Below, in pieces: positions 1 through 64,000 of a stretch of DNA of 64,000 nucleotides. The position numbers and the translations under genes were made by a program. The stretch spans positions 310,001 to 374,000 of the forward strand of contig NZ_RCHI01000001.1 of NCBI RefSeq assembly GCF_003664585.1, given 5' to 3'. The notes beneath the pieces are model-generated. The model was not told the DNA's origin. It searched no databases and saw only the letters and a list, made by a program, of their open reading frames with translations. Each line of letters opens with the position of its first letter. Position 1 is the stretch's first letter. This DNA is from Paenirhodobacter hankyongi. GTDB taxonomy: Bacteria; Pseudomonadota; Alphaproteobacteria; Rhodobacterales; Rhodobacteraceae.

Positions 1-536
1 CGGGCGGCACGCTTGTCCTTGATGGCGAGGAGGTGCCGCGGGTCCCGCCGCAGGGCATGGCGCGGCGCGGACTTGGCTATGTGCCGCAGGGGCGGATGAT
101 CTTCCCGCTGCTCACCGTGCGCGAGAACATGGAAACCGCCTTCGCGGTGCTGCCGAAATCCGAACGCTTCATCCCCGACGAGATCTATGATCTGTTTCCG
201 ATCCTGAAGGAATTCCTGCATCGGCGCGGCGGCGATCTGTCCGGCGGGCAGCAGCAGCAGCTGGCGATTGCGCGGGCGATGCTGATGAAGCCGAAGATCC
301 TGCTGCTCGACGAGCCGACCGAAGGGATCCAGCCCAACATCATCCAGCAGATCGGCCGCGTCATCGCCTATCTGCGCGCGCGCGGCGATATCGCGATCAT
401 CCTGGTCGAGCAGTATTTCGACTTCGCCCATGACCTCGGCGACCGCTTCTATGTGCTCAAGCGCGGCACGGTGGCGATGGAGGGCACGAAGGTGTCGCTC
501 ACCCGCGAGGCGCTGCGCGAGGTGGTGAGCGTGTGA
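1..536 (+). CDS. urtE: Urea ABC transporter ATP-binding protein UrtE (5' end cut by window edge)
   Basis: This is the C-terminal 177 residues of an ABC ATPase; the reading frame is open from base 3, and the Walker A region lies outside the window. Visible are the Q-loop region (GLGYVPQGRMIFP), the signature LSGGQQQQLAIARA, Walker B ILLLDEPTEGIQP and the switch histidine region replaced by the VEQYFDF segment typical of this family. The DEPTEGIQP and LVEQYFDFA stretches are characteristic of UrtE rather than of LivF. UrtE is one of the two ATPases that energise uptake of urea by the UrtABCDE system at the inner membrane. The other urt genes would lie just left of the window. Any GTG within the visible part, such as base 33, is internal and not the start. 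Confidence is high for the ABC class and good for UrtE. Confidence 0.88.
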   Translation, partial: GGTLVLDGEEVPRVPPQGMARRGLGYVPQGRMIFPLLTVRENMETAFAVLPKSERFIPDEIYDLFPILKEFLHRRGGDLSGGQQQQLAIARAMLMKPKILLLDEPTEGIQPNIIQQIGRVIAYLRARGDIAIILVEQYFDFAHDLGDRFYVLKRGTVAMEGTKVSLTREALREVVSV

Positions 537-556
537 GGGCAGCGCCCCCTGTCTGT

Positions 557-1765
557 TCAGCGCACGCCAAGCCCCGCCCGCATCAGCGTCTTGCGCACCG
601 GCTTGAGCGAATAGAGCGCGCCCAGAACCCCCGCGCGCAGGTCGCGCAACGGTTGCGGCGCGACCATCGAGGCGCGGTTGAGGAAGTCGATGCCGATCTC
701 GCGCGCCTTCACCTCGGGCCAGCGCCGGCGGTTATAGGCGGCAAGCATCGCCGGTTCGCCGAGATGCGCCGGGTCCTTCTCGGCCAGCCGCAGCAGGCAG
801 GTCAGATCGGCAAGCGACATGTTCAGCCCCTGCGCCCCGATCGGCGGGATCACATGCGCGGCCTCGGCAATGAGCGCGACGCGCTCGGCCGCGAAGCGCG
901 CGGCGATCTGCGTCATCATCGGCCAGACCGAGCGGCGGGTGACGAGGGTGAGCGGGCCCAGAAGCCCGGTCGAGCGCGCGTTCATCGCCGCCTCGAACTC
1001 CGGCACCGGCAGGGCGGCCAGACGCTCGGCCTCGGCGCCGCGTTCCATCCAGACGATGGCCGAGCTGTGCAGCCCGTCGCGGTCGGGCAGCGGGATCAGG
1101 GTGAAGGGGCCGCCCGAGCGGTGGATCTCGGTCGAGACGTCATTGTGCGGCAGCGGGTGGGTCACGGCGAAGGCGAGCGCCTTCTGGCCATAGCGGGTGG
1201 TCTTCACCGGGATGCCCGCGGCCTCGCGGATGAAGGAGTTGCGGCCATCGGCGGCCACCACCAGCTTCGCGCGCACCCGGCTGCCGTCCGACAGCGTCAC
1301 CTCGGCCCCGCTTTCGCGGGTGACGAGGCCGGTCGTGGCGACGCCCGGGCGGAAATCGACGAGCGGCAGTTCGGCGAGCCGCGCCACCATCTCGCGCCGC
1401 AAGAGCCAGTTCGGGAAGTTCCAGCCGAAGGGCTCGTCCGACAGATCGGCGGCGTCGAAATCGCGGGTGAGGCGGGCGACGGGCTCGGCCCCGCCCGCGT
1501 CGATGATGCGCATGATCTGCAGGGGGGCCGCATAGGGGGCGAGCCGCGCCCAGAGCCCCGCGCCCTCGAGCACGGCGCGCGAGGGGTGCAGGAAGGCGGT
1601 GGTGCGCATGTCGGCGCCGGCCTCGCCCTCGGCGGTGACGGGGGGCTGCGGGTCGACGCAGATCGTGGTGAAACCGGCCGCCCCGAAGGCCGCCGCGGCG
1701 GTCAGGCCGGCGACACCGCCGCCCGAGATCAGGATGTCGGTCGTGCGCAGGGTCTGTTGCTCCAT
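557..1765 (-). CDS. UbiH/UbiF-type FAD-dependent hydroxylase, probably of ubiquinone synthesis
   Basis: The 402-residue product is a group A flavin monooxygenase, the family that hydroxylates the aromatic ring of ubiquinone precursors. An N-terminal FAD motif GGGVAGLTAA lies near residue 14, a DG motif (ADGRNSFIREAAG) in the middle, and the C-terminal flavin-binding region reads LIAEAAHVIPPIGAQGLNMS. In the last motif the usual GDAAH is AEAAH, so the conserved Asp that contacts the flavin ribityl is replaced by Glu. The ATG at 1765 is chosen because GGAGG lies six bases before it; the frame stays open 35 codons further upstream, but that stretch is basic and unlike the family. It runs convergent to urtE with a 20-base gap. 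It could be UbiH, UbiF or UbiL; the sequence alone does not decide the hydroxylated position. Confidence 0.85.
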   Translation of the reverse strand: MEQQTLRTTDILISGGGVAGLTAAAAFGAAGFTTICVDPQPPVTAEGEAGADMRTTAFLHPSRAVLEGAGLWARLAPYAAPLQIMRIIDAGGAEPVARLTRDFDAADLSDEPFGWNFPNWLLRREMVARLAELPLVDFRPGVATTGLVTRESGAEVTLSDGSRVRAKLVVAADGRNSFIREAAGIPVKTTRYGQKALAFAVTHPLPHNDVSTEIHRSGGPFTLIPLPDRDGLHSSAIVWMERGAEAERLAALPVPEFEAAMNARSTGLLGPLTLVTRRSVWPMMTQIAARFAAERVALIAEAAHVIPPIGAQGLNMSLADLTCLLRLAEKDPAHLGEPAMLAAYNRRRWPEVKAREIGIDFLNRASMVAPQPLRDLRAGVLGALYSLKPVRKTLMRAGLGVR

Positions 1766-1877
1766 CTCGGGCCTCCGTTTCAGCGCGCCCAAGATGCCCC
1801 GGCGGGCGGCGCGTTGCAATCGGGTGCGGCGATCGGTCCGCGCCGCGGAAGCGAACGGCCTCGCACACAAGCAGAAA

Positions 1878-1903
1878 CGGCCCGGAGCCGGAGGCTCGGG
1901 CCG
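1878..1903 (-). terminator. Hairpin terminator after the small membrane-protein gene
   Basis: A GC-rich stem (CGGCCCGgAGCC with GGCTCGGGCCG, one bulged base) lies 27 bases beyond the stop of the leftward gene at 1930-2112. On the minus strand it is followed by TTTCTG, a short T run. It would separate this small gene from ubiH-like downstream. Confidence 0.55.
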
Positions 1904-1929
1904 TGTGCGGCGTGCCGTGCCGTGCCGGC

Positions 1930-2112
1930 TCAGCCGCCCGCGGTCATCACCACGAGGAAGGCCAGCATGATCCAGGTGGCCACAACGGCCCAGAGGATCA
2001 GCCCGCCAAGGCCCATGAAGGCGACGAGGCCAACGGCGATGCCGATGATCACGAGCGCCAGAAGGTACATCTGGGCGGAATTGTCTTTGGTGTCCGCGTG
2101 CTTGGCGGTCAT
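1930..2112 (-). CDS. Small two-helix membrane protein, unknown function
   Basis: The 60-residue product has a polar N-terminus (about 15 residues, MTAKHADTKDNSAQ) followed by two close hydrophobic segments, roughly residues 15-34 and 38-57, so it is almost certainly an inner-membrane protein. The ATG at 2112 has GGGAGA seven bases upstream; the frame extends 21 codons further but without a better start. No catalytic motif is visible and I do not recognise the family. Its own terminator-like hairpin at 1878-1903 suggests that it is transcribed alone. Short proteins of this form are common in Rhodobacteraceae, often annotated only as hypothetical or aa3-oxidase-subunit-like; the latter is a guess that the sequence does not prove. 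Confidence 0.7.
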   Translation of the reverse strand: MTAKHADTKDNSAQMYLLALVIIGIAVGLVAFMGLGGLILWAVVATWIMLAFLVVMTAGG

Positions 2113-2211
2113 GGCAGAATCTCCCTTGGCTGTCTCCCTGACAGTCCGGTCTGCATAGCGGCTGGCGCCGCGCATGGGAACCGCGCCACGTTGTCGCAGG
2201 GGCGAAATGGC

Positions 2212-2871
2212 TCAGCTGTGACGCGGATGCCGCAGCGCGGCAAGGAATCCCGTCAGGTCGTTGGTGTGGTGCTGGATATGCGGCCCGGAGGCGGGGTCGG
2301 GGGCCACGTGGACGGTCTGCATCCCCATCGCATGGGGGGCGGCCAGGTTGCGCGGGTCATCCTCGAACATCGCGGCCTGCGGCGGGCGGATGCCGGCCTT
2401 GGCAAAGACCGTCTCGAAGGCCTGCGGCTCGGGCTTGGGGTGGAACTCGGCATCCTCGACGCCGAACACCCCGTCGAAAAGCCCGCTCAGCCCGCGCGCG
2501 TCGAGCACCCGCTGCGCATAGGGGGCCGAGCCGTTGGTGAAGACGATCTTGCGCCCGGGCAGGTCGTCGATGGCGCTGCGCAGCGCCGGGTCGGGGCTGA
2601 GCGAGTCGAAGGAGATGTCGTGCACCTCGGCCAGATAGGGCATCGGGTCGAGCCCGTGCTCGTGCATCAGCCCGGCCAGCGTGGTGCCGTAGAGCCGCCA
2701 GTAATGGTCGCGCAGCCGGTTCGCCTCGCCGCGGTCGACGCCGAGCGCGCGCATGACATATTCGGTCATCTTCACCTCGATCTGGGCGAAGAGACGGGCC
2801 TCGGGAGGGTACAGGGTGTTGTCGAGGTCGAACACCCAGTCGGTGACATGTGCGAAATCTGCGGCTGACAT
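2212..2871 (-). CDS. HAD-family pyrimidine 5'-nucleotidase
   Basis: The 219-residue protein carries all four HAD motifs: the nucleophile motif DLDNTLYP at residues 15-22, motif II FTNGS in the middle, the motif III lysine in HPKPEP, and the acidic motif IV FEDDPRNL. The DLDNTLYP form with a helical cap is that of the pyrimidine 5'-nucleotidase subfamily, which removes phosphate from UMP or CMP type nucleotides in the cytoplasm. The length is normal for the family and the ATG at 2871 begins the conserved part directly. It is divergent from the GntR gene at 2984, with 112 bases between them that must contain both promoters. Substrate assignment is from the family only. Confidence 0.85.
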   Translation of the reverse strand: MSAADFAHVTDWVFDLDNTLYPPEARLFAQIEVKMTEYVMRALGVDRGEANRLRDHYWRLYGTTLAGLMHEHGLDPMPYLAEVHDISFDSLSPDPALRSAIDDLPGRKIVFTNGSAPYAQRVLDARGLSGLFDGVFGVEDAEFHPKPEPQAFETVFAKAGIRPPQAAMFEDDPRNLAAPHAMGMQTVHVAPDPASGPHIQHHTNDLTGFLAALRHPRHS

Positions 2872-2983
2872 GGCGCGGACCCTATCCCGGCCGTCGGGCA
2901 GGGGAAAGGGGGAGGGATCCTTTTGTCGGCTTGTCAGGCGGCGGCTGCGCTCCTAAGTCTTGTGCGCAACCGAGAGAGGGCCA

Positions 2984-3631
2984 ATGCAGAAAGACGCTTA
3001 CACGCTGATCCTCGAGGCGATCGACGCCGGGGTCTACCGTCCGGGTGACCGGCTGGTGGAATCGGAACTCGCCGAGCGGTTCGGCGTATCGCGCACGCCC
3101 GTGCGCGAGGCGCTGCAACGGCTCGAGACGCAATCCATGCTGGCGCGCGACGGCCGCTCGCTGATCGTCGCCTCGCTCGATCACAACCAGCTGGCCGAGC
3201 TTTACGTCGTGCGCTCGGAACTCGAGGCGCTGGCGGCGGCGCTCGCCGCCAAGCATGCCGCGCCCGAGGAGGTGCGGGTGCTGCAGGAGATGGTCGACGA
3301 GGACCGCGCCCGCACCCGCAATCCGATTGCCCTGTCGCAGGCGAACAAGCGCTTCCACCGGCAGATCCATCTGGCCTCGCACAACCGCTATCTGGTGCAG
3401 CAGCTCGACCTCGTGCACCGCTCGATGGCGCTTCTGGCGACCACATCGCTGGCGGCCGAGGGGCGGGGCGAGACGGCGCTGGCCGAACACCAGGCGATCG
3501 TGGACGCGATCCGCAAGGGCGACGAGGAGGGGGCCGCGGCGGCGCTGCGGGCGCATATCTCGAAGGCCTTCGAGACGCGGCTGAAGCTCGATGCCCAGGG
3601 CGGGCACAAGGGCGCGGTCGAGGGGCGCTAG
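2984..3631 (+). CDS. GntR-family regulator with FCD ligand-binding domain
   Basis: The 215-residue protein has an N-terminal winged helix-turn-helix (about residues 5-65, with FGVSRTPVREAL) and a C-terminal all-helical FCD domain (about 75-200), the layout of the FadR subgroup. These are cytoplasmic repressors or activators that respond to small organic acids. I place the start at the ATG 2984, which has GAGAGGG close upstream; a TTG eight codons earlier is also in frame. The neighbours (a nucleotidase and a glycosyltransferase) do not reveal its target. Its last four bases overlap the convergent glycosyltransferase gene. Confidence 0.82.
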   Translation: MQKDAYTLILEAIDAGVYRPGDRLVESELAERFGVSRTPVREALQRLETQSMLARDGRSLIVASLDHNQLAELYVVRSELEALAAALAAKHAAPEEVRVLQEMVDEDRARTRNPIALSQANKRFHRQIHLASHNRYLVQQLDLVHRSMALLATTSLAAEGRGETALAEHQAIVDAIRKGDEEGAAAALRAHISKAFETRLKLDAQGGHKGAVEGR

Positions 3632-5652
3632 TCGATCTGCGGTGCCCGCGGCGGGCGGGCGGGCTCGGCGGTTGCCGGAGCGAGGGCCGGGGCGGGTGTT
3701 GCCGGCGCCGCGACGCCGTGCAGCGCGTCGAACAGCCCGTGCGCGGTCTTGTCCCAGTAGAAGGGCCGGGTGACGACCTCGTAGATCGCCTTCCAGCCGG
3801 CGAGCGCGCCGAGCGGGAAATAGAAGTGCAGCGTTGGCACCCAGGGCAGCAGGTGGCGATGGCGGGGGCCGCGTACCGCCCAGATCCCGACCGCGAGATT
3901 GACGATCTCGGCCAGCGAGAAGAGGGCCTGCAGCGCCGTTTCGCTTCCGGCCGAGAGCAGGTCGCGCACCGGGTGCCACAAGCCGAGGAAGATGAGCCAG
4001 CAGCTCCACAGCACCGGCGCCAGCAGGTATTGCGAGAGCGCGCCGAGGAACATCACCTGCAGGCCGAGAAAGCGCCAGGCGCCCAGCTCGCGCCACAGCT
4101 GTCCGGGCGTGCGCATGTGCACCCCCCAAGTCATCGCATAGCCCTTGAGCCAGCGCGAGCGCTGCTTGACCCAGGGCAGGGGGCGGCAGTTCGCCTCTTC
4201 GCGGGTGACGGTGGCGAGCAGTTCGGTGCGCAGGCCGCGCCGCGCGAGGCGGATGCCCAGATCGGCATCCTCGGTGACGTTGAAAGCATCCCAGGCGCCG
4301 ACCGCCTCAAGGAGGTCGCGGCGGAAGAACAGCGTGGTGCCACCCAGCGGCACGGCCAGGCCGAGCCGCGCGACGCCGGGCAGCACGGCGCGAAACCAGA
4401 CCGCATATTCCACGGTGAAACAGCGCGCGAGCCAGTTCGTGCGCGGGTTGTAGTAATCGAGCACCCCCTGCAGGCAGGCGACGTCGGGCGGGGCCTCGGC
4501 AAAGCGGCGGGCCGCGGCGTGGAGCTGGTCGGGATCTGGCATGTCCTCGGCATCCCAGACCCCGACGATCGAGCCGCGGCAGAAGTTCAGCGCAAAGTTC
4601 AGAGCCCGCGGCTTCGTCCGGATCGGCCCATCGGGGACGGTGACGACCCGCAGCCAGCGCGGCAGCGTCGCGCCGGCCAGCGCGTCACGCGTCGTCCAGT
4701 CCCCTTCCTCGACCACCAGCAGCACGTCGAGCAGCTCGCGCGGGTAGGTCAGGCGGCCGAGCCGGTCGACCAGGCGCTCGGCAATATCGTGCTCGCGAAA
4801 CAGCGGCACCATCATCGAGATCACCGGCAGGCGGATCGGCGCCGTGACCTGCGCCGGCGGCAGGGTCGTCGCCAGGCGGTGCAGCTCGGCGAGCCAGGCC
4901 AGCAGCTTGAGCGCCATGGTCAGCACGAGTGTGGCGATGGCCCAGGCGAACAGCACGGCGAAGACGGCCATCGGCGCCAGCAGCAGACCGAGCGCGATCC
5001 CGGCCATCGCCCCGAGCGCAAGTCGCGCGGCGCGCTCGCCGTCGTGGCTGCGGCAGCTTTCGGTGGCGGCGACGCGGCATTCGGCGCGGCGGATCAGGGC
5101 CGTCTGGCGGCGCGAAAGCAGCGCGTCATGCACCGCCCGCTCGGGGGCGAGAACCATCCGGTAGGGGGCGAACTCGACGGGCAGGGCGCCGCGCAGGCGG
5201 GTGAACTCCTCGGGCCGCGCGGTGGCGATCACCGTGGTCGCGCCGATCCGCCGCCACGGCACCATCGCCTCCTTCAGGCACAGCTCGGGGCCGAGGGCGT
5301 CGATCAGCCGCGGGTCGGGCGGTTCGGCGGCCAGATCGACGCGCGCGGCCTGCCATTGCTCGGCCAGTGCCGCCATCAGCGCCGCCTCGCTCACCCAGCC
5401 ATGCGTCAGCAGGATGTCCCCCAGCCGGACGTCCTCGCGCTCGCGCAGGGCAAGGGCCGTGGTCAGGTCGCCCGGCGTGACCGCGCCGTGATCGAGCAGG
5501 ATCCGGCCGAGCGGTCGGCGTCCGCTGACCGGGCGGGGCGTGCGTGCGCGGCGCGCGGTGATGCCGACGCGCCCGCTGGCGGCAAGCCCGGCAAGCCCCG
5601 GGGTGCCGTCCGCCGCCGCTCCGTCGATCCGGCCCCCCTCGTCCGAGATCAT
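3628..5652 (-). CDS. Membrane glycosyltransferase family 2 with N-terminal MshEN (c-di-GMP-binding type) domain
   Basis: The 674-residue product joins two modules. Residues 46-100 contain the paired MshEN pattern (RPLGRILLDHG, then RLGDILLTHG 20 residues later), and residues 105-175 continue like the rest of a type II secretion ATPase N-domain. After two membrane segments (about 208-256) comes a GT2 catalytic domain: DAED at 367-370 (DxD role), TEDADL at 460-465 and QRSRW at 497-501, the set found in processive synthases. Several C-terminal membrane helices follow. MshEN domains of this pattern bind cyclic di-GMP, and NfrB-type phage-receptor polysaccharide synthases join MshEN and GT2, although there the MshEN is C-terminal. 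The glycan made is unknown. A CtrA box lies 48 bases upstream of the start. The tail is rich in Ala and Pro and probably disordered. Confidence 0.85.
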   Translation of the reverse strand: MISDEGGRIDGAAADGTPGLAGLAASGRVGITARRARTPRPVSGRRPLGRILLDHGAVTPGDLTTALALREREDVRLGDILLTHGWVSEAALMAALAEQWQAARVDLAAEPPDPRLIDALGPELCLKEAMVPWRRIGATTVIATARPEEFTRLRGALPVEFAPYRMVLAPERAVHDALLSRRQTALIRRAECRVAATESCRSHDGERAARLALGAMAGIALGLLLAPMAVFAVLFAWAIATLVLTMALKLLAWLAELHRLATTLPPAQVTAPIRLPVISMMVPLFREHDIAERLVDRLGRLTYPRELLDVLLVVEEGDWTTRDALAGATLPRWLRVVTVPDGPIRTKPRALNFALNFCRGSIVGVWDAEDMPDPDQLHAAARRFAEAPPDVACLQGVLDYYNPRTNWLARCFTVEYAVWFRAVLPGVARLGLAVPLGGTTLFFRRDLLEAVGAWDAFNVTEDADLGIRLARRGLRTELLATVTREEANCRPLPWVKQRSRWLKGYAMTWGVHMRTPGQLWRELGAWRFLGLQVMFLGALSQYLLAPVLWSCWLIFLGLWHPVRDLLSAGSETALQALFSLAEIVNLAVGIWAVRGPRHRHLLPWVPTLHFYFPLGALAGWKAIYEVVTRPFYWDKTAHGLFDALHGVAAPATPAPALAPATAEPARPPRAPQID

Positions 5653-5700
5653 GCCGCCCCCGCTGCGCTGGTGTTGCGGAAACAGGATTCCAGAGCGAGG

Positions 5701-5715
5701 TTAACGCAAGGTTAA
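5701..5715 (-). promoter_or_regulatory. CtrA box (TTAA-N7-TTAA) upstream of the MshEN-glycosyltransferase
   Basis: The sequence TTAACGCAAGGTTAA matches the full CtrA consensus TTAA-N7-TTAA exactly. It lies 48 bases before the ATG of the leftward glycosyltransferase at 5652, where a promoter would be expected, and upstream of nothing else. In alphaproteobacteria the response regulator CtrA controls cell-cycle, motility and surface genes through this site. Binding is inferred from the motif only; one chance match in 64 kb of GC-rich DNA is unlikely but possible. Confidence 0.6.
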
Positions 5716-5745
5716 TCTGGTTCCCGGCGCCGGGGCTGGGCGGAA

Positions 5746-5781
5746 ACGAAAAGGGGCGGCCCGGTGTCCCGAAGCCGCCCC
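5746..5781 (-). terminator. Rho-independent terminator of carA
   Basis: An eight-base perfect stem (GGGGCGGC 5753-5760 with GCCGCCCC 5774-5781) lies 22 bases after the carA stop. On the minus strand it is followed by TTTTCGTTT, a fair T run, so it fits an intrinsic terminator for the leftward carA transcript. Confidence 0.75.
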
Positions 5782-5803
5782 GGCATGTCCTGCCTCGACG
5801 CGC

Positions 5804-6970
5804 TCAGCCGGCGCGGCGGGCCCGCATCGCCTCGGCGAAGCGTTCGAAGAGGTAATAGCTGTCCTGCGGGCCGGGGCTGGCCTCCGGGTGATACTGCACC
5901 GAGAACACCGGCCGCCCCTCCATCGCGATGCCACAGTTCGAGCCGTCGAAGAGCGAGACATGGGTCTCCTGCACGCCCTTCGGCAGGGTCTGTGCATCGA
6001 CGGTGAAGCCGTGGTTCATCGAGGTGATCTCGACCTTGCCGGTGGTCAGGTCCTTGACCGGGTGGTTGGCGCCGTGGTGGCCGTGGTTCATCTTGATCGT
6101 CTTCGCGCCAAGCGCGAGGGCGAGCATCTGGTGGCCGAGGCAGATGCCGAAGAGCGGCAGCTCGGTTTCCAGAATGCCCTTGATCATCGGCACGGCATAG
6201 GCGCCGGTCGCGGCCGGGTCGCCCGGGCCGTTCGACAGGAACACGCCCTCGGGGTTCAGTGCGAGCACGTCCTCGGCGGTGGCCGAGGCGGGCAGCACGG
6301 TGACCTCGCAGCCGGCCGAGGCGAGGCAGCGCAGGATGTTGCGCTTCGCGCCATAGTCGATCGCGACGACCTTCAGGCCGGGGCCCTCGCGGCGGCTGTA
6401 GCCCTCGGGCCAGGCCCACCGCTTCTCGTCCCAGGTGTAGCTTTGCGCGCAGGTCACGTCCTTGGCGAGGTCGAGGCCGACAAGGCCCTTCCACTCGCGC
6501 GCCTTCTTCACCAGCGCCTCGATGTCGAAGTTGCCTTCGGGATCGTGGGCGATGGCGACATGCGGGGCGCCCTGCTGGCGGATCGCGCGGGTCAGGCGGC
6601 GGGTGTCGACGCCGCCGACGCCGATCCGGCCCTTCTTCACCAGCCAGTCGACAAGGTCATCGGTGGCGCGCCAGTTCGAGGGATCGGTCGGGTCCCATTT
6701 CACCACGAGGCCGGCGGCGACCGGCTCGGCGGTCTCGTCATCCTCGGTGTTGACGCCGACGTTGCCGACATGCGGGAAGGTGAAGGTGACGACCTGGCCG
6801 GCATAGCTCGGGTCGGTCATGATCTCCTGATAGCCGGTCATCGCGGTGTTGAACACCAGCTCGGCGACGGTGACGCCGGCGGCGCCGAACCCCTTGCCGT
6901 AGAACAGTTGCCCGTCCGCAAGCGCGATCAGCGCGGTGGGCTTTTCCGATGACTGGTTGATTGCAGGCAT
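5804..6970 (-). CDS. carA: Carbamoyl-phosphate synthase small (glutaminase) subunit
   Basis: The 388-residue protein has the CarA layout: an N-terminal CPSase small-chain domain (ADGQLFYGKGFGA; the FNTAMTGYQEIMTDPSYAGQ block about residues 40-60) and a C-terminal class I glutamine amidotransferase domain. The catalytic cysteine is in FGICLGHQM and the His-Glu pair in QYHPEASPGPQDS. It hydrolyses glutamine and passes ammonia to CarB to make carbamoyl phosphate for arginine and pyrimidine synthesis in the cytoplasm. Length is normal. carB is not adjacent, which is usual in alphaproteobacteria. It has its own promoter-like sequence (7001-7029) and terminator (5746-5781), so it appears monocistronic, and it is divergent from the YqeY gene. 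Confidence 0.97.
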   Translation of the reverse strand: MPAINQSSEKPTALIALADGQLFYGKGFGAAGVTVAELVFNTAMTGYQEIMTDPSYAGQVVTFTFPHVGNVGVNTEDDETAEPVAAGLVVKWDPTDPSNWRATDDLVDWLVKKGRIGVGGVDTRRLTRAIRQQGAPHVAIAHDPEGNFDIEALVKKAREWKGLVGLDLAKDVTCAQSYTWDEKRWAWPEGYSRREGPGLKVVAIDYGAKRNILRCLASAGCEVTVLPASATAEDVLALNPEGVFLSNGPGDPAATGAYAVPMIKGILETELPLFGICLGHQMLALALGAKTIKMNHGHHGANHPVKDLTTGKVEITSMNHGFTVDAQTLPKGVQETHVSLFDGSNCGIAMEGRPVFSVQYHPEASPGPQDSYYLFERFAEAMRARRAG

Positions 6971-7000
6971 GGCGCGACTCCCCGGGGCAAAATCTGCTGG

Positions 7001-7029
7001 AACCTACGGGGGCGGGCCTGCCGGGTCAA
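7001..7029 (-). promoter_or_regulatory. Possible sigma-70 promoter of carA
   Basis: On the minus strand TTGACC (7024-7029) and TAGGTT (7001-7006) are 17 bases apart, a correct spacing for -35 and -10 boxes, about 30 bases before the carA start. The -10 box is a weak match. This is a pattern match without other support. Confidence 0.4.
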
Positions 7030-7138
7030 GGCCCTTGCGGCAAAAGATGTTATCGTTTTAAATCAATAAGTTACGCAGCTTGCGCCGGGGCGTTGGCAGG
7101 GGTATCCTGACGCCCTTGGGTCAGATGAGGACAACGTG

Positions 7139-7597
7139 ATGCAGATGCGCGAGCGGCTTTCCGCGGCATTGAAAGAGGCGATGAAGGCGAAGGACGCCGC
7201 CCGTCTCTCGACGCTGCGGCTGATCAATGCGGCCATCAAGGATCGCGAGATCGCGATGCGGACCGAAGGCGAGGCGGTGTCGATCGGCGATGCCGAGGTG
7301 CTGGGCATCCTCGGCAAGATGGTGAAGCAGCGCCAGGAATCTGCGCGCGCCTATGAAGAGGGCGGCCGGCTCGAACTGGCCGAGAAGGAACTCGCCGAGG
7401 TCAGGGTGATCGAGGAGTTCCTGCCGCGCCAGCTGAGCGCCGAGGAAGTCACCGCCGCGGTCGATGCGGCGATCGCGAGGGTCGGCGCCAGCTCGATCCG
7501 CGACATGGGCCGCGTGATGGCCGAACTGAAGACGAAATACACCGGGCAGATGGACTTTGGCGCCGTCGGCCCGATGGTGAAGACCCGGCTCGGCTGA
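7139..7597 (+). CDS. YqeY/GatB-domain protein
   Basis: The 152-residue helical protein belongs to the YqeY family, whose C-terminal part resembles the tail domain of the GatB and GatE amidotransferase subunits that touch tRNA. Typical stretches are the N-terminal MRERLSAALKEAMKAKD, TLRLINAAIKDREI and the C-terminal GRVMAELKTKYTGQMDFG. Its precise role is unknown; a link to tRNA-dependent amidation is only suggested by the domain. The ATG at 7139 has GAGG eight bases upstream; a GTG one codon earlier is an alternative. In many bacteria yqeY lies near dnaG and rpoD; here it is opposite carA. Confidence 0.9.
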   Translation: MQMRERLSAALKEAMKAKDAARLSTLRLINAAIKDREIAMRTEGEAVSIGDAEVLGILGKMVKQRQESARAYEEGGRLELAEKELAEVRVIEEFLPRQLSAEEVTAAVDAAIARVGASSIRDMGRVMAELKTKYTGQMDFGAVGPMVKTRLG

Positions 7598-8016
7598 GCC
7601 CGCGCCGTGCCGCCGCGCGCGCGTCCGGATGGATGGCGCGGGGCGGCACGCCTCTTTCCCCGACAGTGATGACGCGCGCGGCCCCGGCCGCGATTCGTCC
7701 GCGCCCTTGAAAGCGGCGCGGCGGGGGCGTTTGGCGTGACGATTCGACCTCTGCCGGCGCCCCGCGACTGACGCGACGTCTGCCGGCGCGGCCGGGGCCG
7801 TTGTCGCGATGCCTCGAAAATGGACAGTCTGACGCAGGGGGCAGGTCGCGCTTTGAGGCTAGTGCGCCGCTTTCTGACGGTTCGGTGACAGGAGATCGGT
7901 CCGTTTCGGTCCCATTTTGTCGCGACGGGTTTTCCGGGTTGAAATCCGATTGCCCGCTTGCGTAAGCTTCCCTCACGGGAGCAAACGAACCAAAAAAACG
8001 ACAGGGGAGCCCGAAT
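7598..8016 (+). other. Intergenic region before the polyamine-type ABC operon
   Basis: I see no convincing gene in these 419 bases. The left part holds the hairpin at 7606-7650. The right part contains TTGAAA (7939-7944) and TAAGCT (7963-7968) separated by 18 bases, a possible promoter about 50 bases before the TTG start of the ATPase gene. GC content falls toward the start codon (AACCAAAAAAACGAC). Confidence 0.5.
7606..7650 (+). terminator. GC-rich hairpin after the YqeY gene
   Basis: CGTGCCGCC (7606-7614) and GGCGGCACG (7642-7650) pair perfectly, with further GC pairs inside, starting nine bases after the stop codon. It is followed only by CTCTTTCC, so the T run is weak. It would fit a terminator that is only partly intrinsic. 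Confidence 0.4.
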
Positions 8017-9120
8017 TTGACGACTGCAGCGACCGACGAAGGTTTCGTCGTATTCGATCACGTCCAGAAGAGCTATGACGGCGAAACTCTGGTTGTGAAG
8101 GACCTTAACCTCTCGATCGGCAAGGGCGAATTCCTGACGATGCTCGGCCCGTCCGGCTCGGGCAAGACGACCTGCCTGATGATGCTGGCGGGGTTCGAGA
8201 CCGCGACGCACGGCGAGATACGCCTTGGCGGGACGAACATCAACCACCTGCCGCCACACAAGCGCGGCATCGGCATGGTGTTCCAGAACTATGCGCTTTT
8301 CCCGCACATGACGGTGGCCGAGAACCTGTCCTTCCCGCTCGAGGTGCGTGGCATGGGCAAGTCCGATCGCGAGGCGAAGGTGAAGCGCGCCCTCGACATG
8401 GTGCAGATGGGCAAGTTCGCGAACCGTCGCCCGGCGCAGATGTCGGGCGGCCAGCAGCAGCGCATCGCGCTGGCCCGCGCCCTCGTCTTCGATCCGGAAC
8501 TCGTGCTGATGGACGAGCCGCTCGGCGCGCTCGACAAGCAGCTGCGCGAGCACATGCAGTTCGAGATCAAGGCGCTGCACGAACGGCTGGGCATCACCGT
8601 CGTCTATGTCACCCACGACCAGGGCGAGGCGCTGACGATGTCGGACCGCGTTGCGGTGTTCAACGACGGCCGGATCCAGCAGCTGGCCCCGCCCGACGAG
8701 CTTTACGAGCGGCCGAAGAACAGCTTCGTCGCCCAGTTCATCGGCGAGAACAACAAGCTGCCCGGCACCGTCGAGAGCCTCGAGGAGGAAACCTGCACGG
8801 TGCGGCTGCAGACCGGCGAGCTGATCAACGCCACGCCCGTCAACATCCGCCACGTCGGGCAGGAGACGCTGGTCTCGATCCGCCCCGAGCGCATCGAGTT
8901 CAAACCCGAGATGATGCCGCCGGGTGCCCACATGATCGACGCCGAGGTGCTCGAGGTGATCTACATGGGCGACATCTTCCGCACCCGGATGCGGGTTGCC
9001 GGGATCGACGACTTCGTGATGAAGTCGCGCAACACGCTCGGCCAGACCAAGCTGCGTCCGGGCGAGAGGCTGAAGATCGGCTGGCATCCGCAGGACGCGC
9101 GCGCCCTCGACCCGATGTGA
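8017..9120 (+). CDS. ABC transporter ATP-binding protein, spermidine/putrescine (PotA) type
   Basis: The 367-residue ATPase has Walker A GPSGSGKTT (about residues 45-53), Q-loop VFQNYALFPHMTV, signature MSGGQQQRIALARAL, Walker B LVLMDEPLGAL and switch VTHDQGEALTM, then a C-terminal TOBE domain (about 285-365) as in PotA. It drives import through the two permeases downstream. The start is a TTG with AGGGGAG seven bases before it; no ATG lies between it and the conserved domain, so TTG is likely real. It is the first gene of an operon with the binding protein (90 bases downstream) and both permeases. The exact substrate (spermidine, putrescine, or an opine or amino-acid derivative) cannot be read from the ATPase. 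Confidence 0.92.
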   Translation: MTTAATDEGFVVFDHVQKSYDGETLVVKDLNLSIGKGEFLTMLGPSGSGKTTCLMMLAGFETATHGEIRLGGTNINHLPPHKRGIGMVFQNYALFPHMTVAENLSFPLEVRGMGKSDREAKVKRALDMVQMGKFANRRPAQMSGGQQQRIALARALVFDPELVLMDEPLGALDKQLREHMQFEIKALHERLGITVVYVTHDQGEALTMSDRVAVFNDGRIQQLAPPDELYERPKNSFVAQFIGENNKLPGTVESLEEETCTVRLQTGELINATPVNIRHVGQETLVSIRPERIEFKPEMMPPGAHMIDAEVLEVIYMGDIFRTRMRVAGIDDFVMKSRNTLGQTKLRPGERLKIGWHPQDARALDPM

Positions 9121-9209
9121 TCCGGGCGCAGCTCAAAAACGCGGGCGGCGGAACCGTCGCTCCGACAGAAATGACGACAAGTCAGACAAGACCAACAGGG
9201 GAGTAAACC

Positions 9210-10283
9210 ATGAAGAAACTTTTGATCCTCACCACCGCGCTGGTGGCGACGGGCTATGCCGCCTCGGCGCAGGAGCTCAACATCGTCTCCTGGGGCGGAT
9301 CCTACACCGTTTCGCAGGTCGAGGCCTATCACAAGCCCTTCACTGCGATGACCGGGGTCAAGATCAACTCGATCGACGCCGACAACCCGGCGACGCCGCT
9401 GAAGGCGCAGGTCGAGGCCGGCAACGTCTCGATCGACCTCGCCGACATCGAGCTTTCGGACGCGATCAGGCTGTGCGACGAAGGCCTGCTCGAGCCGATC
9501 GACCCGGCGATGCTGCCGCCGGCGCCCGATGGCACCCCGGCGACCGAGGACTTCGTGCCGGGCGCGATCCAGGACTGCGCCGTGGCGAACATCGTCTGGG
9601 GCACGGTCGTTGCCTATGACAAGACCAAGTTCCCGGGCAACGAACCCTCGACGCTGGCCGATTTCTTCGACACCACCAAATACCCGGGCAAGCGCGGCCT
9701 GCTGAAGACCGCCAAGCGCACCATGGAAATGGCGCTGGTCGCCGACGGCGTTGCGCCCGACAAGGTCTATGAGGTGCTCGGCACCGACGAGGGCGTGGCG
9801 CGCGCCTTCAAGAAGCTCGACAGCATCAAGAAGGACATCGTCTGGTGGGAAGCCGGCGCGCAGCCGCCGCAGCTGCTGGCCGATGGCGAAGTGGTGATGA
9901 CCACCGGCTACAACGGCCGTTTCTTCGCCGCCGAAGTGGGCGAGGGCAAGCCCTTCGGCACGATCTGGGACGGCGAATACATGGACTATGACCTCTGGGC
10001 GATCCCGAAGGGCGCGCCGCATCTCGAGGACGCGAAGAAGTTCCTGGCCTTCTCGACCGACACCCAGCGTCTGGCCGATCAGGCGAAATACATCGCCTAC
10101 GGCCCGGCCCGGAAATCGTCGAACGCGCTCATCGGCATGTACAAGGACGGCAAGACCGAGATGGCCCCCTACATGCCGACGAACCCGGAGAACATGAAGA
10201 ACCCGATCTGGACCGACCCGACCTTCTGGGCGGACCACGATGCGGAACTGGCCGAGAAGTTCAACGCCTGGCTCGCCAGCTGA
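9210..10283 (+). CDS. Periplasmic binding protein of the polyamine-type ABC transporter
   Basis: The 357-residue protein begins with a signal peptide (MKKLLILTTALVATGYAASA, cleavage before QE about residue 21), followed by LNIVSWGGSYTVSQVEAYHKPF, typical of the PotD/PotF group of extracellular solute-binding proteins. Further typical stretches are VAYDKTKFPG, TLADFFDTTKYPG and DYDLWAIPKGAPH. It captures the substrate in the periplasm and delivers it to the two permeases. GGGGAG precedes the ATG at 9210. A strong hairpin follows the stop, probably stabilising this message relative to the permeases. The ligand is unassigned; in Rhodobacteraceae close relatives of this group are annotated for polyamines or for taurine-like and opine compounds. 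Confidence 0.9.
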   Translation: MKKLLILTTALVATGYAASAQELNIVSWGGSYTVSQVEAYHKPFTAMTGVKINSIDADNPATPLKAQVEAGNVSIDLADIELSDAIRLCDEGLLEPIDPAMLPPAPDGTPATEDFVPGAIQDCAVANIVWGTVVAYDKTKFPGNEPSTLADFFDTTKYPGKRGLLKTAKRTMEMALVADGVAPDKVYEVLGTDEGVARAFKKLDSIKKDIVWWEAGAQPPQLLADGEVVMTTGYNGRFFAAEVGEGKPFGTIWDGEYMDYDLWAIPKGAPHLEDAKKFLAFSTDTQRLADQAKYIAYGPARKSSNALIGMYKDGKTEMAPYMPTNPENMKNPIWTDPTFWADHDAELAEKFNAWLAS

Positions 10284-10303
10284 TCGTCTGACCTTCAGAC
10301 TGC

Positions 10304-10328
10304 GGAGGACGGGGTTTCCCCGTCCTCC
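10304..10328 (+). terminator. Perfect hairpin between binding-protein and permease genes
   Basis: GGAGGACGGGG and CCCCGTCCTCC form an 11-bp perfect stem with a TTT loop, 20 bases after the binding-protein stop. It is followed by CTCTCCCCC without a T run. Such intercistronic hairpins typically raise the level of the binding-protein message and attenuate the permease genes. Confidence 0.7.
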
Positions 10329-10390
10329 CTCTCCCCCGCGCCGCCGCCTTCGCCGCGGTGGCCCCGACGCGCCTTCCGAAGGGGAACCGA

Positions 10391-11644
10391 ATGACCGACG
10401 CGACCTCCCAAATGATCACCACCGCGGACGGCAAGCCGCTCAAGGCCGCGCTTGCCGCCTCGCTTGCCGTGCGCCGCCGCCGCGCCTTCCTGCTTGTCGC
10501 GCCGCTCTTTCTGTTCATCCTGATCTCGTTCATCGTGCCGATCGGGCAGATGCTGTTCCAGTCGTTCTACAACGACACCTTCAGCAAGAACGCCCCGGCG
10601 CTGGTCGAGTGGTTCTCGACCCATCCCGAGGGCTCGGAGATCGACGAGAGCGCCTATGCCGCGCTCGCCGCAGACCTTGCATTGATGAAGAAGAACCGCA
10701 GTGCCGGCGAGGCGGGCACCCGGATCAACTATGACGTCTCGGGCACCCGCTCGCTCTTCACATCGACCGCGCGCGGCGCCGACAAGTTCCAGCCACCGTT
10801 CAAGGAGGCGATCCTGAAGGTCGAGAAGAAATGGGACGATCCGAACGTCTGGCGCGCGATGCGCTCGGCCTCGAGCCCGTTCACCCTCGACTTCTATCTC
10901 GCCGCGAACGACCTGACCCGTGACGAGACAGGCAAGATTGTGCCGGTGGCCGAGGGCCAGGCGATCTACAAGAAGCTGATGGGTCGCACGCTGATGCTCT
11001 CGCTCGAGATCACTGCGCTGTGCCTGCTGCTGGGCTTTCCGATCGCCTTCCTGCTGTCCTCGCTGCCGATGCGCAAGGCGATGCTGCTGATGATCCTGGT
11101 GCTGCTGCCGTTCTGGACCTCGCTCCTGGTGCGCACCACCGCCTGGATGGTGCTGCTGCAAAGCCAGGGCGTGGTGAACGACCTGCTGGTCTGGCTGGGC
11201 CTGATCCGCGACGACCACCGCATCCAGATGATGTATAACGAGACCGGCACGATCGTGGCGATGACCCACATCCTGCTGCCCTTCACCATCCTGCCCCTCT
11301 ATTCGGTGATGAAGACGATCCCGCCCAGCTATGTGCGCGCGGCGCGCTCGCTTGGCGCCACGTCCTGGACCGCCTTCCGCCGGGTCTATCTGCCGCAGAC
11401 GCTGCCCGGCATCGGGGCAGGGGGGCTTTTGGTCTTCATCCTGGCGATGGGCTATTACATCACCCCGGCGCTCGTCGGCGGCGCCGATGGCCAGATGATT
11501 TCCAACATGATCGCGATGCACATGCAGAAGACGCTGAACTGGTCGCTGGCCGCGGCGCTCGCCGCCGAGCTGCTGGCGATCGTGCTGATCTTCTTCTGGA
11601 TCTACGACAAGCTTGTCGGCATCGACAAGATGAAGCTCGGCTGA
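10391..11644 (+). CDS. ABC transporter permease, PotB type, with large periplasmic insertion
   Basis: The 417-residue inner-membrane protein has a first helix at about residues 31-53, then an insertion of about 140 mostly polar residues before the second helix (about residue 195), then five further helices. The EAA loop reads YVRAARSLGATSWTAFRRVYLP, the contact site for the ATPase. Ordinary PotB proteins are about 280 residues, so the insertion after helix 1 accounts for the extra length; this long form is known among transporters of this subgroup. The ATG at 10391 follows AAGGGGAACCGA; an upstream in-frame ATG at 10358 lacks a binding site. The next permease begins 13 bases after its stop. 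Confidence 0.9.
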   Translation: MTDATSQMITTADGKPLKAALAASLAVRRRRAFLLVAPLFLFILISFIVPIGQMLFQSFYNDTFSKNAPALVEWFSTHPEGSEIDESAYAALAADLALMKKNRSAGEAGTRINYDVSGTRSLFTSTARGADKFQPPFKEAILKVEKKWDDPNVWRAMRSASSPFTLDFYLAANDLTRDETGKIVPVAEGQAIYKKLMGRTLMLSLEITALCLLLGFPIAFLLSSLPMRKAMLLMILVLLPFWTSLLVRTTAWMVLLQSQGVVNDLLVWLGLIRDDHRIQMMYNETGTIVAMTHILLPFTILPLYSVMKTIPPSYVRAARSLGATSWTAFRRVYLPQTLPGIGAGGLLVFILAMGYYITPALVGGADGQMISNMIAMHMQKTLNWSLAAALAAELLAIVLIFFWIYDKLVGIDKMKLG

Positions 11645-11657
11645 GGAGAGAGGACCG

Positions 11658-12617
11658 ATGGCGCTTCCCGTCTACGCAAGCCCGCTCGAAAGGCTGTGGC
11701 ATTACACTTACCTGGTGATCTGCGCGCTGATCCTGATCTTTCTGATCGCGCCGATCATCATCGTGATCCCGCTCAGCTTCAACGCGGAGCCCTACTTCAC
11801 CTTCACCCAGAAGATGCTGACCTTCGACCCCGAGGGCTACTCGTTGCGCTGGTATGATGCGCTCCTCACCTTCGGCATGCAGAACCCCGAGGCCGAGCGC
11901 GGCTCTGCCTTCTGGTGGGATTTCTGGCACAACGCCACCTGGATGCAGGTGACGAAGAACTCGGTCATCATCGGCGTCTGCGCGACGCTGCTCTCGGCGG
12001 GCCTCGGCACCATCGCGGCGCTCGGCCTGACCCGGCCCGAGATGCCCTTCCGCAAGCAGATCACCGCGGTGCTGATCTCGCCGATGATCGTGCCGATCAT
12101 CATCTCGGCCACGGGCATGTTCTTCTTCTACTCGGGCCAGTGGCTGCCGGTGCTCAGCCTGTCGGGCGGGGTGCATCTGGAATGGGGGCGGCTTGCGGGC
12201 ACCTATGCGGGGATCATCCTCGCCCATGCCGCGCTTGGCATTCCCTTCGTCATCATCACGGTGACGGCGACGCTCTCGGGATTTGACCAGTCGCTGGTGC
12301 GGGCGGCGGCCTCGCTTGGCGCGAACCCGCGCACGGCCTTCTTCCGGGTGGTGATGCCGCTCATCCTGCCGGGCGTGGTCTCGGGCGGCCTCTTCGCCTT
12401 CGTGACCTCGTTCGACGAGGTGGTCGCGGTGCTCTTCATCGCCAACCACGATCAGCAGACGATCCCGCGGCAGATGTGGAACGGCATCCGCGAACAGATC
12501 TCGCCGGCGATCCTCGCTGTGGCGACGATCCTCGTGGTGATCTCGATCGCGCTTCTGGCCACGGTCGAGCTGCTGCGCCGCCGCTCGGAACGGCTGCGCG
12601 GTCTCAGCCCGCGCTGA
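11658..12617 (+). CDS. ABC transporter permease, PotC type
   Basis: This 319-residue inner-membrane protein is the second permease of the polyamine-type system. It has an N-terminal helix at about residues 18-40 (LVICALILIFLIAPIIIVIPLSF), five further helices and an EAA loop LVRAAASLGANPRTAFFRVVMP. A shorter insertion of about 30 residues (around NPEAERGSAFWW) lies after the first helix. The GGAGAGAGGACC sequence before the ATG is a good binding site. The gene's last 14 bases overlap the 3' end of the convergent exopolysaccharide polymerase gene. Confidence 0.92.
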   Translation: MALPVYASPLERLWHYTYLVICALILIFLIAPIIIVIPLSFNAEPYFTFTQKMLTFDPEGYSLRWYDALLTFGMQNPEAERGSAFWWDFWHNATWMQVTKNSVIIGVCATLLSAGLGTIAALGLTRPEMPFRKQITAVLISPMIVPIIISATGMFFFYSGQWLPVLSLSGGVHLEWGRLAGTYAGIILAHAALGIPFVIITVTATLSGFDQSLVRAAASLGANPRTAFFRVVMPLILPGVVSGGLFAFVTSFDEVVAVLFIANHDQQTIPRQMWNGIREQISPAILAVATILVVISIALLATVELLRRRSERLRGLSPR

Positions 12618-13968
12618 GCGGGCCCCCGGAACCGGACGACGCAGGCAGGGGGGCTTCGGCCCCCCTGTCGCGTTGCGGAGGCTGGCATTCGGGGGGCCGG
12701 GCACGGCGGGCCTGTTCGCGCAGGTTCACCCCAAGCGCCATCAGTGCCGGCCACAGCATATAGGCCTCGATCTCCAGGTTCTCGCCGAAGGACAGCAGCA
12801 GGATCGTCATCATCACGCCAAGGGGCAGCCGCCCCGCGGCGCCCCGCCCGGCCTCGAGCAGCGCGTTCAGGGTCTGCAGCACCATCGGCACCAGAAGCCC
12901 GGTGAAGCCGACGATGCCCTTGACGAACAAGAGCCCCCACCAGGTGTGATGGCTGCCGATCGGCATGTGCTCGACGACATGGCCGCCGGGCGCGACGGTG
13001 CCATGGCCGAACCAGAAGGCCTCGGCCCGCCAGCGCTCGCCGGCGATGCGCTGCAGCGTCTCGCGCACCCGGGTGCTGTCGGCGCGCGCGCCCTTGAAGG
13101 CCGCGACCGCATCGCCCATGAGCCGCGCAAGCGTCGGGCCCAGAACGGCAAGCGAGGCCGCGAGTCCCGCAAGCGTCATCCAGACCGCACTGCGGGCGAC
13201 GAGCGGCACCATCCGTGGCCCGATCGTGCAGGCGACAAGGCCGATCATCCCCATGCGCGATTTCGACAGCACGATCATCGCCAGCCCGCCCGCCAGCCCG
13301 GCGATCCGCCAGCGCCTCTCTTTCTCTTCCAGCGCGAAGACCACCATGATGACGCCCAGAAGCGCCGCAAAGGGCGACCAGGGGGCATAGAACTGCCAGC
13401 GCGGGGTCCAGCTCGCCGGGTCATAGGTGAAGAGGTAGACGCTGAAATACTCGGGCCCCGGGCCGCCGATCGCCTTCAGCGGCGAGGTGAAGATCTTCTC
13501 GGGCAGATGCAGGATCGGGGCGAGGAACAGGAGGGGCGTCAGGCAGGCCGTCCACAGCCCGACGACGCATTGCCCGCGCACCAGGATCTCGCGCCGCACC
13601 GGCAGCACCGCGCCGGCGAGCAGGAACAGCGGGATCAGCGCCCAGCCCTTCATCCAGCCGATCGTCGACTTGATCGTGGCGCCGGTGCCAAGGCCCCAGT
13701 CGAGATGCCCGACCCAGAGCGCGATCAGCAGCACGGCCATGCCCGCGAACCAGACCAGCACCAGCCCCGGCACCGGGCCGGTGGCGCGCAGGTCGGGCCG
13801 GATCGCCGGGCCGAGGTAGAGCGAGAGTGCCGCCAGCATCGCCAGCGTCCAGCCCAGCACCGGCCCCGCGACATAGAGGGCGCCGAGGAAGTAGAGCGGC
13901 CAGGTCCAGACCTGCGCCTTCCACACCATCGCCTCGGCCGGGTTGGCGGGGGCGAGTGGCGCGGTCAT
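12604..13968 (-). CDS. Exopolysaccharide polymerase / O-antigen-ligase-like (Wzy-type) membrane protein
   Basis: The 454-residue protein has about ten hydrophobic segments and a larger loop around residues 290-345. The KSRMG sequence after a helix and the GSHHTWWGLLFVKGIVG sequence after the loop are typical of the O-antigen ligase / Wzy family, which joins lipid-linked repeat units at the periplasmic side of the inner membrane. The C-terminal 40 residues are polar and Pro-rich. Its ATG overlaps the stop of the chain-length gene by four bases (ATGA), so the two are translated together. Sequence similarity in this family is low, so polymerase rather than ligase is inferred from the surrounding Wzx/Wzz/Wza genes. 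Confidence 0.75.
   Translation of the reverse strand: MTAPLAPANPAEAMVWKAQVWTWPLYFLGALYVAGPVLGWTLAMLAALSLYLGPAIRPDLRATGPVPGLVLVWFAGMAVLLIALWVGHLDWGLGTGATIKSTIGWMKGWALIPLFLLAGAVLPVRREILVRGQCVVGLWTACLTPLLFLAPILHLPEKIFTSPLKAIGGPGPEYFSVYLFTYDPASWTPRWQFYAPWSPFAALLGVIMVVFALEEKERRWRIAGLAGGLAMIVLSKSRMGMIGLVACTIGPRMVPLVARSAVWMTLAGLAASLAVLGPTLARLMGDAVAAFKGARADSTRVRETLQRIAGERWRAEAFWFGHGTVAPGGHVVEHMPIGSHHTWWGLLFVKGIVGFTGLLVPMVLQTLNALLEAGRGAAGRLPLGVMMTILLLSFGENLEIEAYMLWPALMALGVNLREQARRARPPECQPPQRDRGAEAPLPASSGSGGPLSAG
12646..12667 (+). terminator. UUCG-loop hairpin after the polyamine-type operon
   Basis: A nine-base perfect stem with a TTCG tetraloop lies 29 bases after the PotC-type stop. It sits inside the 3' end of the convergent polymerase gene and has no T run, so it may end the rightward transcript only partly. 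Confidence 0.45.
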
Positions 13969-15464
13969 GGCGCGGCGGTCGCGACCGGGCGCGGCGCCAG
14001 AAGCCGGCCGATCAGCGGCTTGCGCACCCAGCCAAGAGTGAGCCCGATCAGCAGGAAGATCGTCGCCGCACCGCCCGCCGCAATCGCCAGCCCGCGCCGC
14101 GGCGAGGAGGGGGCATCGGGCAGCGACGGGTCCTCGAGCACCTGCACCAGCGGGTAGGAGGCGTAAAGATCGGTCTTCGCACTGCCCGAGCGTGCCATCG
14201 CCGAGGCAAGAACCGTTTCCGCGACGCGGAAGTTGCGCTCGCCATCCTCGAGCCGCGCGGCAGGCGCGCGCAGCGCCTCGACCCGGGTCTCCATCGTCGC
14301 GAGCCGCGCGCGCTGGCTCGCACGTTCCGCCGCGAGCCCCGCCCGCGCCGTCTCGGCCGCGACGAGGTCGCGCAGCAGCCCGGCGCGCTCGTCCGCGCGG
14401 GTGAGGTCGAGCGTGGCAAGCTGCGCCGGGGCGAGCCCGGTCAGCGCCTCGGCATGGGCCAGCATCCGGGCGCGCGCCGCGGCAAAGCCCGCCTCGGCGG
14501 TACGCCGTTCGGGATGGCCGGGGCCGAGCCGCGACAGCGGGGCGAGCGCCGCCGCCGCCTCGGCCGCCGCGGTGGCAAGGGCCGCGTGCTGCGCATCGGC
14601 CTGCAGCTTGAGCAGCGCCGCCGCGAGTTCCGGGGTGACGCCCAGCCGGGTCTCGAGGCTCGCCTCGGCCTCGGTCCGGTCGTCAAGCTGCGCCGACAGA
14701 TCCGCCACGCGGGCGCGCAGGGCGTCCGTCTCGCTGACCAGGGCGGCATATTGCGCGGCCGAGGCAAGGCCGCTGTCGCTCTGCAGTCGTGCCACCTCGG
14801 CCCGGGTGGCGGCGACGGTGGCGCGGTACTCCTCGATCGCGCGATCCTCGCTGCCGCGCCGCTGCGCCTGTTCGTCATGGCGCAGCGCATCAAGCGCGCT
14901 GAAGAAGGCCGCAAGCAGCGCGCCGGCGCGCGCCTGCGCCTCTTCGGGGCTGGGACCGGTCAGCTCGAGCTGGATCAGCCCGGTCTGATCGACCAGCTCG
15001 ATCCGCGGCTTGCCGAAGTCCCGCGGCGCCATCCCCCGGCGCGCGGCGGCGGCGGCAAGGATGCGGTCGGCCGAGAGCAGCCGCTTGTAGGTCTCGGTCG
15101 GGCTGACGGTGCTTGACGAAAACGGCGAGGGCGCCGCCGAGGAGGCCTGCCCGAGCTGGTCGAGATTGACCGAGGCAGAGCTGCCCGAGCCCGGCAGGAT
15201 CAGCGACAGTTCGGAGCTGTAGCGCAGCGGCGCCTTCGCCAGATAGGCGCCGATCGGCGTCCAGATCGCCGCCGCGCCCAGCAGCGCAATCACGCCATAG
15301 CGGGGCAGGCGGCCGGCATCATCGAGCCGACCGCCGCCGACGAGCCGCAGCCACGAGAGCTCGCGCCACGTCCGTCGCTTGAAGAGGAGACGCCCGCCGC
15401 GACCGCTCGCCGTGCTGAGAGTGGTGGCTTCGGCGCTTGCAAGCGGCGTGTCATTCAACATCAT
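13965..15464 (-). CDS. Wzz-type polysaccharide chain-length / co-polymerase protein
   Basis: The 499-residue protein has a transmembrane helix at about residues 55-76, a long periplasmic part that is largely coiled coil (about 190-430, rich in Ala, Glu and Arg), and a second helix at about 458-482. This is the layout of polysaccharide co-polymerases, which set chain length and couple synthesis to the export channel. No Walker motifs or tyrosine cluster follow the second helix, so the fused BY-kinase domain of many such proteins is absent. GGAGAGGAGG precedes the ATG pair at 15464/15461. The gene is the first of a two-gene leftward operon and lies just downstream of a perfect operator-like palindrome (15555-15576). 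Confidence 0.82.
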   Translation of the reverse strand: MMLNDTPLASAEATTLSTASGRGGRLLFKRRTWRELSWLRLVGGGRLDDAGRLPRYGVIALLGAAAIWTPIGAYLAKAPLRYSSELSLILPGSGSSASVNLDQLGQASSAAPSPFSSSTVSPTETYKRLLSADRILAAAAARRGMAPRDFGKPRIELVDQTGLIQLELTGPSPEEAQARAGALLAAFFSALDALRHDEQAQRRGSEDRAIEEYRATVAATRAEVARLQSDSGLASAAQYAALVSETDALRARVADLSAQLDDRTEAEASLETRLGVTPELAAALLKLQADAQHAALATAAAEAAAALAPLSRLGPGHPERRTAEAGFAAARARMLAHAEALTGLAPAQLATLDLTRADERAGLLRDLVAAETARAGLAAERASQRARLATMETRVEALRAPAARLEDGERNFRVAETVLASAMARSGSAKTDLYASYPLVQVLEDPSLPDAPSSPRRGLAIAAGGAATIFLLIGLTLGWVRKPLIGRLLAPRPVATAAP

Positions 15465-15554
15465 GGCCAGCGCCTCCTCTCCTTCCTTCTAGCGCAGCGC
15501 GCCGGCGAATGCCGCCGCGAGGAGGGATCGGCCGGGGACGCGATGGGAGAGGGC

Positions 15555-15576
15555 GACCTATCCGTCCGGATAGGTC
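15555..15576. promoter_or_regulatory. Perfect operator-like palindrome upstream of the wzz-type gene
   Basis: GACCTATCC-GTCC-GGATAGGTC is a perfect 9+9 inverted repeat with a four-base spacer. It lies 91 bases before the wzz-type start and touches the stop codon of the response-regulator gene. Near-identical palindromes occur at 17931-17956 (perfect) and, degenerate, at 16340-16361 and 22587-22606. It could be the binding site of the LuxR-type regulator encoded alongside; the same sequence could also fold as an RNA hairpin. Confidence 0.7.
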
Positions 15577-16225
15577 AGAACAGCCCCGCGTCGCGCGCGA
15601 TCATCGCCGCCTGGGTGCGGTTATGGGCGCCGATCTTCCGGTAGAGCGTCTTCACGTGCAGCTTGACCGTGGGCTCGGTCACCTCGAGATCGCGGGCGAT
15701 CTCCTTGTTCGACTTGCCCTCGACGAGGCCCTCGAGCACCTCGGCCTCGCGCCGGGTCAGCCGTTCGCGCAGCGGGTGGGCTGGGTCCTCGGCGGCGCCG
15801 CGCAGGAAGTCGAGCGGCGCATATTGCTCGCCCATGGCCATGAAGCGCACAGCATTGACCAGCGATTTCGCGGCAAGTGTCTTCGGCACATAGCCCGCCG
15901 CACCAAGCGCCAGCGCGCGTTCGGCAAGCTCCGGCGTGCCGGTGCCCGAGATCAGCGCCACCCGCTGCCCGCCGTCGAGCGCAAGGATCTGCTCGAGCCC
16001 CTCGAGCCCGTTCATTCCCGGCATCGCGAGGTCGAGCAGCACGAGGTCATAGGCCGGTCCGCGCCGGATCGCGGCGATGGCCGCGGGCAGGTCGGCGACG
16101 GTCTCGGCCACCATGCCGCCCTCGCTTTCGAGGAACAGCACCAGCGTGTCGCGCAGCAGGTCGTGGTCGTCGGCGATCAGGACGCGCAGGGGCGCCCCGG
16201 GGCCGCCGGCCGGTCTCGTGGTCAC
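15575..16225 (-). CDS. LuxR/NarL-type response regulator of the exopolysaccharide cluster
   Basis: The 216-residue protein has an N-terminal receiver domain (acidic pair in LIADDHD, phospho-acceptor D65 in LVLLDLAMPG, conserved Lys in YVPKTL) and a C-terminal LuxR helix-turn-helix (LTRREAEVLEGLVEGKSNKEIA, then TVKLHVKTLYRKIGA). I choose the GTG at 16225, which has GGGAGGAGAG about seven bases upstream; the ATG 15 codons earlier has no binding site and precedes a non-conserved stretch. It probably receives phosphate from the hybrid kinase at 18639-21296 and binds the TATCC-N4-GGATA palindromes of the cluster. Both statements are inferences from content and position. Confidence 0.88.
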   Translation of the reverse strand: MTTRPAGGPGAPLRVLIADDHDLLRDTLVLFLESEGGMVAETVADLPAAIAAIRRGPAYDLVLLDLAMPGMNGLEGLEQILALDGGQRVALISGTGTPELAERALALGAAGYVPKTLAAKSLVNAVRFMAMGEQYAPLDFLRGAAEDPAHPLRERLTRREAEVLEGLVEGKSNKEIARDLEVTEPTVKLHVKTLYRKIGAHNRTQAAMIARDAGLF

Positions 16226-16339
16226 GGCTGCTCTCCTCCCGGTTGATTCGCCTGGCGGATATGGTTGCATGTTGCGGCCCTCCCGTCGCTTTCATTGCAC
16301 CAGATCATGGCGATTTTGGGGTGGGCTGCGGGATAGGGG

Positions 16340-16361
16340 GACCTATCCGGCCGGATGGGAC
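16340..16361. promoter_or_regulatory. Degenerate operator-like palindrome between regulator and initiating glycosyltransferase
   Basis: GACCTATCC-GGCC-GGATGGGAC is an imperfect copy (two mismatches in the right arm) of the palindrome at 15555-15576. Extra half-sites GGATAGG (16331-16337) and CCTATCC (16405-16411) lie in the same 279-base divergent intergenic region, which serves the response regulator (leftward) and the GT26 fusion gene (rightward). Confidence 0.6.
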
Positions 16362-16504
16362 AGCCTGTCGCGGCGGGGCAGAGGGCCGCTGCGGCGGGAC
16401 AGCGGCCTATCCCGGGGCGGGGCGCGCCCCTCCCGCCGCGTGCTGGAGCGGGCAGGGGCAGGGCAGGCAGGTTGGGGGCAGATCCATGCTTCCGGAGACC
16501 CGCC

Positions 16505-17917
16505 ATGACCTTCTCGCTTCCCTCCGCCGCCTTCACCGCCTCTGCCCCCGTCTCCGCCGCCGTCTCCGCCGCCGCGCCGCGCAGTGCCGGCCTGCCCGCG
16601 ATCCGGCTGTTCGGGCTCGACCTTGTCGATGCCAGTGCCGATGCCGCGATTGCGGCGATGCTCGCCCCCGGCCGGCGCCGCGTGGCTTTCCTGAACGCGC
16701 ATTGCGGCAATGTCGCCGCGCACGATCCGGCCTATGCGGCGGCGCTGGCCTCGGCGGACCTCGTCCTGCCCGACGGCATCGGGGTCGAGCTTGCGGCGCG
16801 CATGCAGGGGCAAAGCTTCACCGCCAACCTGAACGGCACCGATCTGGTGCCGGCGCTTCTGCACGAGGCGGCGCTGCGCGGGCTGTCGGTGTTCCTGTTC
16901 GGCGCGGCGCCGGGCGTGGCCGAGGCCGCGGCCGCGGCGCTGACCCGGCGGATGTCGGATCTGCGCATCGTCGGCACCCGCGACGGGTATGAGGGCGCGC
17001 GCGACAGCGCCGCGGCGATCGCCGCGATCAACGCCTCGGGCGCCGATCTGCTGATTGTCGCGCTTGGCGTGCCGGCGCAGGACCTGTGGCTGGCTGAGCA
17101 TGCCGAGCGGCTTGCGCCGCGGCTGACGCTTGGCGTGGGCGCGCTGATCGACTTCCTCGCCGGCCGGCAGCGGCGGGCGCCGGCGCTGGTGCGCCGGGTG
17201 CGCGCCGAATGGGTGTGGCGGCTGGCGATGGAGCCGCGCCGCATGGCCCGCCGCTACCTCGCCGGCAATCCCGTCTTCCTCGCCCGCGCCGCGACCGAGG
17301 CACTGCGGCTGCGCGGCGCGATCGGGGTGCAGCGCCGGCTGCTCGATCTCGCCGTGGCCGGGGGAGCGTTGCTTCTGCTTGCTCCGCTCTTCGCCCTGAT
17401 CGCGCTGGCGATCCGGCTCGAGTCGCGCGGCCCCGCGCTCTTCCGCCAGACCCGGATCGGCCGCGACGGCCGTCCCTTCACGGTGTTCAAGTTCCGCTCG
17501 ATGCACGCCGATGCCGAGGCGCGGCGGGACGCATTTCTGGCCAGTTCGGACCGCGCCGGGATCTGCTTCAAGGCCCGCCATGACCCGCGCGTCACCTGCG
17601 TTGGCCGGGTGCTGCGCCGGTTTTCGCTCGACGAACTGCCGCAGGTGTTCAACGTGCTGCGTGGCGAGATGTCGATCGTCGGGCCGCGCCCGGCCCTGCC
17701 CGAGGAGGTCGCCGCCTATCCCGCCCATGCGCGCGAGCGGCTGGCGGTGAAGCCGGGGCTGACCGGGCTGTGGCAGGTCTCGGGCCGCGCCGAGATCAGC
17801 TTCGAGCGGATGGTCGAGATGGACCGCGTGCATGCGCGCTCGGCCACGATCGTGCTCGACCTCGTGGTGATCGCGCTGACCTTCCGGGCGCTGGTCACCG
17901 GGCGCGGGGCCTGCTGA
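16505..17917 (+). CDS. Fusion of WecG/TagA-type (GT26) glycosyltransferase and undecaprenyl-phosphate sugar transferase
   Basis: The 470-residue protein contains two enzymes normally found apart. Residues about 28-250 are a GT26 domain (FLNAHCGNVAA, VLPDGIGVELAAR, NGTDLVPALL, VALGVPAQDLWLAEH). After a helix (about 282-305) residues 306-470 are a bacterial sugar transferase domain of the ExoY/WbaP type (FRQTRIGRDGRPFTVFKFRSM, RFSLDELPQVFNVL, MSIVGPRPALPEEV, KPGLTGLWQVSGR). The C-terminal half should start the repeat unit by placing a sugar phosphate on undecaprenyl phosphate; the N-terminal half should add a further sugar. The ATG at 16505 has GGAG eight bases upstream. The gene faces away from the response regulator, with operator-like palindromes on both sides. 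Confidence 0.88.
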   Translation: MTFSLPSAAFTASAPVSAAVSAAAPRSAGLPAIRLFGLDLVDASADAAIAAMLAPGRRRVAFLNAHCGNVAAHDPAYAAALASADLVLPDGIGVELAARMQGQSFTANLNGTDLVPALLHEAALRGLSVFLFGAAPGVAEAAAAALTRRMSDLRIVGTRDGYEGARDSAAAIAAINASGADLLIVALGVPAQDLWLAEHAERLAPRLTLGVGALIDFLAGRQRRAPALVRRVRAEWVWRLAMEPRRMARRYLAGNPVFLARAATEALRLRGAIGVQRRLLDLAVAGGALLLLAPLFALIALAIRLESRGPALFRQTRIGRDGRPFTVFKFRSMHADAEARRDAFLASSDRAGICFKARHDPRVTCVGRVLRRFSLDELPQVFNVLRGEMSIVGPRPALPEEVAAYPAHARERLAVKPGLTGLWQVSGRAEISFERMVEMDRVHARSATIVLDLVVIALTFRALVTGRGAC

Positions 17918-17930
17918 ACGGACAGATAGG

Positions 17931-17956
17931 CTGACCTATCCCATCGGATAGGTCAG
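17931..17956. promoter_or_regulatory. Perfect 11+11 operator-like palindrome before the exported-protein/kinase pair
   Basis: CTGACCTATCC-CATC-GGATAGGTCAG is a perfect inverted repeat that starts 14 bases after the stop of the GT26 fusion gene and lies 113 bases before the next start at 18069. An extra half-site GATAGG lies at 17925-17930. It is the longest copy of the motif in the window. A role as a transcription terminator of the preceding gene is an alternative, but no T run follows. Confidence 0.7.
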
Positions 17957-18068
17957 CTGTGCCGATGTTCCCGCAGCTGCGCACGCCAAACGTGTTAGCC
18001 TGATCTCAACCGTGGCGGGAGATTCTTCCGCCATGCCTTCCGCAACCCTGTCCGACCCCGGGGATCCC

Positions 18069-18617
18069 ATGACCAGACGTTTTCATCCGCTCCTTTCGCT
18101 CGCCCTTGCCGGCTGCCTGTTCCTGACCGCGCCGCTGCCGGGCCTTGCCGGCACCGACACCTCCGGCGCCGAGGTGCTGGCGCAAAAGCCCACCGGCACC
18201 GTGCTGCTGACCATCACCGGGTCGGTCGCCGGCGCCGCCGCGCCGGTGACGGTGCAGCTCGATCAGGCGATGCTGGCGGCGCTGCCGCAGGCCACCTTCA
18301 CCACCACCACGATCTGGACCGAGGGGCCGCAGACCTTCACCGGCGTGCCGCTCTCGGCGCTGCTGGCCGCGACCGGGATGACCGGCCGGGCGATCCTCGC
18401 CCGCGCGATCAACGATTATTCGGTCGAGATCCCGGTCGAGACATGGCCCTCCGATGGCCCGATCGTCGCCTATCTGCGCAACGGCAAGCCGATGTCGGTG
18501 CGCGAGAAGGGGCCGCTGTGGATCGTCTATCCCTATGATGCGCGCGCCGACTATCGCAGCGAGGTGGTCTATTCGCGCAGCATCTGGCAGCTCGACCGGC
18601 TGGAACTGAAGCCCTGA
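18069..18617 (+). CDS. Exported small oxidoreductase-like protein (molybdopterin-binding fold)
   Basis: The 182-residue product starts with a signal peptide (MTRRFHPLLSLALAGCLFL, cleavage probably after LAG about residue 28). The remainder, with WTEGPQTFTGVPLSALLAATG and the block around PWSDGPIVAYLRNGKPM-like text, resembles the short version of the oxidoreductase molybdopterin-binding domain seen in many periplasmic proteins. No cysteine for a molybdenum ligand is visible in the mature part, so it probably binds a ligand rather than acting as an enzyme. It lies 21 bases before the hybrid kinase gene and is probably co-transcribed, which suggests that it is the periplasmic partner of the sensor. 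Bases GGGGATCCC before the ATG give only a weak binding site. Confidence 0.7.
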   Translation: MTRRFHPLLSLALAGCLFLTAPLPGLAGTDTSGAEVLAQKPTGTVLLTITGSVAGAAAPVTVQLDQAMLAALPQATFTTTTIWTEGPQTFTGVPLSALLAATGMTGRAILARAINDYSVEIPVETWPSDGPIVAYLRNGKPMSVREKGPLWIVYPYDARADYRSEVVYSRSIWQLDRLELKP

Positions 18618-18638
18618 CGGGCGGGAGGCGGACCGATC

Positions 18639-21296
18639 GTGTGGCAGGTCGAGGCAGAGAGCGCGCAGCCTGACAGTCCCCGGCGCAGCCGGTTGCGATG
18701 GCTGCGCCCCGGGCTGATCGTCCTGGTCTTCGCGCTGGCGCTCGGGCTGATCGCGGTGATGAGCGTCAGCGTGATGGGGCAGTTGCGCGCGCTGCGCACC
18801 GCCTCGTCCGACAACCTGCAATGGACGCTCGCCCAGGTCGACACCGAATTCCTGCGCTATCACCATGCGATCGAGGAGGCGCGGATCGACAGCATGCAAG
18901 GCATGCTGAGCACCGCCGACCTGGCCGAGCTGCGCACCCGCTTCGATATCTTCTACAGCCGCATCGACACCTTCCGCGCCACCGGCACCTATGCCAAGCT
19001 GCGCGATGACGCGGAATTCTCCCGCGCCTTTGCCGACACCAGCGCGGCGCTTGCGCAGATGATGCCGGCGATCGACGGGCCGGATGACGCGCTGGAGGCC
19101 AGCCTGCCCACGCTCGATGCCGCGGCCGAGCGGGTGGCGCCGACGGTGCGCTCGCTCTCGCTGATCGGGCTTGCCGAATTCGCCCGGCAGTCGGATGCCG
19201 GCCGCGTCGCCGTCACCACCATGCTGATGCGGCTCGGCGGCGTCGCCTCGGTGCTGTTCGTCGCGATCTCGCTGCTCGCGGTGTCGCTGCTGCGGCTCTA
19301 TCGGCTGAGCGAGACCCGCGCGGATGAACGTGCCGTCACCGCCGCGCGGATGCGCACGGTGATCGAGACCTCGCTCGACGGCATCATCCTGTGCGATCGT
19401 CGCGGCCGGATCATCGAGTTCAGCCCGGCGGCCGAGACGATCTTCGGTCATACCGCGGCCGAGGCGAAGGGGCGCGACATGCTGGGCCTGATCCTGCCGC
19501 CGGGGGCCGAGACCGCGCCGGGCGGCCTTGCCCTTGCGGCCGAGCTGCGCGACCCGCTGCCCGGCGTGCATGACCGGATCTATCTCGACGGGGTGCGGCG
19601 CGACGGCACCACCTTCCCGGCCGAGGTCTCGGTGCGGCTCGCCGATGCCGGCGGGCGGCGGCTGTTCGTGCTGTTCATCCGCGACATCTCGGTGCTGAAA
19701 CAGGCCGAGGCGGCGCTGACCGAGGCGCGCGACCGGGCCGTGGCCGGCGAGAAGGCGAAGGCCGATTTCGTCGCGGTGATGTCGCACGAGATGCGCACGC
19801 CGCTGAACGGGCTTCTCGGCTCGATCTCGCTGTTGCGCGACACCGGGCTCGATGCGCGTCAGCGCCGCTATGTCGACACGGTCGAGCTGTCGGGACGGTT
19901 GCTCAGCGGGCTGGTCAACGACGTGCTCGACCTGTCGAAGTTCGAGGCCGGAATGATGGTGCTCACGCGCGCGCCGTTCCAGCTGTCGCGGGTGCTCGAC
20001 GACGTGGTGTCGAACCAGCGTGAACTGGCGCGGGCGCATGGCAACCGGCTGGGCTGGAGCTGGTGCGGCGCGCCCTTCGATCCCTGCATGGGCGATGCGG
20101 CCAAGCTGCGCCAGGTGCTGCTGAACCTCGTCAACAACGCCACCAAGTTCACCACCGACGGCGAGATCCGGATCGAGGTCGAGGCGATGCCGGGCGAGGG
20201 CGGGCTGCGCGAGGTCGAGGTCCGGGTGATCGACACCGGCGCCGGCATCGCCGAGGCCGATCAGGAGCGGATCTTCCGCGATTTCGAGATGGTCGACAGC
20301 TCCTATGGCCGGCAGGGCGGCACCGGGCTCGGGCTTGGCATCGCGCGGCGGCTGGTCGAGCTGATGGGCGGCGAGATCGGCGTCGAGAGCACGCCGGGCG
20401 AGGGCAGCCTGTTCTGGCTGCGCCTGCCGCTCGAACGGGCCGAGACCGCGCCTTCCGAGGCCCGCAGCCCGCGCCGCGCGCCGCGCAAGCGGGCGCCGGC
20501 GCAGCGGCTCTCTGTGCTGGTCGTCGAGGACAACGAGATCAACCGCACGCTCCTGCGCGAGATGGTCGAGGCCGAGGGCCATATCGTCACCGAGGCGGTG
20601 AACGGCCGCGAGGGGGTGGAGCGCGCCGCGGCGGCCCGGTTCGATCTGATCCTGATGGATGTCTCGATGCCGGTGCTGGACGGTCGCGACGCCACGCGCG
20701 AGATCCGCGCCGGCCGCGGCGCCTCGCGCGATGTGCCGATCGTCGGCGTCACCGCCCATGCCCTGCCCGAGGAGCTGGCCGCCTTCCGCGAGGTCGGAAT
20801 GACCGACATCCTGAAGAAGCCGATCGACCGGCCGGCGCTGGTGCGGCTGCTCGCCGGCACGGTGCGGGCGATGGAGGCGGAGGTTCCGGCTGTGCCGGCG
20901 GCTCCGGGCCCCGAGCCGCTCTTCGATCCCGAGCGCTTCGGCGGCATGGTTTCCGGTGCGGCGCTGCAGGGGCTGTTCGAGCGTTTCGTGACGCAGGGGG
21001 ACGGGCTGCTGGGCGACCTTGCCGGCGGCGCCTTCGGGCCGATGACCGAGGCGACAGCGCGCGCGGCGGCGTTGGCGGCGGTGCATCGCTGTGCGGGCTC
21101 GGCCGGCGCGCTCGGCGCGCTGCGGCTGCAGGCGGTGCTGCAGGCGATCGAGACTGCGGCGAAGCGCGGCGATGACGCGCCGCTGGCCGGCGCGGCGGAG
21201 ACGCTCGCGCCGCTCTGGGCCGGGACCCGGGCCGAGATCGAGGGCTGGCTTGCGGCGCAGCGCGCCGGGCAGGCGGCGGGGCAGGTGGCGGGCTAG
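18639..21296 (+). CDS. Hybrid sensor histidine kinase with PAS, receiver and Hpt domains
   Basis: The 885-residue protein has helices at about residues 24-46 and 198-220 enclosing a periplasmic helical sensor of 150 residues, then a PAS domain (about 235-355), HisKA with phospho-acceptor H383 in MSHEMRTPLNG, HATPase (N box LLNLVNNATKF, G boxes DTGAGI and GTGLGLGIARRL), a receiver domain with D674 in LILMDVSMPVLDG, and a C-terminal Hpt domain with H816 in VHRCAGSAGALGA. A full phosphorelay (His-Asp-His) therefore lies in one chain, and its output would be a separate receiver protein such as the LuxR-type regulator at 15575. The start is GTG with GGGAGG upstream. Its last four bases overlap the convergent export-lipoprotein gene. 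Confidence 0.93.
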   Translation: MWQVEAESAQPDSPRRSRLRWLRPGLIVLVFALALGLIAVMSVSVMGQLRALRTASSDNLQWTLAQVDTEFLRYHHAIEEARIDSMQGMLSTADLAELRTRFDIFYSRIDTFRATGTYAKLRDDAEFSRAFADTSAALAQMMPAIDGPDDALEASLPTLDAAAERVAPTVRSLSLIGLAEFARQSDAGRVAVTTMLMRLGGVASVLFVAISLLAVSLLRLYRLSETRADERAVTAARMRTVIETSLDGIILCDRRGRIIEFSPAAETIFGHTAAEAKGRDMLGLILPPGAETAPGGLALAAELRDPLPGVHDRIYLDGVRRDGTTFPAEVSVRLADAGGRRLFVLFIRDISVLKQAEAALTEARDRAVAGEKAKADFVAVMSHEMRTPLNGLLGSISLLRDTGLDARQRRYVDTVELSGRLLSGLVNDVLDLSKFEAGMMVLTRAPFQLSRVLDDVVSNQRELARAHGNRLGWSWCGAPFDPCMGDAAKLRQVLLNLVNNATKFTTDGEIRIEVEAMPGEGGLREVEVRVIDTGAGIAEADQERIFRDFEMVDSSYGRQGGTGLGLGIARRLVELMGGEIGVESTPGEGSLFWLRLPLERAETAPSEARSPRRAPRKRAPAQRLSVLVVEDNEINRTLLREMVEAEGHIVTEAVNGREGVERAAAARFDLILMDVSMPVLDGRDATREIRAGRGASRDVPIVGVTAHALPEELAAFREVGMTDILKKPIDRPALVRLLAGTVRAMEAEVPAVPAAPGPEPLFDPERFGGMVSGAALQGLFERFVTQGDGLLGDLAGGAFGPMTEATARAAALAAVHRCAGSAGALGALRLQAVLQAIETAAKRGDDAPLAGAAETLAPLWAGTRAEIEGWLAAQRAGQAAGQVAG

Positions 21297-22522
21297 AACC
21301 CGCCGGCCACCGCGCCGATCACCCGCGCCACGTCGGCGATATTGGTGACCGTGCTGTCATAGCAAGCGAGCGCATCGCCCGGCAGCAGATAGGGGTCGTA
21401 ATCGTCGCGGTCGGCGCGGGTCATCATGTCCTCGAGCCGCCGCTCGACCACGACCGAGACGCCGGTGAGCGGATTGCGCGACAAGAGCGCGGCCGAGCGG
21501 TGCCCGCTGGTCGCCAGCGCCCCGCCGACGCAGTTCGCATTGATCGCCGCCTGCAGGAAGCGCGTGCCATAGGGCACCTGCCGGGTCTCGGCGCCATTGG
21601 CCGAGGGGGCGTTGCCGGTGGCGGGCTGGGTCAGGTTCGACAGGAAGAGCGACACGCCCGGCGGGCTGACCGGGCTCGGCACCATCAGCGCCTCCTGGAA
21701 GCAGCCGCGCGAGGGCACGGCGACGGTATCGCCCGCGATCAGCATCACGTCGTCGAAGGCCGTGCCCTCGATCGCGCCGCGCATGTCGATCGAATAGCTG
21801 CGCCCGCCCCGCGTCAGCCGCACCGCCGACAGGTCGGCGTCGGGCCGGATGCCGCCCGCGGCGCGCAGCGCGGCGGACAGGTTGCGCCCCTCGGTCGAGC
21901 CGCCAAGCGCCTCCTGCCGGCGGGTGTCGATCGTGTCGCCGCGCAGGCCGAGCTCGATCACATGCGGCTCGAACACCGCGCCCGAGACGCCGACGCGGAC
22001 CGAGCCGAAATCGGAGACCAGCACCGAGACCTCGGGTGCCTCGGGGTAGTGCCCGCCGGCGACGAGCCGCGCGCCGATGTCCCTGGCGACCGACCCGGAG
22101 CCGCGCCCGGCCGCCGGCACCGCGCCGAGGAAGGGCAGCTTCACCGTGCCGTCGCGCGACACCTCGTAGGCGCCGCTGAAGGTGGTGTCGCCGAAGATCC
22201 GGATGTCGAGCAGATCACCGCGCGAGAGCGCCTCGCCGCCCAGGCCTGCGGGGGCGTGCGCGGCGCGGCCGGTGCCGCCCGCCGGCGCGCGGCAGGTCTC
22301 GGCATTCATCGCGGCCGAGCGCAGCGCCACTGCCTCCTTCGGCTTCGGTCCGGGGGTGCGGTATTGCGCCTGAAAGCCGCCGCCCGTCGCCGCCGGTTCG
22401 AGGTTGTCGGGCCGGCGTTCCGGCGCGCAGGCGACGGCAAGGGCAAGCGACAGGGCAAGGGCGGAAGAGGTCCGGAGGGCGGCGGGGCGGATGGGGCGCA
22501 AGCTTTGCTCCGTGAAAGACAT
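21293..22522 (-). CDS. Polysaccharide export outer-membrane lipoprotein, Wza type
   Basis: The 409-residue protein has a lipoprotein signal sequence with lipobox AVAC and Cys32. The Poly_export domain follows (about 95-180: LSRGDLLDIRIFGDTTFSG, VSRDGTVKLPFLGAVPAAG) and then SLBB-type repeats (about 180-290 and further). Wza-like proteins form the outer-membrane channel for exopolysaccharide. The ATG at 22522 is chosen because the signal sequence starts there; the frame stays open far upstream, but that part is antisense to the flippase and glycosyltransferase genes. No strong ribosome binding site is visible. It is divergent from the flippase gene, with a degenerate palindrome between them. 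Confidence 0.85.
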   Translation of the reverse strand: MSFTEQSLRPIRPAALRTSSALALSLALAVACAPERRPDNLEPAATGGGFQAQYRTPGPKPKEAVALRSAAMNAETCRAPAGGTGRAAHAPAGLGGEALSRGDLLDIRIFGDTTFSGAYEVSRDGTVKLPFLGAVPAAGRGSGSVARDIGARLVAGGHYPEAPEVSVLVSDFGSVRVGVSGAVFEPHVIELGLRGDTIDTRRQEALGGSTEGRNLSAALRAAGGIRPDADLSAVRLTRGGRSYSIDMRGAIEGTAFDDVMLIAGDTVAVPSRGCFQEALMVPSPVSPPGVSLFLSNLTQPATGNAPSANGAETRQVPYGTRFLQAAINANCVGGALATSGHRSAALLSRNPLTGVSVVVERRLEDMMTRADRDDYDPYLLPGDALACYDSTVTNIADVARVIGAVAGGF

Positions 22523-22586
22523 GGGGCGAATACGGGCAGAGTATCGGATGGCCGGGCGGGCGTCTACGCGCGCGGCGGGGGTGGGC

Positions 22587-22606
22587 GACCCTCTCCCTTC
22601 GGATAG
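22587..22606. promoter_or_regulatory. Degenerate operator-like palindrome between wza-type and flippase genes
   Basis: CCCTCTCC-CTTC-GGATAGGG is an inverted repeat with one mismatch and the same four-base spacer as the palindromes at 15555 and 17931. It lies 65 bases before the wza-type start and 118 bases before the flippase start, so one site could serve both directions. It is the weakest of the four copies. Confidence 0.5.
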
Positions 22607-22723
22607 GGGAACATCCCTTGGCGTCGTCCGGCTCTCCGGGGGCTCCCGCGACGGCGGGGCAGGGGGCGCGGTAAAACGGGGACATGACCTAACGGCATTT
22701 CGCCCCAGACCGGACCCGACACC

Positions 22724-23983
22724 ATGCGCACGCCCCGTTTCCCCACCGCCGGCAGCTTTGCCTCGCACCTGATGGCGCTTGGCCTGTCCGACGTGGCGCA
22801 GCGCGCCTCGCGCCTCGCCGTGGTGGTGGTGGTGGCGCGCAACCTCGACGCCGGGGCGATCGGCCTTGCGGCCGGCGCCATGGCCGCCTCGGACCTGCTG
22901 AAGGCGCTGACCGAGAACGGTGTGAACCAGCGCATCATCGCCGCGCCCGAGGCCGATCTGGAGGCCGCCTGCATCACCGGGCGCAAGATCCACCGCGCCT
23001 GGTGCCTCGGTCTTTTCGCGCTGCAGGTGCTGGTTGGCGCCGGGGTCTGGGCGGGCACGGGCGATGCGCTCGTCTTCGGGATGATCGTGCTGCTCGCCGG
23101 CGAATATCTGGTGATGCCGGCGGGGCTCATTCACTGCGCGCTTGCGATGCGCGAGGGGCGGCTGGCCCGCACCGCGGCGATCGGCGGCACGCAGGTGGTC
23201 TTTGCGAACCTGCTGACCGCGGTGCTGGCGCTGGTGCTGGCCGGTCCGCTGGCGCTTGTGCTGCCGCGGCTGATCGCGGCGCCGGTGTGGCTGATCGGCA
23301 TGCGCCGGCTGCGGCCGTGGCGCCCGGTGCCGGGCCTCGAGGGCCTGCCGCTGCGCCACTTCACCGGCTACGGCGCCGCGGTGCTGGGCGTCGAGGTGGT
23401 CAAGGCCGCCCGGCTGCAGGCCGACAAGCTGGTGATCGGCCTGATCCTCGGGCCCGAGCTGCTGGGTGCCTATTTCCTCGCCTTCAACGCCGGGCTCGGG
23501 CTGGCCAGCTCCTTTGCCAATGCCTTCGGGGTGGCGCTGTTCCCGGCGCTGTGCCGGGCCGAGGACCGGGCGCAGGCGCTGCGCCGCGCGCTTCTGCTCT
23601 CGGTCGGGCTGATCGCCCCGGTGGTGGTGGTGCAGGCGCTTCTCGCCCCCTGGTATGTGCCGATCCTCTTCGGTGCGAAATGGGCGGGGATGAGTGCCAT
23701 CGTCTCGACCCTGTGCCTGGCCGCGATCCCGGCGCTGGTCTGGACCGCCGCGGCGCAATGGCTGCGCGCCGAGGGCCGCCCGGCGCTCGAGTTCCGCGTC
23801 ACCCTGGCGATGACCGTGCTGTTGATCGCCAACACTGCGCTGACCGCCCCCTTCGGGCTCGGCGTGACCGCGGCGGGCTATCTCGCCGTCGCTTCCCTCA
23901 CCCAGCTTGGTGCGGCGCTGCCCGCCCTTGCCTCCGCCCTTCGCCTGCCGCGCCGCCCGGCGCTGCGCCTTGCCAACGCCTGA
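22724..23983 (+). CDS. Oligosaccharide flippase (Wzx type)
   Basis: The 419-residue protein has about twelve hydrophobic segments and the polysaccharide-synthesis / MATE-like pattern of Wzx flippases: an N-terminal GLSDVAQRASRLAVVVVVARNL block, and a second half starting at FTGYGAAVLGVEVVKAARLQADKLVIG in which a soluble-facing basic segment precedes DKLVIG. It would move the undecaprenyl-linked repeat unit across the inner membrane for polymerisation by the Wzy-type protein. It starts a rightward run of four genes with three glycosyltransferases; the next gene begins 19 bases after its stop. Confidence 0.85.
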   Translation: MRTPRFPTAGSFASHLMALGLSDVAQRASRLAVVVVVARNLDAGAIGLAAGAMAASDLLKALTENGVNQRIIAAPEADLEAACITGRKIHRAWCLGLFALQVLVGAGVWAGTGDALVFGMIVLLAGEYLVMPAGLIHCALAMREGRLARTAAIGGTQVVFANLLTAVLALVLAGPLALVLPRLIAAPVWLIGMRRLRPWRPVPGLEGLPLRHFTGYGAAVLGVEVVKAARLQADKLVIGLILGPELLGAYFLAFNAGLGLASSFANAFGVALFPALCRAEDRAQALRRALLLSVGLIAPVVVVQALLAPWYVPILFGAKWAGMSAIVSTLCLAAIPALVWTAAAQWLRAEGRPALEFRVTLAMTVLLIANTALTAPFGLGVTAAGYLAVASLTQLGAALPALASALRLPRRPALRLANA

Positions 23984-24002
23984 CCGACAGAAAGGCCCCG
24001 AC

Positions 24003-24923
24003 ATGCCCCGTTTCTCGATCATCATCCCCTGCCGCAACGCCGCCGCCACCCTGCCGGCCACGCTCGAAAGCCTCGCCGCGCAGACCCTGCCCGACTGGGA
24101 GGCGCTGCTGGTCGACGATGCCTCGACCGATGCCACCGCCGCGCTGATCGCCGCGGCCGCGGCCGCCGACCCGCGCATCCGCGCCGTGACCGCGCCGCGT
24201 CGCGGCCCCTCGGCCGCGCGCAACCACGCCGCCCTTGCCGAGGCGAAGGGCGAGATCCTTGCCTTCTGCGATTCCGACGACCTCTGGGCGGCGGAAAAGC
24301 TCGCCCGCTTCGATGCGGCCTTCGCCGATCCGGCGGTGAGCGCGGTCTATGCCCGCGTCGCCTTCTTCCGCGCCGACCCCGACCGCCCGAGCACCGCCTC
24401 CGAGATTGCCGAGGTGCCGCTGACCATCCTCGACCTGCTGGGCGAGAACCCGGTCTGCACGATGTCGAACCTGGCGATCCGCCGCGCGGCCTTCGAGGCC
24501 ACCCGCGGCTTCGACGAGGAGCTGGTGCAGAACGAGGATCTCGAATGGCTGGTGCGACTGGTGGGGGGCGGCGCGGTGGTGATCGGCATCGACGCGGTTC
24601 TGACCTTCTACCGCACCAGCGTCAGCGGGCTGTCGGCCGACCTGCCGGCGATGCAGGCCGGGCGCGCCGCCGCGGTCGAAAGCGCCGCGCGCTATGGCGA
24701 GACCCCCGATCCGCGCCACGAGGCGGTGTTCCTGCGTTATCTCTCGCGCCGGGCGCTGCGGCTTGACCAGCGTGGCGGCTCGGCGCTGCGCCTGGCGCTT
24801 GCCGGCATAGCGGCGAGCCCCGGCGGTTTCTTCGCCCCCCCGCGCCGCGGTGCGCTGACGGCGGGGGGCGCGCTGCTCGCCCCGCTGCTGCCCGGCTCGC
24901 TGCGCCGCATCCTCTTTGCCTGA
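24003..24923 (+). CDS. Glycosyltransferase family 2 (first of two)
   Basis: The 306-residue protein is a GT-A fold glycosyltransferase: FSIIIPCRNAAATLPATLESL at the N-terminus, VDDASTDAT near residue 40, a donor-metal motif CDSDDLW near residue 90 and a catalytic region GFDEELVQNEDLEWLVRL near residue 175. It would add a sugar to the lipid-linked repeat unit at the cytoplasmic face of the membrane. No membrane helix is obvious. The ATG at 24003 follows GAAAGGCCCCGAC; the frame is open upstream within the flippase gene, but the family start is here. It resembles the next gene in length and motif order, so the two may be old duplicates. Confidence 0.88.
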   Translation: MPRFSIIIPCRNAAATLPATLESLAAQTLPDWEALLVDDASTDATAALIAAAAAADPRIRAVTAPRRGPSAARNHAALAEAKGEILAFCDSDDLWAAEKLARFDAAFADPAVSAVYARVAFFRADPDRPSTASEIAEVPLTILDLLGENPVCTMSNLAIRRAAFEATRGFDEELVQNEDLEWLVRLVGGGAVVIGIDAVLTFYRTSVSGLSADLPAMQAGRAAAVESAARYGETPDPRHEAVFLRYLSRRALRLDQRGGSALRLALAGIAASPGGFFAPPRRGALTAGGALLAPLLPGSLRRILFA

Positions 24924-24951
24924 CCTGTTCCTTTTCCCCGGAGTGCCCACC

Positions 24952-25929
24952 ATGCCCCACGCCTCGATCATCGTGCCCGCCTTCAACGCCGAAGCCACGC
25001 TGGACGCGACGCTGCGCAGCCTGCGCGCGCAGACCTTCACCGATCTCGAGATCATCGTCGTTGATGACGGCTCGAGCGACCGCACCGCGCGGATCGCCGC
25101 GGACCATGCCGGCGAGGATGGCCGGGTGCAGCTGGTGATGCAGGCGAACCGCGGCCTTGCCGGCGCGCGCAACAGCGGCATCCAGGTTGCCCGCGGCGCG
25201 ATCATCGGCTTTTGCGACGCCGACGACCTGTGGCGCCCGCACAAGCTGGCCGCGCATGTCCGGCATCTGGCCGAGGCGCCGGCGGTGGGGCTCAGCTTTT
25301 CGGGATCGGCGCTGATCGACGGGGCCGGGCAGCCGCTCGGCCTCGCGCAGCGGCCGCGGCTCTGGGGGATCCGACCCGATCACGTCTTCCTGCGCAACCC
25401 GGTCGGCAACGGCTCGGCCGCGGTGCTGCGGCGCGCGGCGCTCGATGCCATCGCCTGGCGTCCGGCGGGCGAGACGGTGCGCGACTGGTGGTTCGACGAG
25501 CGCTTCCGGCAGTCGGAGGACATCGAATGCTGGCTGCGTCTGGCGCTGACCTCCGACTGGCAGATCGAGGGGGTGCCGGGCACGCTGACTGCCTATCGGG
25601 TGAATCCGGCGGGGCTGTCGGCGGCGGGCGGGCGGCAGCTTGCCGCCTGGGAGCGGGTGGTGGCGAAACTCGCGCCGCTCGCCCCCGATTTTTTCGCCCG
25701 GCACACGCCGGCGGCGCGCGCCTATCAGCTGCGCTATCTCGCGCGGCGCGCGGTCTCGGCGGGCGACGGGCGCGAGGCGCTGCGCCTTGTGCTTGCCAGC
25801 CTGCGCCTGTCGCGCCACCCGCTGGTGAACGAGCCGGCGAAGACCCTGGTCACGCTTGCCGCCGCGCTGGCGCTGCGGCTCTTCGGTGCCGCCGTGCTGC
25901 CCGCCCCCTTCGCCCGCCGTTCCGCCTGA
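24952..25929 (+). CDS. Glycosyltransferase family 2 (second of two)
   Basis: The 325-residue protein has the same plan as its upstream neighbour: ASIIVPAFNAEATLDATLRSL, VDDGSSDRTARI, GARNSGIQVARG, FCDADDLWRPHK as the metal-binding site, and a catalytic region with RQSEDIECWLRLA near residue 190. It probably adds another sugar of the repeat unit. CGGAGTG lies just before the ATG at 24952; the gap to the previous stop is 28 bases, so the genes are one operon. Donor and acceptor cannot be predicted. Confidence 0.88.
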   Translation: MPHASIIVPAFNAEATLDATLRSLRAQTFTDLEIIVVDDGSSDRTARIAADHAGEDGRVQLVMQANRGLAGARNSGIQVARGAIIGFCDADDLWRPHKLAAHVRHLAEAPAVGLSFSGSALIDGAGQPLGLAQRPRLWGIRPDHVFLRNPVGNGSAAVLRRAALDAIAWRPAGETVRDWWFDERFRQSEDIECWLRLALTSDWQIEGVPGTLTAYRVNPAGLSAAGGRQLAAWERVVAKLAPLAPDFFARHTPAARAYQLRYLARRAVSAGDGREALRLVLASLRLSRHPLVNEPAKTLVTLAAALALRLFGAAVLPAPFARRSA

Positions 25930-25960
25930 TCCCCCGATCCCCTGATCCCGGAGACCCGCC

Positions 25961-27010
25961 ATGACCCAGATCCTCCCCGCCGCTGCCCCCGCCCGCCTGC
26001 GCGTCGTCCACCTCGTCGATGACGGGAACTGGGGCGGCGTCACCCGCGGCATGAAGTTCCTCGGCCGCGATGCCGACCTGGCCGCCTCGGCACAGCATTC
26101 GGTCGTCACCGTCAGCCGCAGCGCGCTGTCCGCCCCGGCGCTCGAGGCCGATGTGATCGTCTCGCATCTGGCGATCAGCTGGCGCGCGCTGCCCTTCCTG
26201 ACCGCGCTGCGCGCCCGCTATGCGCATCTGCCGATGGCCCATGTCGAGCACAGCTATTGCGAGGGCTTCGTGGCCGGCAACGTGCTGCACCGGCTGCGCT
26301 TCCAGACCCTGCTGCGCAGCGCCTTCGCGATGTTCGACCGGATCTGCTCGGTCAGCGCAGCGCAGGGCGAGTGGCTGGTGGCGCGCGGTCTGGTCGGGCG
26401 CGAGCGGTTGCAGGTGCTGCGTTCCTGCGGCGGCGTCGCCGATTTCCTCGACCTGCCGCTGGCCGAGGGCGCGCCGCGCGCCTTTGGTGCGATCGGCCGT
26501 TTCGACCGGCAGAAGGGGTTCGATCTGCTGATCGAGGCGTTCCGCCGGGTCGCGGTGCCGGGCGCGACGCTGACGCTGGTGGGCGACGGGCCCGAACGCG
26601 GCCGGCTCGAGGCGCTGGCGGCGGGGGATCCGCGCATCGGTTTCGCCGGCTATTCCGCCAGCCCCGCGACGATGATGCGCCGTTTCGATGCGGTGGTGAT
26701 GCCCTCGCGGTGGGAGGCCTATGGGCTTGTCGCGCTCGAGGCGATGGCGGCGGGGCGGGATCTGCTGGTCTCGGGCGTCGATGGGCTCGCCGATCACGTG
26801 GGGCGCGGCGCGCGGCTGTGCCGGGGGCGGGAGGCCGAGGACTGGGCCGCGGCGCTCACCGATCTCGCGGCGCAGGACCCGGCGCAGGCCTGCGCGCGCC
26901 GGCTGGCCGGCCGTGCCGCGGTCGTGGGGGCCGAGGCCGAGTTCCGCGCGGGCTATGACCGGCTGGTGCGCGACCTGAGCGCGGCGCCCGAGCTGGCGCG
27001 GGCGGTCTGA
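25961..27010 (+). CDS. Glycosyltransferase family 4-like (GT-B)
   Basis: The 349-residue protein has a GT-B C-terminal domain typical of GT4: GAIGRFDRQKGFDLLIEAFRRV (about residues 175-195), LTLVGDGPERGRLEAL, IGFAGYSASPATMMRRFDAVVMPSRWEAYGLVALEAMAAG with the EAYGLVALE version of the EX7E motif. The N-terminal half has VHLVDDGNWGGVTRGMKFL, an acceptor-side start. It ends the rightward glycosyltransferase run; the convergent AEC transporter ends five bases beyond its stop. GGAGA precedes the ATG by seven bases. Confidence 0.88.
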   Translation: MTQILPAAAPARLRVVHLVDDGNWGGVTRGMKFLGRDADLAASAQHSVVTVSRSALSAPALEADVIVSHLAISWRALPFLTALRARYAHLPMAHVEHSYCEGFVAGNVLHRLRFQTLLRSAFAMFDRICSVSAAQGEWLVARGLVGRERLQVLRSCGGVADFLDLPLAEGAPRAFGAIGRFDRQKGFDLLIEAFRRVAVPGATLTLVGDGPERGRLEALAAGDPRIGFAGYSASPATMMRRFDAVVMPSRWEAYGLVALEAMAAGRDLLVSGVDGLADHVGRGARLCRGREAEDWAAALTDLAAQDPAQACARRLAGRAAVVGAEAEFRAGYDRLVRDLSAAPELARAV

Positions 27011-27014
27011 GCGC

Positions 27015-27959
27015 TCAGGGCAGGATCGCGAGCCAGGCCCAGATCGTCAGCACCGACATCGCGGTGGCGACCAGCACCGAGGAGGCGGCGACGCGTTTCG
27101 CCGCGCCATACATGTTGGCGAAGATGTAGGTGTTGACGCCCGGCGCCATCGCCGCGCTCATCACCACCGAGCGCAGCCCCGCCGTCGGCAGGTGGAACAC
27201 CCATTGCGCCAGCGCATATGCCACCGCCGGATGTACGATCAGCGACAGCGTGGTGACCATGGCAATTGCCCGACCGTCGCCCGCGGGCCGGTAGCGCAGC
27301 AGCACGCCGCCAAGTGCGAAGAGGGCGGCGGGCAGTGCGGCATCGGCCACCATGTCGATCGCCGCCCAGCCCGGTTCGGGCATCTCGAGCCCGGTGAGCG
27401 CGGTGAAGACGCGGATCGCAAAGCCGCACAGGATGCCGATCACCATCGGCGTGGTCAGCACGCCGCGCAGTGCATTGAGCGCCACCGTGCCCAGCCCCGC
27501 GCCCCGCGAGCGCGTGGCCTCCATCGTCAGGATGCCGGCGGTGAACAGCAGCGGCGAATGGATCGAGATGATCGCGAAATTGCCGTCGAGCGCGTCGTGG
27601 CCATAGGCGCGCTCGGTGATCGGGATGCCGAGCAGCAGCGCGTTCGAGAACAGGCAGCAAAAGCCGATCGCCGCGGCATCGACGGGGGTGCGGTCGAGCC
27701 AGAGCCGCGACAGCGCGATGCCGAGGCCGAAGGCGACGAAGGCCCCGACATAGAACGAGATCATCAGCCCCGCGTCATAGCTGGCGCCGAGGTCGAGCTT
27801 GGCGATCGAGCGGGCCAGAAGCACCGGGATCGCGAAGGTCTGCGCAAAGCGCATCACCCCGTCGATCGCCGCCTCCGAGATCAGCCGGCGCCAGGCGGCG
27901 AGATAGCCGAAGCCAAGCACCAGGAAGACGGGCAGGACGACATTGAAGAGGCCGCTCAT
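27015..27959 (-). CDS. AEC-family membrane transporter
   Basis: The 314-residue protein has ten hydrophobic segments in two groups of five, the plan of the auxin-efflux-carrier (AEC, membrane transport protein) family. Typical are the N-terminal LFNVVLPVFLVLGFGYLAAWR and the second-half MSAAMAPGVNTYIFANMYG. Members in bacteria move malate, malonate or other compounds; no substrate can be read here. Its ATG overlaps the stop of the upstream metallo-hydrolase gene by four bases, so it is the last gene of the leftward housekeeping operon that begins with the SPOR lipoprotein or DD-carboxypeptidase. Confidence 0.88.
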   Translation of the reverse strand: MSGLFNVVLPVFLVLGFGYLAAWRRLISEAAIDGVMRFAQTFAIPVLLARSIAKLDLGASYDAGLMISFYVGAFVAFGLGIALSRLWLDRTPVDAAAIGFCCLFSNALLLGIPITERAYGHDALDGNFAIISIHSPLLFTAGILTMEATRSRGAGLGTVALNALRGVLTTPMVIGILCGFAIRVFTALTGLEMPEPGWAAIDMVADAALPAALFALGGVLLRYRPAGDGRAIAMVTTLSLIVHPAVAYALAQWVFHLPTAGLRSVVMSAAMAPGVNTYIFANMYGAAKRVAASSVLVATAMSVLTIWAWLAILP

Positions 27960-28756
27960 TCGGCGGCGAACTCCAGCACCATGCCGTCATAGGCGGCGCG
28001 GATGTTCTCGGGCGTTTCGGCCTCGACCGCGTCGTGGTCGAGGTCGATGTGCATGTTGGTCAGCACCCCCGAGGCCGCGCCGGAGCGTTCGATCCATTCG
28101 AGCGCGAGGGCCAGGTGGGCATGGGTCGGGTGCGGCGTGCGGCGCAGCGCGTCAAGCACCCAGCAATCGAGCCCGCCGAGATGGCGCCAGGCCTCTTCGG
28201 GAATGTCGCTGACGTCGGGCAGATAGGCGAGCCCGCCGATGCGGAAGCCGAGCGCGTCGATATTGCCGTGTTCGACCCGGAACGGGGTGAAGCGGATCGG
28301 ACCGCCGGCGCCGTCGATCTCGAACGGGCCGTGGATCGCGCGCAAATCGCAGATCGGGTGATAATTGCTGTCCGGCGGCTGCACGAAGGCATAGCCGAAG
28401 CGGTTGATCAGCGCCTCCTGCGTGTCGCTGTCGGCCCAGACCGGCAGGCGGCGGCGCATGTTGAAGGTGATCTGGCGCAGGTCATCGAGGCCGTGCACGT
28501 GATCGGCGTGGCTGTGGGTATAGACCACCGCATCGAGCTCGCCGACCTCGGCGCGCAGCAGTTGCTCGCGCATGTCGGGCGAGGTGTCGATCAGCACCCG
28601 GGTGATGCCGGTGGGCGCCACCCGCTCGACCAGCATCGAGCAGCGGGTGCGGCGGTTCTTCGGGTTCTCCGGGTTGCACTCGCCCCAGATGCCCCCGAGG
28701 CGCGGCACGCCGCCGGAGGAGCCGCAGCCGAGGATGGTGAAACGCATGCGGGTCAT
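27956..28756 (-). CDS. Metallo-beta-lactamase-fold hydrolase (PhnP/RNase Z-like)
   Basis: The 266-residue protein opens with RFTILGCGSSGGVPRLGG and has the metal-binding THSHADHVHGLDD motif near residue 80, an RVEHGNIDALGFRIGG stretch and a later LDCWVLDALRR. This is the pattern of the PhnP-like phosphodiesterase group. The ATG at 28756 overlaps the TatD stop by four bases; a second ATG three codons in is possible. The gene order tmk-holB-tatD-MBL is widely conserved in alphaproteobacteria, which suggests a role linked to nucleic-acid metabolism, though the substrate is unknown. Confidence 0.88.
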   Translation of the reverse strand: MTRMRFTILGCGSSGGVPRLGGIWGECNPENPKNRRTRCSMLVERVAPTGITRVLIDTSPDMREQLLRAEVGELDAVVYTHSHADHVHGLDDLRQITFNMRRRLPVWADSDTQEALINRFGYAFVQPPDSNYHPICDLRAIHGPFEIDGAGGPIRFTPFRVEHGNIDALGFRIGGLAYLPDVSDIPEEAWRHLGGLDCWVLDALRRTPHPTHAHLALALEWIERSGAASGVLTNMHIDLDHDAVEAETPENIRAAYDGMVLEFAAE

Positions 28757-29571
28757 CGGGCGGCCTTCGTGAAGAGACGGTCGAAATTGGCGGAGGTGGC
28801 GGCGGCGAAGGCGGCATAGTCGAGGCCGAAGACCTCGGCGCCGACGGCCGCGGTCATCGCGGTATAGGCGGGTTCGTTGCGCTTGCCGCGCTTGGGCTTG
28901 GGCGCAAGATAGGGGCTGTCGGTCTCGACCAGGATCCGGTCGAGCGGCGCGGCGGCGAAGATGTCGCGCACCTCCTGCGATTTCGGGAAGGTCGCGATGC
29001 CCGACATCGACAGGTAGAAGCCGAGGTCGATCGCGGTGCGGGCCAGCTCCGGGCCGGACGAGAAGCAATGCATGACGCAGCTGAAGGGTTTCTCCTTCAT
29101 CCCCGCGGTCAGGATCGCGGCGGTGTCCGCGTCGGCGTCGCGGGTGTGGATGATGAGCGGCAGGCCGGTCTCCTGCGCCGCGGTGATGTGGACGCGCAGC
29201 GAGACCTTCTGCACCTCGGCGCTGTCCGGGGTGTAGTGATAATCAAGCCCGGTCTCGCCCAGGCCGACGAATTTCGGGTGGCGGGCAAGGGCGATCAGCT
29301 CGTCCACCGTCGCCATCGGTTCCTCGGCCGCGCTCATCGGATGGGTGCCGGCGGCATAGAAGACGCCGTCATAGGCCTCGGCGATCGCCCGCACCGCGGG
29401 TTCCGAGCGCAGTCGGGTGCAGATCGTCACCATCCGGGTGACGCCGGCGGCGCGCGCCCGCGCGATCACCTCGGGCAGTTCCTCGGCGAAATCGGGGAAA
29501 TCGAGGTGGCAGTGGCTGTCGACGATTTCGGAAATGGGGGGGATTTCGGAAATGAGGGTATTGTCAGCCAC
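28753..29571 (-). CDS. TatD-family metal-dependent DNase/hydrolase
   Basis: The 272-residue TIM-barrel protein shows the TatD metal ligands: DSHCHLDFPDF near residue 18, the Glu in GLGETGLDYHY, a His in IIHTRDAD, a His in CVMHCFSSG and the Asp in ETDSPYLAPKPKRGKRNEP. TatD enzymes are 3'-5' exonucleases or related hydrolases, and the family is often found after holB as here. The first 13 residues (MADNTLISEIPPI) precede the conserved start; a GTG further in (IVDSH) is an alternative. The gene is 27 bases downstream of holB. Confidence 0.93.
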   Translation of the reverse strand: MADNTLISEIPPISEIVDSHCHLDFPDFAEELPEVIARARAAGVTRMVTICTRLRSEPAVRAIAEAYDGVFYAAGTHPMSAAEEPMATVDELIALARHPKFVGLGETGLDYHYTPDSAEVQKVSLRVHITAAQETGLPLIIHTRDADADTAAILTAGMKEKPFSCVMHCFSSGPELARTAIDLGFYLSMSGIATFPKSQEVRDIFAAAPLDRILVETDSPYLAPKPKRGKRNEPAYTAMTAAVGAEVFGLDYAAFAAATSANFDRLFTKAAR

Positions 29572-29598
29572 GGGCCTTGTCCTTTCGGCGCGGTGCCG

Positions 29599-30714
29599 TC
29601 AGGCGGCGGCCGCGGTCATCTCCAGAACCATATCCATCACGAGGGCGGCAGGGTCAAGGTTGACCCCCTTGCCGTGACGGGCGCGGGCGCCGAGGCTTTG
29701 GTGAAGTGACGCCCATTTCATCGCCGCCGCCCCGTCGGGGGCAAGGCGCGCCATCAGCTCGGCCTCGCCCGGCGCGCCCTCGGGCATGGGCGGGCCGACC
29801 AGCCCGGCGCGGGCAAGGCGGGCAAGGAAGAGCTCGATCAGCCCCAGAAGCAGGTCATAGCGCGGTTCGTTCGCCTTGCCGGTGATGCTGTCGGCCAGCG
29901 CAATCGCCCTTGGCCGGTCGAGCCGGGGCAGGGTGGCGAAGAGCGCGACGAGCGCCGAATAGGTTTCCAGCCCGCCGAGGTTCAGAAGCCGGATCGCCTC
30001 GCCGACCGAGCCGGAGGCGAGCGCCGCGAGTGCCTCTTCCTCGCCTTCGGTCTCGGCGCCGGCGGCGGCAAGCGCGCGCGCCATGTCGGCAGGGGCAAGG
30101 GTGGCGAGCCGCAGCTCGCGGCAGCGCGAACGGATCGTCGGCAGCAGCCGCGCCGGCTGATGCGTGACGAGGAGGAAGGTCACCCGCTCGGGCGGTTCCT
30201 CAAGGAGCTTCAGCAGCGCGTTCGCGGCCTGGGTGTTCATCTCGTCGGCGGCATCGACGATCACCACGCGCCGCCCGCCCTCGGCAGCCGAGAGCTGCAG
30301 GAAGTTCTTCAGCTTGCGCACCTCGTCGACGCGGATGTCGAGCGAGAGCGCGCTTTCGGTGGCGTTCGGGCCGCGTTTCAGCACGAAGACCCCGGCCTCG
30401 GAGCCCGCATGGATGCGCCGGCACACCGGGTCGTCGGGATCGGTGTCAAGGCTCGTGGGTGGTTCGGGCGTGCCGAAAAGGCCCGCGGGCTCGGCCGCGC
30501 CGCGGGTCAGCAGGAAGCGGGTGATGCGCCAGGCAAGCGTCGCCTTGCCGGTGCCGCGCGGGCCGGTCAGCATCCAGGCGTGGTGCAGCCGGCCGGTGGT
30601 GAAGGCGGTCAGGAAATCGGCCTCGGCGCGCTCCTGCCCGAACAGGGCCAGGGTGTCGCGCGGGTGGGGGGCGCCTTCGACCTGTGTCGGGTCGGGCAGG
30701 TCCTCGGCGCTCAT
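29599..30714 (-). CDS. holB: DNA polymerase III delta' subunit
   Basis: The 371-residue protein is a clamp-loader subunit. Visible are a P-loop-like TGPRGTGKATLAWRI (about residue 50), the sensor region VDAADEMNTQAANALLKLLEEPP (about residues 155-175) and LVTHQPARLLPTIRSRCREL, all typical of delta'. The zinc-finger cysteines present in some homologues are missing, which is usual in alphaproteobacteria. Its ATG overlaps the tmk stop by four bases, the widespread tmk-holB arrangement. The Lys of the P-loop is present, but the Ser/Thr after it is Ala, consistent with delta' not hydrolysing ATP. Confidence 0.93.
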   Translation of the reverse strand: MSAEDLPDPTQVEGAPHPRDTLALFGQERAEADFLTAFTTGRLHHAWMLTGPRGTGKATLAWRITRFLLTRGAAEPAGLFGTPEPPTSLDTDPDDPVCRRIHAGSEAGVFVLKRGPNATESALSLDIRVDEVRKLKNFLQLSAAEGGRRVVIVDAADEMNTQAANALLKLLEEPPERVTFLLVTHQPARLLPTIRSRCRELRLATLAPADMARALAAAGAETEGEEEALAALASGSVGEAIRLLNLGGLETYSALVALFATLPRLDRPRAIALADSITGKANEPRYDLLLGLIELFLARLARAGLVGPPMPEGAPGEAELMARLAPDGAAAMKWASLHQSLGARARHGKGVNLDPAALVMDMVLEMTAAAA

Positions 30715-31331
30715 GCCCGCGCCTCAAGCGCCGCACGCGCGGTCGCAAGGATCGCGGCCGAGACCTCTTCCTTCGGCGCGGCGCCGTCGAAGATGCGGAA
30801 GCGCGGTGCGAATTCGCGGGCAAGCGCCAGGAAGCCCGCGCGCATCCGCACCTGCAGATCGAGACCGAAATCCTCGAAGCGTTCCTCCTTGCCCTGCCGG
30901 CCCTTGGCGCGGGCAAGGCCGACTTCGGGCGGCAGGTCGATGAGGAAGGTCAGGTCCGGCTCGCGGCCGATCATCAGGCCGTGCAGCTGATCGACGAGGC
31001 CGCGCAGGTCGCCGCGGCTGAGGCCCTGATACATCCGCGTGGAATCGGCGAAGCGGTCGCAGATCACGATCCGGCCGGCAGCGAGCGCGGGGGCGATGGT
31101 GCGCTCGAGATGGTCGCGGCGGGCGGCGGTGAAGAGCAGGATCTCGGTCTCGGCCGACCAGCGGTCCGGGTCGCCTTCAAGGACAAGGCGGCGGATCTCC
31201 TCGGCGCCGGGCGAGCCGCCGGGCTCGCGCGTCAGCACGACGTCATGGCCCTCGGCCCTCAGCGCCTCGGCCAGCAGCCGCGCCTGCGTGGATTTCCCCG
31301 ATCCGTCGATGCCTTCGAAGGTGATGAACAT
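30711..31331 (-). CDS. tmk: Thymidylate kinase
   Basis: The 206-residue protein phosphorylates dTMP to dTDP. It has the P-loop FEGIDGSGKSTQ at residues 4-15, the DR(Y/F)-type motif CDRFADSTRMYQG near residue 95, REPGGSPGAEEIR near residue 37 and the LID segment RAKGRQGKEERFED near residue 150. Length matches the family. It precedes holB with a four-base overlap and follows the DD-carboxypeptidase gene by six bases, so all are likely one operon. Confidence 0.97.
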   Translation of the reverse strand: MFITFEGIDGSGKSTQARLLAEALRAEGHDVVLTREPGGSPGAEEIRRLVLEGDPDRWSAETEILLFTAARRDHLERTIAPALAAGRIVICDRFADSTRMYQGLSRGDLRGLVDQLHGLMIGREPDLTFLIDLPPEVGLARAKGRQGKEERFEDFGLDLQVRMRAGFLALAREFAPRFRIFDGAAPKEEVSAAILATARAALEARA

Positions 31332-31337
31332 CCGGCC

Positions 31338-32510
31338 TCAGCTGTTCGCGCCGGAGGCGGCCTGGAAGGCGCGGGCCGAAAGCCGGCCGATCGCCGTCTT
31401 CATCCGCACGAGAAAGCCGCCCTCGGCGACATCGGCGGTGGCGACAAGCGGCACCGTCGTCGGCTCGTCAAGGCCCGGGATGTGGATCACCAGCTGGCCG
31501 AGCGTGTCGCCGGCCTTCACCGGCGCCTGCACCGGGCCGTTGAACACCGCCTCGGCCTTCACGCCTTCCTTGGCGCCCGCGGGCAGCAGCAGCGTCACGT
31601 CCTCGGCCGGCGCCAGGCCCACCGTCGGCGCGGCGCCGAGCCAGACCGGCGCCTCGGCGAGCTGCGTGCCCTTCGTCGCCATGGTGTTCAGCACGAACTG
31701 ACGGAACGCCCAGTTCGCCACCGCCTCGGCCTCCTGCGCGCGCTCGGTGTCCGAGGCCATGCCGGACAGCACGAAGACGATGCGCCGTTCGCCCATCACC
31801 GCCGAGCCGACAAGGCCGAAGCCCGCCTCTTCGGTGTGGCCGGTCTTCAGCCCGTCGGCGTGCCAGTCGGCGGCCGAGATCTTCAGCAGCGGGTTGCGGT
31901 TATGCGCGTTCGCCGGGGCGCGGTCCTTGTAATTGTAGGTCGTTTCCGAGAACAGCGGGTAGTATTCCGGGAAGGTGGTGATGATGTGGGCGGCGAGCAC
32001 GCCGAGGTCATGCATCGACATGCGCTGGCCCGGGTCCGGCCAGCCCGAGGCATTGGCGAAGGTCGAGTCGGTCATGCCGAGTGCGCGGGCGCGTTCGGTC
32101 ATCAGCCGCGCGAAGGCCTCTTCCGAGCCGGCGAGCCCCTCGGCCACCACGACGCAGGCGTCATTGCCCGAGTTGATCGCGATGCCCTGCATCAGCTCGC
32201 GCACCGAGGGGCGGTCGAGCTCGTTGAGGAACATCGTCGAGCCGCCCATCTGCTTGGCCCGGGTCGAGACGGCGAAGGTGGTGTCCGGTGTCACCCGGCC
32301 GTCGCGCAGCGCGTCGAACAGCAGCTCGAGCGTCATCAGCTTCGACATCGAGGCGGGGGGCAGCGGCACGTCCGCGTTCTTCTCGAGCAGCACTGTGCGG
32401 GTCGTCATGTCGTAGACCCAGGCGGAATTGGCCCGGGTCTCGAAGGCGCGCGCGGGAAGCGCTGCAAGCAGCGCGAGGGTCAGGACGGCGGCGAGGCGGA
32501 GAAACGGCAT
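31338..32510 (-). CDS. D-alanyl-D-alanine carboxypeptidase (PBP5/6 type)
   Basis: The 390-residue protein begins with a signal peptide (MPFLRLAAVLTLALLAALPARA, cleavage before FET about residue 23). The peptidase S11 motifs are in order: SxxK in PASMSKLMT near residue 54, SxN in INSGNDACV near residue 113, and KTG in LKTGHTEEAG near residue 215. A C-terminal PBP5-C-like beta domain (about 265-360) follows, and the tail RAFQAASGANS could anchor to the membrane. It trims the terminal D-Ala of peptidoglycan peptides in the periplasm. The SPOR lipoprotein gene lies 15 bases upstream in the same direction. Confidence 0.95.
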   Translation of the reverse strand: MPFLRLAAVLTLALLAALPARAFETRANSAWVYDMTTRTVLLEKNADVPLPPASMSKLMTLELLFDALRDGRVTPDTTFAVSTRAKQMGGSTMFLNELDRPSVRELMQGIAINSGNDACVVVAEGLAGSEEAFARLMTERARALGMTDSTFANASGWPDPGQRMSMHDLGVLAAHIITTFPEYYPLFSETTYNYKDRAPANAHNRNPLLKISAADWHADGLKTGHTEEAGFGLVGSAVMGERRIVFVLSGMASDTERAQEAEAVANWAFRQFVLNTMATKGTQLAEAPVWLGAAPTVGLAPAEDVTLLLPAGAKEGVKAEAVFNGPVQAPVKAGDTLGQLVIHIPGLDEPTTVPLVATADVAEGGFLVRMKTAIGRLSARAFQAASGANS

Positions 32511-32525
32511 CGGGACGGGACTTCC

Positions 32526-33455
32526 TTATTTCGTGACGGCGTAGGCGTCGGGATAGCCGAGGCCCTGGATCTTCTTGAGCAACGCATCGCGCTCGCCCGC
32601 GCCCGAGGCGGGGCCGGCGACGACGCGCCAGAAGGTCTTGCCCTGGCTCTGTTCGGTGCGCACGGCGGCGGGCACGCCCGCCTTCTTGATCTGCTCGGCA
32701 GCGCGCTTGGCGTTCGCCTCGACCGAGAAGATGCCGATCTGCACATAGACCTTTCCGGCCGGCGCCTTGGCGGCCGGCGCGGCGGGTTTTGCCGGCGCGG
32801 CGGGGGCCGCGGCGGCGGGTTTGCCTGCGGCGGCGGGCGTGGCCGGGGCAGGGGCGGGCTTTTCGCCCGGTTTCGGCGGCTTCGCGCCCTTGTCGGCAAG
32901 CGGCTGTGCCGCGATCGGTTCCGGGGCGGCGATCACCGGGTCGGTGACGATCGGGGCGGTGCCCTCGGCCGGGGCCTCCTCGCGGCGCAGCGCGACGACC
33001 GAAAGCTTCGCCGGCGCGCCGGCAAGCAGGCCAAGCGCCGCCGCGGCGTCCGAGGACACCTGCAGCTTGGGGCCGGGGTTGTCGCGCTCGCGCCGGAACA
33101 GCGCACCGATCACGAACTTGCCGTTCGCGGTGTTGCGGATGATCACCCGTTCGGGGTCCTTCACCGTCGGATGGGCGACCCAGACGCCACCGAGCGAGGG
33201 GCGGCCATCCCACAGGCCTTCCTCCTCGACGGAGAAGGCCTGCGGCGCCTCGACGTCACGCTCGACCAGCCGGGCCGAGGTGGCGGGGGCGACGTCGGAG
33301 CCGGTGGCGGTGCCATCCGCGGCGGCCTTCGGAGCGGATTTCAGGAAGCCGAAGGGCTGCGTGCCCTCCTGGCAGCCCGCCAGCGCGAGCGCCGCCCCCA
33401 GCATCAGACCAAATCGCTTGCCCGGGTGTTTGCCCTGCGTCGTGTCGCCCATCAT
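32526..33455 (-). CDS. SPOR-domain lipoprotein
   Basis: The 309-residue product has a lipoprotein signal (RFGLMLGAALALAGC, lipobox LAGC at about residues 25-28). A middle domain of about 100 residues (SLGGVWVAHPTVKDPERVIIRN) resembles the central part of septal-ring lipoprotein RlpA homologues in Rhodobacterales, followed by an Ala/Pro/Lys-rich linker (about 165-225) and a C-terminal SPOR domain (about 228-305, VYVQIGIFSVEANAKRAAEQIKK), which binds denuded peptidoglycan. Start is the ATG at 33455 or the next codon at 33452; GAGGGG lies immediately before. It heads the leftward operon with the DD-carboxypeptidase, which fits a cell-wall role. I do not see RlpA's double-psi barrel clearly. Confidence 0.85.
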   Translation of the reverse strand: MMGDTTQGKHPGKRFGLMLGAALALAGCQEGTQPFGFLKSAPKAAADGTATGSDVAPATSARLVERDVEAPQAFSVEEEGLWDGRPSLGGVWVAHPTVKDPERVIIRNTANGKFVIGALFRRERDNPGPKLQVSSDAAAALGLLAGAPAKLSVVALRREEAPAEGTAPIVTDPVIAAPEPIAAQPLADKGAKPPKPGEKPAPAPATPAAAGKPAAAAPAAPAKPAAPAAKAPAGKVYVQIGIFSVEANAKRAAEQIKKAGVPAAVRTEQSQGKTFWRVVAGPASGAGERDALLKKIQGLGYPDAYAVTK

Positions 33456-33650
33456 GCCCCTCTTCGCGCGGGCTGTTCCCGCGTCCGTTGCGGGCCCTTC
33501 GGCCCTTGTCCCACCGGCGCGGCCCCCCGCGCAGTCGCGCCGACTGTAGCGTTTCGGGCGTAGCAAGGAAAGCATCCGGGAGCCTCCGGGGCGGAAATCG
33601 GCGGCGGGTGGCTTTCAGAATCGCGTGAAGCCCGCTAGGCGGGGCGGGCC

Positions 33651-33740
33651 GGAAGCGTGGCCGAGTGGTTTAAGGCTCTGGTCTTGAAAACCAGCGTGGG
33701 GGAGACCCCACCGTGGGTTCGAATCCCACCGCTTCCGCCA
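33651..33740 (+). tRNA. tRNA-Ser (anticodon UGA)
   Basis: A 90-base class II tRNA: acceptor stem GGAAGCG pairs with CGCTTCC (33730-33736), discriminator G and encoded CCA at 33738-33740. The anticodon stem CTGGT/ACCAG encloses CTTGAAA, giving anticodon TGA (reads UCA-type serine codons). The extra arm is long (GCGTGGGGGAGACCCCACC), as expected for tRNA-Ser, and the T loop is GGTTCGAATCC. Its 3' end is the insertion site of the island that follows. Confidence 0.98.
33726..33740 (+). repeat. Left attachment core (attL) within the tRNA-Ser 3' end
   Basis: CCACCGCTTCCGCCA, the last 15 bases of the tRNA gene, recurs in the same orientation at 53873-53887, immediately outside the integrase end. 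Tyrosine integrases commonly recombine in tRNA 3' ends and restore them, so this marks the left border of the island. Confidence 0.88.
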
Positions 33741-33787
33741 ATTAGCATTGAAAACATGTGTAAATATCCGTTTATTAGATAGATACC

Positions 33788-33840
33788 CGCCCATCAACCC
33801 GCCTTCCTGAAAACGCTTGGATGCAACGCGATCCGACGGG
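33788..33840 (+). repeat. Left copy of a 53-bp direct repeat flanking the Zorya module
   Basis: This 53-base segment, beginning CGCCCATCAACCCGCC, matches 41728-41780 at 48 of 53 positions in direct orientation. It lies between the tRNA and the end of zorD, in non-coding DNA. A second short match, AGCATTGAAAAC, occurs upstream of both copies (33744-33755 and 41652-41663). Confidence 0.85.
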
Positions 33841-33988
33841 TTCTTCGGGCTTGTCGAGAAGATTGACCTAGATGCCGGGTATTCCCTTCCACTGCAGAGG
33901 CATGATGAAGATGCGATCTCGGATAGCTATGGCCGGGCAGTTGGAAAGGGTGAAAAGCTGGAAGCAAGACAGGTTCAGGCCACGGGTG

Positions 33989-36900
33989 TCACTCGAACCG
34001 ATATTCGCCCTTCGCGTCAGGGGGGGGGCAGGGGGTGCCATCGCGGGCGAAGGTTTCTGCCATTGCTTCGTCCACCGGGTCACCGCCGGACGCAAATGAG
34101 GTTTCCTGTGCGACGAGGCGTTGCAGCTCGCCCGCGTCCGATCCGGTATCGCCCATCGGCCAGAGCGCCGAGCTTGCCAGATGGCGCTTGCGCTGCATCA
34201 ACGATTGCAGCAGGCAGTCGAAGCTCTGGGCGCGGTAGCCCGGGTGGATCGCCATCGGGACATGGATCGTGACCGGACGGGTCTGGCCGATACGGTGCAC
34301 GCGGTCGTTGCACTGTTCCTCGACTGCCGGGTTCCACCAGCGCGACAGGTGGATCACGTGGGTGGCTGCGGTCAGCGTCAAGCCGGTGCCCGCAGCCTTG
34401 GGCCCCAGTACCAGCAGGTCGAATCCCTCGTCATGCTCCAGGTGCCGTTGGAATCGATTGACGATTTCCTGCCGTTGCTTGATCGCCGTGTCTCCGTTGA
34501 TCAGGTCAATACGGTCGAGGCCGAACTCGGCGCGTGCCAGTTCGATGAAACGGTACTGCATCTGCCGGTGCTCGATGAAGACCAGCGCCCGCTGGCCTGC
34601 TGCGCGGATGTCGCGCAGCAGGTCGAAGGTGGCGTTCAGTCGGGCCGAGGCGGCGATGAAATCCTCGTCGCCGGCGGCATCGTGCAACGCCGGATGCACG
34701 GAAACTGTCCGGATGTGGTGCAGAAGCTTGAGCGCCGCGCCCTTTGCCCCGGCGGCCAGCTGGATCCGCGCCTGGTCATAGGTTTCGGCCTGAAAGCGTG
34801 GCATGGTCCGGGGGGCCAGAAGCCGTGTCTTGCTGGGCAGATCACGGGCGACCGTGTCCTTGATCCGGCGCAACCCGAGCGGCGGCAGGTCCCCCTGGGG
34901 CTTGAAGACCCGCGCGTGCAGATCGGCCATGTTGTCGGTGTCGGGGAGCGCGTAACGCTGGCGGAAGTCCTTCAGGGATCCGAGTGCCCCCGGCGCCAAC
35001 TGGTCCATGATCGCCCAAAGGTCCACTGTCGAGTTTTCGATCGGCGTGCCGGTCAGGCCGATCCGGAAGTCGGCCTTCATTGCCCGGGCAGCGACGGCGC
35101 TCAGCGTGGTCGGGTTCTTGATCGCCTGGATTTCGTCGAACACGGCGGCGGAGAAGGGAATGCGGGCCAGCGAATGTTGATAGTTTGTCAACGTGCTGTA
35201 GGTCGTAAGAATCCAGGTCAGATGCCCGGCACCGACCTCGGCTGCGCGTTCCAGGTCGGAAAAGTCCAGCTTCGACGCACCGCTTTCGATGTCCCTGCCT
35301 TGAGTTGCCGCTTTTTTGCGGTTCCCGATCCCGCTGCCATACAGCCGGATCAGATGACCGAGCCCGGGCGAGGCGACGTGGCGTGCGACCTCCTGTTCCC
35401 AGTTCACCAGAAGCGAGGTCGGAGCGACGACCAGGATCGGTCCGCGTTTCGTGCCCTCGTGTTTCATGTGCTCGTTGAGCCAGACCAGGAAGGAGATGGT
35501 TTGCAGGGTTTTGCCCAGCCCCTGTTCGTCGGCATTCAGCACGCCGGGCAGACCGGCCTGCCAGGCCTTGACCTGCCAGTCGAAACTTTCGACCTGGTGA
35601 TCCTTGAGGGGGGTGGTGATGGTCCGCGGCAGGCGCAGCGGGGCCGCTGCCGTGCGGGGCGGAGTGGCGGGGCGCCAGTGCACCTCTTCGAAATTGTCTT
35701 CTGTCCGCAGGACGACCGGTCCCGAGGGCGAGTCTTCCGGGGCGGTGTCGTCGTCTGCGGGCTCTTCCTGGGGGGGCGCTGAGCGTTCTTTCAGCCTCAG
35801 TTCCACCGCTTGTAGAACTTCGGGGTGCGCCGGAAGCTGAAGATCGCCCTGGGTGACGTGCTCCTGTCCCGTGTCGATCGCCTGGCGTAGGCGCTCACCC
35901 AGCTGCGCGAGCGCCTCGTTCGGCAGAGCTTCCAGGCGGCTGCGCACTTCGGCGGAGAACAGTTCCGGCAGCCAGGTGGTGCCGCTGGATTCGACCAGCG
36001 AGAGGTCGGGGCGTTCGTAGATCTCGATCCCGGTGACGCGGGCCGAAAACGCCTCGTATTCAGAGGTTTCGACGAAAGCCGGGCCGGCGGCGGCCTCGAT
36101 GCTTTCCTCGCGCCCGGCGTCATCCAGCCCGGCCAGCGCGCCACGGGCCTCCAGCGCGGTTTCCAGCGCCTCCGTGATCCGTGGGCGCGGGTTGCGGATG
36201 AATTCCCGGCGTTCTTCGCGTGGCGCGCGTTGCATCCGGGTCATGACTTCCAGCACCGGCGCGGCGGCCCGGTCGATCACCAGGAATTTTCCGGGGCCCA
36301 GCCGGAAGGCGTTCAATGCGCCGCGCTGGCGCAGCTTGCGCTGGAAATCCCCAAGGCTGGCGCCGGCCAGTTCGGCCATCGATTCCGTCACTTCGAGGGC
36401 TTCGCCGATTGCGTGGCCGGAGAACGGTACGACCTCGAAATCCGTGCCTTGCGCATCCGGGGTGATCGAGAAACGGTCGGCAAGCCTGACCTCCAGGCCG
36501 GACAGGAAATCGGTCATCGAGAACCGCGCGGCCTGACTGTCGCCGCTGTCCACGATCCCCGGGTCCAGGGCACGGCGGAATCGGGCGAGCGCTTCCCAAT
36601 CGGCGGCATCTCCCTGACCCGAACGGTAGCTCTCCGCGAGCTCCAGCGCATCGAGCATCCAGAGGGGCACCCGTTGTGATCCGCGGTCGGACTGCAGCAA
36701 CGCGCCCGTTCGAGCCGGCAGCTTGCGTTGGCCGTTACGTCGCCATTCGGTGTGCAGCCGGAAGCTCGGCTCGCCGACAACGCCCTCGACATTGGTGTGC
36801 AGGACGAGATCGGTCAGGGGCGGCAATCCCAGCTCGGCGCCGGTCGTTCCATCCAGCGCCGCAGCAAGGCGATGCGACAGGCGGATCGTATCGGACTCGA

Positions 36901-37093
36901 TGGTCAGCGGCTCGCCGGTTTCCGCCGCGGCGCTGCGCAGGTCGGCCAGTGCCAGCGCCAGCTTGCGGTCCTGCGGTGCGAGATGGGTCAAATCTGTGCC
37001 CGGTTTCGCGCGCAGCCGGTCCAGCAGACCGCGCTTTTGCGCGAGGAGAGTCAGGGTGATTGCATCGGGGGTATGGGCAAGGGTGAAAGTCAT
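33989..37093 (-). CDS. zorD: Zorya type I protein ZorD, SNF2-family helicase/nuclease
   Basis: The 1034-residue protein has a C-terminal half with SNF2/superfamily 2 motifs: DEQGLGKTLQTISFL (Walker A, about residue 522), VFDEIQAIKNP (motif II, about residue 653), LTGTPIENS (motif III), and in the second RecA lobe LVLGPKAAGTGLTLTAATHVIHLSRWWNPAVEEQ and DRVHRIGQTRPV (about residue 934). The N-terminal 480 residues have no motif I recognise. In Zorya type I, ZorD is the effector that degrades or remodels phage DNA at the site of infection. Its gene starts four bases after the zorC stop, the last of four leftward genes. The helicase alone could belong to other defence systems; the neighbours decide. 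Confidence 0.92.
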   Translation of the reverse strand: MTFTLAHTPDAITLTLLAQKRGLLDRLRAKPGTDLTHLAPQDRKLALALADLRSAAAETGEPLTIESDTIRLSHRLAAALDGTTGAELGLPPLTDLVLHTNVEGVVGEPSFRLHTEWRRNGQRKLPARTGALLQSDRGSQRVPLWMLDALELAESYRSGQGDAADWEALARFRRALDPGIVDSGDSQAARFSMTDFLSGLEVRLADRFSITPDAQGTDFEVVPFSGHAIGEALEVTESMAELAGASLGDFQRKLRQRGALNAFRLGPGKFLVIDRAAAPVLEVMTRMQRAPREERREFIRNPRPRITEALETALEARGALAGLDDAGREESIEAAAGPAFVETSEYEAFSARVTGIEIYERPDLSLVESSGTTWLPELFSAEVRSRLEALPNEALAQLGERLRQAIDTGQEHVTQGDLQLPAHPEVLQAVELRLKERSAPPQEEPADDDTAPEDSPSGPVVLRTEDNFEEVHWRPATPPRTAAAPLRLPRTITTPLKDHQVESFDWQVKAWQAGLPGVLNADEQGLGKTLQTISFLVWLNEHMKHEGTKRGPILVVAPTSLLVNWEQEVARHVASPGLGHLIRLYGSGIGNRKKAATQGRDIESGASKLDFSDLERAAEVGAGHLTWILTTYSTLTNYQHSLARIPFSAAVFDEIQAIKNPTTLSAVAARAMKADFRIGLTGTPIENSTVDLWAIMDQLAPGALGSLKDFRQRYALPDTDNMADLHARVFKPQGDLPPLGLRRIKDTVARDLPSKTRLLAPRTMPRFQAETYDQARIQLAAGAKGAALKLLHHIRTVSVHPALHDAAGDEDFIAASARLNATFDLLRDIRAAGQRALVFIEHRQMQYRFIELARAEFGLDRIDLINGDTAIKQRQEIVNRFQRHLEHDEGFDLLVLGPKAAGTGLTLTAATHVIHLSRWWNPAVEEQCNDRVHRIGQTRPVTIHVPMAIHPGYRAQSFDCLLQSLMQRKRHLASSALWPMGDTGSDAGELQRLVAQETSFASGGDPVDEAMAETFARDGTPCPPPDAKGEYRFE

Positions 37094-37097
37094 GGTG

Positions 37098-38414
37098 TCA
37101 AAGGCTCATGGATACCCGGCTTTGCCAGTCGCCGAGATGGGGAATCGTTTTGGCTCCATGCCTGCCGCGGGCGCGGATGTGGTCGACGTCGTATTGACGC
37201 TGGTACAGCTTCGGCGAGAGCTCGGCATCGGCTGGGAAGATGTGGACCTTGAAGTTGTAGGTGCCCTCGACGACGATCTTGTTGCCGATCCGCATGAACA
37301 GAAGGGATTTGTCCTTTTCGCCGGTCTGATGCGCAAAACGATAGGCAGAATGTCGGGTGTCGGGCGGCAGTTTGGACGTCGCTGCGCGGTAGCCCTCGGA
37401 GTTGAAGGCGATCCAGACCTCATCCAGCAGCCCCTGCTCGTATTTGGTCCACCAGAAGTCCTCGCGGTCGCGCCACATATGGCCGCGTTCGACCTCGGTC
37501 AGGACGCGGAACAGGAAGCGGATATCTGAGCCCATCAGCCAGCGCAGAAGCTGTTTCTCCAGCGAGGGGTCGATGAGGTTCCAGATCGCATTGCGTGAAA
37601 CCCGTGGGTGGCCGTAAAGCTCGGTCAGCCGGTCGGTCAGCAGGGTCATCGTGTCGGGAGGCGGGGCTTGTTCAGCCCAGGGACGCAGCAGCGCCTCGAT
37701 CGCTTCCGCGGCGCCGTTGACGCGGGCGGTCTGGCCGGCGGGGCGCAACCAGTCGAGCAATCTCTCGATCTCGGGCCGCTGGTCAAGCCGGGGGGCGATC
37801 TGCCGCACGAAGGCAAGGTGTGCGGCATCCATCAGCCCCGGAGCATGGGGGTGGCGCAGCCCGATCCGGCGCAGCCCGGTCCAGGGATCCTCCATCTGCG
37901 CCATCCGGGTCGCGATCGCTTCCGGGGCGTGTTGCGGATCCAGAAGCTCGGGGACATGGTCCAGAAGCTGGCGCCATTGCGCGCCGAGGCGGGACTGTGC
38001 GCCTTTCAGGTGGCGGGCCAGGTCTGCGCTGTGGACGGCGCCCGGGGCGAAGGTCTCGATGTAGATCCGCAGCATCGGGTTCAGGAAACCTGCACGGGTC
38101 GAGGCGGCGATCTCGGCGAGCAGGAAGGCGCGAATGCGGTCATGGGCGGGATCGTCGCGCCAAGGGGCGGAAAACGCCAGCCGCGCCGCGCGTGTCGCGA
38201 AGCTCATCGGCACCTTGTGCCAGTCGCGTCGCGCGATCCGGTCTGCCATTTCGGCCAGCAGCCGTTCCGGATCGCGTTCGGGTTTCTCGGGCCTGTCCCA
38301 ACGATCCAGAACGCGCTTGACCGTCCGGTTCAAGGCGGTGAAATCCGGTGGAACTGGCAGCTGAAGCGGGGTGGCGCGTTCCAGCAGTTCCGACAAGGGG
38401 CGGGGGGGGCTCAT
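37098..38414 (-). CDS. zorC: Zorya type I protein ZorC (EH-signature domain)
   Basis: The 438-residue soluble protein has no membrane segment. A C-terminal block of about 130 residues with FWWTKYEQGLLDEVWIAFNS, KSLLFMRIGNKIVVEGTYNF and the end HLGDWQSRVSMSL is typical of the EH-signature family to which ZorC belongs. ZorC is thought to link the membrane motor with DNA recognition. The start overlaps the zorB stop by four bases, and zorD follows four bases after the stop. Recognition depends on gene order as much as on sequence, since ZorC proteins are diverse. Confidence 0.85.
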   Translation of the reverse strand: MSPPRPLSELLERATPLQLPVPPDFTALNRTVKRVLDRWDRPEKPERDPERLLAEMADRIARRDWHKVPMSFATRAARLAFSAPWRDDPAHDRIRAFLLAEIAASTRAGFLNPMLRIYIETFAPGAVHSADLARHLKGAQSRLGAQWRQLLDHVPELLDPQHAPEAIATRMAQMEDPWTGLRRIGLRHPHAPGLMDAAHLAFVRQIAPRLDQRPEIERLLDWLRPAGQTARVNGAAEAIEALLRPWAEQAPPPDTMTLLTDRLTELYGHPRVSRNAIWNLIDPSLEKQLLRWLMGSDIRFLFRVLTEVERGHMWRDREDFWWTKYEQGLLDEVWIAFNSEGYRAATSKLPPDTRHSAYRFAHQTGEKDKSLLFMRIGNKIVVEGTYNFKVHIFPADAELSPKLYQRQYDVDHIRARGRHGAKTIPHLGDWQSRVSMSL

Positions 38415-39394
38415 GGTTCTCCCCCGCGCAGTTTCAGCTCGGCCGAGATCCGTTCTATATCCTCGACCCGGTGCGGGATCAGGTCCTTGCCCGGTGGCAC
38501 ATACATGATGAAGCGCAGATCGATGCGGCGGTTGGCGGCCTTGCCCTGCAGCGTGTCGTTGTCGGTGATCGGCCGCATCTCGCCATAGCCTGCCAGCGCC
38601 AGGACCGGTTGATCCAGCAGGTTCTCGAATCCCAGCATCGGCGGATGGTCGTCACGCGCGCTGTCGGGGGCGATCTCGTTGAAGGCGGAAAGCGCCCGCG
38701 TCATCGACAGTTGCAGGTTGTAGGCCTGTGAGGCGTCGGCATCGGTATGCCCCTCGACCTGCACGGTCTCGATCAGGACGAGGTCGGGGTTGCAAGACAG
38801 GTCTACCTTGCCGCTCGGGCCGGTGCTGAAGCAGGGTAATTGCCGGGCCAGGTGATCCCCCAGGAGCCGGATGATCCGAAGGCTCTGGCCGCTCAACCCG
38901 CCCTGGCCCGAGGCGAAAAGCCCCGCCCCCTGGAACCGCAGCGCATCGCCCTGCGCGCTGACGTCAAGCCCCTCGATCTTCTCGCGCAGGATATCGGCCT
39001 TGACCGCCTTGGCCAGGGCATCGACGATCGCGGTGCGGCTACGTACGGCTTCGGCGTTGTAAACCTCGAGCGGGTCTTTCTTGGCCAGCTGTCGGCGCAG
39101 TTCGGCGATCTCTTTCTCGAGCTCGGCGATGCGGGTGGCTTGATCTCTGTTTTCCTGCTGCAGCCGAGTGACTTCGGCCTCCAGTCTTGCGATTTCGGCT
39201 CGCGCATTGTCGCGTTCCTGCACCACGGTGTCGTAGACCGGACGCGAGACGGTGTCGGTGTCATTGTATCGGCTGGCGAAGAAGGCCAGCAGGATCATCA
39301 GGATGAACAGGAAGCTGATCGTCATGTCGGTCATCGACACGAAGGCGGATTCGGCCTCTTCTTCCTCGCGGTGACGACGGGGCGCGAACCGCAT
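38411..39394 (-). CDS. zorB: Zorya protein ZorB, MotB/OmpA-type stator subunit
   Basis: The 327-residue protein has an N-terminal cytoplasmic basic/acidic stretch, a single membrane helix (about residues 24-42, MTISFLFILMILLAFFAS) preceded by an Asp (residue 23) in the position of the ion-binding Asp of MotB, a coiled coil (about 55-105) and a C-terminal OmpA-like peptidoglycan-binding domain (about 190-320; VEGHTDADASQAYN, GYGEMRPITDN, NRRIDLRFIM). With ZorA it forms the ion-driven membrane motor of the system. Stop of zorA and start of zorB share one base (TGATG). Confidence 0.93.
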   Translation of the reverse strand: MRFAPRRHREEEEAESAFVSMTDMTISFLFILMILLAFFASRYNDTDTVSRPVYDTVVQERDNARAEIARLEAEVTRLQQENRDQATRIAELEKEIAELRRQLAKKDPLEVYNAEAVRSRTAIVDALAKAVKADILREKIEGLDVSAQGDALRFQGAGLFASGQGGLSGQSLRIIRLLGDHLARQLPCFSTGPSGKVDLSCNPDLVLIETVQVEGHTDADASQAYNLQLSMTRALSAFNEIAPDSARDDHPPMLGFENLLDQPVLALAGYGEMRPITDNDTLQGKAANRRIDLRFIMYVPPGKDLIPHRVEDIERISAELKLRGGEP

Positions 39395-41439
39395 CAGGCA
39401 CCTCTTTGCTGCGGCTGGAAGTCTTGCAGGTTGTCGACGACAGTTTGCAGGACCGACACAGCGTCGTTGAGTCCCTTGGACATGTCGACCACATGGCCGC
39501 GCACGGATTGCATCGCCGTCTCGGTCTGCGATGCGTAGATGTCGAAGGCATGGCCGAGCTTGTTGTCGATGTCATCAAGCTTGTCTCCCTGGCCCTGCAT
39601 CCTGCGGACCAGTTCTTCGACGCCCCGCATGGCCGCTTCGATGGCCTGGCGTTGCGTACCAAGGATTTCTTGCGCGCTCTTCAGCGCCTGAGCGGCGGAT
39701 TGCGCCGTGATTTCGGCGCTGCGGGTGACGGTGGTCGCGACGTTTCGGGTGCTTTCGTTGAGATTGCGCAGGCCGGCCTCGACCTGCTCGGTGCTGGCGC
39801 GGATCGGCTGCGCGGCGGCGGTCATGTCCTGAGAGGCTGTGCGGAATCTGCCGGCCGCCTCGGAGGTCGCTTGCGCCCCATCCCGGAGGCTGGTTGCGGT
39901 CGCGCGTGCAGCCTCCGTGCTGTCTTCGAGAGAAGAAACCAGGTCGTCCAGCTGTTCACCCAGCGTCGTGAGCGGTGACATCAGTTCCTGTCCGGCCTTG
40001 GCAAAGACCTCGTGCGACATCTCGGTGATTTTCTGGCTGCTGGCTTCGAACGCGCTCAGCATCGAGCGGCCTGCACCGTCGATGGCGGCGCCCGCAGCCG
40101 TTCCGGCCTCCTGCATCCGTGCCTGCGCCGCCTCCGCGCCGCTTTTCGCCGCGCCTTCCATTTCCTCGCGCATCGCCTGCGCGGCCTTGCTCATGTCCGA
40201 GGCTGCCTCGGACATTGCCCGCGCCCCGGCACCGGTATTATCGCGGATCCCTTCCAGCGTGGTGTTCATGACGCCCAGCAACTGTTCCGCGCCGGCCGTG
40301 AAAGCACCGCTGGCGGATTGTGCCGTCTGGGTCATCGAGTTGCGAAGGTCTTCGACCGCCTGTGCGACGCGCGCGACGGCCTGGTCCATCTCACTCCCCA
40401 TCCGGCCCGAGGATTCGTCCATCCGCGAGGCCAGCTGGGCGATCCGGTCACCGGCCTGGGCGATTCGCTCGCTGGCGATGGTCAGCGCCTGCTCGACCCC
40501 CGAACTGACCTGTTGCGACAGGTCGGCGGCCATGGTCTGGACGCTGTCCGTCCCCTGTTGTCCGACCCTGTCGAGGATCGGCTGCATACTGTCCGAGATC
40601 GATTGCGCGATCGCCTGCGGCACCTCTTCCCGCAGCGGTCGGCCCAGCTCGGCGACCAGCTCGAAACCAAGCTTGCGCTGGGCTTCCTGCGCTTCGACCT
40701 GCGCCTTGAGCTGGTTCAGCGCGATCTGTTCGAGACTGGCGAATGTCAATTTCTCTTCGATCAGCCGCACCAGTTGATGCAAGGCTTTCTCGACCTTTCC
40801 GCGTTGGCGATGCAGCACTATGGTGAAGACGATCGAGCAGGCCAGGCCGGTCAGTGACATGATGAACTTGGCCGAGGCAATCCGCAGCAGGGTTTGCATC
40901 GTTGCCGAGGTGATCTCTTCGCCGGACATAGAGTGCAGCGCCGCGATCAGCCCCAGGAAGGTCAACGCAAGGCCGATCGAGACGAACAACCCGGGCAGCA
41001 AGCGCAGAAATCCCGGGCCGTATCCGAGATCGTCGAGGTTGAAAAAGGTCGCCGGGCGCACCGTGTTGCGCAGCACCGGGGGCTCGGTGAGGTCGTCGAC
41101 AATCGTCGTTTCGCTGAATTCGTCCCAGGCCTCGCGAAGCGTGGCGCCCGTGTTCCCCTTGGCGATCTCGTGCAGTTCGGCGGAGAATCTCTCGCGGCCG
41201 CCTTGGGCAAATTCCTCGGGTGAAATACCGACCAGAGCCTTGTTCACGCGCTGCAACAGCTTTGCGCGGTGGCGCATGATACGCCAGGTGAAAAAGCTGA
41301 AGCCGAGCAAGCCGAGCACGAGAAGGATGACGACGAGGCCCGGGGCGCTTTCGTTCTTCAGAGCCGCGGCAATGAAAAGCACGGCGTGCACGACGGGAAG
41401 GCCAATTGAATCGAAAATCGTCTGAAAAGCCGTCGGCAT
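39394..41439 (-). CDS. zorA: Zorya protein ZorA, MotA/TolQ/ExbB-type motor subunit with long tail
   Basis: The 681-residue protein has N-terminal membrane helices (about residues 15-30 and 33-52), a cytoplasmic segment, then two more (about 148-172, LPGLFVSIGLALTFLGLIAAL, and 195-220), the MotA/TolQ/ExbB plan. The C-terminal 450 residues are a continuous Ala/Glu/Gln-rich coiled coil with little else, the intracellular tail of ZorA thought to relay a signal inward. I choose the ATG at 41439 because the frame 21 codons upstream has no binding site and the family starts here. The 460-base gap before it must hold the zor promoter. Confidence 0.92.
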   Translation of the reverse strand: MPTAFQTIFDSIGLPVVHAVLFIAAALKNESAPGLVVILLVLGLLGFSFFTWRIMRHRAKLLQRVNKALVGISPEEFAQGGRERFSAELHEIAKGNTGATLREAWDEFSETTIVDDLTEPPVLRNTVRPATFFNLDDLGYGPGFLRLLPGLFVSIGLALTFLGLIAALHSMSGEEITSATMQTLLRIASAKFIMSLTGLACSIVFTIVLHRQRGKVEKALHQLVRLIEEKLTFASLEQIALNQLKAQVEAQEAQRKLGFELVAELGRPLREEVPQAIAQSISDSMQPILDRVGQQGTDSVQTMAADLSQQVSSGVEQALTIASERIAQAGDRIAQLASRMDESSGRMGSEMDQAVARVAQAVEDLRNSMTQTAQSASGAFTAGAEQLLGVMNTTLEGIRDNTGAGARAMSEAASDMSKAAQAMREEMEGAAKSGAEAAQARMQEAGTAAGAAIDGAGRSMLSAFEASSQKITEMSHEVFAKAGQELMSPLTTLGEQLDDLVSSLEDSTEAARATATSLRDGAQATSEAAGRFRTASQDMTAAAQPIRASTEQVEAGLRNLNESTRNVATTVTRSAEITAQSAAQALKSAQEILGTQRQAIEAAMRGVEELVRRMQGQGDKLDDIDNKLGHAFDIYASQTETAMQSVRGHVVDMSKGLNDAVSVLQTVVDNLQDFQPQQRGA

Positions 41440-41899
41440 TGCTGTCTCTGCTCTCGTTTGTACAGTTACAGGGCCGACAAATCCGCTTTCCACGCAGGGC
41501 AAAAAAGACGATACGGCTCCAAATCAAATACTACCTATGGGTAATTGGCGGGCAAATACAGCCCGTTTGGGGTGAGGTTTGGGAATTTTGGAGGCGACCT
41601 TTGCGGTGGCGCAAGGTCTGCCGGTTGATCTTGTGCATATCCGGGAGGGAGAGCATTGAAAACGCTCGGAGCATGCCTCGGTTGGGGCAAGGTTGGGGCA
41701 AGGACGTGAATCTGTTCAGATGGCTTTCGCCCATCAACCCGCCCTCCTGGAAACGCCTGGATGCAACGTGATCCGACCGGGGGGAGCCTCGGTTTGTGGC
41801 GGGGGCGTAAACACTGCCGCGTCGGAAACGGTCGCATCGCGTTGCCAAGGCTTGCTGCGGGTGGTCTAGTCCGCCGCGAAACGACCCCGGAGACCCATC
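41440..41899. other. Divergent intergenic region between zorA and hsdM
   Basis: No gene is visible here. The left part is AT-rich (around 41500-41570, with AAATCAAATACTACCTATGGGTAATTGG) and probably holds the zor promoter. Further right are AGCATTGAAAAC (41652-41663), a tandem 11-bp repeat GGTTGGGGCAA x2 (41680-41701), and the second 53-bp repeat copy (41728-41780). About 30 bases before the hsdM start the sequence GCGGGTGGTCTAGTCC could be part of its promoter, which is weak evidence. Confidence 0.55.
41728..41780 (+). repeat. Right copy of the 53-bp direct repeat flanking the Zorya module
   Basis: It matches 33788-33840 at 48 of 53 positions, same orientation, 7,940 bases apart. The two copies enclose exactly the zorDCBA genes and nothing else. 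The five differences show that the duplication is not recent or that the copies came from related elements. Confidence 0.85.
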
Positions 41900-43732
41900 G
41901 TGAACCAGCAAGCCCTGTCCGCCTTCCTTTGGTCGGTCGCCGACCTTCTGCGCGGTGACTACAAGCAGTCGGATTACGGCAAGGTCATCCTTCCTTTCAC
42001 GGTGCTGCGCCGGATCGATTGCGTCCTCGCCCCGACCAAGGACGCCGTGCTGCAGGAGCGCAAGCGGCGCGAGGCGCAGGGGATGCCGCCGGACGCCTTC
42101 CTGCGTCGGGCCTCGGGGGCGGGGTTCTACAACGCGTCGGACCTGGATCTGAAGAAGCTCCTGGGCGACCAGGACAATGTCGCGGTGAACCTGCGGGCCT
42201 ACCTTCTGGGCTTCTCGCCCGAGGTGCGCGACATCTTCGAGCATTTCGATTTCGACATCCAGATCGATCGCCTCGGTAAGGCCGGGCTGCTCTACCAGGT
42301 GGCGGAGAAATTCGCCCAGGTGGACCTGCACCCGGATGTGGTCAGCAACTACCAGATGGGGCTGGTGTTCGAGGAACTGATCCGCCGCTTCTCGGAACTG
42401 TCGAACGAGACCGCCGGCGAACATTTCACCCCGCGCGAGGTGATCCGCCTGATGGTCGCCCTGATCTTCGCCGAGGACGGCGACGCGCTGAGCAAACCGG
42501 GCGTGGTACGCGCGATCTATGATCCGACCGCAGGCACGGGCGGCATGCTCTCGGTCGCGGAAGAGGCGTTGACCGCGATGAACCCGGCCGCCTCGGTCTC
42601 GCTGTTCGGGCAGGAGCTGAACCCCGAATCCTACGCGATCTGCAAGGCCGACATGCTGATCAAGGGGCAGGACGTCGGCAATATCGTCTTCGGCAACACG
42701 CTTTCCGACGACGGCCACCCGGAGCGCAAGTTCGACTACATGCTGTCGAACCCGCCGTTCGGCGTCGAATGGAAGAAGGTCGAGAAATTCGTGCGCGCCG
42801 AGGCCGAGCAGAAGGGCTTCGCCGGCCGGTTCGGCCCCGGCCTGCCGCGGGTCTCGGACGGCTCGCTCCTGTTCCTGCTGCACCTGCTGTCGAAGATGCG
42901 CCCGGCATCGCAGGGCGGCGCGCGCTTCGGCATCGTGCTCAACGGCTCGCCGCTCTTCACCGGCGGCGCCGGTTCGGGCGAAAGCGAGATCCGGCGCCAC
43001 CTGCTCGAATCCGACCTCGTCGAGGCAATCGTCGCCCTGCCGACCGACATGTTCTACAACACCGGCATCGCGACCTATGTCTGGATCGTCTCGAACCACA
43101 AGCCCGCCGCGCGCAAGGGCCGGGTGCAGCTGATCGACGGCTCGCATTTCTGGCGCAAGATGCGCAAGAGCCTCGGCTCCAAGCGCAAGGAGCTCGGTGA
43201 GGACGACATCGCCACCATCACCCGGCTTTACGCCGCGGGGCAGGAGGCGCGGCTGGCGCGGATCACCGACGCCGCGGGCCGTGTCGAAACCCGCGTGCTG
43301 ATCGGCGACGCGCCCGAACCGGCCGTGCCCGAGGGCGGCAAGATCGGCTTCGTGCCGCTCTCGCGCATCCTGCCCAATGCCGCTTTCGGCTATCATTCGA
43401 TCACCGTCGAGCGGCCCCTGCGCGACGCGGAGGGCGCGATCGTGCTTGGCCAGCGCGGCAAGGCGAAGGGCCAGCCGCAACCCGACGCAAGCCTGCGCGA
43501 CACCGAGACCGTGCCGCTCTCCGAGGAGATCGCGGCGTATTTCGCCCGCGAGGTGCTGCCCCACGCCCCCGACGCCTGGATCGACGCGACGAAGACGAAA
43601 GTGGGCTACGAGATCCCCTTCAACCGGCAGTTCTACATCTTCGAGCCGCCCCGGCCGCTGGCCGAGATCGACGCCGAGCTGGCCGAGGTAACGGCGCGGA
43701 TCGAGGCGATGCTGAAGGGCTTGAGCGCATGA
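41900..43732 (+). CDS. hsdM: Type I restriction-modification DNA methyltransferase subunit HsdM
   Basis: The 610-residue protein is an N6-adenine methyltransferase. It begins with a helical HsdM N-domain ([28 protein letters not shown]), then motif [12 protein letters not shown] (about residue 208), motif [11 protein letters not shown] (about residue 284), and a long region ([30 protein letters not shown]) typical of type I HsdM. The C-terminal 150 residues are variable. It methylates the recognition sequence set by HsdS. The start is a GTG with GGAG seven bases upstream. hsdS overlaps by four bases (ATGA) and hsdR follows, an intact three-gene operon. Confidence 0.96.
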
Positions 43733-45105
43733 AACCCTATCCGGTGTATAAGCATAGCGGGGTGGACTGGCTTGGAGAGGTGCCCGAGGGGTGGGAGGTG
43801 GTGCGGCTGAAATTTGTTGTTGAACGCAACGATGGAGGCATATGGGGTGATGATCCTACAGAAGAAAATAACACCATCGTACTTCGATCAACCGAGCAGA
43901 CAGAGGATGGTGAATGGTGCATCGAAGATCCAGCGTTTCGAAATATCCAGAGTGATGATGCGGTGCGCTACTGCTTGGAAGAGGGGGACATCCTGATCAC
44001 CAAATCCAGTGGAAGCGCAAGACACATCGGGAAAGCGACTCTCGTTGACGAAACAATTGCGGCGCTTAACGCGTGCTACTCTAATTTTATGCAGCGAATC
44101 CGCACTGGCGAGAGCTATTTGCCAAAGCTTGCATGGTATCTTTTCAACAATCCGCTTGCACGCCGCCAGTTCGATCTAATGTCGAGTAGTTCCACTGGGC
44201 TAGCCAATCTAACCGCTGGTATGATCGGACAAATTGTTATCCCTCTCCCCCCTCTGCCCGAGCAGCGGGCGATTGCGGGGTTTCTGGATCGGGAGGTGGG
44301 CAAGATCGACGCGCTGGTGGCGGAGAGCCGGCGGCTTGTCGCGCTGCTGGCCGAGAAGCGCCAGGCCACCATCAGCCACGCCGTCACCCGCGGCCTGAAC
44401 CCCGCCGCCCCCCTGCGCCCCTCCGGCATCGACTGGTTGGGCGACATCCCCGAGGGGTGGGAGGTTGTGCAGTTGAAGCGCTACGCTAAACTGCAAGGTG
44501 GATACGCATTCTCGTCAGCTCTTTTTAACCCGGATGGGGTGCCAGTTGTTCGTATGACCAATCTTGATCGAGGCGAACTCGATTTTTCGTCGCTGATTTG
44601 TGTTCCAGAATGCGCGGTCAATGAGCGCGTTGCGCTTCGCGAGGGTGACTTAATTTGGGGCATGTCCGGTAGTGTCGGTGAAACTGGTAGCCTTGGCAAC
44701 TATGCGCGCGTCCGAGAGAAAGATTTACCTTGCCAGTTGAACCAGCGGGTCGGCCGTTTCTTGGCGCAGCCAGATCGGCTTGATTTGTCATTTCTGGAAC
44801 TCATAATTCAGACCCGTTATTTCTACGAGCAGATCCTTCTTTGGGTAACTGGGACCGCTCAATACAATATTAGCTCAGAACAGGTGGAATCCTGCTCGAT
44901 CGCTGTCCCTCCAATCAGTGAGCAAGCCGAGATCGTTGCTGAAGTTCGATTGGTGCTAGCGCGGTTCGACGCCCTCACCGCCGAGGCCAATTCCGCCATT
45001 GCCCTGCTGCTCGAACGGCGCGCCGCGTTGATCTCGGCCGCCGTCACCGGCAAGATCGACGTGCGGGGCGAGGCCCCGGCGGAAGCGGCGGCGGGGGGCG
45101 GCTGA
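43729..45105 (+). CDS. hsdS: Type I restriction-modification specificity subunit HsdS
   Basis: The 458-residue protein has two target-recognition domains (about residues 29-170 and 245-405) separated and followed by conserved helical spacers ([46 protein letters not shown]). Each recognition domain starts with the same motif, [16 protein letters not shown] and [16 protein letters not shown], an internal duplication typical of HsdS. At the DNA level the recognition domains (about 43815-44240 and 44470-44960) are clearly less GC-rich than the spacers, so they were probably exchanged by recombination. It sets the bipartite DNA sequence recognised by HsdM and HsdR; the sequence cannot be predicted here. 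Confidence 0.95.
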
Positions 45106-45106
45106 G

Positions 45107-48100
45107 ATGGCGACGCACAGGGAAATCGGCTTCGAGGAACAGATCTGCGCCGATCTGGCCGCGCAGGGCTGGCTTTACGCCGAACCGGGGCAGGCGGGCG
45201 ACGCCCGCTCCTATGACCGCGTGCTTGCGCTTTACCCCGAGGACCTGATCGCCTGGGCCGAGGCGACGCAGCCCAGGGCTTGGGCCGAGGCGCTGGCCCG
45301 CCATGGTCTGCCCGCGATCCTTGCCCGGATCCGCAAGCAGCTCGACGCGCGCGGCACGCTCGATCTGTTGCGCCAGGGCGTCGAGATCGTCGGCTTGCGC
45401 GCGCCCCTGATGCTGGCGCAGTTCCGCCCGGCGAGCGGCATGAACCCCGAGATCACCGCGCGCTATGACGCCAACCGGCTGCGGGTGCTGCGGCAGGTGC
45501 ATTACTCGGAGGCCGCGCCCAACCGCAGCATCGACCTCGTGCTGTTCCTGAACGGCATCCCGGTGGCCACGACCGAGCTGAAGACCGATTTCACCCAGAG
45601 CGTTCAGGATGCGGTCGATCAATACCGCTTCGACCGCAAGCCGCAGGAAAAGGGCGGCAAGCCCGAGCCGCTGCTGTCCTTCCCCGGCGGTGCGCTGGTG
45701 CATTTCGCGGTCTCGGACCGGCTGGTGCGGATGACGACGCAGCTTGCGGGCCCAGCGACCCGGTTCCTGCCCTTCGACCGGGGCGATCACGGCGCGGCCG
45801 GCAACCCGGTGAACCCGGACGGCCACCGCACCGCCTATCTGTGGCAGGAGATCTGGGCGCGCGACAGCTGGCTCGAGATCCTCGGGCGCTACATGGTCGG
45901 AGTGAAGGACGCCAGGAAGAAGCTCGTGGGGGCGATCTTCCCGCGCTATCACCAGCTTGACGCGACGCGGTGCATCCGGGCCGCGGTGCTGAAGGAAGGG
46001 CCGGGCGGCAAATACCTGATCCAGCACTCGGCGGGGTCGGGCAAGACCAACTCGATCGCCTGGACCGCGCATCAGCTAGCCGACCTGCACGACGCCGGGG
46101 ACCGCAAGATGTTCTCGACGGTGATCGTGGTCTCGGACCGCAACGTGATCGACACCCAGCTGCAGGAGGCCGTCTTCGCCTTCGAGCGCACCACCGGCGT
46201 GGTCGAGACGATCACCCGCGAGCACGGCGCCAAGCGCAAGCAGCTGACCGAGGCGCTGAACGGCGAGAAGAAGATCGTGGTCTGCACGATCCAGACCTTC
46301 CCGGCGCTGATGGATGCGGCGGAGAAACTGGCCTCGACCGCCGGCAAGAGCTTTGCGGTGATCGCCGACGAGGCGCATTCGAGCCAGACCGGCGGCGCGG
46401 CCTCGGCGCTGAAACAGGTGCTGTCCGCCGAGGAGAAGGCCGAGCTGGAAGATGGCGGCGGGTTCTCCAGCGAAGACGTCATGAACGCGACCATGTCGGC
46501 CAGGGCCGCGCCCCGGGGCATCAGCTTCGTCGCCTTCACCGCGACGCCCAAGGGCAAGACGCTGGAACTGTTCGGCCGGCGCCCCGATCCGGACGCGCCC
46601 GCCGGCCCCGGCAATCTGCCCGCGCCGTTTCACGTCTATTCGATGCGGCAGGCGATCGAGGAGGGCTTCATCCTCGACGTGCTGCAGAACTACACACCTT
46701 ATGACCTGGCGTTCCGCCTGTCCGCGAACGGCCGCGAGATCGACGACAGGGAGGTCGAGCGCAGCAAGGGCACCAAGGCGCTGATGCAATGGGTGCAGCT
46801 GCACCCGACCAACATCGCGCAGAAGGTGGCGATCGTGGTCGAGCATTTCCGCACCACGGTGATGCCGCTGCTGAACGGCCACGCCAAGGCGATGGTGGTC
46901 ACCGCAAGCCGCAAGGAGGCGGTGCGCTGGCAGATCGCGATGCGCAAGTACATCGAGGAGAGGGGATACGGGCTTGGCACGCTGGTGGCCTTCTCGGGCG
47001 AGGTCAGCGATCCCGAAAGCGGTCCCGACCCGTTCTCGGAGACCAGCAAGACGTTGAACCCGGGGTTGCGCGGCGACATCCGCGAGACATTCAAGGGCCC
47101 GGCCTTCCACCTGTTGATCGTCGCCAACAAGTTCCAGACCGGCTTCGACCAGCCGCTTCTGTGCGGCATGTATGTCGATCGCCGGCTCGCGGGGATCCAG
47201 GCGGTGCAGACGCTGTCGCGGCTCAACCGGGCCTACGAGAAGGACGGGGTGAAGAAGGACACGACCTATATCCTCGATTTCGCCAACAGTGCCGAGGATA
47301 TCCTGTCGGCCTTCCGCACCTATTACGAAACCGCCGAGCTGGAGGATGTCACCGACCCGAACCAGGTGCTCGACCTGCGCGCGCAGCTGGACGGGCTGGG
47401 CTATTACGACGACGGAGAGGTCGACCGGGTGGTGCGAGCCGCGCTCGATCCGAAGGCGTCGCACGGGGCGCTGTCGGCGGCGCTGGAGCCGGTGGCGGAT
47501 CGGCTGCTGAAGCAGTTCGCCGCGGCGCGCCAGGCCGAGCGCGAGGCCCGCGCCCGGGGGGGCGAGGACGCCGTTCTGGCCGCGAAACAGGTGCAGGAGG
47601 CGCTGATCCTGTTTCGTTCGAACATGGGGGCCTATGTGCGGCTCTACGCATTCCTGTCGCAGATCTTCGATTACGGCTCGACCGACATCGAGGCCCGCAG
47701 CATCTTCTATCGCCACCTGATCCCGGTGCTGGAGTTCGGGCGCGAACGCGAGGGAGTCGACCTGAGCAAGATCGAGCTGAGCTTCGTCAAATCGAACCGC
47801 AAGGACAGCGCGAGGCTGCAGCTGTCCGGCCCGGCCGAGAAGCTGAAACCGATGACCGAGACCGGCTCGGCCTCGGTGCAGGACAAGGAAAAGGCGCGGC
47901 TCTCCGAGATCGTCGCCCGGCTCAACGACCTGTTCTCGGGGCTGACCGAGGGCGATGAGGTGTCGGGGCTGAACACCATCCACACCAAGGTCATGGAAAA
48001 CGAGCAGCTGCGCCAGCAGGCCGCGAGCAACAACAAGGAGCAGTTCGCCAACTCGCCCCTGCTCAAGGCCGCGGTGATGGATGCGATCATCTCCTCCGCC

Positions 48101-48217
48101 GACGCACAGGACGAGATGACCCGGCAGCTCCTGAGTTCCGACGCAACGCTGGAGGGTTTCCTGGCCGTCATGACCGGGCCCGGCCAGCTTTACGAGGCGC
48201 TCAGGGGGCAGGGGTGA
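45107..48217 (+). CDS. hsdR: Type I restriction enzyme motor/endonuclease subunit HsdR
   Basis: The 1036-residue protein has an N-terminal nuclease domain (FNGIPVATTELKTDF gives the E-x-K of the PD-ExK fold, about residue 158, with YDANRLRVLRQ upstream), then an SF2 translocase: IQHSAGSGKTNSIAW (Walker A, about residue 308), VIADEAHSSQ (motif II, about residue 422), FTATPKGKTLELFG (motif III) and ANKFQTGFDQPLLCGMYVD plus VQTLSRLNRAYEKDG (motifs V and VI). A helical C-terminal domain binds HsdM/HsdS. The start is one base after the hsdS stop. All key residues are present, so the system appears functional. Confidence 0.96.
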   Translation: MATHREIGFEEQICADLAAQGWLYAEPGQAGDARSYDRVLALYPEDLIAWAEATQPRAWAEALARHGLPAILARIRKQLDARGTLDLLRQGVEIVGLRAPLMLAQFRPASGMNPEITARYDANRLRVLRQVHYSEAAPNRSIDLVLFLNGIPVATTELKTDFTQSVQDAVDQYRFDRKPQEKGGKPEPLLSFPGGALVHFAVSDRLVRMTTQLAGPATRFLPFDRGDHGAAGNPVNPDGHRTAYLWQEIWARDSWLEILGRYMVGVKDARKKLVGAIFPRYHQLDATRCIRAAVLKEGPGGKYLIQHSAGSGKTNSIAWTAHQLADLHDAGDRKMFSTVIVVSDRNVIDTQLQEAVFAFERTTGVVETITREHGAKRKQLTEALNGEKKIVVCTIQTFPALMDAAEKLASTAGKSFAVIADEAHSSQTGGAASALKQVLSAEEKAELEDGGGFSSEDVMNATMSARAAPRGISFVAFTATPKGKTLELFGRRPDPDAPAGPGNLPAPFHVYSMRQAIEEGFILDVLQNYTPYDLAFRLSANGREIDDREVERSKGTKALMQWVQLHPTNIAQKVAIVVEHFRTTVMPLLNGHAKAMVVTASRKEAVRWQIAMRKYIEERGYGLGTLVAFSGEVSDPESGPDPFSETSKTLNPGLRGDIRETFKGPAFHLLIVANKFQTGFDQPLLCGMYVDRRLAGIQAVQTLSRLNRAYEKDGVKKDTTYILDFANSAEDILSAFRTYYETAELEDVTDPNQVLDLRAQLDGLGYYDDGEVDRVVRAALDPKASHGALSAALEPVADRLLKQFAAARQAEREARARGGEDAVLAAKQVQEALILFRSNMGAYVRLYAFLSQIFDYGSTDIEARSIFYRHLIPVLEFGREREGVDLSKIELSFVKSNRKDSARLQLSGPAEKLKPMTETGSASVQDKEKARLSEIVARLNDLFSGLTEGDEVSGLNTIHTKVMENEQLRQQAASNNKEQFANSPLLKAAVMDAIISSADAQDEMTRQLLSSDATLEGFLAVMTGPGQLYEALRGQG

Positions 48218-48678
48218 GAGGGGGCGAGAGGTCCGGCCAAACCCGAGGGAATGAGGGAACACCATGGTAAACGTGCCGTGATCTTCGGACATGCAGGATC
48301 TACCAACGTCCGTGGTGTTCCCGGAGCGGCTGATGACCAGTAAGGAATACGCCGATCGGCAGGTAGGACCGATCAACAGGACGTATCAGGAAGTCCCTCA
48401 CGCCGGCCGTTGGTCAGCAACGTATCAGGGCGGGACGGTCTGCACTGCGACGGGATAATCCCGGGGCGGGAATGCTTCGGACGGGGGAGAGCGAGACGCG
48501 GCAATCGCTGTGATCCGTGCCACTGCTGGAAATATCTGGGATGGCGTTTCGTTTTATCTTGGGAACTAACACCCCATGACGCGCGAGGGGCTCCGATGAA
48601 CAATTCTAAACAGGCATTTTGAGATCTGACGCCTCGTCCGGATGCGGAAGGCGGGATGGAGCCTTCGTTTCGCTGGGC
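48218..48678. other. Gene-poor stretch between hsdR and the satellite core
   Basis: I see no gene supported by a start, codon use and homology. The stretch contains a 10-bp inverted repeat GGGAACACCA (48255-48264) and TGGTGTTCCC (48313-48322) that could fold into a terminator-like stem after hsdR, or mark the end of a lost element. The rest (GACCAGTAAGGAATACGCC onward) is unlike coding DNA in either direction. Confidence 0.45.
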
Positions 48679-48921
<243 letters not shown>

Positions 48922-48990
48922 TGTTCGTTTCTCCGATCTGAATGAGCGGACGTCGGCGAGGCGGCATGCTTCGCCGGCGTGTTTTAGCTG

Positions 48991-49053
48991 CCACAAGTGC
49001 CACAAGTGCCAAGGCTTCCGATCTGCGGTGTTTTGGACGCGTGGCACTTGTGG
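48991..49053 (-). terminator. Inverted repeat with tandem arm after the DUF3631-type gene
   Basis: CCACAAGTGCC occurs twice in overlap (48991-49001 and 49000-49010) and once inverted as GGCACTTGTGG (49043-49053), giving two alternative 11-bp stems, 17 bases after the ATPase stop. It may end transcription or regulate the small gene beyond. Confidence 0.5.
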
Positions 49054-49069
49054 TGGATGTGGTGATTTG

Positions 49070-50350
49070 TCAGGGCTTGGAGAGATAGCGCCCAAAGGCA
49101 TCCTCGAAGTCACGACGCAGGTAGTAGCTCCCGGAGTTGTCCTGCCGCGGCGCGATCTCGTAGGGCTTGAGCAGCTTGACGATACCTTTGCCCGAAATAG
49201 GCTTGTCACCCCGCCATTCGCTCCAGGGCGCCTTTTCCAGCGCGCAGAGCGCGTCGACAAGTTCTTGGCTGCCGATCCGCGGTTCCGGTTTGCGGGTGAA
49301 GACCTCCTCGATGTCTTCCAGCAGCTTGATGCCGTCAGACTGCGCCTCGTTGCGGTCGCGGTCGGCGTAGGCCTTGATCAGGGCCGAGTGCAGCTTTTCC
49401 GGCCACTCCCCCCCGATCACGTCGGCGATCGCGCAAAGGCAGCGAGCGTTGTCCTGGGCGCGATCGTCCAAGGCTGCGGGAATGTCATCGGGATCTGCGC
49501 CACGAAGGGTCGGGAGATGATCGGCGGCCCAACGGGCGCAACGGGACTGAAGCGGCCGGAACTGGTCGATGCGGTCGGCACGGAACCGGCAGACCGTCTC
49601 GGTCTTGAGCTTCCGACGCAGGCGCACTGGAATCGCACGGTCCTCCAGCGTGTCCGGCAGGCGCCCGATCATGGCGATGCCCTTAGGCCCCCATACATCG
49701 AAGACGATCGGTTCGAAATTGTCGCCGGTGCAACGGAGCACGCTGGAACTCAGGCGATTGTGACCACCGTTCAGCATGCCCAGAAGCTCGCCGTTCTTGT
49801 CCTTGCTCAGGAAGGTGTCCCCCTCGTCGATCAGCAAGGTTGGGCGCCATTTTTGGATCACGCGGAACATGGCCGCGGGGCTCAGGTTGGCGGTATGAAG
49901 CGGGCGCGGGACGAGCACGCTAAGGAGCGACATCAGCGTGGTCTTGCCGCAGCGTTTTTCCGGCGACGTGATGCCGAGCACCGGCGAGATGGTGGCGGCC
50001 TCGTGGCACCACGCATGAAGGATCCAGAACGCGATCAGGGTCGCGCTCTCCGGGGGAAGAACACAGTAGCGCAGGATCGTTTCGTACAACTCGCGCGCAA
50101 GCTCGGCCCCGTTCACCGGTTCGACCGCGGGAGCGATGTCTCCGAACTTCAAAGCGACGGTGCCCGAGGCTTTGGCGCGCTCCTCTTCGACTAATGCATC
50201 GAAAACACTGACGCGCAGGCCCAGCTTTTCGGCCAATTCATTGCGTTCGCATTCGTATTCGACCGTGCTCTTGGCGGCGGAGGCCTCGATGATTTTCTTG
50301 GCCCTCTCGGTCTTGGAGGGATGCACCACGAGAGTGGTATCGTTGGTCAT
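49070..50350 (-). CDS. DUF3631-type ATPase (satellite/phage replication helicase-like)
   Basis: The 426-residue protein has a P-loop SPEKRCGKTTLMSLLSVL (about residue 130) and a following LLIDEGDTFLSKDKNGELLG Walker B region, then GCH-type text KGIAMIGRLPDTLEDRAIPVRLRRK, a sensor-like Arg finger. The C-terminal part carries the KLLEDIEEVF and ISGKGIVKLLKPYEIAPRQD stretches of DUF3631. It likely works with the preceding toprim protein as primase-helicase in replication of the element. Its ATG shares one base with the stop of the toprim gene (TAATG), so translation is coupled. Confidence 0.85.
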   Translation of the reverse strand: MTNDTTLVVHPSKTERAKKIIEASAAKSTVEYECERNELAEKLGLRVSVFDALVEEERAKASGTVALKFGDIAPAVEPVNGAELARELYETILRYCVLPPESATLIAFWILHAWCHEAATISPVLGITSPEKRCGKTTLMSLLSVLVPRPLHTANLSPAAMFRVIQKWRPTLLIDEGDTFLSKDKNGELLGMLNGGHNRLSSSVLRCTGDNFEPIVFDVWGPKGIAMIGRLPDTLEDRAIPVRLRRKLKTETVCRFRADRIDQFRPLQSRCARWAADHLPTLRGADPDDIPAALDDRAQDNARCLCAIADVIGGEWPEKLHSALIKAYADRDRNEAQSDGIKLLEDIEEVFTRKPEPRIGSQELVDALCALEKAPWSEWRGDKPISGKGIVKLLKPYEIAPRQDNSGSYYLRRDFEDAFGRYLSKP

Positions 50351-51297
50351 TACACGCCCCCCTTCATGCGCAGGAGTTCGTCGTTCCAGTCACGCCCGTC
50401 GGCGGCGGGGAACATTTCGACCGTCCAGTCCAGCGCGCTGGCGCGCATGGCCAGCGCGTCGCCGGCTTTGCGCCCAGGGAGGTCGCCATCCGTCGCGATG
50501 ATGATGTGGCCGGGGCTGGCTGGGAGGTGGAGGGAGGAGAGGCCAGGGGCCGAGAGCGCGCTCCAGAGCGTCATGGAACGCGGCAGGAGTCCGCAGGCGA
50601 GGCTCAGGGCCGTTTCAATCCCCTCGGCCACCACCAGGGGGCCGGGGCCGCGGGAGAGCTTCACGGCGCCCCCACGCGTCGGTCCGAGCATGGTTTTCGT
50701 CGGGGTCACCGCCGCCTTGGCCGAACCGTCCGGCTTGAGGTAGGTGCGATGCACGGCGAAGCCCCGGGGGGCATCAATGCAGGCGATCATCGCCGGCAGG
50801 CGCTGCGCCGTCTGGGCGTGCCAGGCGGCGGGGTGAAAGCGGAGGTTCGCGGGCAGGGCGCAGGTGATGCCGCGCCTGCGCAGGTAGCGTTCGGCCGGGG
50901 TGTTGGCGATGGCCTGCGCCTCGTCCCAGCAGATGCGGGCGAGGGCGGAGCGCTTGCGCATCGCTTTTTCGCGCTCGGCTTTCTGACGCGTCCGCTCGTG
51001 CTCGGGGAACTGCAGCGTGTCACCGGTCCCGTCGAGGAGACCGCGGTGGCGCAGCACCCCGCAGATTGCGGGGAAGCTGCAGCCGGCATAGCAATACATC
51101 AGGAGGCGCCCGTCATCGCCCTGGGCGATCGAGAGGCTGGGGTGGTGGTCGTCATGGGCGGGGCAGATGGCAATGCCTTGGCACCCGGTCCATTTCCCTC
51201 CCAGAGCGCGGGTGATGCACTCGGCATCGCTCGTCGTGCCTTGGGCATGCGGATGCCGCGCATGATGGTGCTGGTGATCATAGAGGGAGAATTTCAT
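50350..51297 (-). CDS. Toprim-domain primase-like protein of the island
   Basis: The 315-residue protein has a short N-terminal zinc-finger-like part (CQGIAICPAHDDHHPSLSI with later YCYAGCSFPAIC, CHC2-type), a helical middle with WDEAQAIANTPAERYLRRRGI, and a C-terminal toprim domain (LVVAEGIETALSLACGL; IIIATDGDLPGRKAGDALAMRA), including the Glu and DxD metal ligands. It is typical of primases encoded next to DUF3631 helicases in integrated elements. The ATG at 51297 is the likely start; the frame is open a further 73 codons without a binding site. Together with the ATPase it forms the replication module. Confidence 0.87.
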   Translation of the reverse strand: MKFSLYDHQHHHARHPHAQGTTSDAECITRALGGKWTGCQGIAICPAHDDHHPSLSIAQGDDGRLLMYCYAGCSFPAICGVLRHRGLLDGTGDTLQFPEHERTRQKAEREKAMRKRSALARICWDEAQAIANTPAERYLRRRGITCALPANLRFHPAAWHAQTAQRLPAMIACIDAPRGFAVHRTYLKPDGSAKAAVTPTKTMLGPTRGGAVKLSRGPGPLVVAEGIETALSLACGLLPRSMTLWSALSAPGLSSLHLPASPGHIIIATDGDLPGRKAGDALAMRASALDWTVEMFPAADGRDWNDELLRMKGGV

Positions 51298-51401
51298 TTC
51301 TCGCTTATCTCCTCGATTGAGGATCGGGGCGCGAAACTGTATCTTCGGAGTTGCTGAGGACCGAAGAAAAGCCGCCGCCCCCGGATCCGAGGGTGGCGGT
51401 C

Positions 51402-51587
51402 TTAGCCGCGGGTAGCGCAGGTCTTTTCCCACGCCTCGATTTCGGACAGCTTCCAGCGCGCGCATTGCGGCCCCAGCTTCACCGGGTGCGGGAAGGCGGG
51501 GTCGGTCTTCGCCCAACGCCAGGGCGTCGAGCGGTGGACGTTGTAGCGTTCCGCCAGCTGCAGATCGGAAATATAGGACTCGGCCAT
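51402..51587 (-). CDS. AlpA-type excisionase/regulator
   Basis: The 61-residue protein MAESYISDLQLAERYNVHRS is followed by TPWRWAKTDPAFPHPVKLGP, the MerR-like winged helix of AlpA/Xis-type proteins, where a Trp-rich recognition region contacts DNA. Such proteins activate integrase or excision in P4-like elements. I choose the ATG at 51587 because GGAGTG precedes it by nine bases; an ATG five codons earlier is possible. It lies 104 bases before the toprim gene and next to a G-rich repeat region (51642-51785). Confidence 0.82.
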   Translation of the reverse strand: MAESYISDLQLAERYNVHRSTPWRWAKTDPAFPHPVKLGPQCARWKLSEIEAWEKTCATRG

Positions 51588-51641
51588 TTCAGGGCACTCC
51601 ATCGTGTTGCGATGGGGTGCAAACTGTCGCCGGCTTATCGG

Positions 51642-51785
51642 CTTAAATAGGGGGGAGGTTGCAGAAAACCCCACCCCCCATTCGGGCTTTTCCTACCCCC
51701 AGTTCCTGCTCTTCGGTTTTGGCTGGGTGGCAGATTTAAGTGAGGAAATCGTCCTCTTTCAATCCGTTAAATGGGGGGTGGGTTG
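51642..51785. repeat. Three copies of a G-rich motif (AAATGGGGGGTGGGTT-like) next to alpA
   Basis: Copies lie at about 51643-51661 (plus), 51667-51682 (minus, AACCCCACCCCCCATT) and 51767-51785 (plus). The first two face each other and could form a hairpin. They lie in the 217 bases between the alpA start (51587) and the end of the integrase-coupled gene (51805), where regulatory sites or iterons of an element's replication origin might be expected. The function is unknown. Confidence 0.55.
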
Positions 51786-51804
51786 TTCAAGAAGCCGGTC
51801 AGGG

Positions 51805-52443
51805 TTAGCCGGGGGTGGAGCTGGCTCCACCTTTCTTGTTCCAGTTCACAACCATAGAAATCCGCTCCATTGCGTTGTTAGTTTGAGGTCCTAGCCACTC
51901 GTCCTTCCAATTGGTCTCCAGCCACGCTTCGATCTCTTTCCGAGTGCCCGTGTTCAATTCCAAGTTCGGGGCGAGTGCACACCATGTTTCCACAGCCATT
52001 GCCAATTCGGGAGAGAAATGGGGGTGGGACGGATCCATGTACGGTAGTGTCCTTTCCTGCTTCACCGAGGTAACGAAGAAGCTGTCCGGTATTCCTTTGG
52101 ATCTGATCCACGCCTTCATGCTCGTGACGTCGAGCTGGGTCTTGTCCCAGTCTGGTTCGCGATCTTTCGTCTGAGATGTATTGGCGCCGGAGGGCGTCGT
52201 CGTGTCCTGACCATTGGAGGGGCTTGGCCATGTGCCCAAGGTGTCGTCGGAATAGGACAGCGTTGCTTCTATGTCCCTTCTCATGACGGCTTGCTGCAAG
52301 GCGCTGAAAGCCGCATCGAAGCCCAGCCGGTCTGCGCCATTTCCATAAGGTGAAGGGTCGCCGCCGCACATCAATATCGCAGCGTTCTTCACGCTCATCT
52401 GGTCGTGCATCCGCCAGAACCTGAGAGGGTCTTCCTCGATCAT
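51805..52443 (-). CDS. Hypothetical protein translationally coupled to the integrase
   Basis: The 212-residue protein is acidic and soluble, with N-terminal MIEEDPLRFWRMHDQMSVKNAAILMCGGDP, a middle low-complexity TTTPSGANTSQTKDREP, and a C-terminal part with RKEIEAWLETNWKDEW. I do not recognise a domain or catalytic motif. Its ATG (52443-52441) overlaps the integrase stop by four bases (ATGA), so both are made from one message. Genes of unknown function in this place after a P4-type integrase are common in Rhodobacterales islands; a role in integration or entry is possible but not shown. Confidence 0.75.
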   Translation of the reverse strand: MIEEDPLRFWRMHDQMSVKNAAILMCGGDPSPYGNGADRLGFDAAFSALQQAVMRRDIEATLSYSDDTLGTWPSPSNGQDTTTPSGANTSQTKDREPDWDKTQLDVTSMKAWIRSKGIPDSFFVTSVKQERTLPYMDPSHPHFSPELAMAVETWCALAPNLELNTGTRKEIEAWLETNWKDEWLGPQTNNAMERISMVVNWNKKGGASSTPG

Positions 52444-53732
52444 TTTATCCTCAACACTTTCGTCCCGACCCGGTTCCTTCCGGTCAGGTAATCTGCCCAT
52501 GCCGCCATCATCTCGCGGCGCTTATCCACCATGTCGCCGCGCCGGTAAGACGCTTCGACGGCGCTCGAAATCTTGTGCGCCAGCGCGACCTCGGCCATCT
52601 CGCCCGGATATTTCGTGCGCTCTGCGATCCAGTCTCGGAAGGTCGAGCGGAGGCCGTGCGGCACTGCAGGGCGCTTGCTGGCCCGGTCGACGAAGCCCGG
52701 CCCGCCCACGTCTACATCGGCCTTGTGCAGGCGCTTCATGGCGGCGCTCAGGGTCATATCGGACATCTCGCCGCCACGGGGCGCGGGGAACACGAGCGGG
52801 TTGTTCTCGAAGCGCGGGAGAACCCGCAACAGCGTTAATGCAGCGTCGGAAAGTGGAACGCGGTGTTCGCGGTCCATCTTCATCCGTTCCGCGGGGATGA
52901 TCCAAAGCCCTTGCTCGAGGTCGATCTCTTCCCAGAGTGCGCCACGAACCTCTTGCGAACGGGATGCACAGAGGGCGGCGAACTCGAGGGCGCGGCTTCC
53001 CATACCGTCACGGGCGCGCAGGGCGGCGAACCAGCGCGGGGCGTCGTCGATCTGCACCGCAGGCTGGTTGTCGCCTTTCTTCACCTTGGAGGCGGCCGGC
53101 AGCAGCTCCTTGAGGTTGCCGCGCCAGCGGGCAGGGTTGTCGCCGTTGCGATGCCCGGCGACGGTGGCCCAGGACAGGACGGCTTCGATCCGCCCGCGAA
53201 GGCGCGAGGCGGTCTCGGTCTTGTCGCGCCAGATCGGTTCCAGGACGCGCAGCACGTCTTGTACGGTGATGTCCTGAACCATCATGGGCCCTAGCTCGGG
53301 CAGGGCGTATTGGGTCAAGGTGTTGCGCCATTGCTGGCGGTGCTTCGGGTTCTTGTGCGCATCGAGCTTCGCGGCGAGGTAGCGATCGACGGCATCATCG
53401 AAGCTGAGCCCGCGGCGTTGCGCGGTAACGAGCGCCGCCCGGGCCGCTTTGCGCTCTTCTACCGGATCGATTCCGTTGCGGATCTTGTCCTTGGTTTCGC
53501 GGGCGCGGTCCCGGGCCTGTGCCAAGGTTACATCCGGGTAGCCGCCTAGGCCGATCTCGCGGCGCTTGTTGCCGATGCGCACCCGCAGGAGCCACGAACG
53601 CGCGCCTGAAGGGGTGATCTGCAGCGAAAGCCCCGAGACCCCGCCGACAGGGAAGGTCACGTTGCGCCCACGTCCCGGGTGGGTGAGACGCTTCACATCT
53701 AGCGCTGAAAGCTCCTTGGCGATGAGAGGCAC
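52440..53732 (-). CDS. P4-type tyrosine integrase of the island
   Basis: The 430-residue protein has an N-terminal DUF4102 arm-binding part (MPLIAKELSALDVKRL; GLSLQITPSGARSWLLRVR), a core-binding domain (about 100-215) and a C-terminal tyrosine-recombinase catalytic domain with Arg in CASRSQEVRGALW (about residue 255), the HxxR box VPHGLRSTFRDW, a second His in VALAHK and the nucleophile Tyr in VEASYRRGDMVDKRREMM. All catalytic residues are present. The gene lies 141 bases from attR, with its promoter side toward it, typical of P4-like integrases. It should insert and excise the element at tRNA-Ser. Confidence 0.95.
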   Translation of the reverse strand: MPLIAKELSALDVKRLTHPGRGRNVTFPVGGVSGLSLQITPSGARSWLLRVRIGNKRREIGLGGYPDVTLAQARDRARETKDKIRNGIDPVEERKAARAALVTAQRRGLSFDDAVDRYLAAKLDAHKNPKHRQQWRNTLTQYALPELGPMMVQDITVQDVLRVLEPIWRDKTETASRLRGRIEAVLSWATVAGHRNGDNPARWRGNLKELLPAASKVKKGDNQPAVQIDDAPRWFAALRARDGMGSRALEFAALCASRSQEVRGALWEEIDLEQGLWIIPAERMKMDREHRVPLSDAALTLLRVLPRFENNPLVFPAPRGGEMSDMTLSAAMKRLHKADVDVGGPGFVDRASKRPAVPHGLRSTFRDWIAERTKYPGEMAEVALAHKISSAVEASYRRGDMVDKRREMMAAWADYLTGRNRVGTKVLRIK

Positions 53733-53762
53733 AATACCCTCCTAAGTACCCGCCCAAGAATA

Positions 53763-53848
53763 TGCGACAAGTTGCGACTTGTGGCAATGCCTTGCAAACT
53801 GGTTTCTTAGAAAGTTCTGTGAAGTCATAGCATTGCGACGAGTTGCGA
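53763..53848. repeat. Probable integrase arm sites (TGCGACRAGTTGCGA, two copies)
   Basis: TGCGACAAGTTGCGA (53763-53777) and TGCGACGAGTTGCGA (53834-53848) match at 14 of 15 positions in the 141 bases between the integrase start and attR. Repeated short sites here are expected for arm-type binding by the N-terminal domain of tyrosine integrases. Function is inferred from position. Confidence 0.6.
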
Positions 53849-53872
53849 AAAGTTCTCCGCCAAAAATGGCGG

Positions 53873-53887
53873 CCACCGCTTCCGCCA
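53873..53887 (+). repeat. Right attachment core (attR)
   Basis: CCACCGCTTCCGCCA is identical to the last 15 bases of the tRNA-Ser gene at 33726-33740, in the same orientation. It is preceded by unrelated sequence and followed by host-like DNA, so it marks the right border of the island. Confidence 0.88.
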
Positions 53888-53973
53888 GCCAAGCGTCCGT
53901 GCCGATCGCCTTGCCCCGTCCGGGGCGGGTGTGCCGGCTGTTGCCGGTGCTCGGTGCCCAGCCCGGGGCCGTC

Positions 53974-54843
53974 TCAGCGTGGATCGAGCCGCGCCTTCAG
54001 GTCGGCAACCAGCGCATCGGCCACCGCCCGCACCCGCGGTGCGCGGCGCATGTCGGCGTGCAGGATCAGATAGAGCGGCCGGCTGAAGGCGGGCTGGCGC
54101 GCCGGATAGGCGCAGAGCGCCGGGTCCGTCGCGCCCAGGAAATGCGGCAGCAGGGCCAGCCCCAGCCCGGCGCGTGCCGCCTGTGCCATCGTCGCCATGT
54201 CGTTGCTGCGGATCGCGGGCTCGGCGCCCGCCATCTCGGCCTCGAGCCAGCGTTTCTGCGCCAGCCCCGGCAGGCTGTCGTCAAAGCCGATCCAGCGGCG
54301 CGGTGCCGGCCCCTCGGGCAGTCCGGGTGCGCCGTAAAGCCCGTATCCGATCTCGGCGATGCGCCGAGCGATCAGGTCGCCGGTTTCCGGCAGGCCGATG
54401 CGCAAGGCAATATCCGCCTCGGCGCGCATCATGTCGGCCTCGCGCCGGCTGCCCTCGAGGTCGATCGTCAGCCCCGGATGCGCCGCGCTCAGCGCCGCGA
54501 CGGTTGGCATCAGAAGTTCGGCAAGCAGCACCGGCGGCGCCGAGATCCGCACCCGCCCCGCCATCGGGTCCTGCTCGCGCGCGATGCGGGCAAGGCCGAG
54601 GATCTGCGCCTCGACCGCGCCGGCCTTCGCCAGCAGCTCCTCGCCCTCGGCGGTCAGGCTCCAGCCGCTCGCGAGCCGGTCGAAAAGCCGCAGCGCCAGT
54701 GCCGTTTCAAGGCTGGTGACGCGGCGCGCGACGGTCGAATGCTCGACCCGCAGCGCGCGCGCCGCCCGCGACAGGCTGCCCGCACGCGCGAGCGCCAGAA
54801 AGAAGCGGATGTCATCCCATTGCAGCGCGGCAAGCTCGTCCAT
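53974..54843 (-). CDS. LysR-family transcriptional regulator
   Basis: The 289-residue protein has the LysR helix-turn-helix (WDDIRFFLALARAGSLSRAARALRVEHSTVARRVTSLE, shown here as parts LALARAGSLSRAARALRV and HSTVARRVTSLE) at residues 9-66 and an effector domain with RVRISAPPVLLAELLMP at about residue 95. Homologues with this opening (MDELAALQWDDIRFFLALAR) usually repress a nearby operon. It follows the NTF2-like and alcohol dehydrogenase genes in the same direction, so it may regulate them. GAGGGGCAC precedes the ATG. It is the first host gene beyond attR. Confidence 0.9.
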   Translation of the reverse strand: MDELAALQWDDIRFFLALARAGSLSRAARALRVEHSTVARRVTSLETALALRLFDRLASGWSLTAEGEELLAKAGAVEAQILGLARIAREQDPMAGRVRISAPPVLLAELLMPTVAALSAAHPGLTIDLEGSRREADMMRAEADIALRIGLPETGDLIARRIAEIGYGLYGAPGLPEGPAPRRWIGFDDSLPGLAQKRWLEAEMAGAEPAIRSNDMATMAQAARAGLGLALLPHFLGATDPALCAYPARQPAFSRPLYLILHADMRRAPRVRAVADALVADLKARLDPR

Positions 54844-54914
54844 GTGCCCCTCGGTCGGTGTCGTGGATGACAGAAAGCAGGGATCGGCCGCAAGGCCAAC
54901 CCCTGCCGGCCCCG

Positions 54915-55313
54915 TCAGGTGCGGGCCCGGGTCAGCGCGTCGCTGTCCTCGTAGAAGTGATAGAGCGTCAGCTTGCCGCCCTCGACCCGGGTGATGAGCG
55001 CCCAGTCACTTGCGAACGGCTTGCCGGTCGCGCGCACGGTGTGGCGGAACTGGCCGTAAAGGGCGGCGTGGTGGTCATCGCCGAAGGCCGCCTCGACGGT
55101 GAACTCGCCGGGCTCCAGCAGCGCGCCGAAGCCGCCGAAGAAGGCCTTCGCGCCCTCGGGGCCGACGAAGGTGCCGTGCAGCGGGTTCGCCGCGTTGTCG
55201 CGCGGGCTGACCGAGATGAAGCGCGCCTCGGGGGCGGTCAGGGCGAGGGCCTCCTCGAGCTGGCCGGAAAACACCGCGCCGAGGAAGGATTGGGTCAGGT
55301 CGACGGCAGACAT
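54915..55313 (-). CDS. SnoaL/NTF2-like small protein
   Basis: The 132-residue protein has the NTF2-like cone fold pattern: FLGAVFSGQLEEALALTAPEARF, GTFVGPEGAKAFFGGFGALL, YGQFRHTVRATGKPFASDWA and VEGGKLTLYHFYEDSDAL. Proteins of this type (SnoaL-like) bind or convert small hydrophobic molecules; no active site is assigned here. It starts 27 bases after the alcohol dehydrogenase stop and is probably in one operon with it, and with the LysR gene 71 bases on. Confidence 0.85.
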   Translation of the reverse strand: MSAVDLTQSFLGAVFSGQLEEALALTAPEARFISVSPRDNAANPLHGTFVGPEGAKAFFGGFGALLEPGEFTVEAAFGDDHHAALYGQFRHTVRATGKPFASDWALITRVEGGKLTLYHFYEDSDALTRART

Positions 55314-55340
55314 TCGTATCTCCTTGTCTTGTCGGGAATT

Positions 55341-58331
<2,991 letters not shown>

Positions 58332-58434
58332 GAGACATCGGTAGCGCCGCGCCCCGCGCCGCGAAAGCCCCGCGCGCGATTTCACCGCAAGAACGTGCAA
58401 AACAACTCGGGCGCGGATGCGCTAGAGGCAGGGC

Positions 58435-59295
58435 ATGAACACGCTTTTCCTCTTCGCCGCCACCGTCCTGATCTGGGGCACCACATGGATCGCCATCGCC
58501 GCGCAGGTCGGGCCGGTGCCGCTGATCGAGTCGATCTTCCTGCGCTTTGCCGTCGCGGGGCTTGTCATGCTGGCCGGGCTGGCGGCGCTTGGCCGGCTGC
58601 GGCGGCCGGCGCACTGGCGCTTTGTCGTGGTGCAGGCGCTGTGCCTGTTCTGCTTCAACTTCATCGGGCTCTACAATGCCGCGGCGCTGATCCCCTCGGG
58701 GCTGGTGTCGGTGGTGTTCTCGCTTGCCTCGATCTTCAACGCGGTGAACGCGCGGATCTTCTTCGGCGAGCGGATCACCGGGCGCACGCTGCTGGCCGGG
58801 GCGATCGGGGCGGCGGGGCTGGGGCTGCTGTTTCGCGACGACCTTGGCGGCGCGGCCATGGGCGACACCCTGCGCGGCATCGGCTGGGCCTGTTTCGGCA
58901 CGCTGATGTTCTCCTTCGGCAACATGGCCTCGCGCAAGAACGGACAGCTTGGGGTGACGCCGGTGACGGCGAATGCCTGGGGGATGGGGATCGGGGCCCT
59001 GGTGCTCGTCGTGCTGATGATGGCGAGCGGGCAGGGCGTGGTCTGGCCCACGGGGGTGCGCTATTGGGCGGCGCTGGCCTATCTGTCGCTGATCGGCTCG
59101 GTCGTCGGCTTCACCACCTATCTGCTTCTGGTGGCGCGGATCGGCTCGGCGCGGGCGGGCTATGCGACGGTGGTCTTCCCGGTGGTGGCGTTGCTGCTCT
59201 CCACCCTTTACGAGGGCTTCCACTGGACGCCCGGGGCGTTCGCCGGCCTGGCCCTGACGCTGATCGGCAACGTGGTGATGTTCGCGCGGCGCTGA
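58435..59295 (+). CDS. EamA-family (DMT) exporter
   Basis: The 286-residue protein has ten hydrophobic segments in two EamA repeats of five. The first repeat starts FLFAATVLIWGTTWIAIAAQ and the second NGQLGVTPVTANAWGMGIGALV, each with the family pattern. Such proteins of the drug/metabolite transporter superfamily export amino acids, amines or other metabolites; the substrate is unknown. The start lies close to GAGGCAGGGC. It is divergent from the AraC-type gene, which is its likely regulator. Confidence 0.9.
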   Translation: MNTLFLFAATVLIWGTTWIAIAAQVGPVPLIESIFLRFAVAGLVMLAGLAALGRLRRPAHWRFVVVQALCLFCFNFIGLYNAAALIPSGLVSVVFSLASIFNAVNARIFFGERITGRTLLAGAIGAAGLGLLFRDDLGGAAMGDTLRGIGWACFGTLMFSFGNMASRKNGQLGVTPVTANAWGMGIGALVLVVLMMASGQGVVWPTGVRYWAALAYLSLIGSVVGFTTYLLLVARIGSARAGYATVVFPVVALLLSTLYEGFHWTPGAFAGLALTLIGNVVMFARR

Positions 59296-59311
59296 GGCCG
59301 CGCGATCTCGT

Positions 59312-59653
59312 TCAGTCCGTGACCTTCTTCACGAATTGCGACTTCAGGCCGATCTGGCCGATGCCGGGGATCTTGCAGTCGATGTCGTGATCGCCGTCGA
59401 CCAGACGGATGCCGCGCACCTTGGTGCCGACCTTGATGACGGTCGACGAGCCCTTGAGCTTGAGATCCTTGATCACCGTCACGCTGTCGCCATCGGCGAG
59501 CGGGTTGCCGACGCTGTCGCGCACCTGCAGCGCGCCTTCGGGCGCGGCGTCAGGCGACCATTCGTGCCCGCATTCGGGGCAGACCAGCAGGGAATCCGCC
59601 TCGTAGGTATAGGCAGAGCGGCATTCGGGGCACGGAGGCAGGGTGTTTGTCAT
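59312..59653 (-). CDS. yjdM: YjdM/PhnA-type zinc-ribbon protein
   Basis: The 113-residue protein starts with a zinc ribbon ([25 protein letters not shown], four Cys) and ends with a PhnA-like beta domain ([45 protein letters not shown]), the complete YjdM form. The family was named from phosphonate operons, but no phosphonate genes are near, and its function is unproven. It ends 16 bases from the convergent EamA gene. Confidence 0.92.
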
Positions 59654-59694
59654 GCCCCGCTATAACCGGGCGCAGGGCGCGCAGGCAAGCGCAA

Positions 59695-59723
59695 CGCCTG
59701 CGGCCCGCTTGGGGCCGCAGGCG
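59695..59723 (-). terminator. Hairpin terminator of the aldehyde dehydrogenase gene
   Basis: CGCCTGCGGCCC and GGGCCGCAGGCG form a perfect 12-bp stem with a five-base loop, six bases beyond the dehydrogenase stop (leftward). The following T run is poor (TTGCGCTTG). It lies between that gene and yjdM, which reads in the same direction. Confidence 0.65.
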
Positions 59724-59729
59724 CGGGGG

Positions 59730-61244
59730 TCAGGCCAGATCGGCGGGCAGGATCGCCTCGGGCAGGTTCTGGTAGCACACCGGCCGCAGGAAGCGGCGGA
59801 TCGACAGCGTGCCGACCGAGGTCGCGCCGAAGTTGGTCGAGGCCGGGTAGGGCCCGCCGTGGACCATCGCATCGCAGACCTCGACGCCGGTCGGGAAGCC
59901 GTTCGCCAGCACCCGGCCCGCCATCCGCTCGAGCACCGGCAGCAGCCGGCGGGCGAGGGGGGCGTCGTCGTCATCCATGTGCAGCGTGGTGGTCAGCTGC
60001 CCCACGAAGCTGCGCGCCACGCGGTCCATCTCGTCGGCATCGCGCGCCACGACGACAAGGCCGAGCGGCCCGAACACCTCTTCGGACAGCGCGTGATTGC
60101 CCAGCCAGTCCTCTGCCTCGACGCGGAACAGGAAGGGTTTCGCCTCGCGCCGGTCGCACATCGAGGTGATCAGCGTCTGCACCCCGGCCTGTTCGCCGAT
60201 CACCGCCGCGCCCTTGATATAGGCCTGCGCGATGCCGTCGGTCAGCATCACCTGCGCGCCGGTCTCGGACAGCGCCGCGCGGGCGGCCTCGACGAAGGCA
60301 TCGGCCTCGGGTCCGGCGATCACCACCGCGATGCCCGGGTTGGTGCAGAACTGGCCCGCGCCCATGGCAAGCGAACCCGCCCAGCCCCGGCCGAGTTCGG
60401 CCCCGCGCCGCGCGATCGCCTGCGGCAGCATGAACATCGGGTTCACCGCGCCGAGCTCGCCGAAGAAGGGGATCGGCTCGGGGCGCTGTGCGCAGAGGTC
60501 GAAGAGGGCGCGGCCGCCGCCGAGCGAGCCGGTGAAGCCCACCGCCTTGATGCGGGGATGCTGCACCAGCGCCTCGCCGACGCGACGGTTGCCGCCCTGC
60601 ACGAGCGAGAACACGCCCTTCGGCATGCCGCATTTCTCCACCGCGGCATGGATCGCCTCGGCGATGATCTCGCCGGTGCCGGGGTGGGCGCCATGGCCCT
60701 TCACCACCACCGGGCAACCGGCGGCAAGCGCGGCCGCGGTATCGCCGCCCGCGGTCGAGAAGGCGAGCGGGAAGTTCGAGGCGCCGAAGACCGCGACCGG
60801 GCCGATCGGGCGCTGCATCATGCGCAGGTCCGGGCGGGGCAGGGGGGCGCGGTCAGGGAGTGCCACGTCGTGGCGACGGTCGAGATAGGCGCCGTTCTGG
60901 ATGTGCTCGGCAAACAGCCGCAGCTGGCCGGTGGTGCGGCCGCGCTCGCCCTGAAGGCGGGCGACGGGCAGGCCGGTTTCCGAGGTGCCGATCTCGGTGA
61001 TCGCCTCGGCGCGGGCCTCGATCTCGTCGGCGATTGCGTTCAGGAAGGCGGCGCGCTCGGCGCGGGTGGTATAGCCATAGCTCCAGAACGCCTCTTCCGC
61101 GGCGCGGGCGGCGGCGTCGACCAGCTCGGGCGAGCCGACCGAGAAGGCATGCGCGGTGCCATGGGCGGGGGCCGAGAGGAAGGTCTCCTCGGTGCCGATC
61201 CACTCTCCGGCGATCAGGTGCTTGCCATGGGGCGTGAAGGTCAT
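59730..61244 (-). CDS. NADP-dependent aldehyde dehydrogenase, alpha-ketoglutaric semialdehyde type
   Basis: The 504-residue protein is an ALDH: GPVAVFGASNFPLAFSTAGGDTAAALAAGCPVVVKGHGAHPGTGE (quoted in parts PVAVFGASNFPLAFS and AAGCPVVVKGHGAHPG) is typical of the subgroup that oxidises 2-oxoglutarate semialdehyde in pentose, hydroxyproline and glucarate breakdown. The catalytic Cys is in MGAGQFCTNPG (about residue 310) and the base Glu in FFGELGAVNP (about residue 270). The ATG at 61244 follows AAAGGACACGCA. It is divergent from the amino-acid ABC operon, with 247 bases between. Confidence 0.88.
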   Translation of the reverse strand: MTFTPHGKHLIAGEWIGTEETFLSAPAHGTAHAFSVGSPELVDAAARAAEEAFWSYGYTTRAERAAFLNAIADEIEARAEAITEIGTSETGLPVARLQGERGRTTGQLRLFAEHIQNGAYLDRRHDVALPDRAPLPRPDLRMMQRPIGPVAVFGASNFPLAFSTAGGDTAAALAAGCPVVVKGHGAHPGTGEIIAEAIHAAVEKCGMPKGVFSLVQGGNRRVGEALVQHPRIKAVGFTGSLGGGRALFDLCAQRPEPIPFFGELGAVNPMFMLPQAIARRGAELGRGWAGSLAMGAGQFCTNPGIAVVIAGPEADAFVEAARAALSETGAQVMLTDGIAQAYIKGAAVIGEQAGVQTLITSMCDRREAKPFLFRVEAEDWLGNHALSEEVFGPLGLVVVARDADEMDRVARSFVGQLTTTLHMDDDDAPLARRLLPVLERMAGRVLANGFPTGVEVCDAMVHGGPYPASTNFGATSVGTLSIRRFLRPVCYQNLPEAILPADLA

Positions 61245-61410
61245 TGCGTGTCCTTTCAGGTGGGCCGTCGGGCGGGGCGGGCCCGCGACGGGGGCGTCAC
61301 GGCGACAGGTCGGCGCGGAAAACGCCGCAAGCGTCGGGTTCCAAGCGCATGAATTCAGGCGATTACGCTTTGGCCTGCTCATAGCCAGAATTTTCCCGTT
61401 ACACCAGTAT

Positions 61411-61440
61411 TTTTCTTATATGAAAATTTCTTGCAAGAAA
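61411..61440. promoter_or_regulatory. Two adjacent palindromes upstream of the amino-acid ABC operon
   Basis: TTTTC-TTATAT-GAAAA (61411-61426) and the perfect palindrome TTTCTTGCAAGAAA (61427-61440) lie side by side in an AT-rich stretch, 52 bases before the binding-protein start. This part is far less GC-rich than the surroundings, fits a promoter with operator sites, and could be bound by a dimeric regulator. The regulator is not identified; the divergent aldehyde dehydrogenase could share it. Confidence 0.6.
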
Positions 61441-61491
61441 GGGAAAAACGCTTCATCTTGACTCCAGAATCAACAGAGGGGTTTCCAACCA

Positions 61492-62298
61492 ATGAAAATG
61501 ATCACCCTTGCCGCCGCCCTGGTCGCCGCGACGGGCTTTGCCGGTGTCGCCCAGGCCGACAAGCTCGACGACATCATCGCCTCGGGCACGCTGCGCTGCG
61601 CGGTCGTGCTCGACTTCCCGCCGATGGGCATGCGCGACGCCAACAACGAGCCGATCGGCTTCGACGTCGACTATTGCAACGACCTCGCCAAGGCGCTCGG
61701 CGTGAAGGCCGAGATCGTCGAGACGCCGTTCCCCGAGCGCATCCCCGCGCTGATGTCGGGCCGCGTCGACGTCGGCGTCGCCTCGACCTCGGACACGCTC
61801 GAGCGTGCGAAGACCGTCGGCTTCTCGGTCCCCTACTTCGCCTTCGAGATGGCGGTGACCGCGAATGAAAAGTCGGGCATCAAGTCGTTCGACGACATGA
61901 AGGGCCACACCGTCGGCGCCACCGCCGGCACCTTCGAGGCGATCGCGCTCGAGAAGCAGGTGCAGGAATGGGGCACGGGCGAATTCCGTCCCTACCAGAC
62001 CCAGGCCGACGTCTTCCTCGCGCTGAGCCAGGGCCAGATCGACGCGACCGTCTCGACCTCGACCGTGGCGATGGCGAACGTGAAGACCGGCAACTTCCCG
62101 GGGATCTCGGTCGTCGGCAAGGCGCCGTTCGACACCGACTATGTCGCGCTGTTCACCAACCGCGACGAATACGGCCTGATCAACTATCTGAACCTCTTCG
62201 TGAACCAGCAGGTCCGCACCGGCCGCTATGCGGAACTCTACGAGAAGTGGGTCGGCGGCGATCTGCCCTCGCTGACCGTTCCGAACGCCTACCGCTGA
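61492..62298 (+). CDS. Amino-acid-type ABC transporter periplasmic binding protein
   Basis: The 268-residue protein begins with a signal peptide (MKMITLAAALVAATGFAGVAQA, cleavage before DKL about residue 23) and continues as an SBP_bac_3 protein: LDDIIASGTLRCAVVLDFPPMGMRD, ERIPALMSGRVDVGVASTSDT, KGHTVGATAGTFEAIALEKQ and GQIDATVSTSTVAMAN. It captures an amino acid or derivative in the periplasm for the two permeases and ATPase downstream. The two Cys residues (in LRCAV and DYCNDL) differ from most homologues. The gene begins the operon; two palindromes lie upstream and a hairpin follows. Confidence 0.9.
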   Translation: MKMITLAAALVAATGFAGVAQADKLDDIIASGTLRCAVVLDFPPMGMRDANNEPIGFDVDYCNDLAKALGVKAEIVETPFPERIPALMSGRVDVGVASTSDTLERAKTVGFSVPYFAFEMAVTANEKSGIKSFDDMKGHTVGATAGTFEAIALEKQVQEWGTGEFRPYQTQADVFLALSQGQIDATVSTSTVAMANVKTGNFPGISVVGKAPFDTDYVALFTNRDEYGLINYLNLFVNQQVRTGRYAELYEKWVGGDLPSLTVPNAYR

Positions 62299-62318
62299 GC
62301 GGACACGGGAAATACCGG

Positions 62319-62339
62319 CGGCGCGGGCCTTCCGCGCCG
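62319..62339 (+). terminator. Hairpin between binding-protein and permease genes
   Basis: CGGCGCGG and CCGCGCCG pair perfectly with a GCCTT loop, 21 bases after the binding-protein stop, followed by TCTTTCCTTT, a fair T run. It probably allows only partial read-through to the permeases, giving an excess of binding protein. Confidence 0.7.
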
Positions 62340-62375
62340 TCTTTCCTTTCGCTCCCCAACAGGCAGGACCCTGCA

Positions 62376-63041
62376 ATGTTCGGTTACACCTTCCAATGGA
62401 ACCAGGCGCTTGCCCGGCTTCCGAAGATGCTGGATGGTGCGGCGGTGACGATGGAAGTGGCGGTGCTGTCGATGCTGATCGGCATCGCGCTCGCCGTCCT
62501 TCTCACGCTGCTGCGCCTGTCCGGCTCGCGCCCGCTCAAGGCCATCGCGACCACCTGGGTCGAGATCGCCCGCAACACGCCGGCGCTCTTCCAGATCTAC
62601 ATGGCGCATTTCGGCGTGGCGAGCTTCGGCATCCACTTCAGCCCCTTCACCTCGCTGCTGATCGGCATCACCTTCAACAATGCGGGCTACCTGGCCGAGA
62701 ACTTCCGCGGCGCGCTCAAGGCCATTCCCGACACGCAGACCCGCGCCGGCCGCTCGCTCGGCATGTCGCAGCTGCAGGCCTTCCGCTACATCATCCTGCC
62801 GCAGATGCTGCGCATCGCCTTCCTGCCGATGACCAACCAGATGGTCTGGGCGGTGCTGATGACCTCGCTCGGCGTCACCGTGGGGATGAACACCGACCTC
62901 TACGGCGTCACCCAGGATCTGAACGCGCTGACCTTCCGCACCTTCGAGCTCTTCGCGATCGCGGCGGTGATCTTCTACATCATCACCAAGATCATCACGC
63001 TCGGCGCGCGCCTGATCGCGTCGCGCCTGTTCCGGTACTGA
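62376..63041 (+). CDS. Amino-acid-type ABC transporter permease (first)
   Basis: The 221-residue inner-membrane protein has about five helices and the family motif of HisM/GlnP-type permeases: MLDGAAVTMEVAVLSMLIGIAL near the N-terminus and an EAA loop TRAGRSLGMSQLQAFRYIILPQ (about residues 128-150). Its longer frame upstream is antisense-type shadow; the ATG at 62376 starts the family. It follows the binding protein and precedes the second permease by 13 bases. Confidence 0.92.
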   Translation: MFGYTFQWNQALARLPKMLDGAAVTMEVAVLSMLIGIALAVLLTLLRLSGSRPLKAIATTWVEIARNTPALFQIYMAHFGVASFGIHFSPFTSLLIGITFNNAGYLAENFRGALKAIPDTQTRAGRSLGMSQLQAFRYIILPQMLRIAFLPMTNQMVWAVLMTSLGVTVGMNTDLYGVTQDLNALTFRTFELFAIAAVIFYIITKIITLGARLIASRLFRY

Positions 63042-63054
63042 GGGAGGACCGACC

Positions 63055-63708
63055 ATGTTTCATACCGCCCTCACCTCGGCCGATCTGATCTTCCTCGCCA
63101 AGGGCGCGGGGATGACCATCCTCGTCACCGCGATCTCGGTCTTCATCGGCACCCTCCTCGGCATCGTCTTCGGCGTGCTGCGCGGCCAGCTCGGCCCGAT
63201 CTGGTTCGCGCCGGTGACCTTCGTGCTCGACATCTTCCGTTCGGTGCCGCTGCTGATCCAGCTGGTGCTGGCCAATGCCTTCGTCGGCATGGTGCTGCGG
63301 CTGCATATCTCGGGGCTGACCGTCGCCTGCATGGTGCTGTCGCTCTATACCGCGGCCTATTGCACCGAGATCGTGCGCGGCGGCATCCATGCGGTGCCCG
63401 CCACCACCCGCCGCGCGGCGCGCTCGCTCGGCATGAGCTGGCTGCAGGACATGCGCTATATCGTGCTGCCGCTTGCCACGCGGATCGCGCTGCCGTCCTG
63501 GATCGGCCTCGCGCTCGGGGTGATGAAGGACTCGGCGCTCGTCTATGTCGTGCAGGTCACCGAACTGCTGAAATCGACCCAGATCCTCATCACGCGCCTG
63601 CAGGAGCCGCTGTTCCTGCTCCTGATCTGCGGCGCCTTCTACTTCATCATCAGCTTCCCGCTTGCGCGGTTCGGCGGATATCTCGAAAAAAGGTGGTCCA
63701 ATGATTGA
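63055..63708 (+). CDS. Amino-acid-type ABC transporter permease (second)
   Basis: The 217-residue protein is the partner permease with the same five-helix HisM/GlnP plan: [22 protein letters not shown] at the N-terminus, [18 protein letters not shown] in the middle and an EAA loop [31 protein letters not shown] precedes its ATG. The next gene starts eight bases before its stop, so the operon is tightly coupled. Confidence 0.92.
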
Positions 63709-64000
63709 GATCCAGAACGTCCACAAGTCCTTTGGCCAGCTCGAGGTTCTCAAGGGCATCGACCTGACCGTGCAGAAGGGCGAGGTGGTCACCGTGATCG
63801 GCGGCTCGGGCTCGGGGAAGTCGACGCTGCTGACCTGCATCAACGGGCTCGAGCCGATCGACAAGGGCCGGATCCTCGTCGACGGCACCGAGGTCCACGC
63901 GAAGTCGACCAACCTCAACAAGCTGCGCCAGAAGATCGGCATCGTGTTCCAGCAGTGGAACGCCTTCCCGCATCTGACCGTGCTGGAAAACGTCACCCTC
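63701..64000 (+). CDS. Amino-acid-type ABC transporter ATP-binding protein (3' end cut by window edge)
   Basis: The first 100 residues of an ABC ATPase are present: [21 protein letters not shown], Walker [10 protein letters not shown] (about residues 35-43) and Q-loop [20 protein letters not shown]. This is the GlnQ/HisP class. The start overlaps the previous permease by eight bases. Its C-terminal part lies outside the window. Confidence 0.93.

What the first reader, a model, noticed from the sequence alone, without database searches (positions are those of the whole stretch)
33651..53887. tRNA-Ser-integrated defence island with exact att borders
The last 15 bases of tRNA-Ser(UGA) recur at 53873-53887, 141 bases beyond an intact P4-type tyrosine integrase. 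Between the repeats lie two complete anti-phage systems and a small replication-like core without any phage structural gene. Both borders can be placed to the base, which makes the island well suited to study of excision and of how defence cargo is carried by satellite-like elements.
Basis: partly seen in the sequence, partly recalled or inferred. Interest (0 to 1): 0.8.

Follow-up and report, generated by a model that had tools for sequence, protein, structure and literature searches.

The report
Re-addressable tRNA island with defence genes
A 20-kb mobile DNA element carrying two bacterial anti-virus systems sits exactly in the end of a serine tRNA gene, and related elements share a nearly fixed entry site whose 7-letter middle usually matches whichever tRNA gene each one occupies.

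Summary
CCACCGCTTCCGCCA, the last 15 bases of tRNA-Ser(UGA), recurs at 53873-53887; these are its only two copies in the genome. The 20,147-bp element carries type I Zorya, type I R-M, and int, a gene overlapping int by ATGA, alpA, a Toprim primase and a DUF3631 protein; no structural gene was recognised. Of 22 named related islands with the tRNA at the far end, 18 show the same 14-15-bp repeat. No empty site was found: the only relative with both flanks (G016) holds a different 12.5-kb insert. The new part is at family level. The att core is TGGCGGA-N7-N-CCGCCA; the 7-mer takes 15 forms in 25 sites and matches the occupied tRNA (Ser-GCU, GGA, CGA, UGA; Arg-CCG). Target follows integrase phylogeny no better than chance (11 changes, shuffled mean 10.8). 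I infer that the 7-bp overlap in the element, not the enzyme, selects among these tRNA genes. Gene order and polarity resemble Vibrio PICMI satellites, but the fis target and DUF3987/DUF5906 primase are missing, so it is not a member. Mobility and helper dependence are untested.

The parts
33651..33740 (+). tRNA-Ser(UGA), restored target gene (attL side)
   Evidence: ARAGORN
33726..33740 (+). attL direct repeat CCACCGCTTCCGCCA; inferred 7-bp crossover CACCGCT at 33727-33733
   Evidence: crossover inferred
33783..33804 (-). terminal tandem motif AGGCGGGTTGATGGGCGGGTAT (tRNA end), putative arm or AlpA site
   Evidence: role inferred
33989..37093 (-). ZorD (SNF2 helicase), type I Zorya
   Evidence: PADLOC PDLC00629, 1358 bits
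37098..38414 (-). ZorC (EH signature)
   Evidence: PDLC00619; PF15611
38411..39394 (-). ZorB (OmpA/MotB-like)
   Evidence: PDLC00612
39394..41448 (-). ZorA (MotA-like); ORF opens at 41502, start not settled
   Evidence: PDLC00600, 949 bits
41900..43732 (+). HsdM, type I methyltransferase
   Evidence: PF02384, PF12161; PDLC03029
43729..45105 (+). HsdS, two specificity domains
   Evidence: PF01420, two stretches
45107..48217 (+). HsdR, type I restriction subunit (model match over residues 121-754)
   Evidence: PF18766, PF04313; PDLC03040
48679..48918 (-). small HGGxSTG-domain protein (79 aa from the chosen start), shared by several related islands
   Evidence: NF041373
49070..50350 (-). DUF3631 protein, putative replication ATPase
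   Evidence: PF12307; Walker-A-like GKTT seen by eye in the translation; function inferred
50350..51444 (-). Toprim/DUF7146 primase (start chosen by me)
   Evidence: PF23639, PF13362; phrog_510
51402..51674 (-). AlpA-type regulator or excisionase
   Evidence: PF05930; phrog_66
51805..52443 (-). 212-aa gene that overlaps the int stop by ATGA (iolg-like position)
52440..53732 (-). P4-type tyrosine integrase, 430 aa, open frame
   Evidence: PF22022, PF13356, PF00589; PDB 2khv and 3jtz relatives
53734..53755 (-). terminal tandem motif GGGCGGGTACTTAGGAGGGTAT (int end), partner of 33783-33804
53867..53887 (.). attR core: inverted repeat TGGCGG ... CCGCCA around 9 bp
   Evidence: sequence; family comparison
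53873..53887 (+). attR direct repeat CCACCGCTTCCGCCA

Best explanation
The region 33741-53887 is one integrative element that entered the 3' end of tRNA-Ser(UGA) through its own tyrosine integrase. Shown by sequence: the repeats, the restored tRNA, the open int frame, the terminal motifs, the cargo, and the same end structure in related islands. Inferred: Int binds the half-site TCCGCCA on both partners and an inverted TGGCGG on the element side, and exchanges strands in the 7 bp CACCGCT. Strand exchange needs matching overlaps, so the 7 bp carried by the element decides which TCCGCCA-ending tRNA gene is entered, while the enzyme reads only the near-invariant flanks. AlpA would direct excision, perhaps through the terminal motifs; the primase and DUF3631 protein would copy the circle; Zorya plus type I R-M would protect host and element against phages. 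How it leaves the cell (helper phage, conjugation with machinery in trans, or neither) is open.
For: 15-mer only twice in the genome. Of 22 named islands with a tRNA-Ser or tRNA-Arg at the far end, 17 have a 14-bp and one a 15-bp repeat of its 3' end; five further islands (L178, L179, L167, L168, L040) all have 14 bp. In 12 of 13 genomes searched the 7-mer of the integrase-side site equals that of a host tRNA end; L097 fails (compared by eye; six of the 13 also have their repeat). Two same-genus islands lie at the same tRNA with the same 7-mer: G005 (9,552 bp) and G003 (about 21 kb). Terminal motifs agree between the two ends of one element more than between elements: 16.65 of 22 against 14.13 permuted, 0 of 5000 permutations as high. 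Target is uncorrelated with integrase phylogeny: 11 changes over 22 labelled rows, shuffled mean 10.8, as low in 153 of 200. A typically 7-bp exchange segment with attP-attB identity is stated in PMC10111431 (passage).
Against: No empty site, circle junction or excision data. The nearest relative has another insert there. Exceptions among the 22 islands: L164 has 13 bp (7-mer GACGAAA against GACGAAG in its tRNA), L130 9 bp, L107 35 bp beside a masked stretch, L111 none (its contig begins inside int). Thirteen of 35 tree rows had no label and 13 of 32 inner branches are open; L094's label rests on its 7-mer alone. Recombination between islands could swap int or att segments and give the same pattern without retargeting. 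For the window alone the terminal-motif match is equalled by 5 of 16 other islands, and some islands in that test are near relatives. No close integrase was found in viral contigs (best 56% over a long stretch), and no primase or DUF3631 relative.
Confidence: 0.86

Rival explanations
1. A phage satellite of PICMI type: induced by a helper phage, excised by AlpA, Int and the int-overlapping gene, replicated by its primase and packaged in helper particles, with defence cargo against competing phages.
For: Same order and polarity as PICMIs: distal repeat, int, gene overlapping int by ATGA, alpA, primase, defence genes, target gene (PMC10803314 passages). An ORF of 100 aa or more starts at -8, -1, +2, +3 or +4 from the int stop in 26 of 32 loci, against 220 of 1500 random positions for the whole span -8..+4. 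Relatives L087, L089 and L092 carry DUF3987, a PICMI primase family.
Against: With the wider span -8..+60 the contrast is weak: 28 of 32 loci against 710 of 1500 random positions. The PICMI paper calls fis integration a hallmark and reports no exception; the relatives with close integrases are mostly Rhodobacterales, not vibrios; the window primase is Toprim/DUF7146 with DUF3631, not DUF3987; 20 kb is far larger than the 6,110-bp prototype; no viral contig has a close integrase.
Confidence: 0.3
2. An integrative mobilizable element moved by conjugation with machinery supplied in trans.
For: Related island L091 encodes a MobA/VirD2-type relaxase (PF03432, 5.2e-30).
Against: No relaxase family among the window proteins scanned (a TraI model matches the primase at 47 bits, far below its cut-off of 930). 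No oriT search was made.
Confidence: 0.25
3. A static relic: once mobile, now fixed as a defence locus.
For: No evidence of current mobility; the 15-mer pair exists only here; expression of int and alpA is unknown.
Against: int, alpA and primase frames are open and both repeats and terminal motifs are preserved.
Confidence: 0.3

Closest known systems
tDNA genomic islands with a crossover near the T-stem (Islander; PMC4383910, passages read)
   Same: Complete tRNA plus displaced 3' fragment in the same orientation, integrase between them, 2-200 kb.
   Different: Here the crossover is narrowed to 7 bp by comparison, the element side has an inverted half-site copy, and close integrases use several isoacceptors.
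PICMI satellites of Vibrionaceae (PMC10803314, passages read)
   Same: int, ATGA-overlapping gene, alpA, primase, defence genes before the target gene; int beside the distal repeat.
   Different: Target is tRNA-Ser, not fis; different primase family; relatives mostly in Rhodobacterales; three times larger than the prototype; no helper known.
ICEBs1 of Bacillus subtilis (PMC3715440, passages read)
   Same: att site of 5-bp inverted repeats around a 7-bp crossover; a mismatched crossover leaves unequal ends.
   Different: ICEBs1 favours one tRNA site and pays for others; here several targets are seen and the two ends usually match.
Type I Zorya and type I restriction-modification
   Same: All four Zor subunits with near full-length model matches; HsdM, HsdS and HsdR all present.
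   Different: Nothing unusual found; HsdR matches known models only in part.

Membership tests
tDNA genomic island (Islander criteria) | Complete tDNA plus same-orientation 3' fragment, integrase between, 2-200 kb | tested here: met
   20,147 bp
PICMI | int and alpA together | tested here: met
PICMI | Gene overlapping or contiguous with int (ATGA most frequent; 21 of 35 subfamilies overlap) | tested here: met
   ATGA overlap, 51805-52443
PICMI | Primase of the DUF3987 or DUF5906 family | tested here: not met
   Window: DUF7146/Toprim and DUF3631; DUF3987 in relatives L087, L089, L092
PICMI | Integration next to fis | tested here: not met
   Target is tRNA-Ser(UGA)
PICMI | Helper-phage-dependent excision, replication and packaging | not testable with these tools
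   needs phage experiments
P4-like satellites | psu, sid, delta or other P4 marker genes (recalled) | tested here: not met
   no such family among the proteins scanned in Pfam and PHROGs; small unannotated ORFs not scanned
Zorya type I | ZorA, ZorB, ZorC, ZorD | tested here: met
   activity not tested
Type I restriction-modification | HsdM, HsdS, HsdR | tested here: met
   NCBIfam hsdM and hsdR models match below their cut-offs and HsdR only in part; activity not tested
ICE/IME | Relaxase or conjugation genes on the element | tested here: not met
   none; one relative (L091) has a relaxase

The most novel reading that the evidence does not exclude
Alphaproteobacteria host a large family of PICMI-like satellites with one integrase design that can be re-addressed to any tRNA gene ending in TCCGCCA by changing only the 7-bp overlap in the element, with an int-coupled gene that keeps its position but changes family; the window element is a 20-kb member that moves Zorya and type I R-M between strains.
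Probability: 0.3. Interest if true: 0.7.

Novelty: new variant of a known kind. Interest (0 to 1): 0.48.

Why it matters
If the 7-bp overlap rather than the enzyme chooses among tRNA genes, site specificity in this integrase family can be studied with natural matched and mismatched att pairs, and target switching can be followed in living lineages. It also suggests that satellite-like carriers of defence genes with the PICMI layout exist outside vibrios and at tRNA genes.

Tried and rejected
Empty-site search: 17 other same-genus genomes for the downstream flank and the tRNA-Ser(UGA) locus in 14 of the 15 stretches fetched (the G015 stretch held no such tRNA, G006 and G012 were not fetched): no empty collinear site. 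G016 first looked like a refutation of the borders; its locus holds a different insert. Viral contigs: 28 integrase loci, best 56% over a long stretch (one 19-residue match at 79%); primase and DUF3631 none. Structure of the int-overlapping protein: mean pLDDT 58 from a 4-row alignment, judged unusable, no fold search made. Solved structures: nothing for DUF3631. Polarity flip: L110, L112 and nine more distant loci have int next to the tRNA, but no second repeat was found in the DNA held for any of the 11, so a flip is not shown. The 19 sequence groups among 28 int-overlapping proteins are an upper bound: several share an F-x-P-x-G start, seen by eye. Rejected: general tolerance of unequal overlaps as in Tn916 (recalled), because 23 of 27 examined islands carry the same 14-15 bp at both ends; L164 and L130 are exceptions that could fit it. 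Papers: Williams 2002 (sublocation preference of integrase subfamilies) is not held, is known to me only from reference lists and recall, and may already state part of the tRNA-switching idea. Searches showed no title on this family, but several lists were capped (for example 12 of 346) and only titles and abstract starts were seen there, so absence from print is not shown.

Full report
Check of the observation. tRNA-Ser(UGA) is at 33651-33740. Its last 15 bases recur exactly at 53873-53887, and the 15-mer has no third copy in the 3.8-Mb genome. The integrase starts 141 bases from the second copy. Between the copies are Zorya type I (ZorD, C, B, A, near full length against their models) and HsdM, S, R (HsdR matching over residues 121-754 of 1036), then a small HGGxSTG protein, a DUF3631 protein, a Toprim primase, an AlpA protein, an unknown protein and the integrase. 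The element is 20,147 bp with 64% G+C in a 69-72% setting.

The empty-site test. In the sister genome G016 the upstream flank matches at 92% up to window 33690 and the downstream flank at 96% from 53961. Between them lie 12.5 kb of other DNA: a changed 5' fragment of the native tRNA, a complete but different tRNA-Ser(UGA), and genes that I read by eye, without a family search, as a TRAP transporter, LysR regulators, an oxidoreductase and an IS3-like transposase. No relative of the window integrase lies on that contig. This is a different occupant, not an empty site. Of 17 other same-genus genomes only G016 has the downstream flank joined to this locus; others show short or partial matches elsewhere. 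G005 has a 9,552-bp island at the same tRNA with a 14-bp repeat and a 52%-identical integrase, and G003 one of about 21 kb with a 42%-identical integrase and a DruE (Druantia) protein. The site is thus used repeatedly in the genus.

The att sites of the family. A scan of named genomes found 151 relatives of the integrase, of which the best 80 loci were returned. About 150 bp before the integrase the close relatives carry TGGCGGA-N7-N-CCGCCA. Of 30 such sites looked at (window, L168 and 28 named loci, integrases about 68% identical or more), 25 are readable and hold 15 different 7-mers; L098, L100, L107, L110 and L112 were not readable. Of all 22 named loci with a tRNA-Ser or tRNA-Arg at the far end, 17 have a 14-bp and one a 15-bp exact repeat of its 3' end, that is the 7-bp half-site plus the 7-mer; the others are L164 (13 bp), L130 (9 bp), L107 (35 bp, beside a masked stretch) and L111 (none; contig begins inside int). 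Five more islands have 14 bp each. The tRNAs of the close group are Ser-GCU, GGA, CGA and UGA and Arg-CCG (L125). For 13 genomes searched by pattern the 7-mer equals a host tRNA end in 12; L097 has none, and one asked-for locus (L100) was not held (comparison by eye). More distant integrases sit at tRNA-Arg, Glu and Ala with correspondingly changed half-sites, read by eye (L170, L171, L175).

Target against phylogeny. On a tree of 35 integrases, 22 labelled by target, the five targets need 11 changes where 4 is the least; shuffled labels need 10.8 on average and are as low in 153 of 200. Starred branches alone force at least 5 changes for Ser-GCU and 4 for Ser-CGA. So target is not visibly inherited with the integrase over this depth. 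The simplest reading is that the enzyme recognises the half-sites and the overlap supplies the address. In ICEBs1 a mismatched 7-bp crossover leaves unequal ends and a less abundant circle (PMC3715440, passages); here the two ends usually match, so a switched element must have been resolved to one 7-mer. Swapping of int or att segments between islands remains possible.

Ends and backbone. Both ends carry a tandem motif that differs between elements (GGCGGGT, ATGTGGGG or GGCATGC types by eye) but agrees within an element: mean best match 16.65 of 22 against 14.13 for permuted partners, 0 of 5000 as high (17 islands, some closely related). In the window these are 33783-33804 and 53734-53755. For the window alone the match (16 of 22) is equalled by 5 of 16 other partners, so it is supportive only as part of the set. 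Of 29 loci (L087-L114, L125), AlpA homologues were found in 24 and the window's primase in 8 inside the island (L107's hit lies outside and is not counted). Other islands carry DUF3987 (L087, L089, L092) or Prim-Pol (L106) proteins.

The PICMI parallel. In PICMIs a gene overlapping int by ATGA is reported necessary for excision, alpA triggers excision, prim replicates, and defence genes lie between prim and fis (PMC10803314, passages). The window has the same order and polarity with tRNA-Ser in place of fis, and the ATGA overlap. Across 32 loci 26 have an ORF of at least 100 aa starting at -8, -1, +2, +3 or +4 from the int stop, against 220 of 1500 random positions for the span -8..+4; for -8..+60 the figures are 28 of 32 and 710 of 1500. 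The encoded proteins fall into up to 19 groups (28 proteins), as the PICMI paper reports 13 families. That paper reports no PICMI without fis, so membership is not claimed.

Cargo in the family. Of 19 complete or nearly complete islands looked at, 11 have at least one PADLOC match at 1e-5 or better among the ORFs I chose: window, L091, L093, L102, L103, L111, L167 (an RT-protease model, weak), L178, L179, L168, L040. In L092 and L109 no ORF was scanned and in the 16 others besides the window only one to four, so this is a lower bound; L087, L089, L090, L106, L107 and L125 gave none. Type IIG (five islands) and type III (two) restriction systems are the commonest.

Verdict. An ordinary kind of object (tRNA-integrated defence island) correctly recognised, in a family whose address mechanism and PICMI-like layout are worth following. 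Shown: sequence anatomy and comparative pattern. Inferred: crossover position, overlap as address, roles of AlpA, primase and motifs. Unknown: activity, mode of transfer, helper.

Noticed in passing
L033:2046-2183 (G016): The sister genome has a changed 40-nt 5' remnant of the native tRNA-Ser(UGA) followed by a complete, only 77% similar tRNA-Ser(UGA): the tRNA gene seems to have been replaced by an incoming one.
   Followed up: partly
L174:764-19901 with L045 (G003): Another same-genus genome has a roughly 21-kb island at the same tRNA with a DruE (Druantia) protein and a distant integrase using the same 7-mer.
   Followed up: partly
window 51805-52443 and the gene after int in 27 related loci: A gene coupled to the integrase stop keeps its position but belongs to many sequence groups; function unknown.
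   Followed up: partly
L091: An integrase that groups with that of the Rhodobacterales locus L096 lies in a record titled Enemella evansiae (Actinomycetota); contamination or mislabelling is possible.
   Followed up: no
L102:12830-13849, with similar ORFs in L103 and L111: A second protein with a phage-integrase domain (tested for L102 only) sits next to type IIG (L102, L111) or type III (L103) restriction genes inside islands of this family.
   Followed up: partly
L125:9842-11291: An island of this family in tRNA-Arg(CCG) whose integrase has its best open match only over the C-terminal 244 residues, so the gene looks interrupted.
   Followed up: no
L107:9776-9880: A 35-bp piece of tRNA-Ser(GCU) and a masked base lie before the integrase, longer than the usual 14 bp; tandem occupancy or an assembly effect.
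   Followed up: no
window 49070-50350: The DUF3631 protein has a single relative in the phage collection, in Pseudomonas phage Phipami28 (37% identity), and one in L143, a gammaproteobacterial contig with a related integrase.
   Followed up: no
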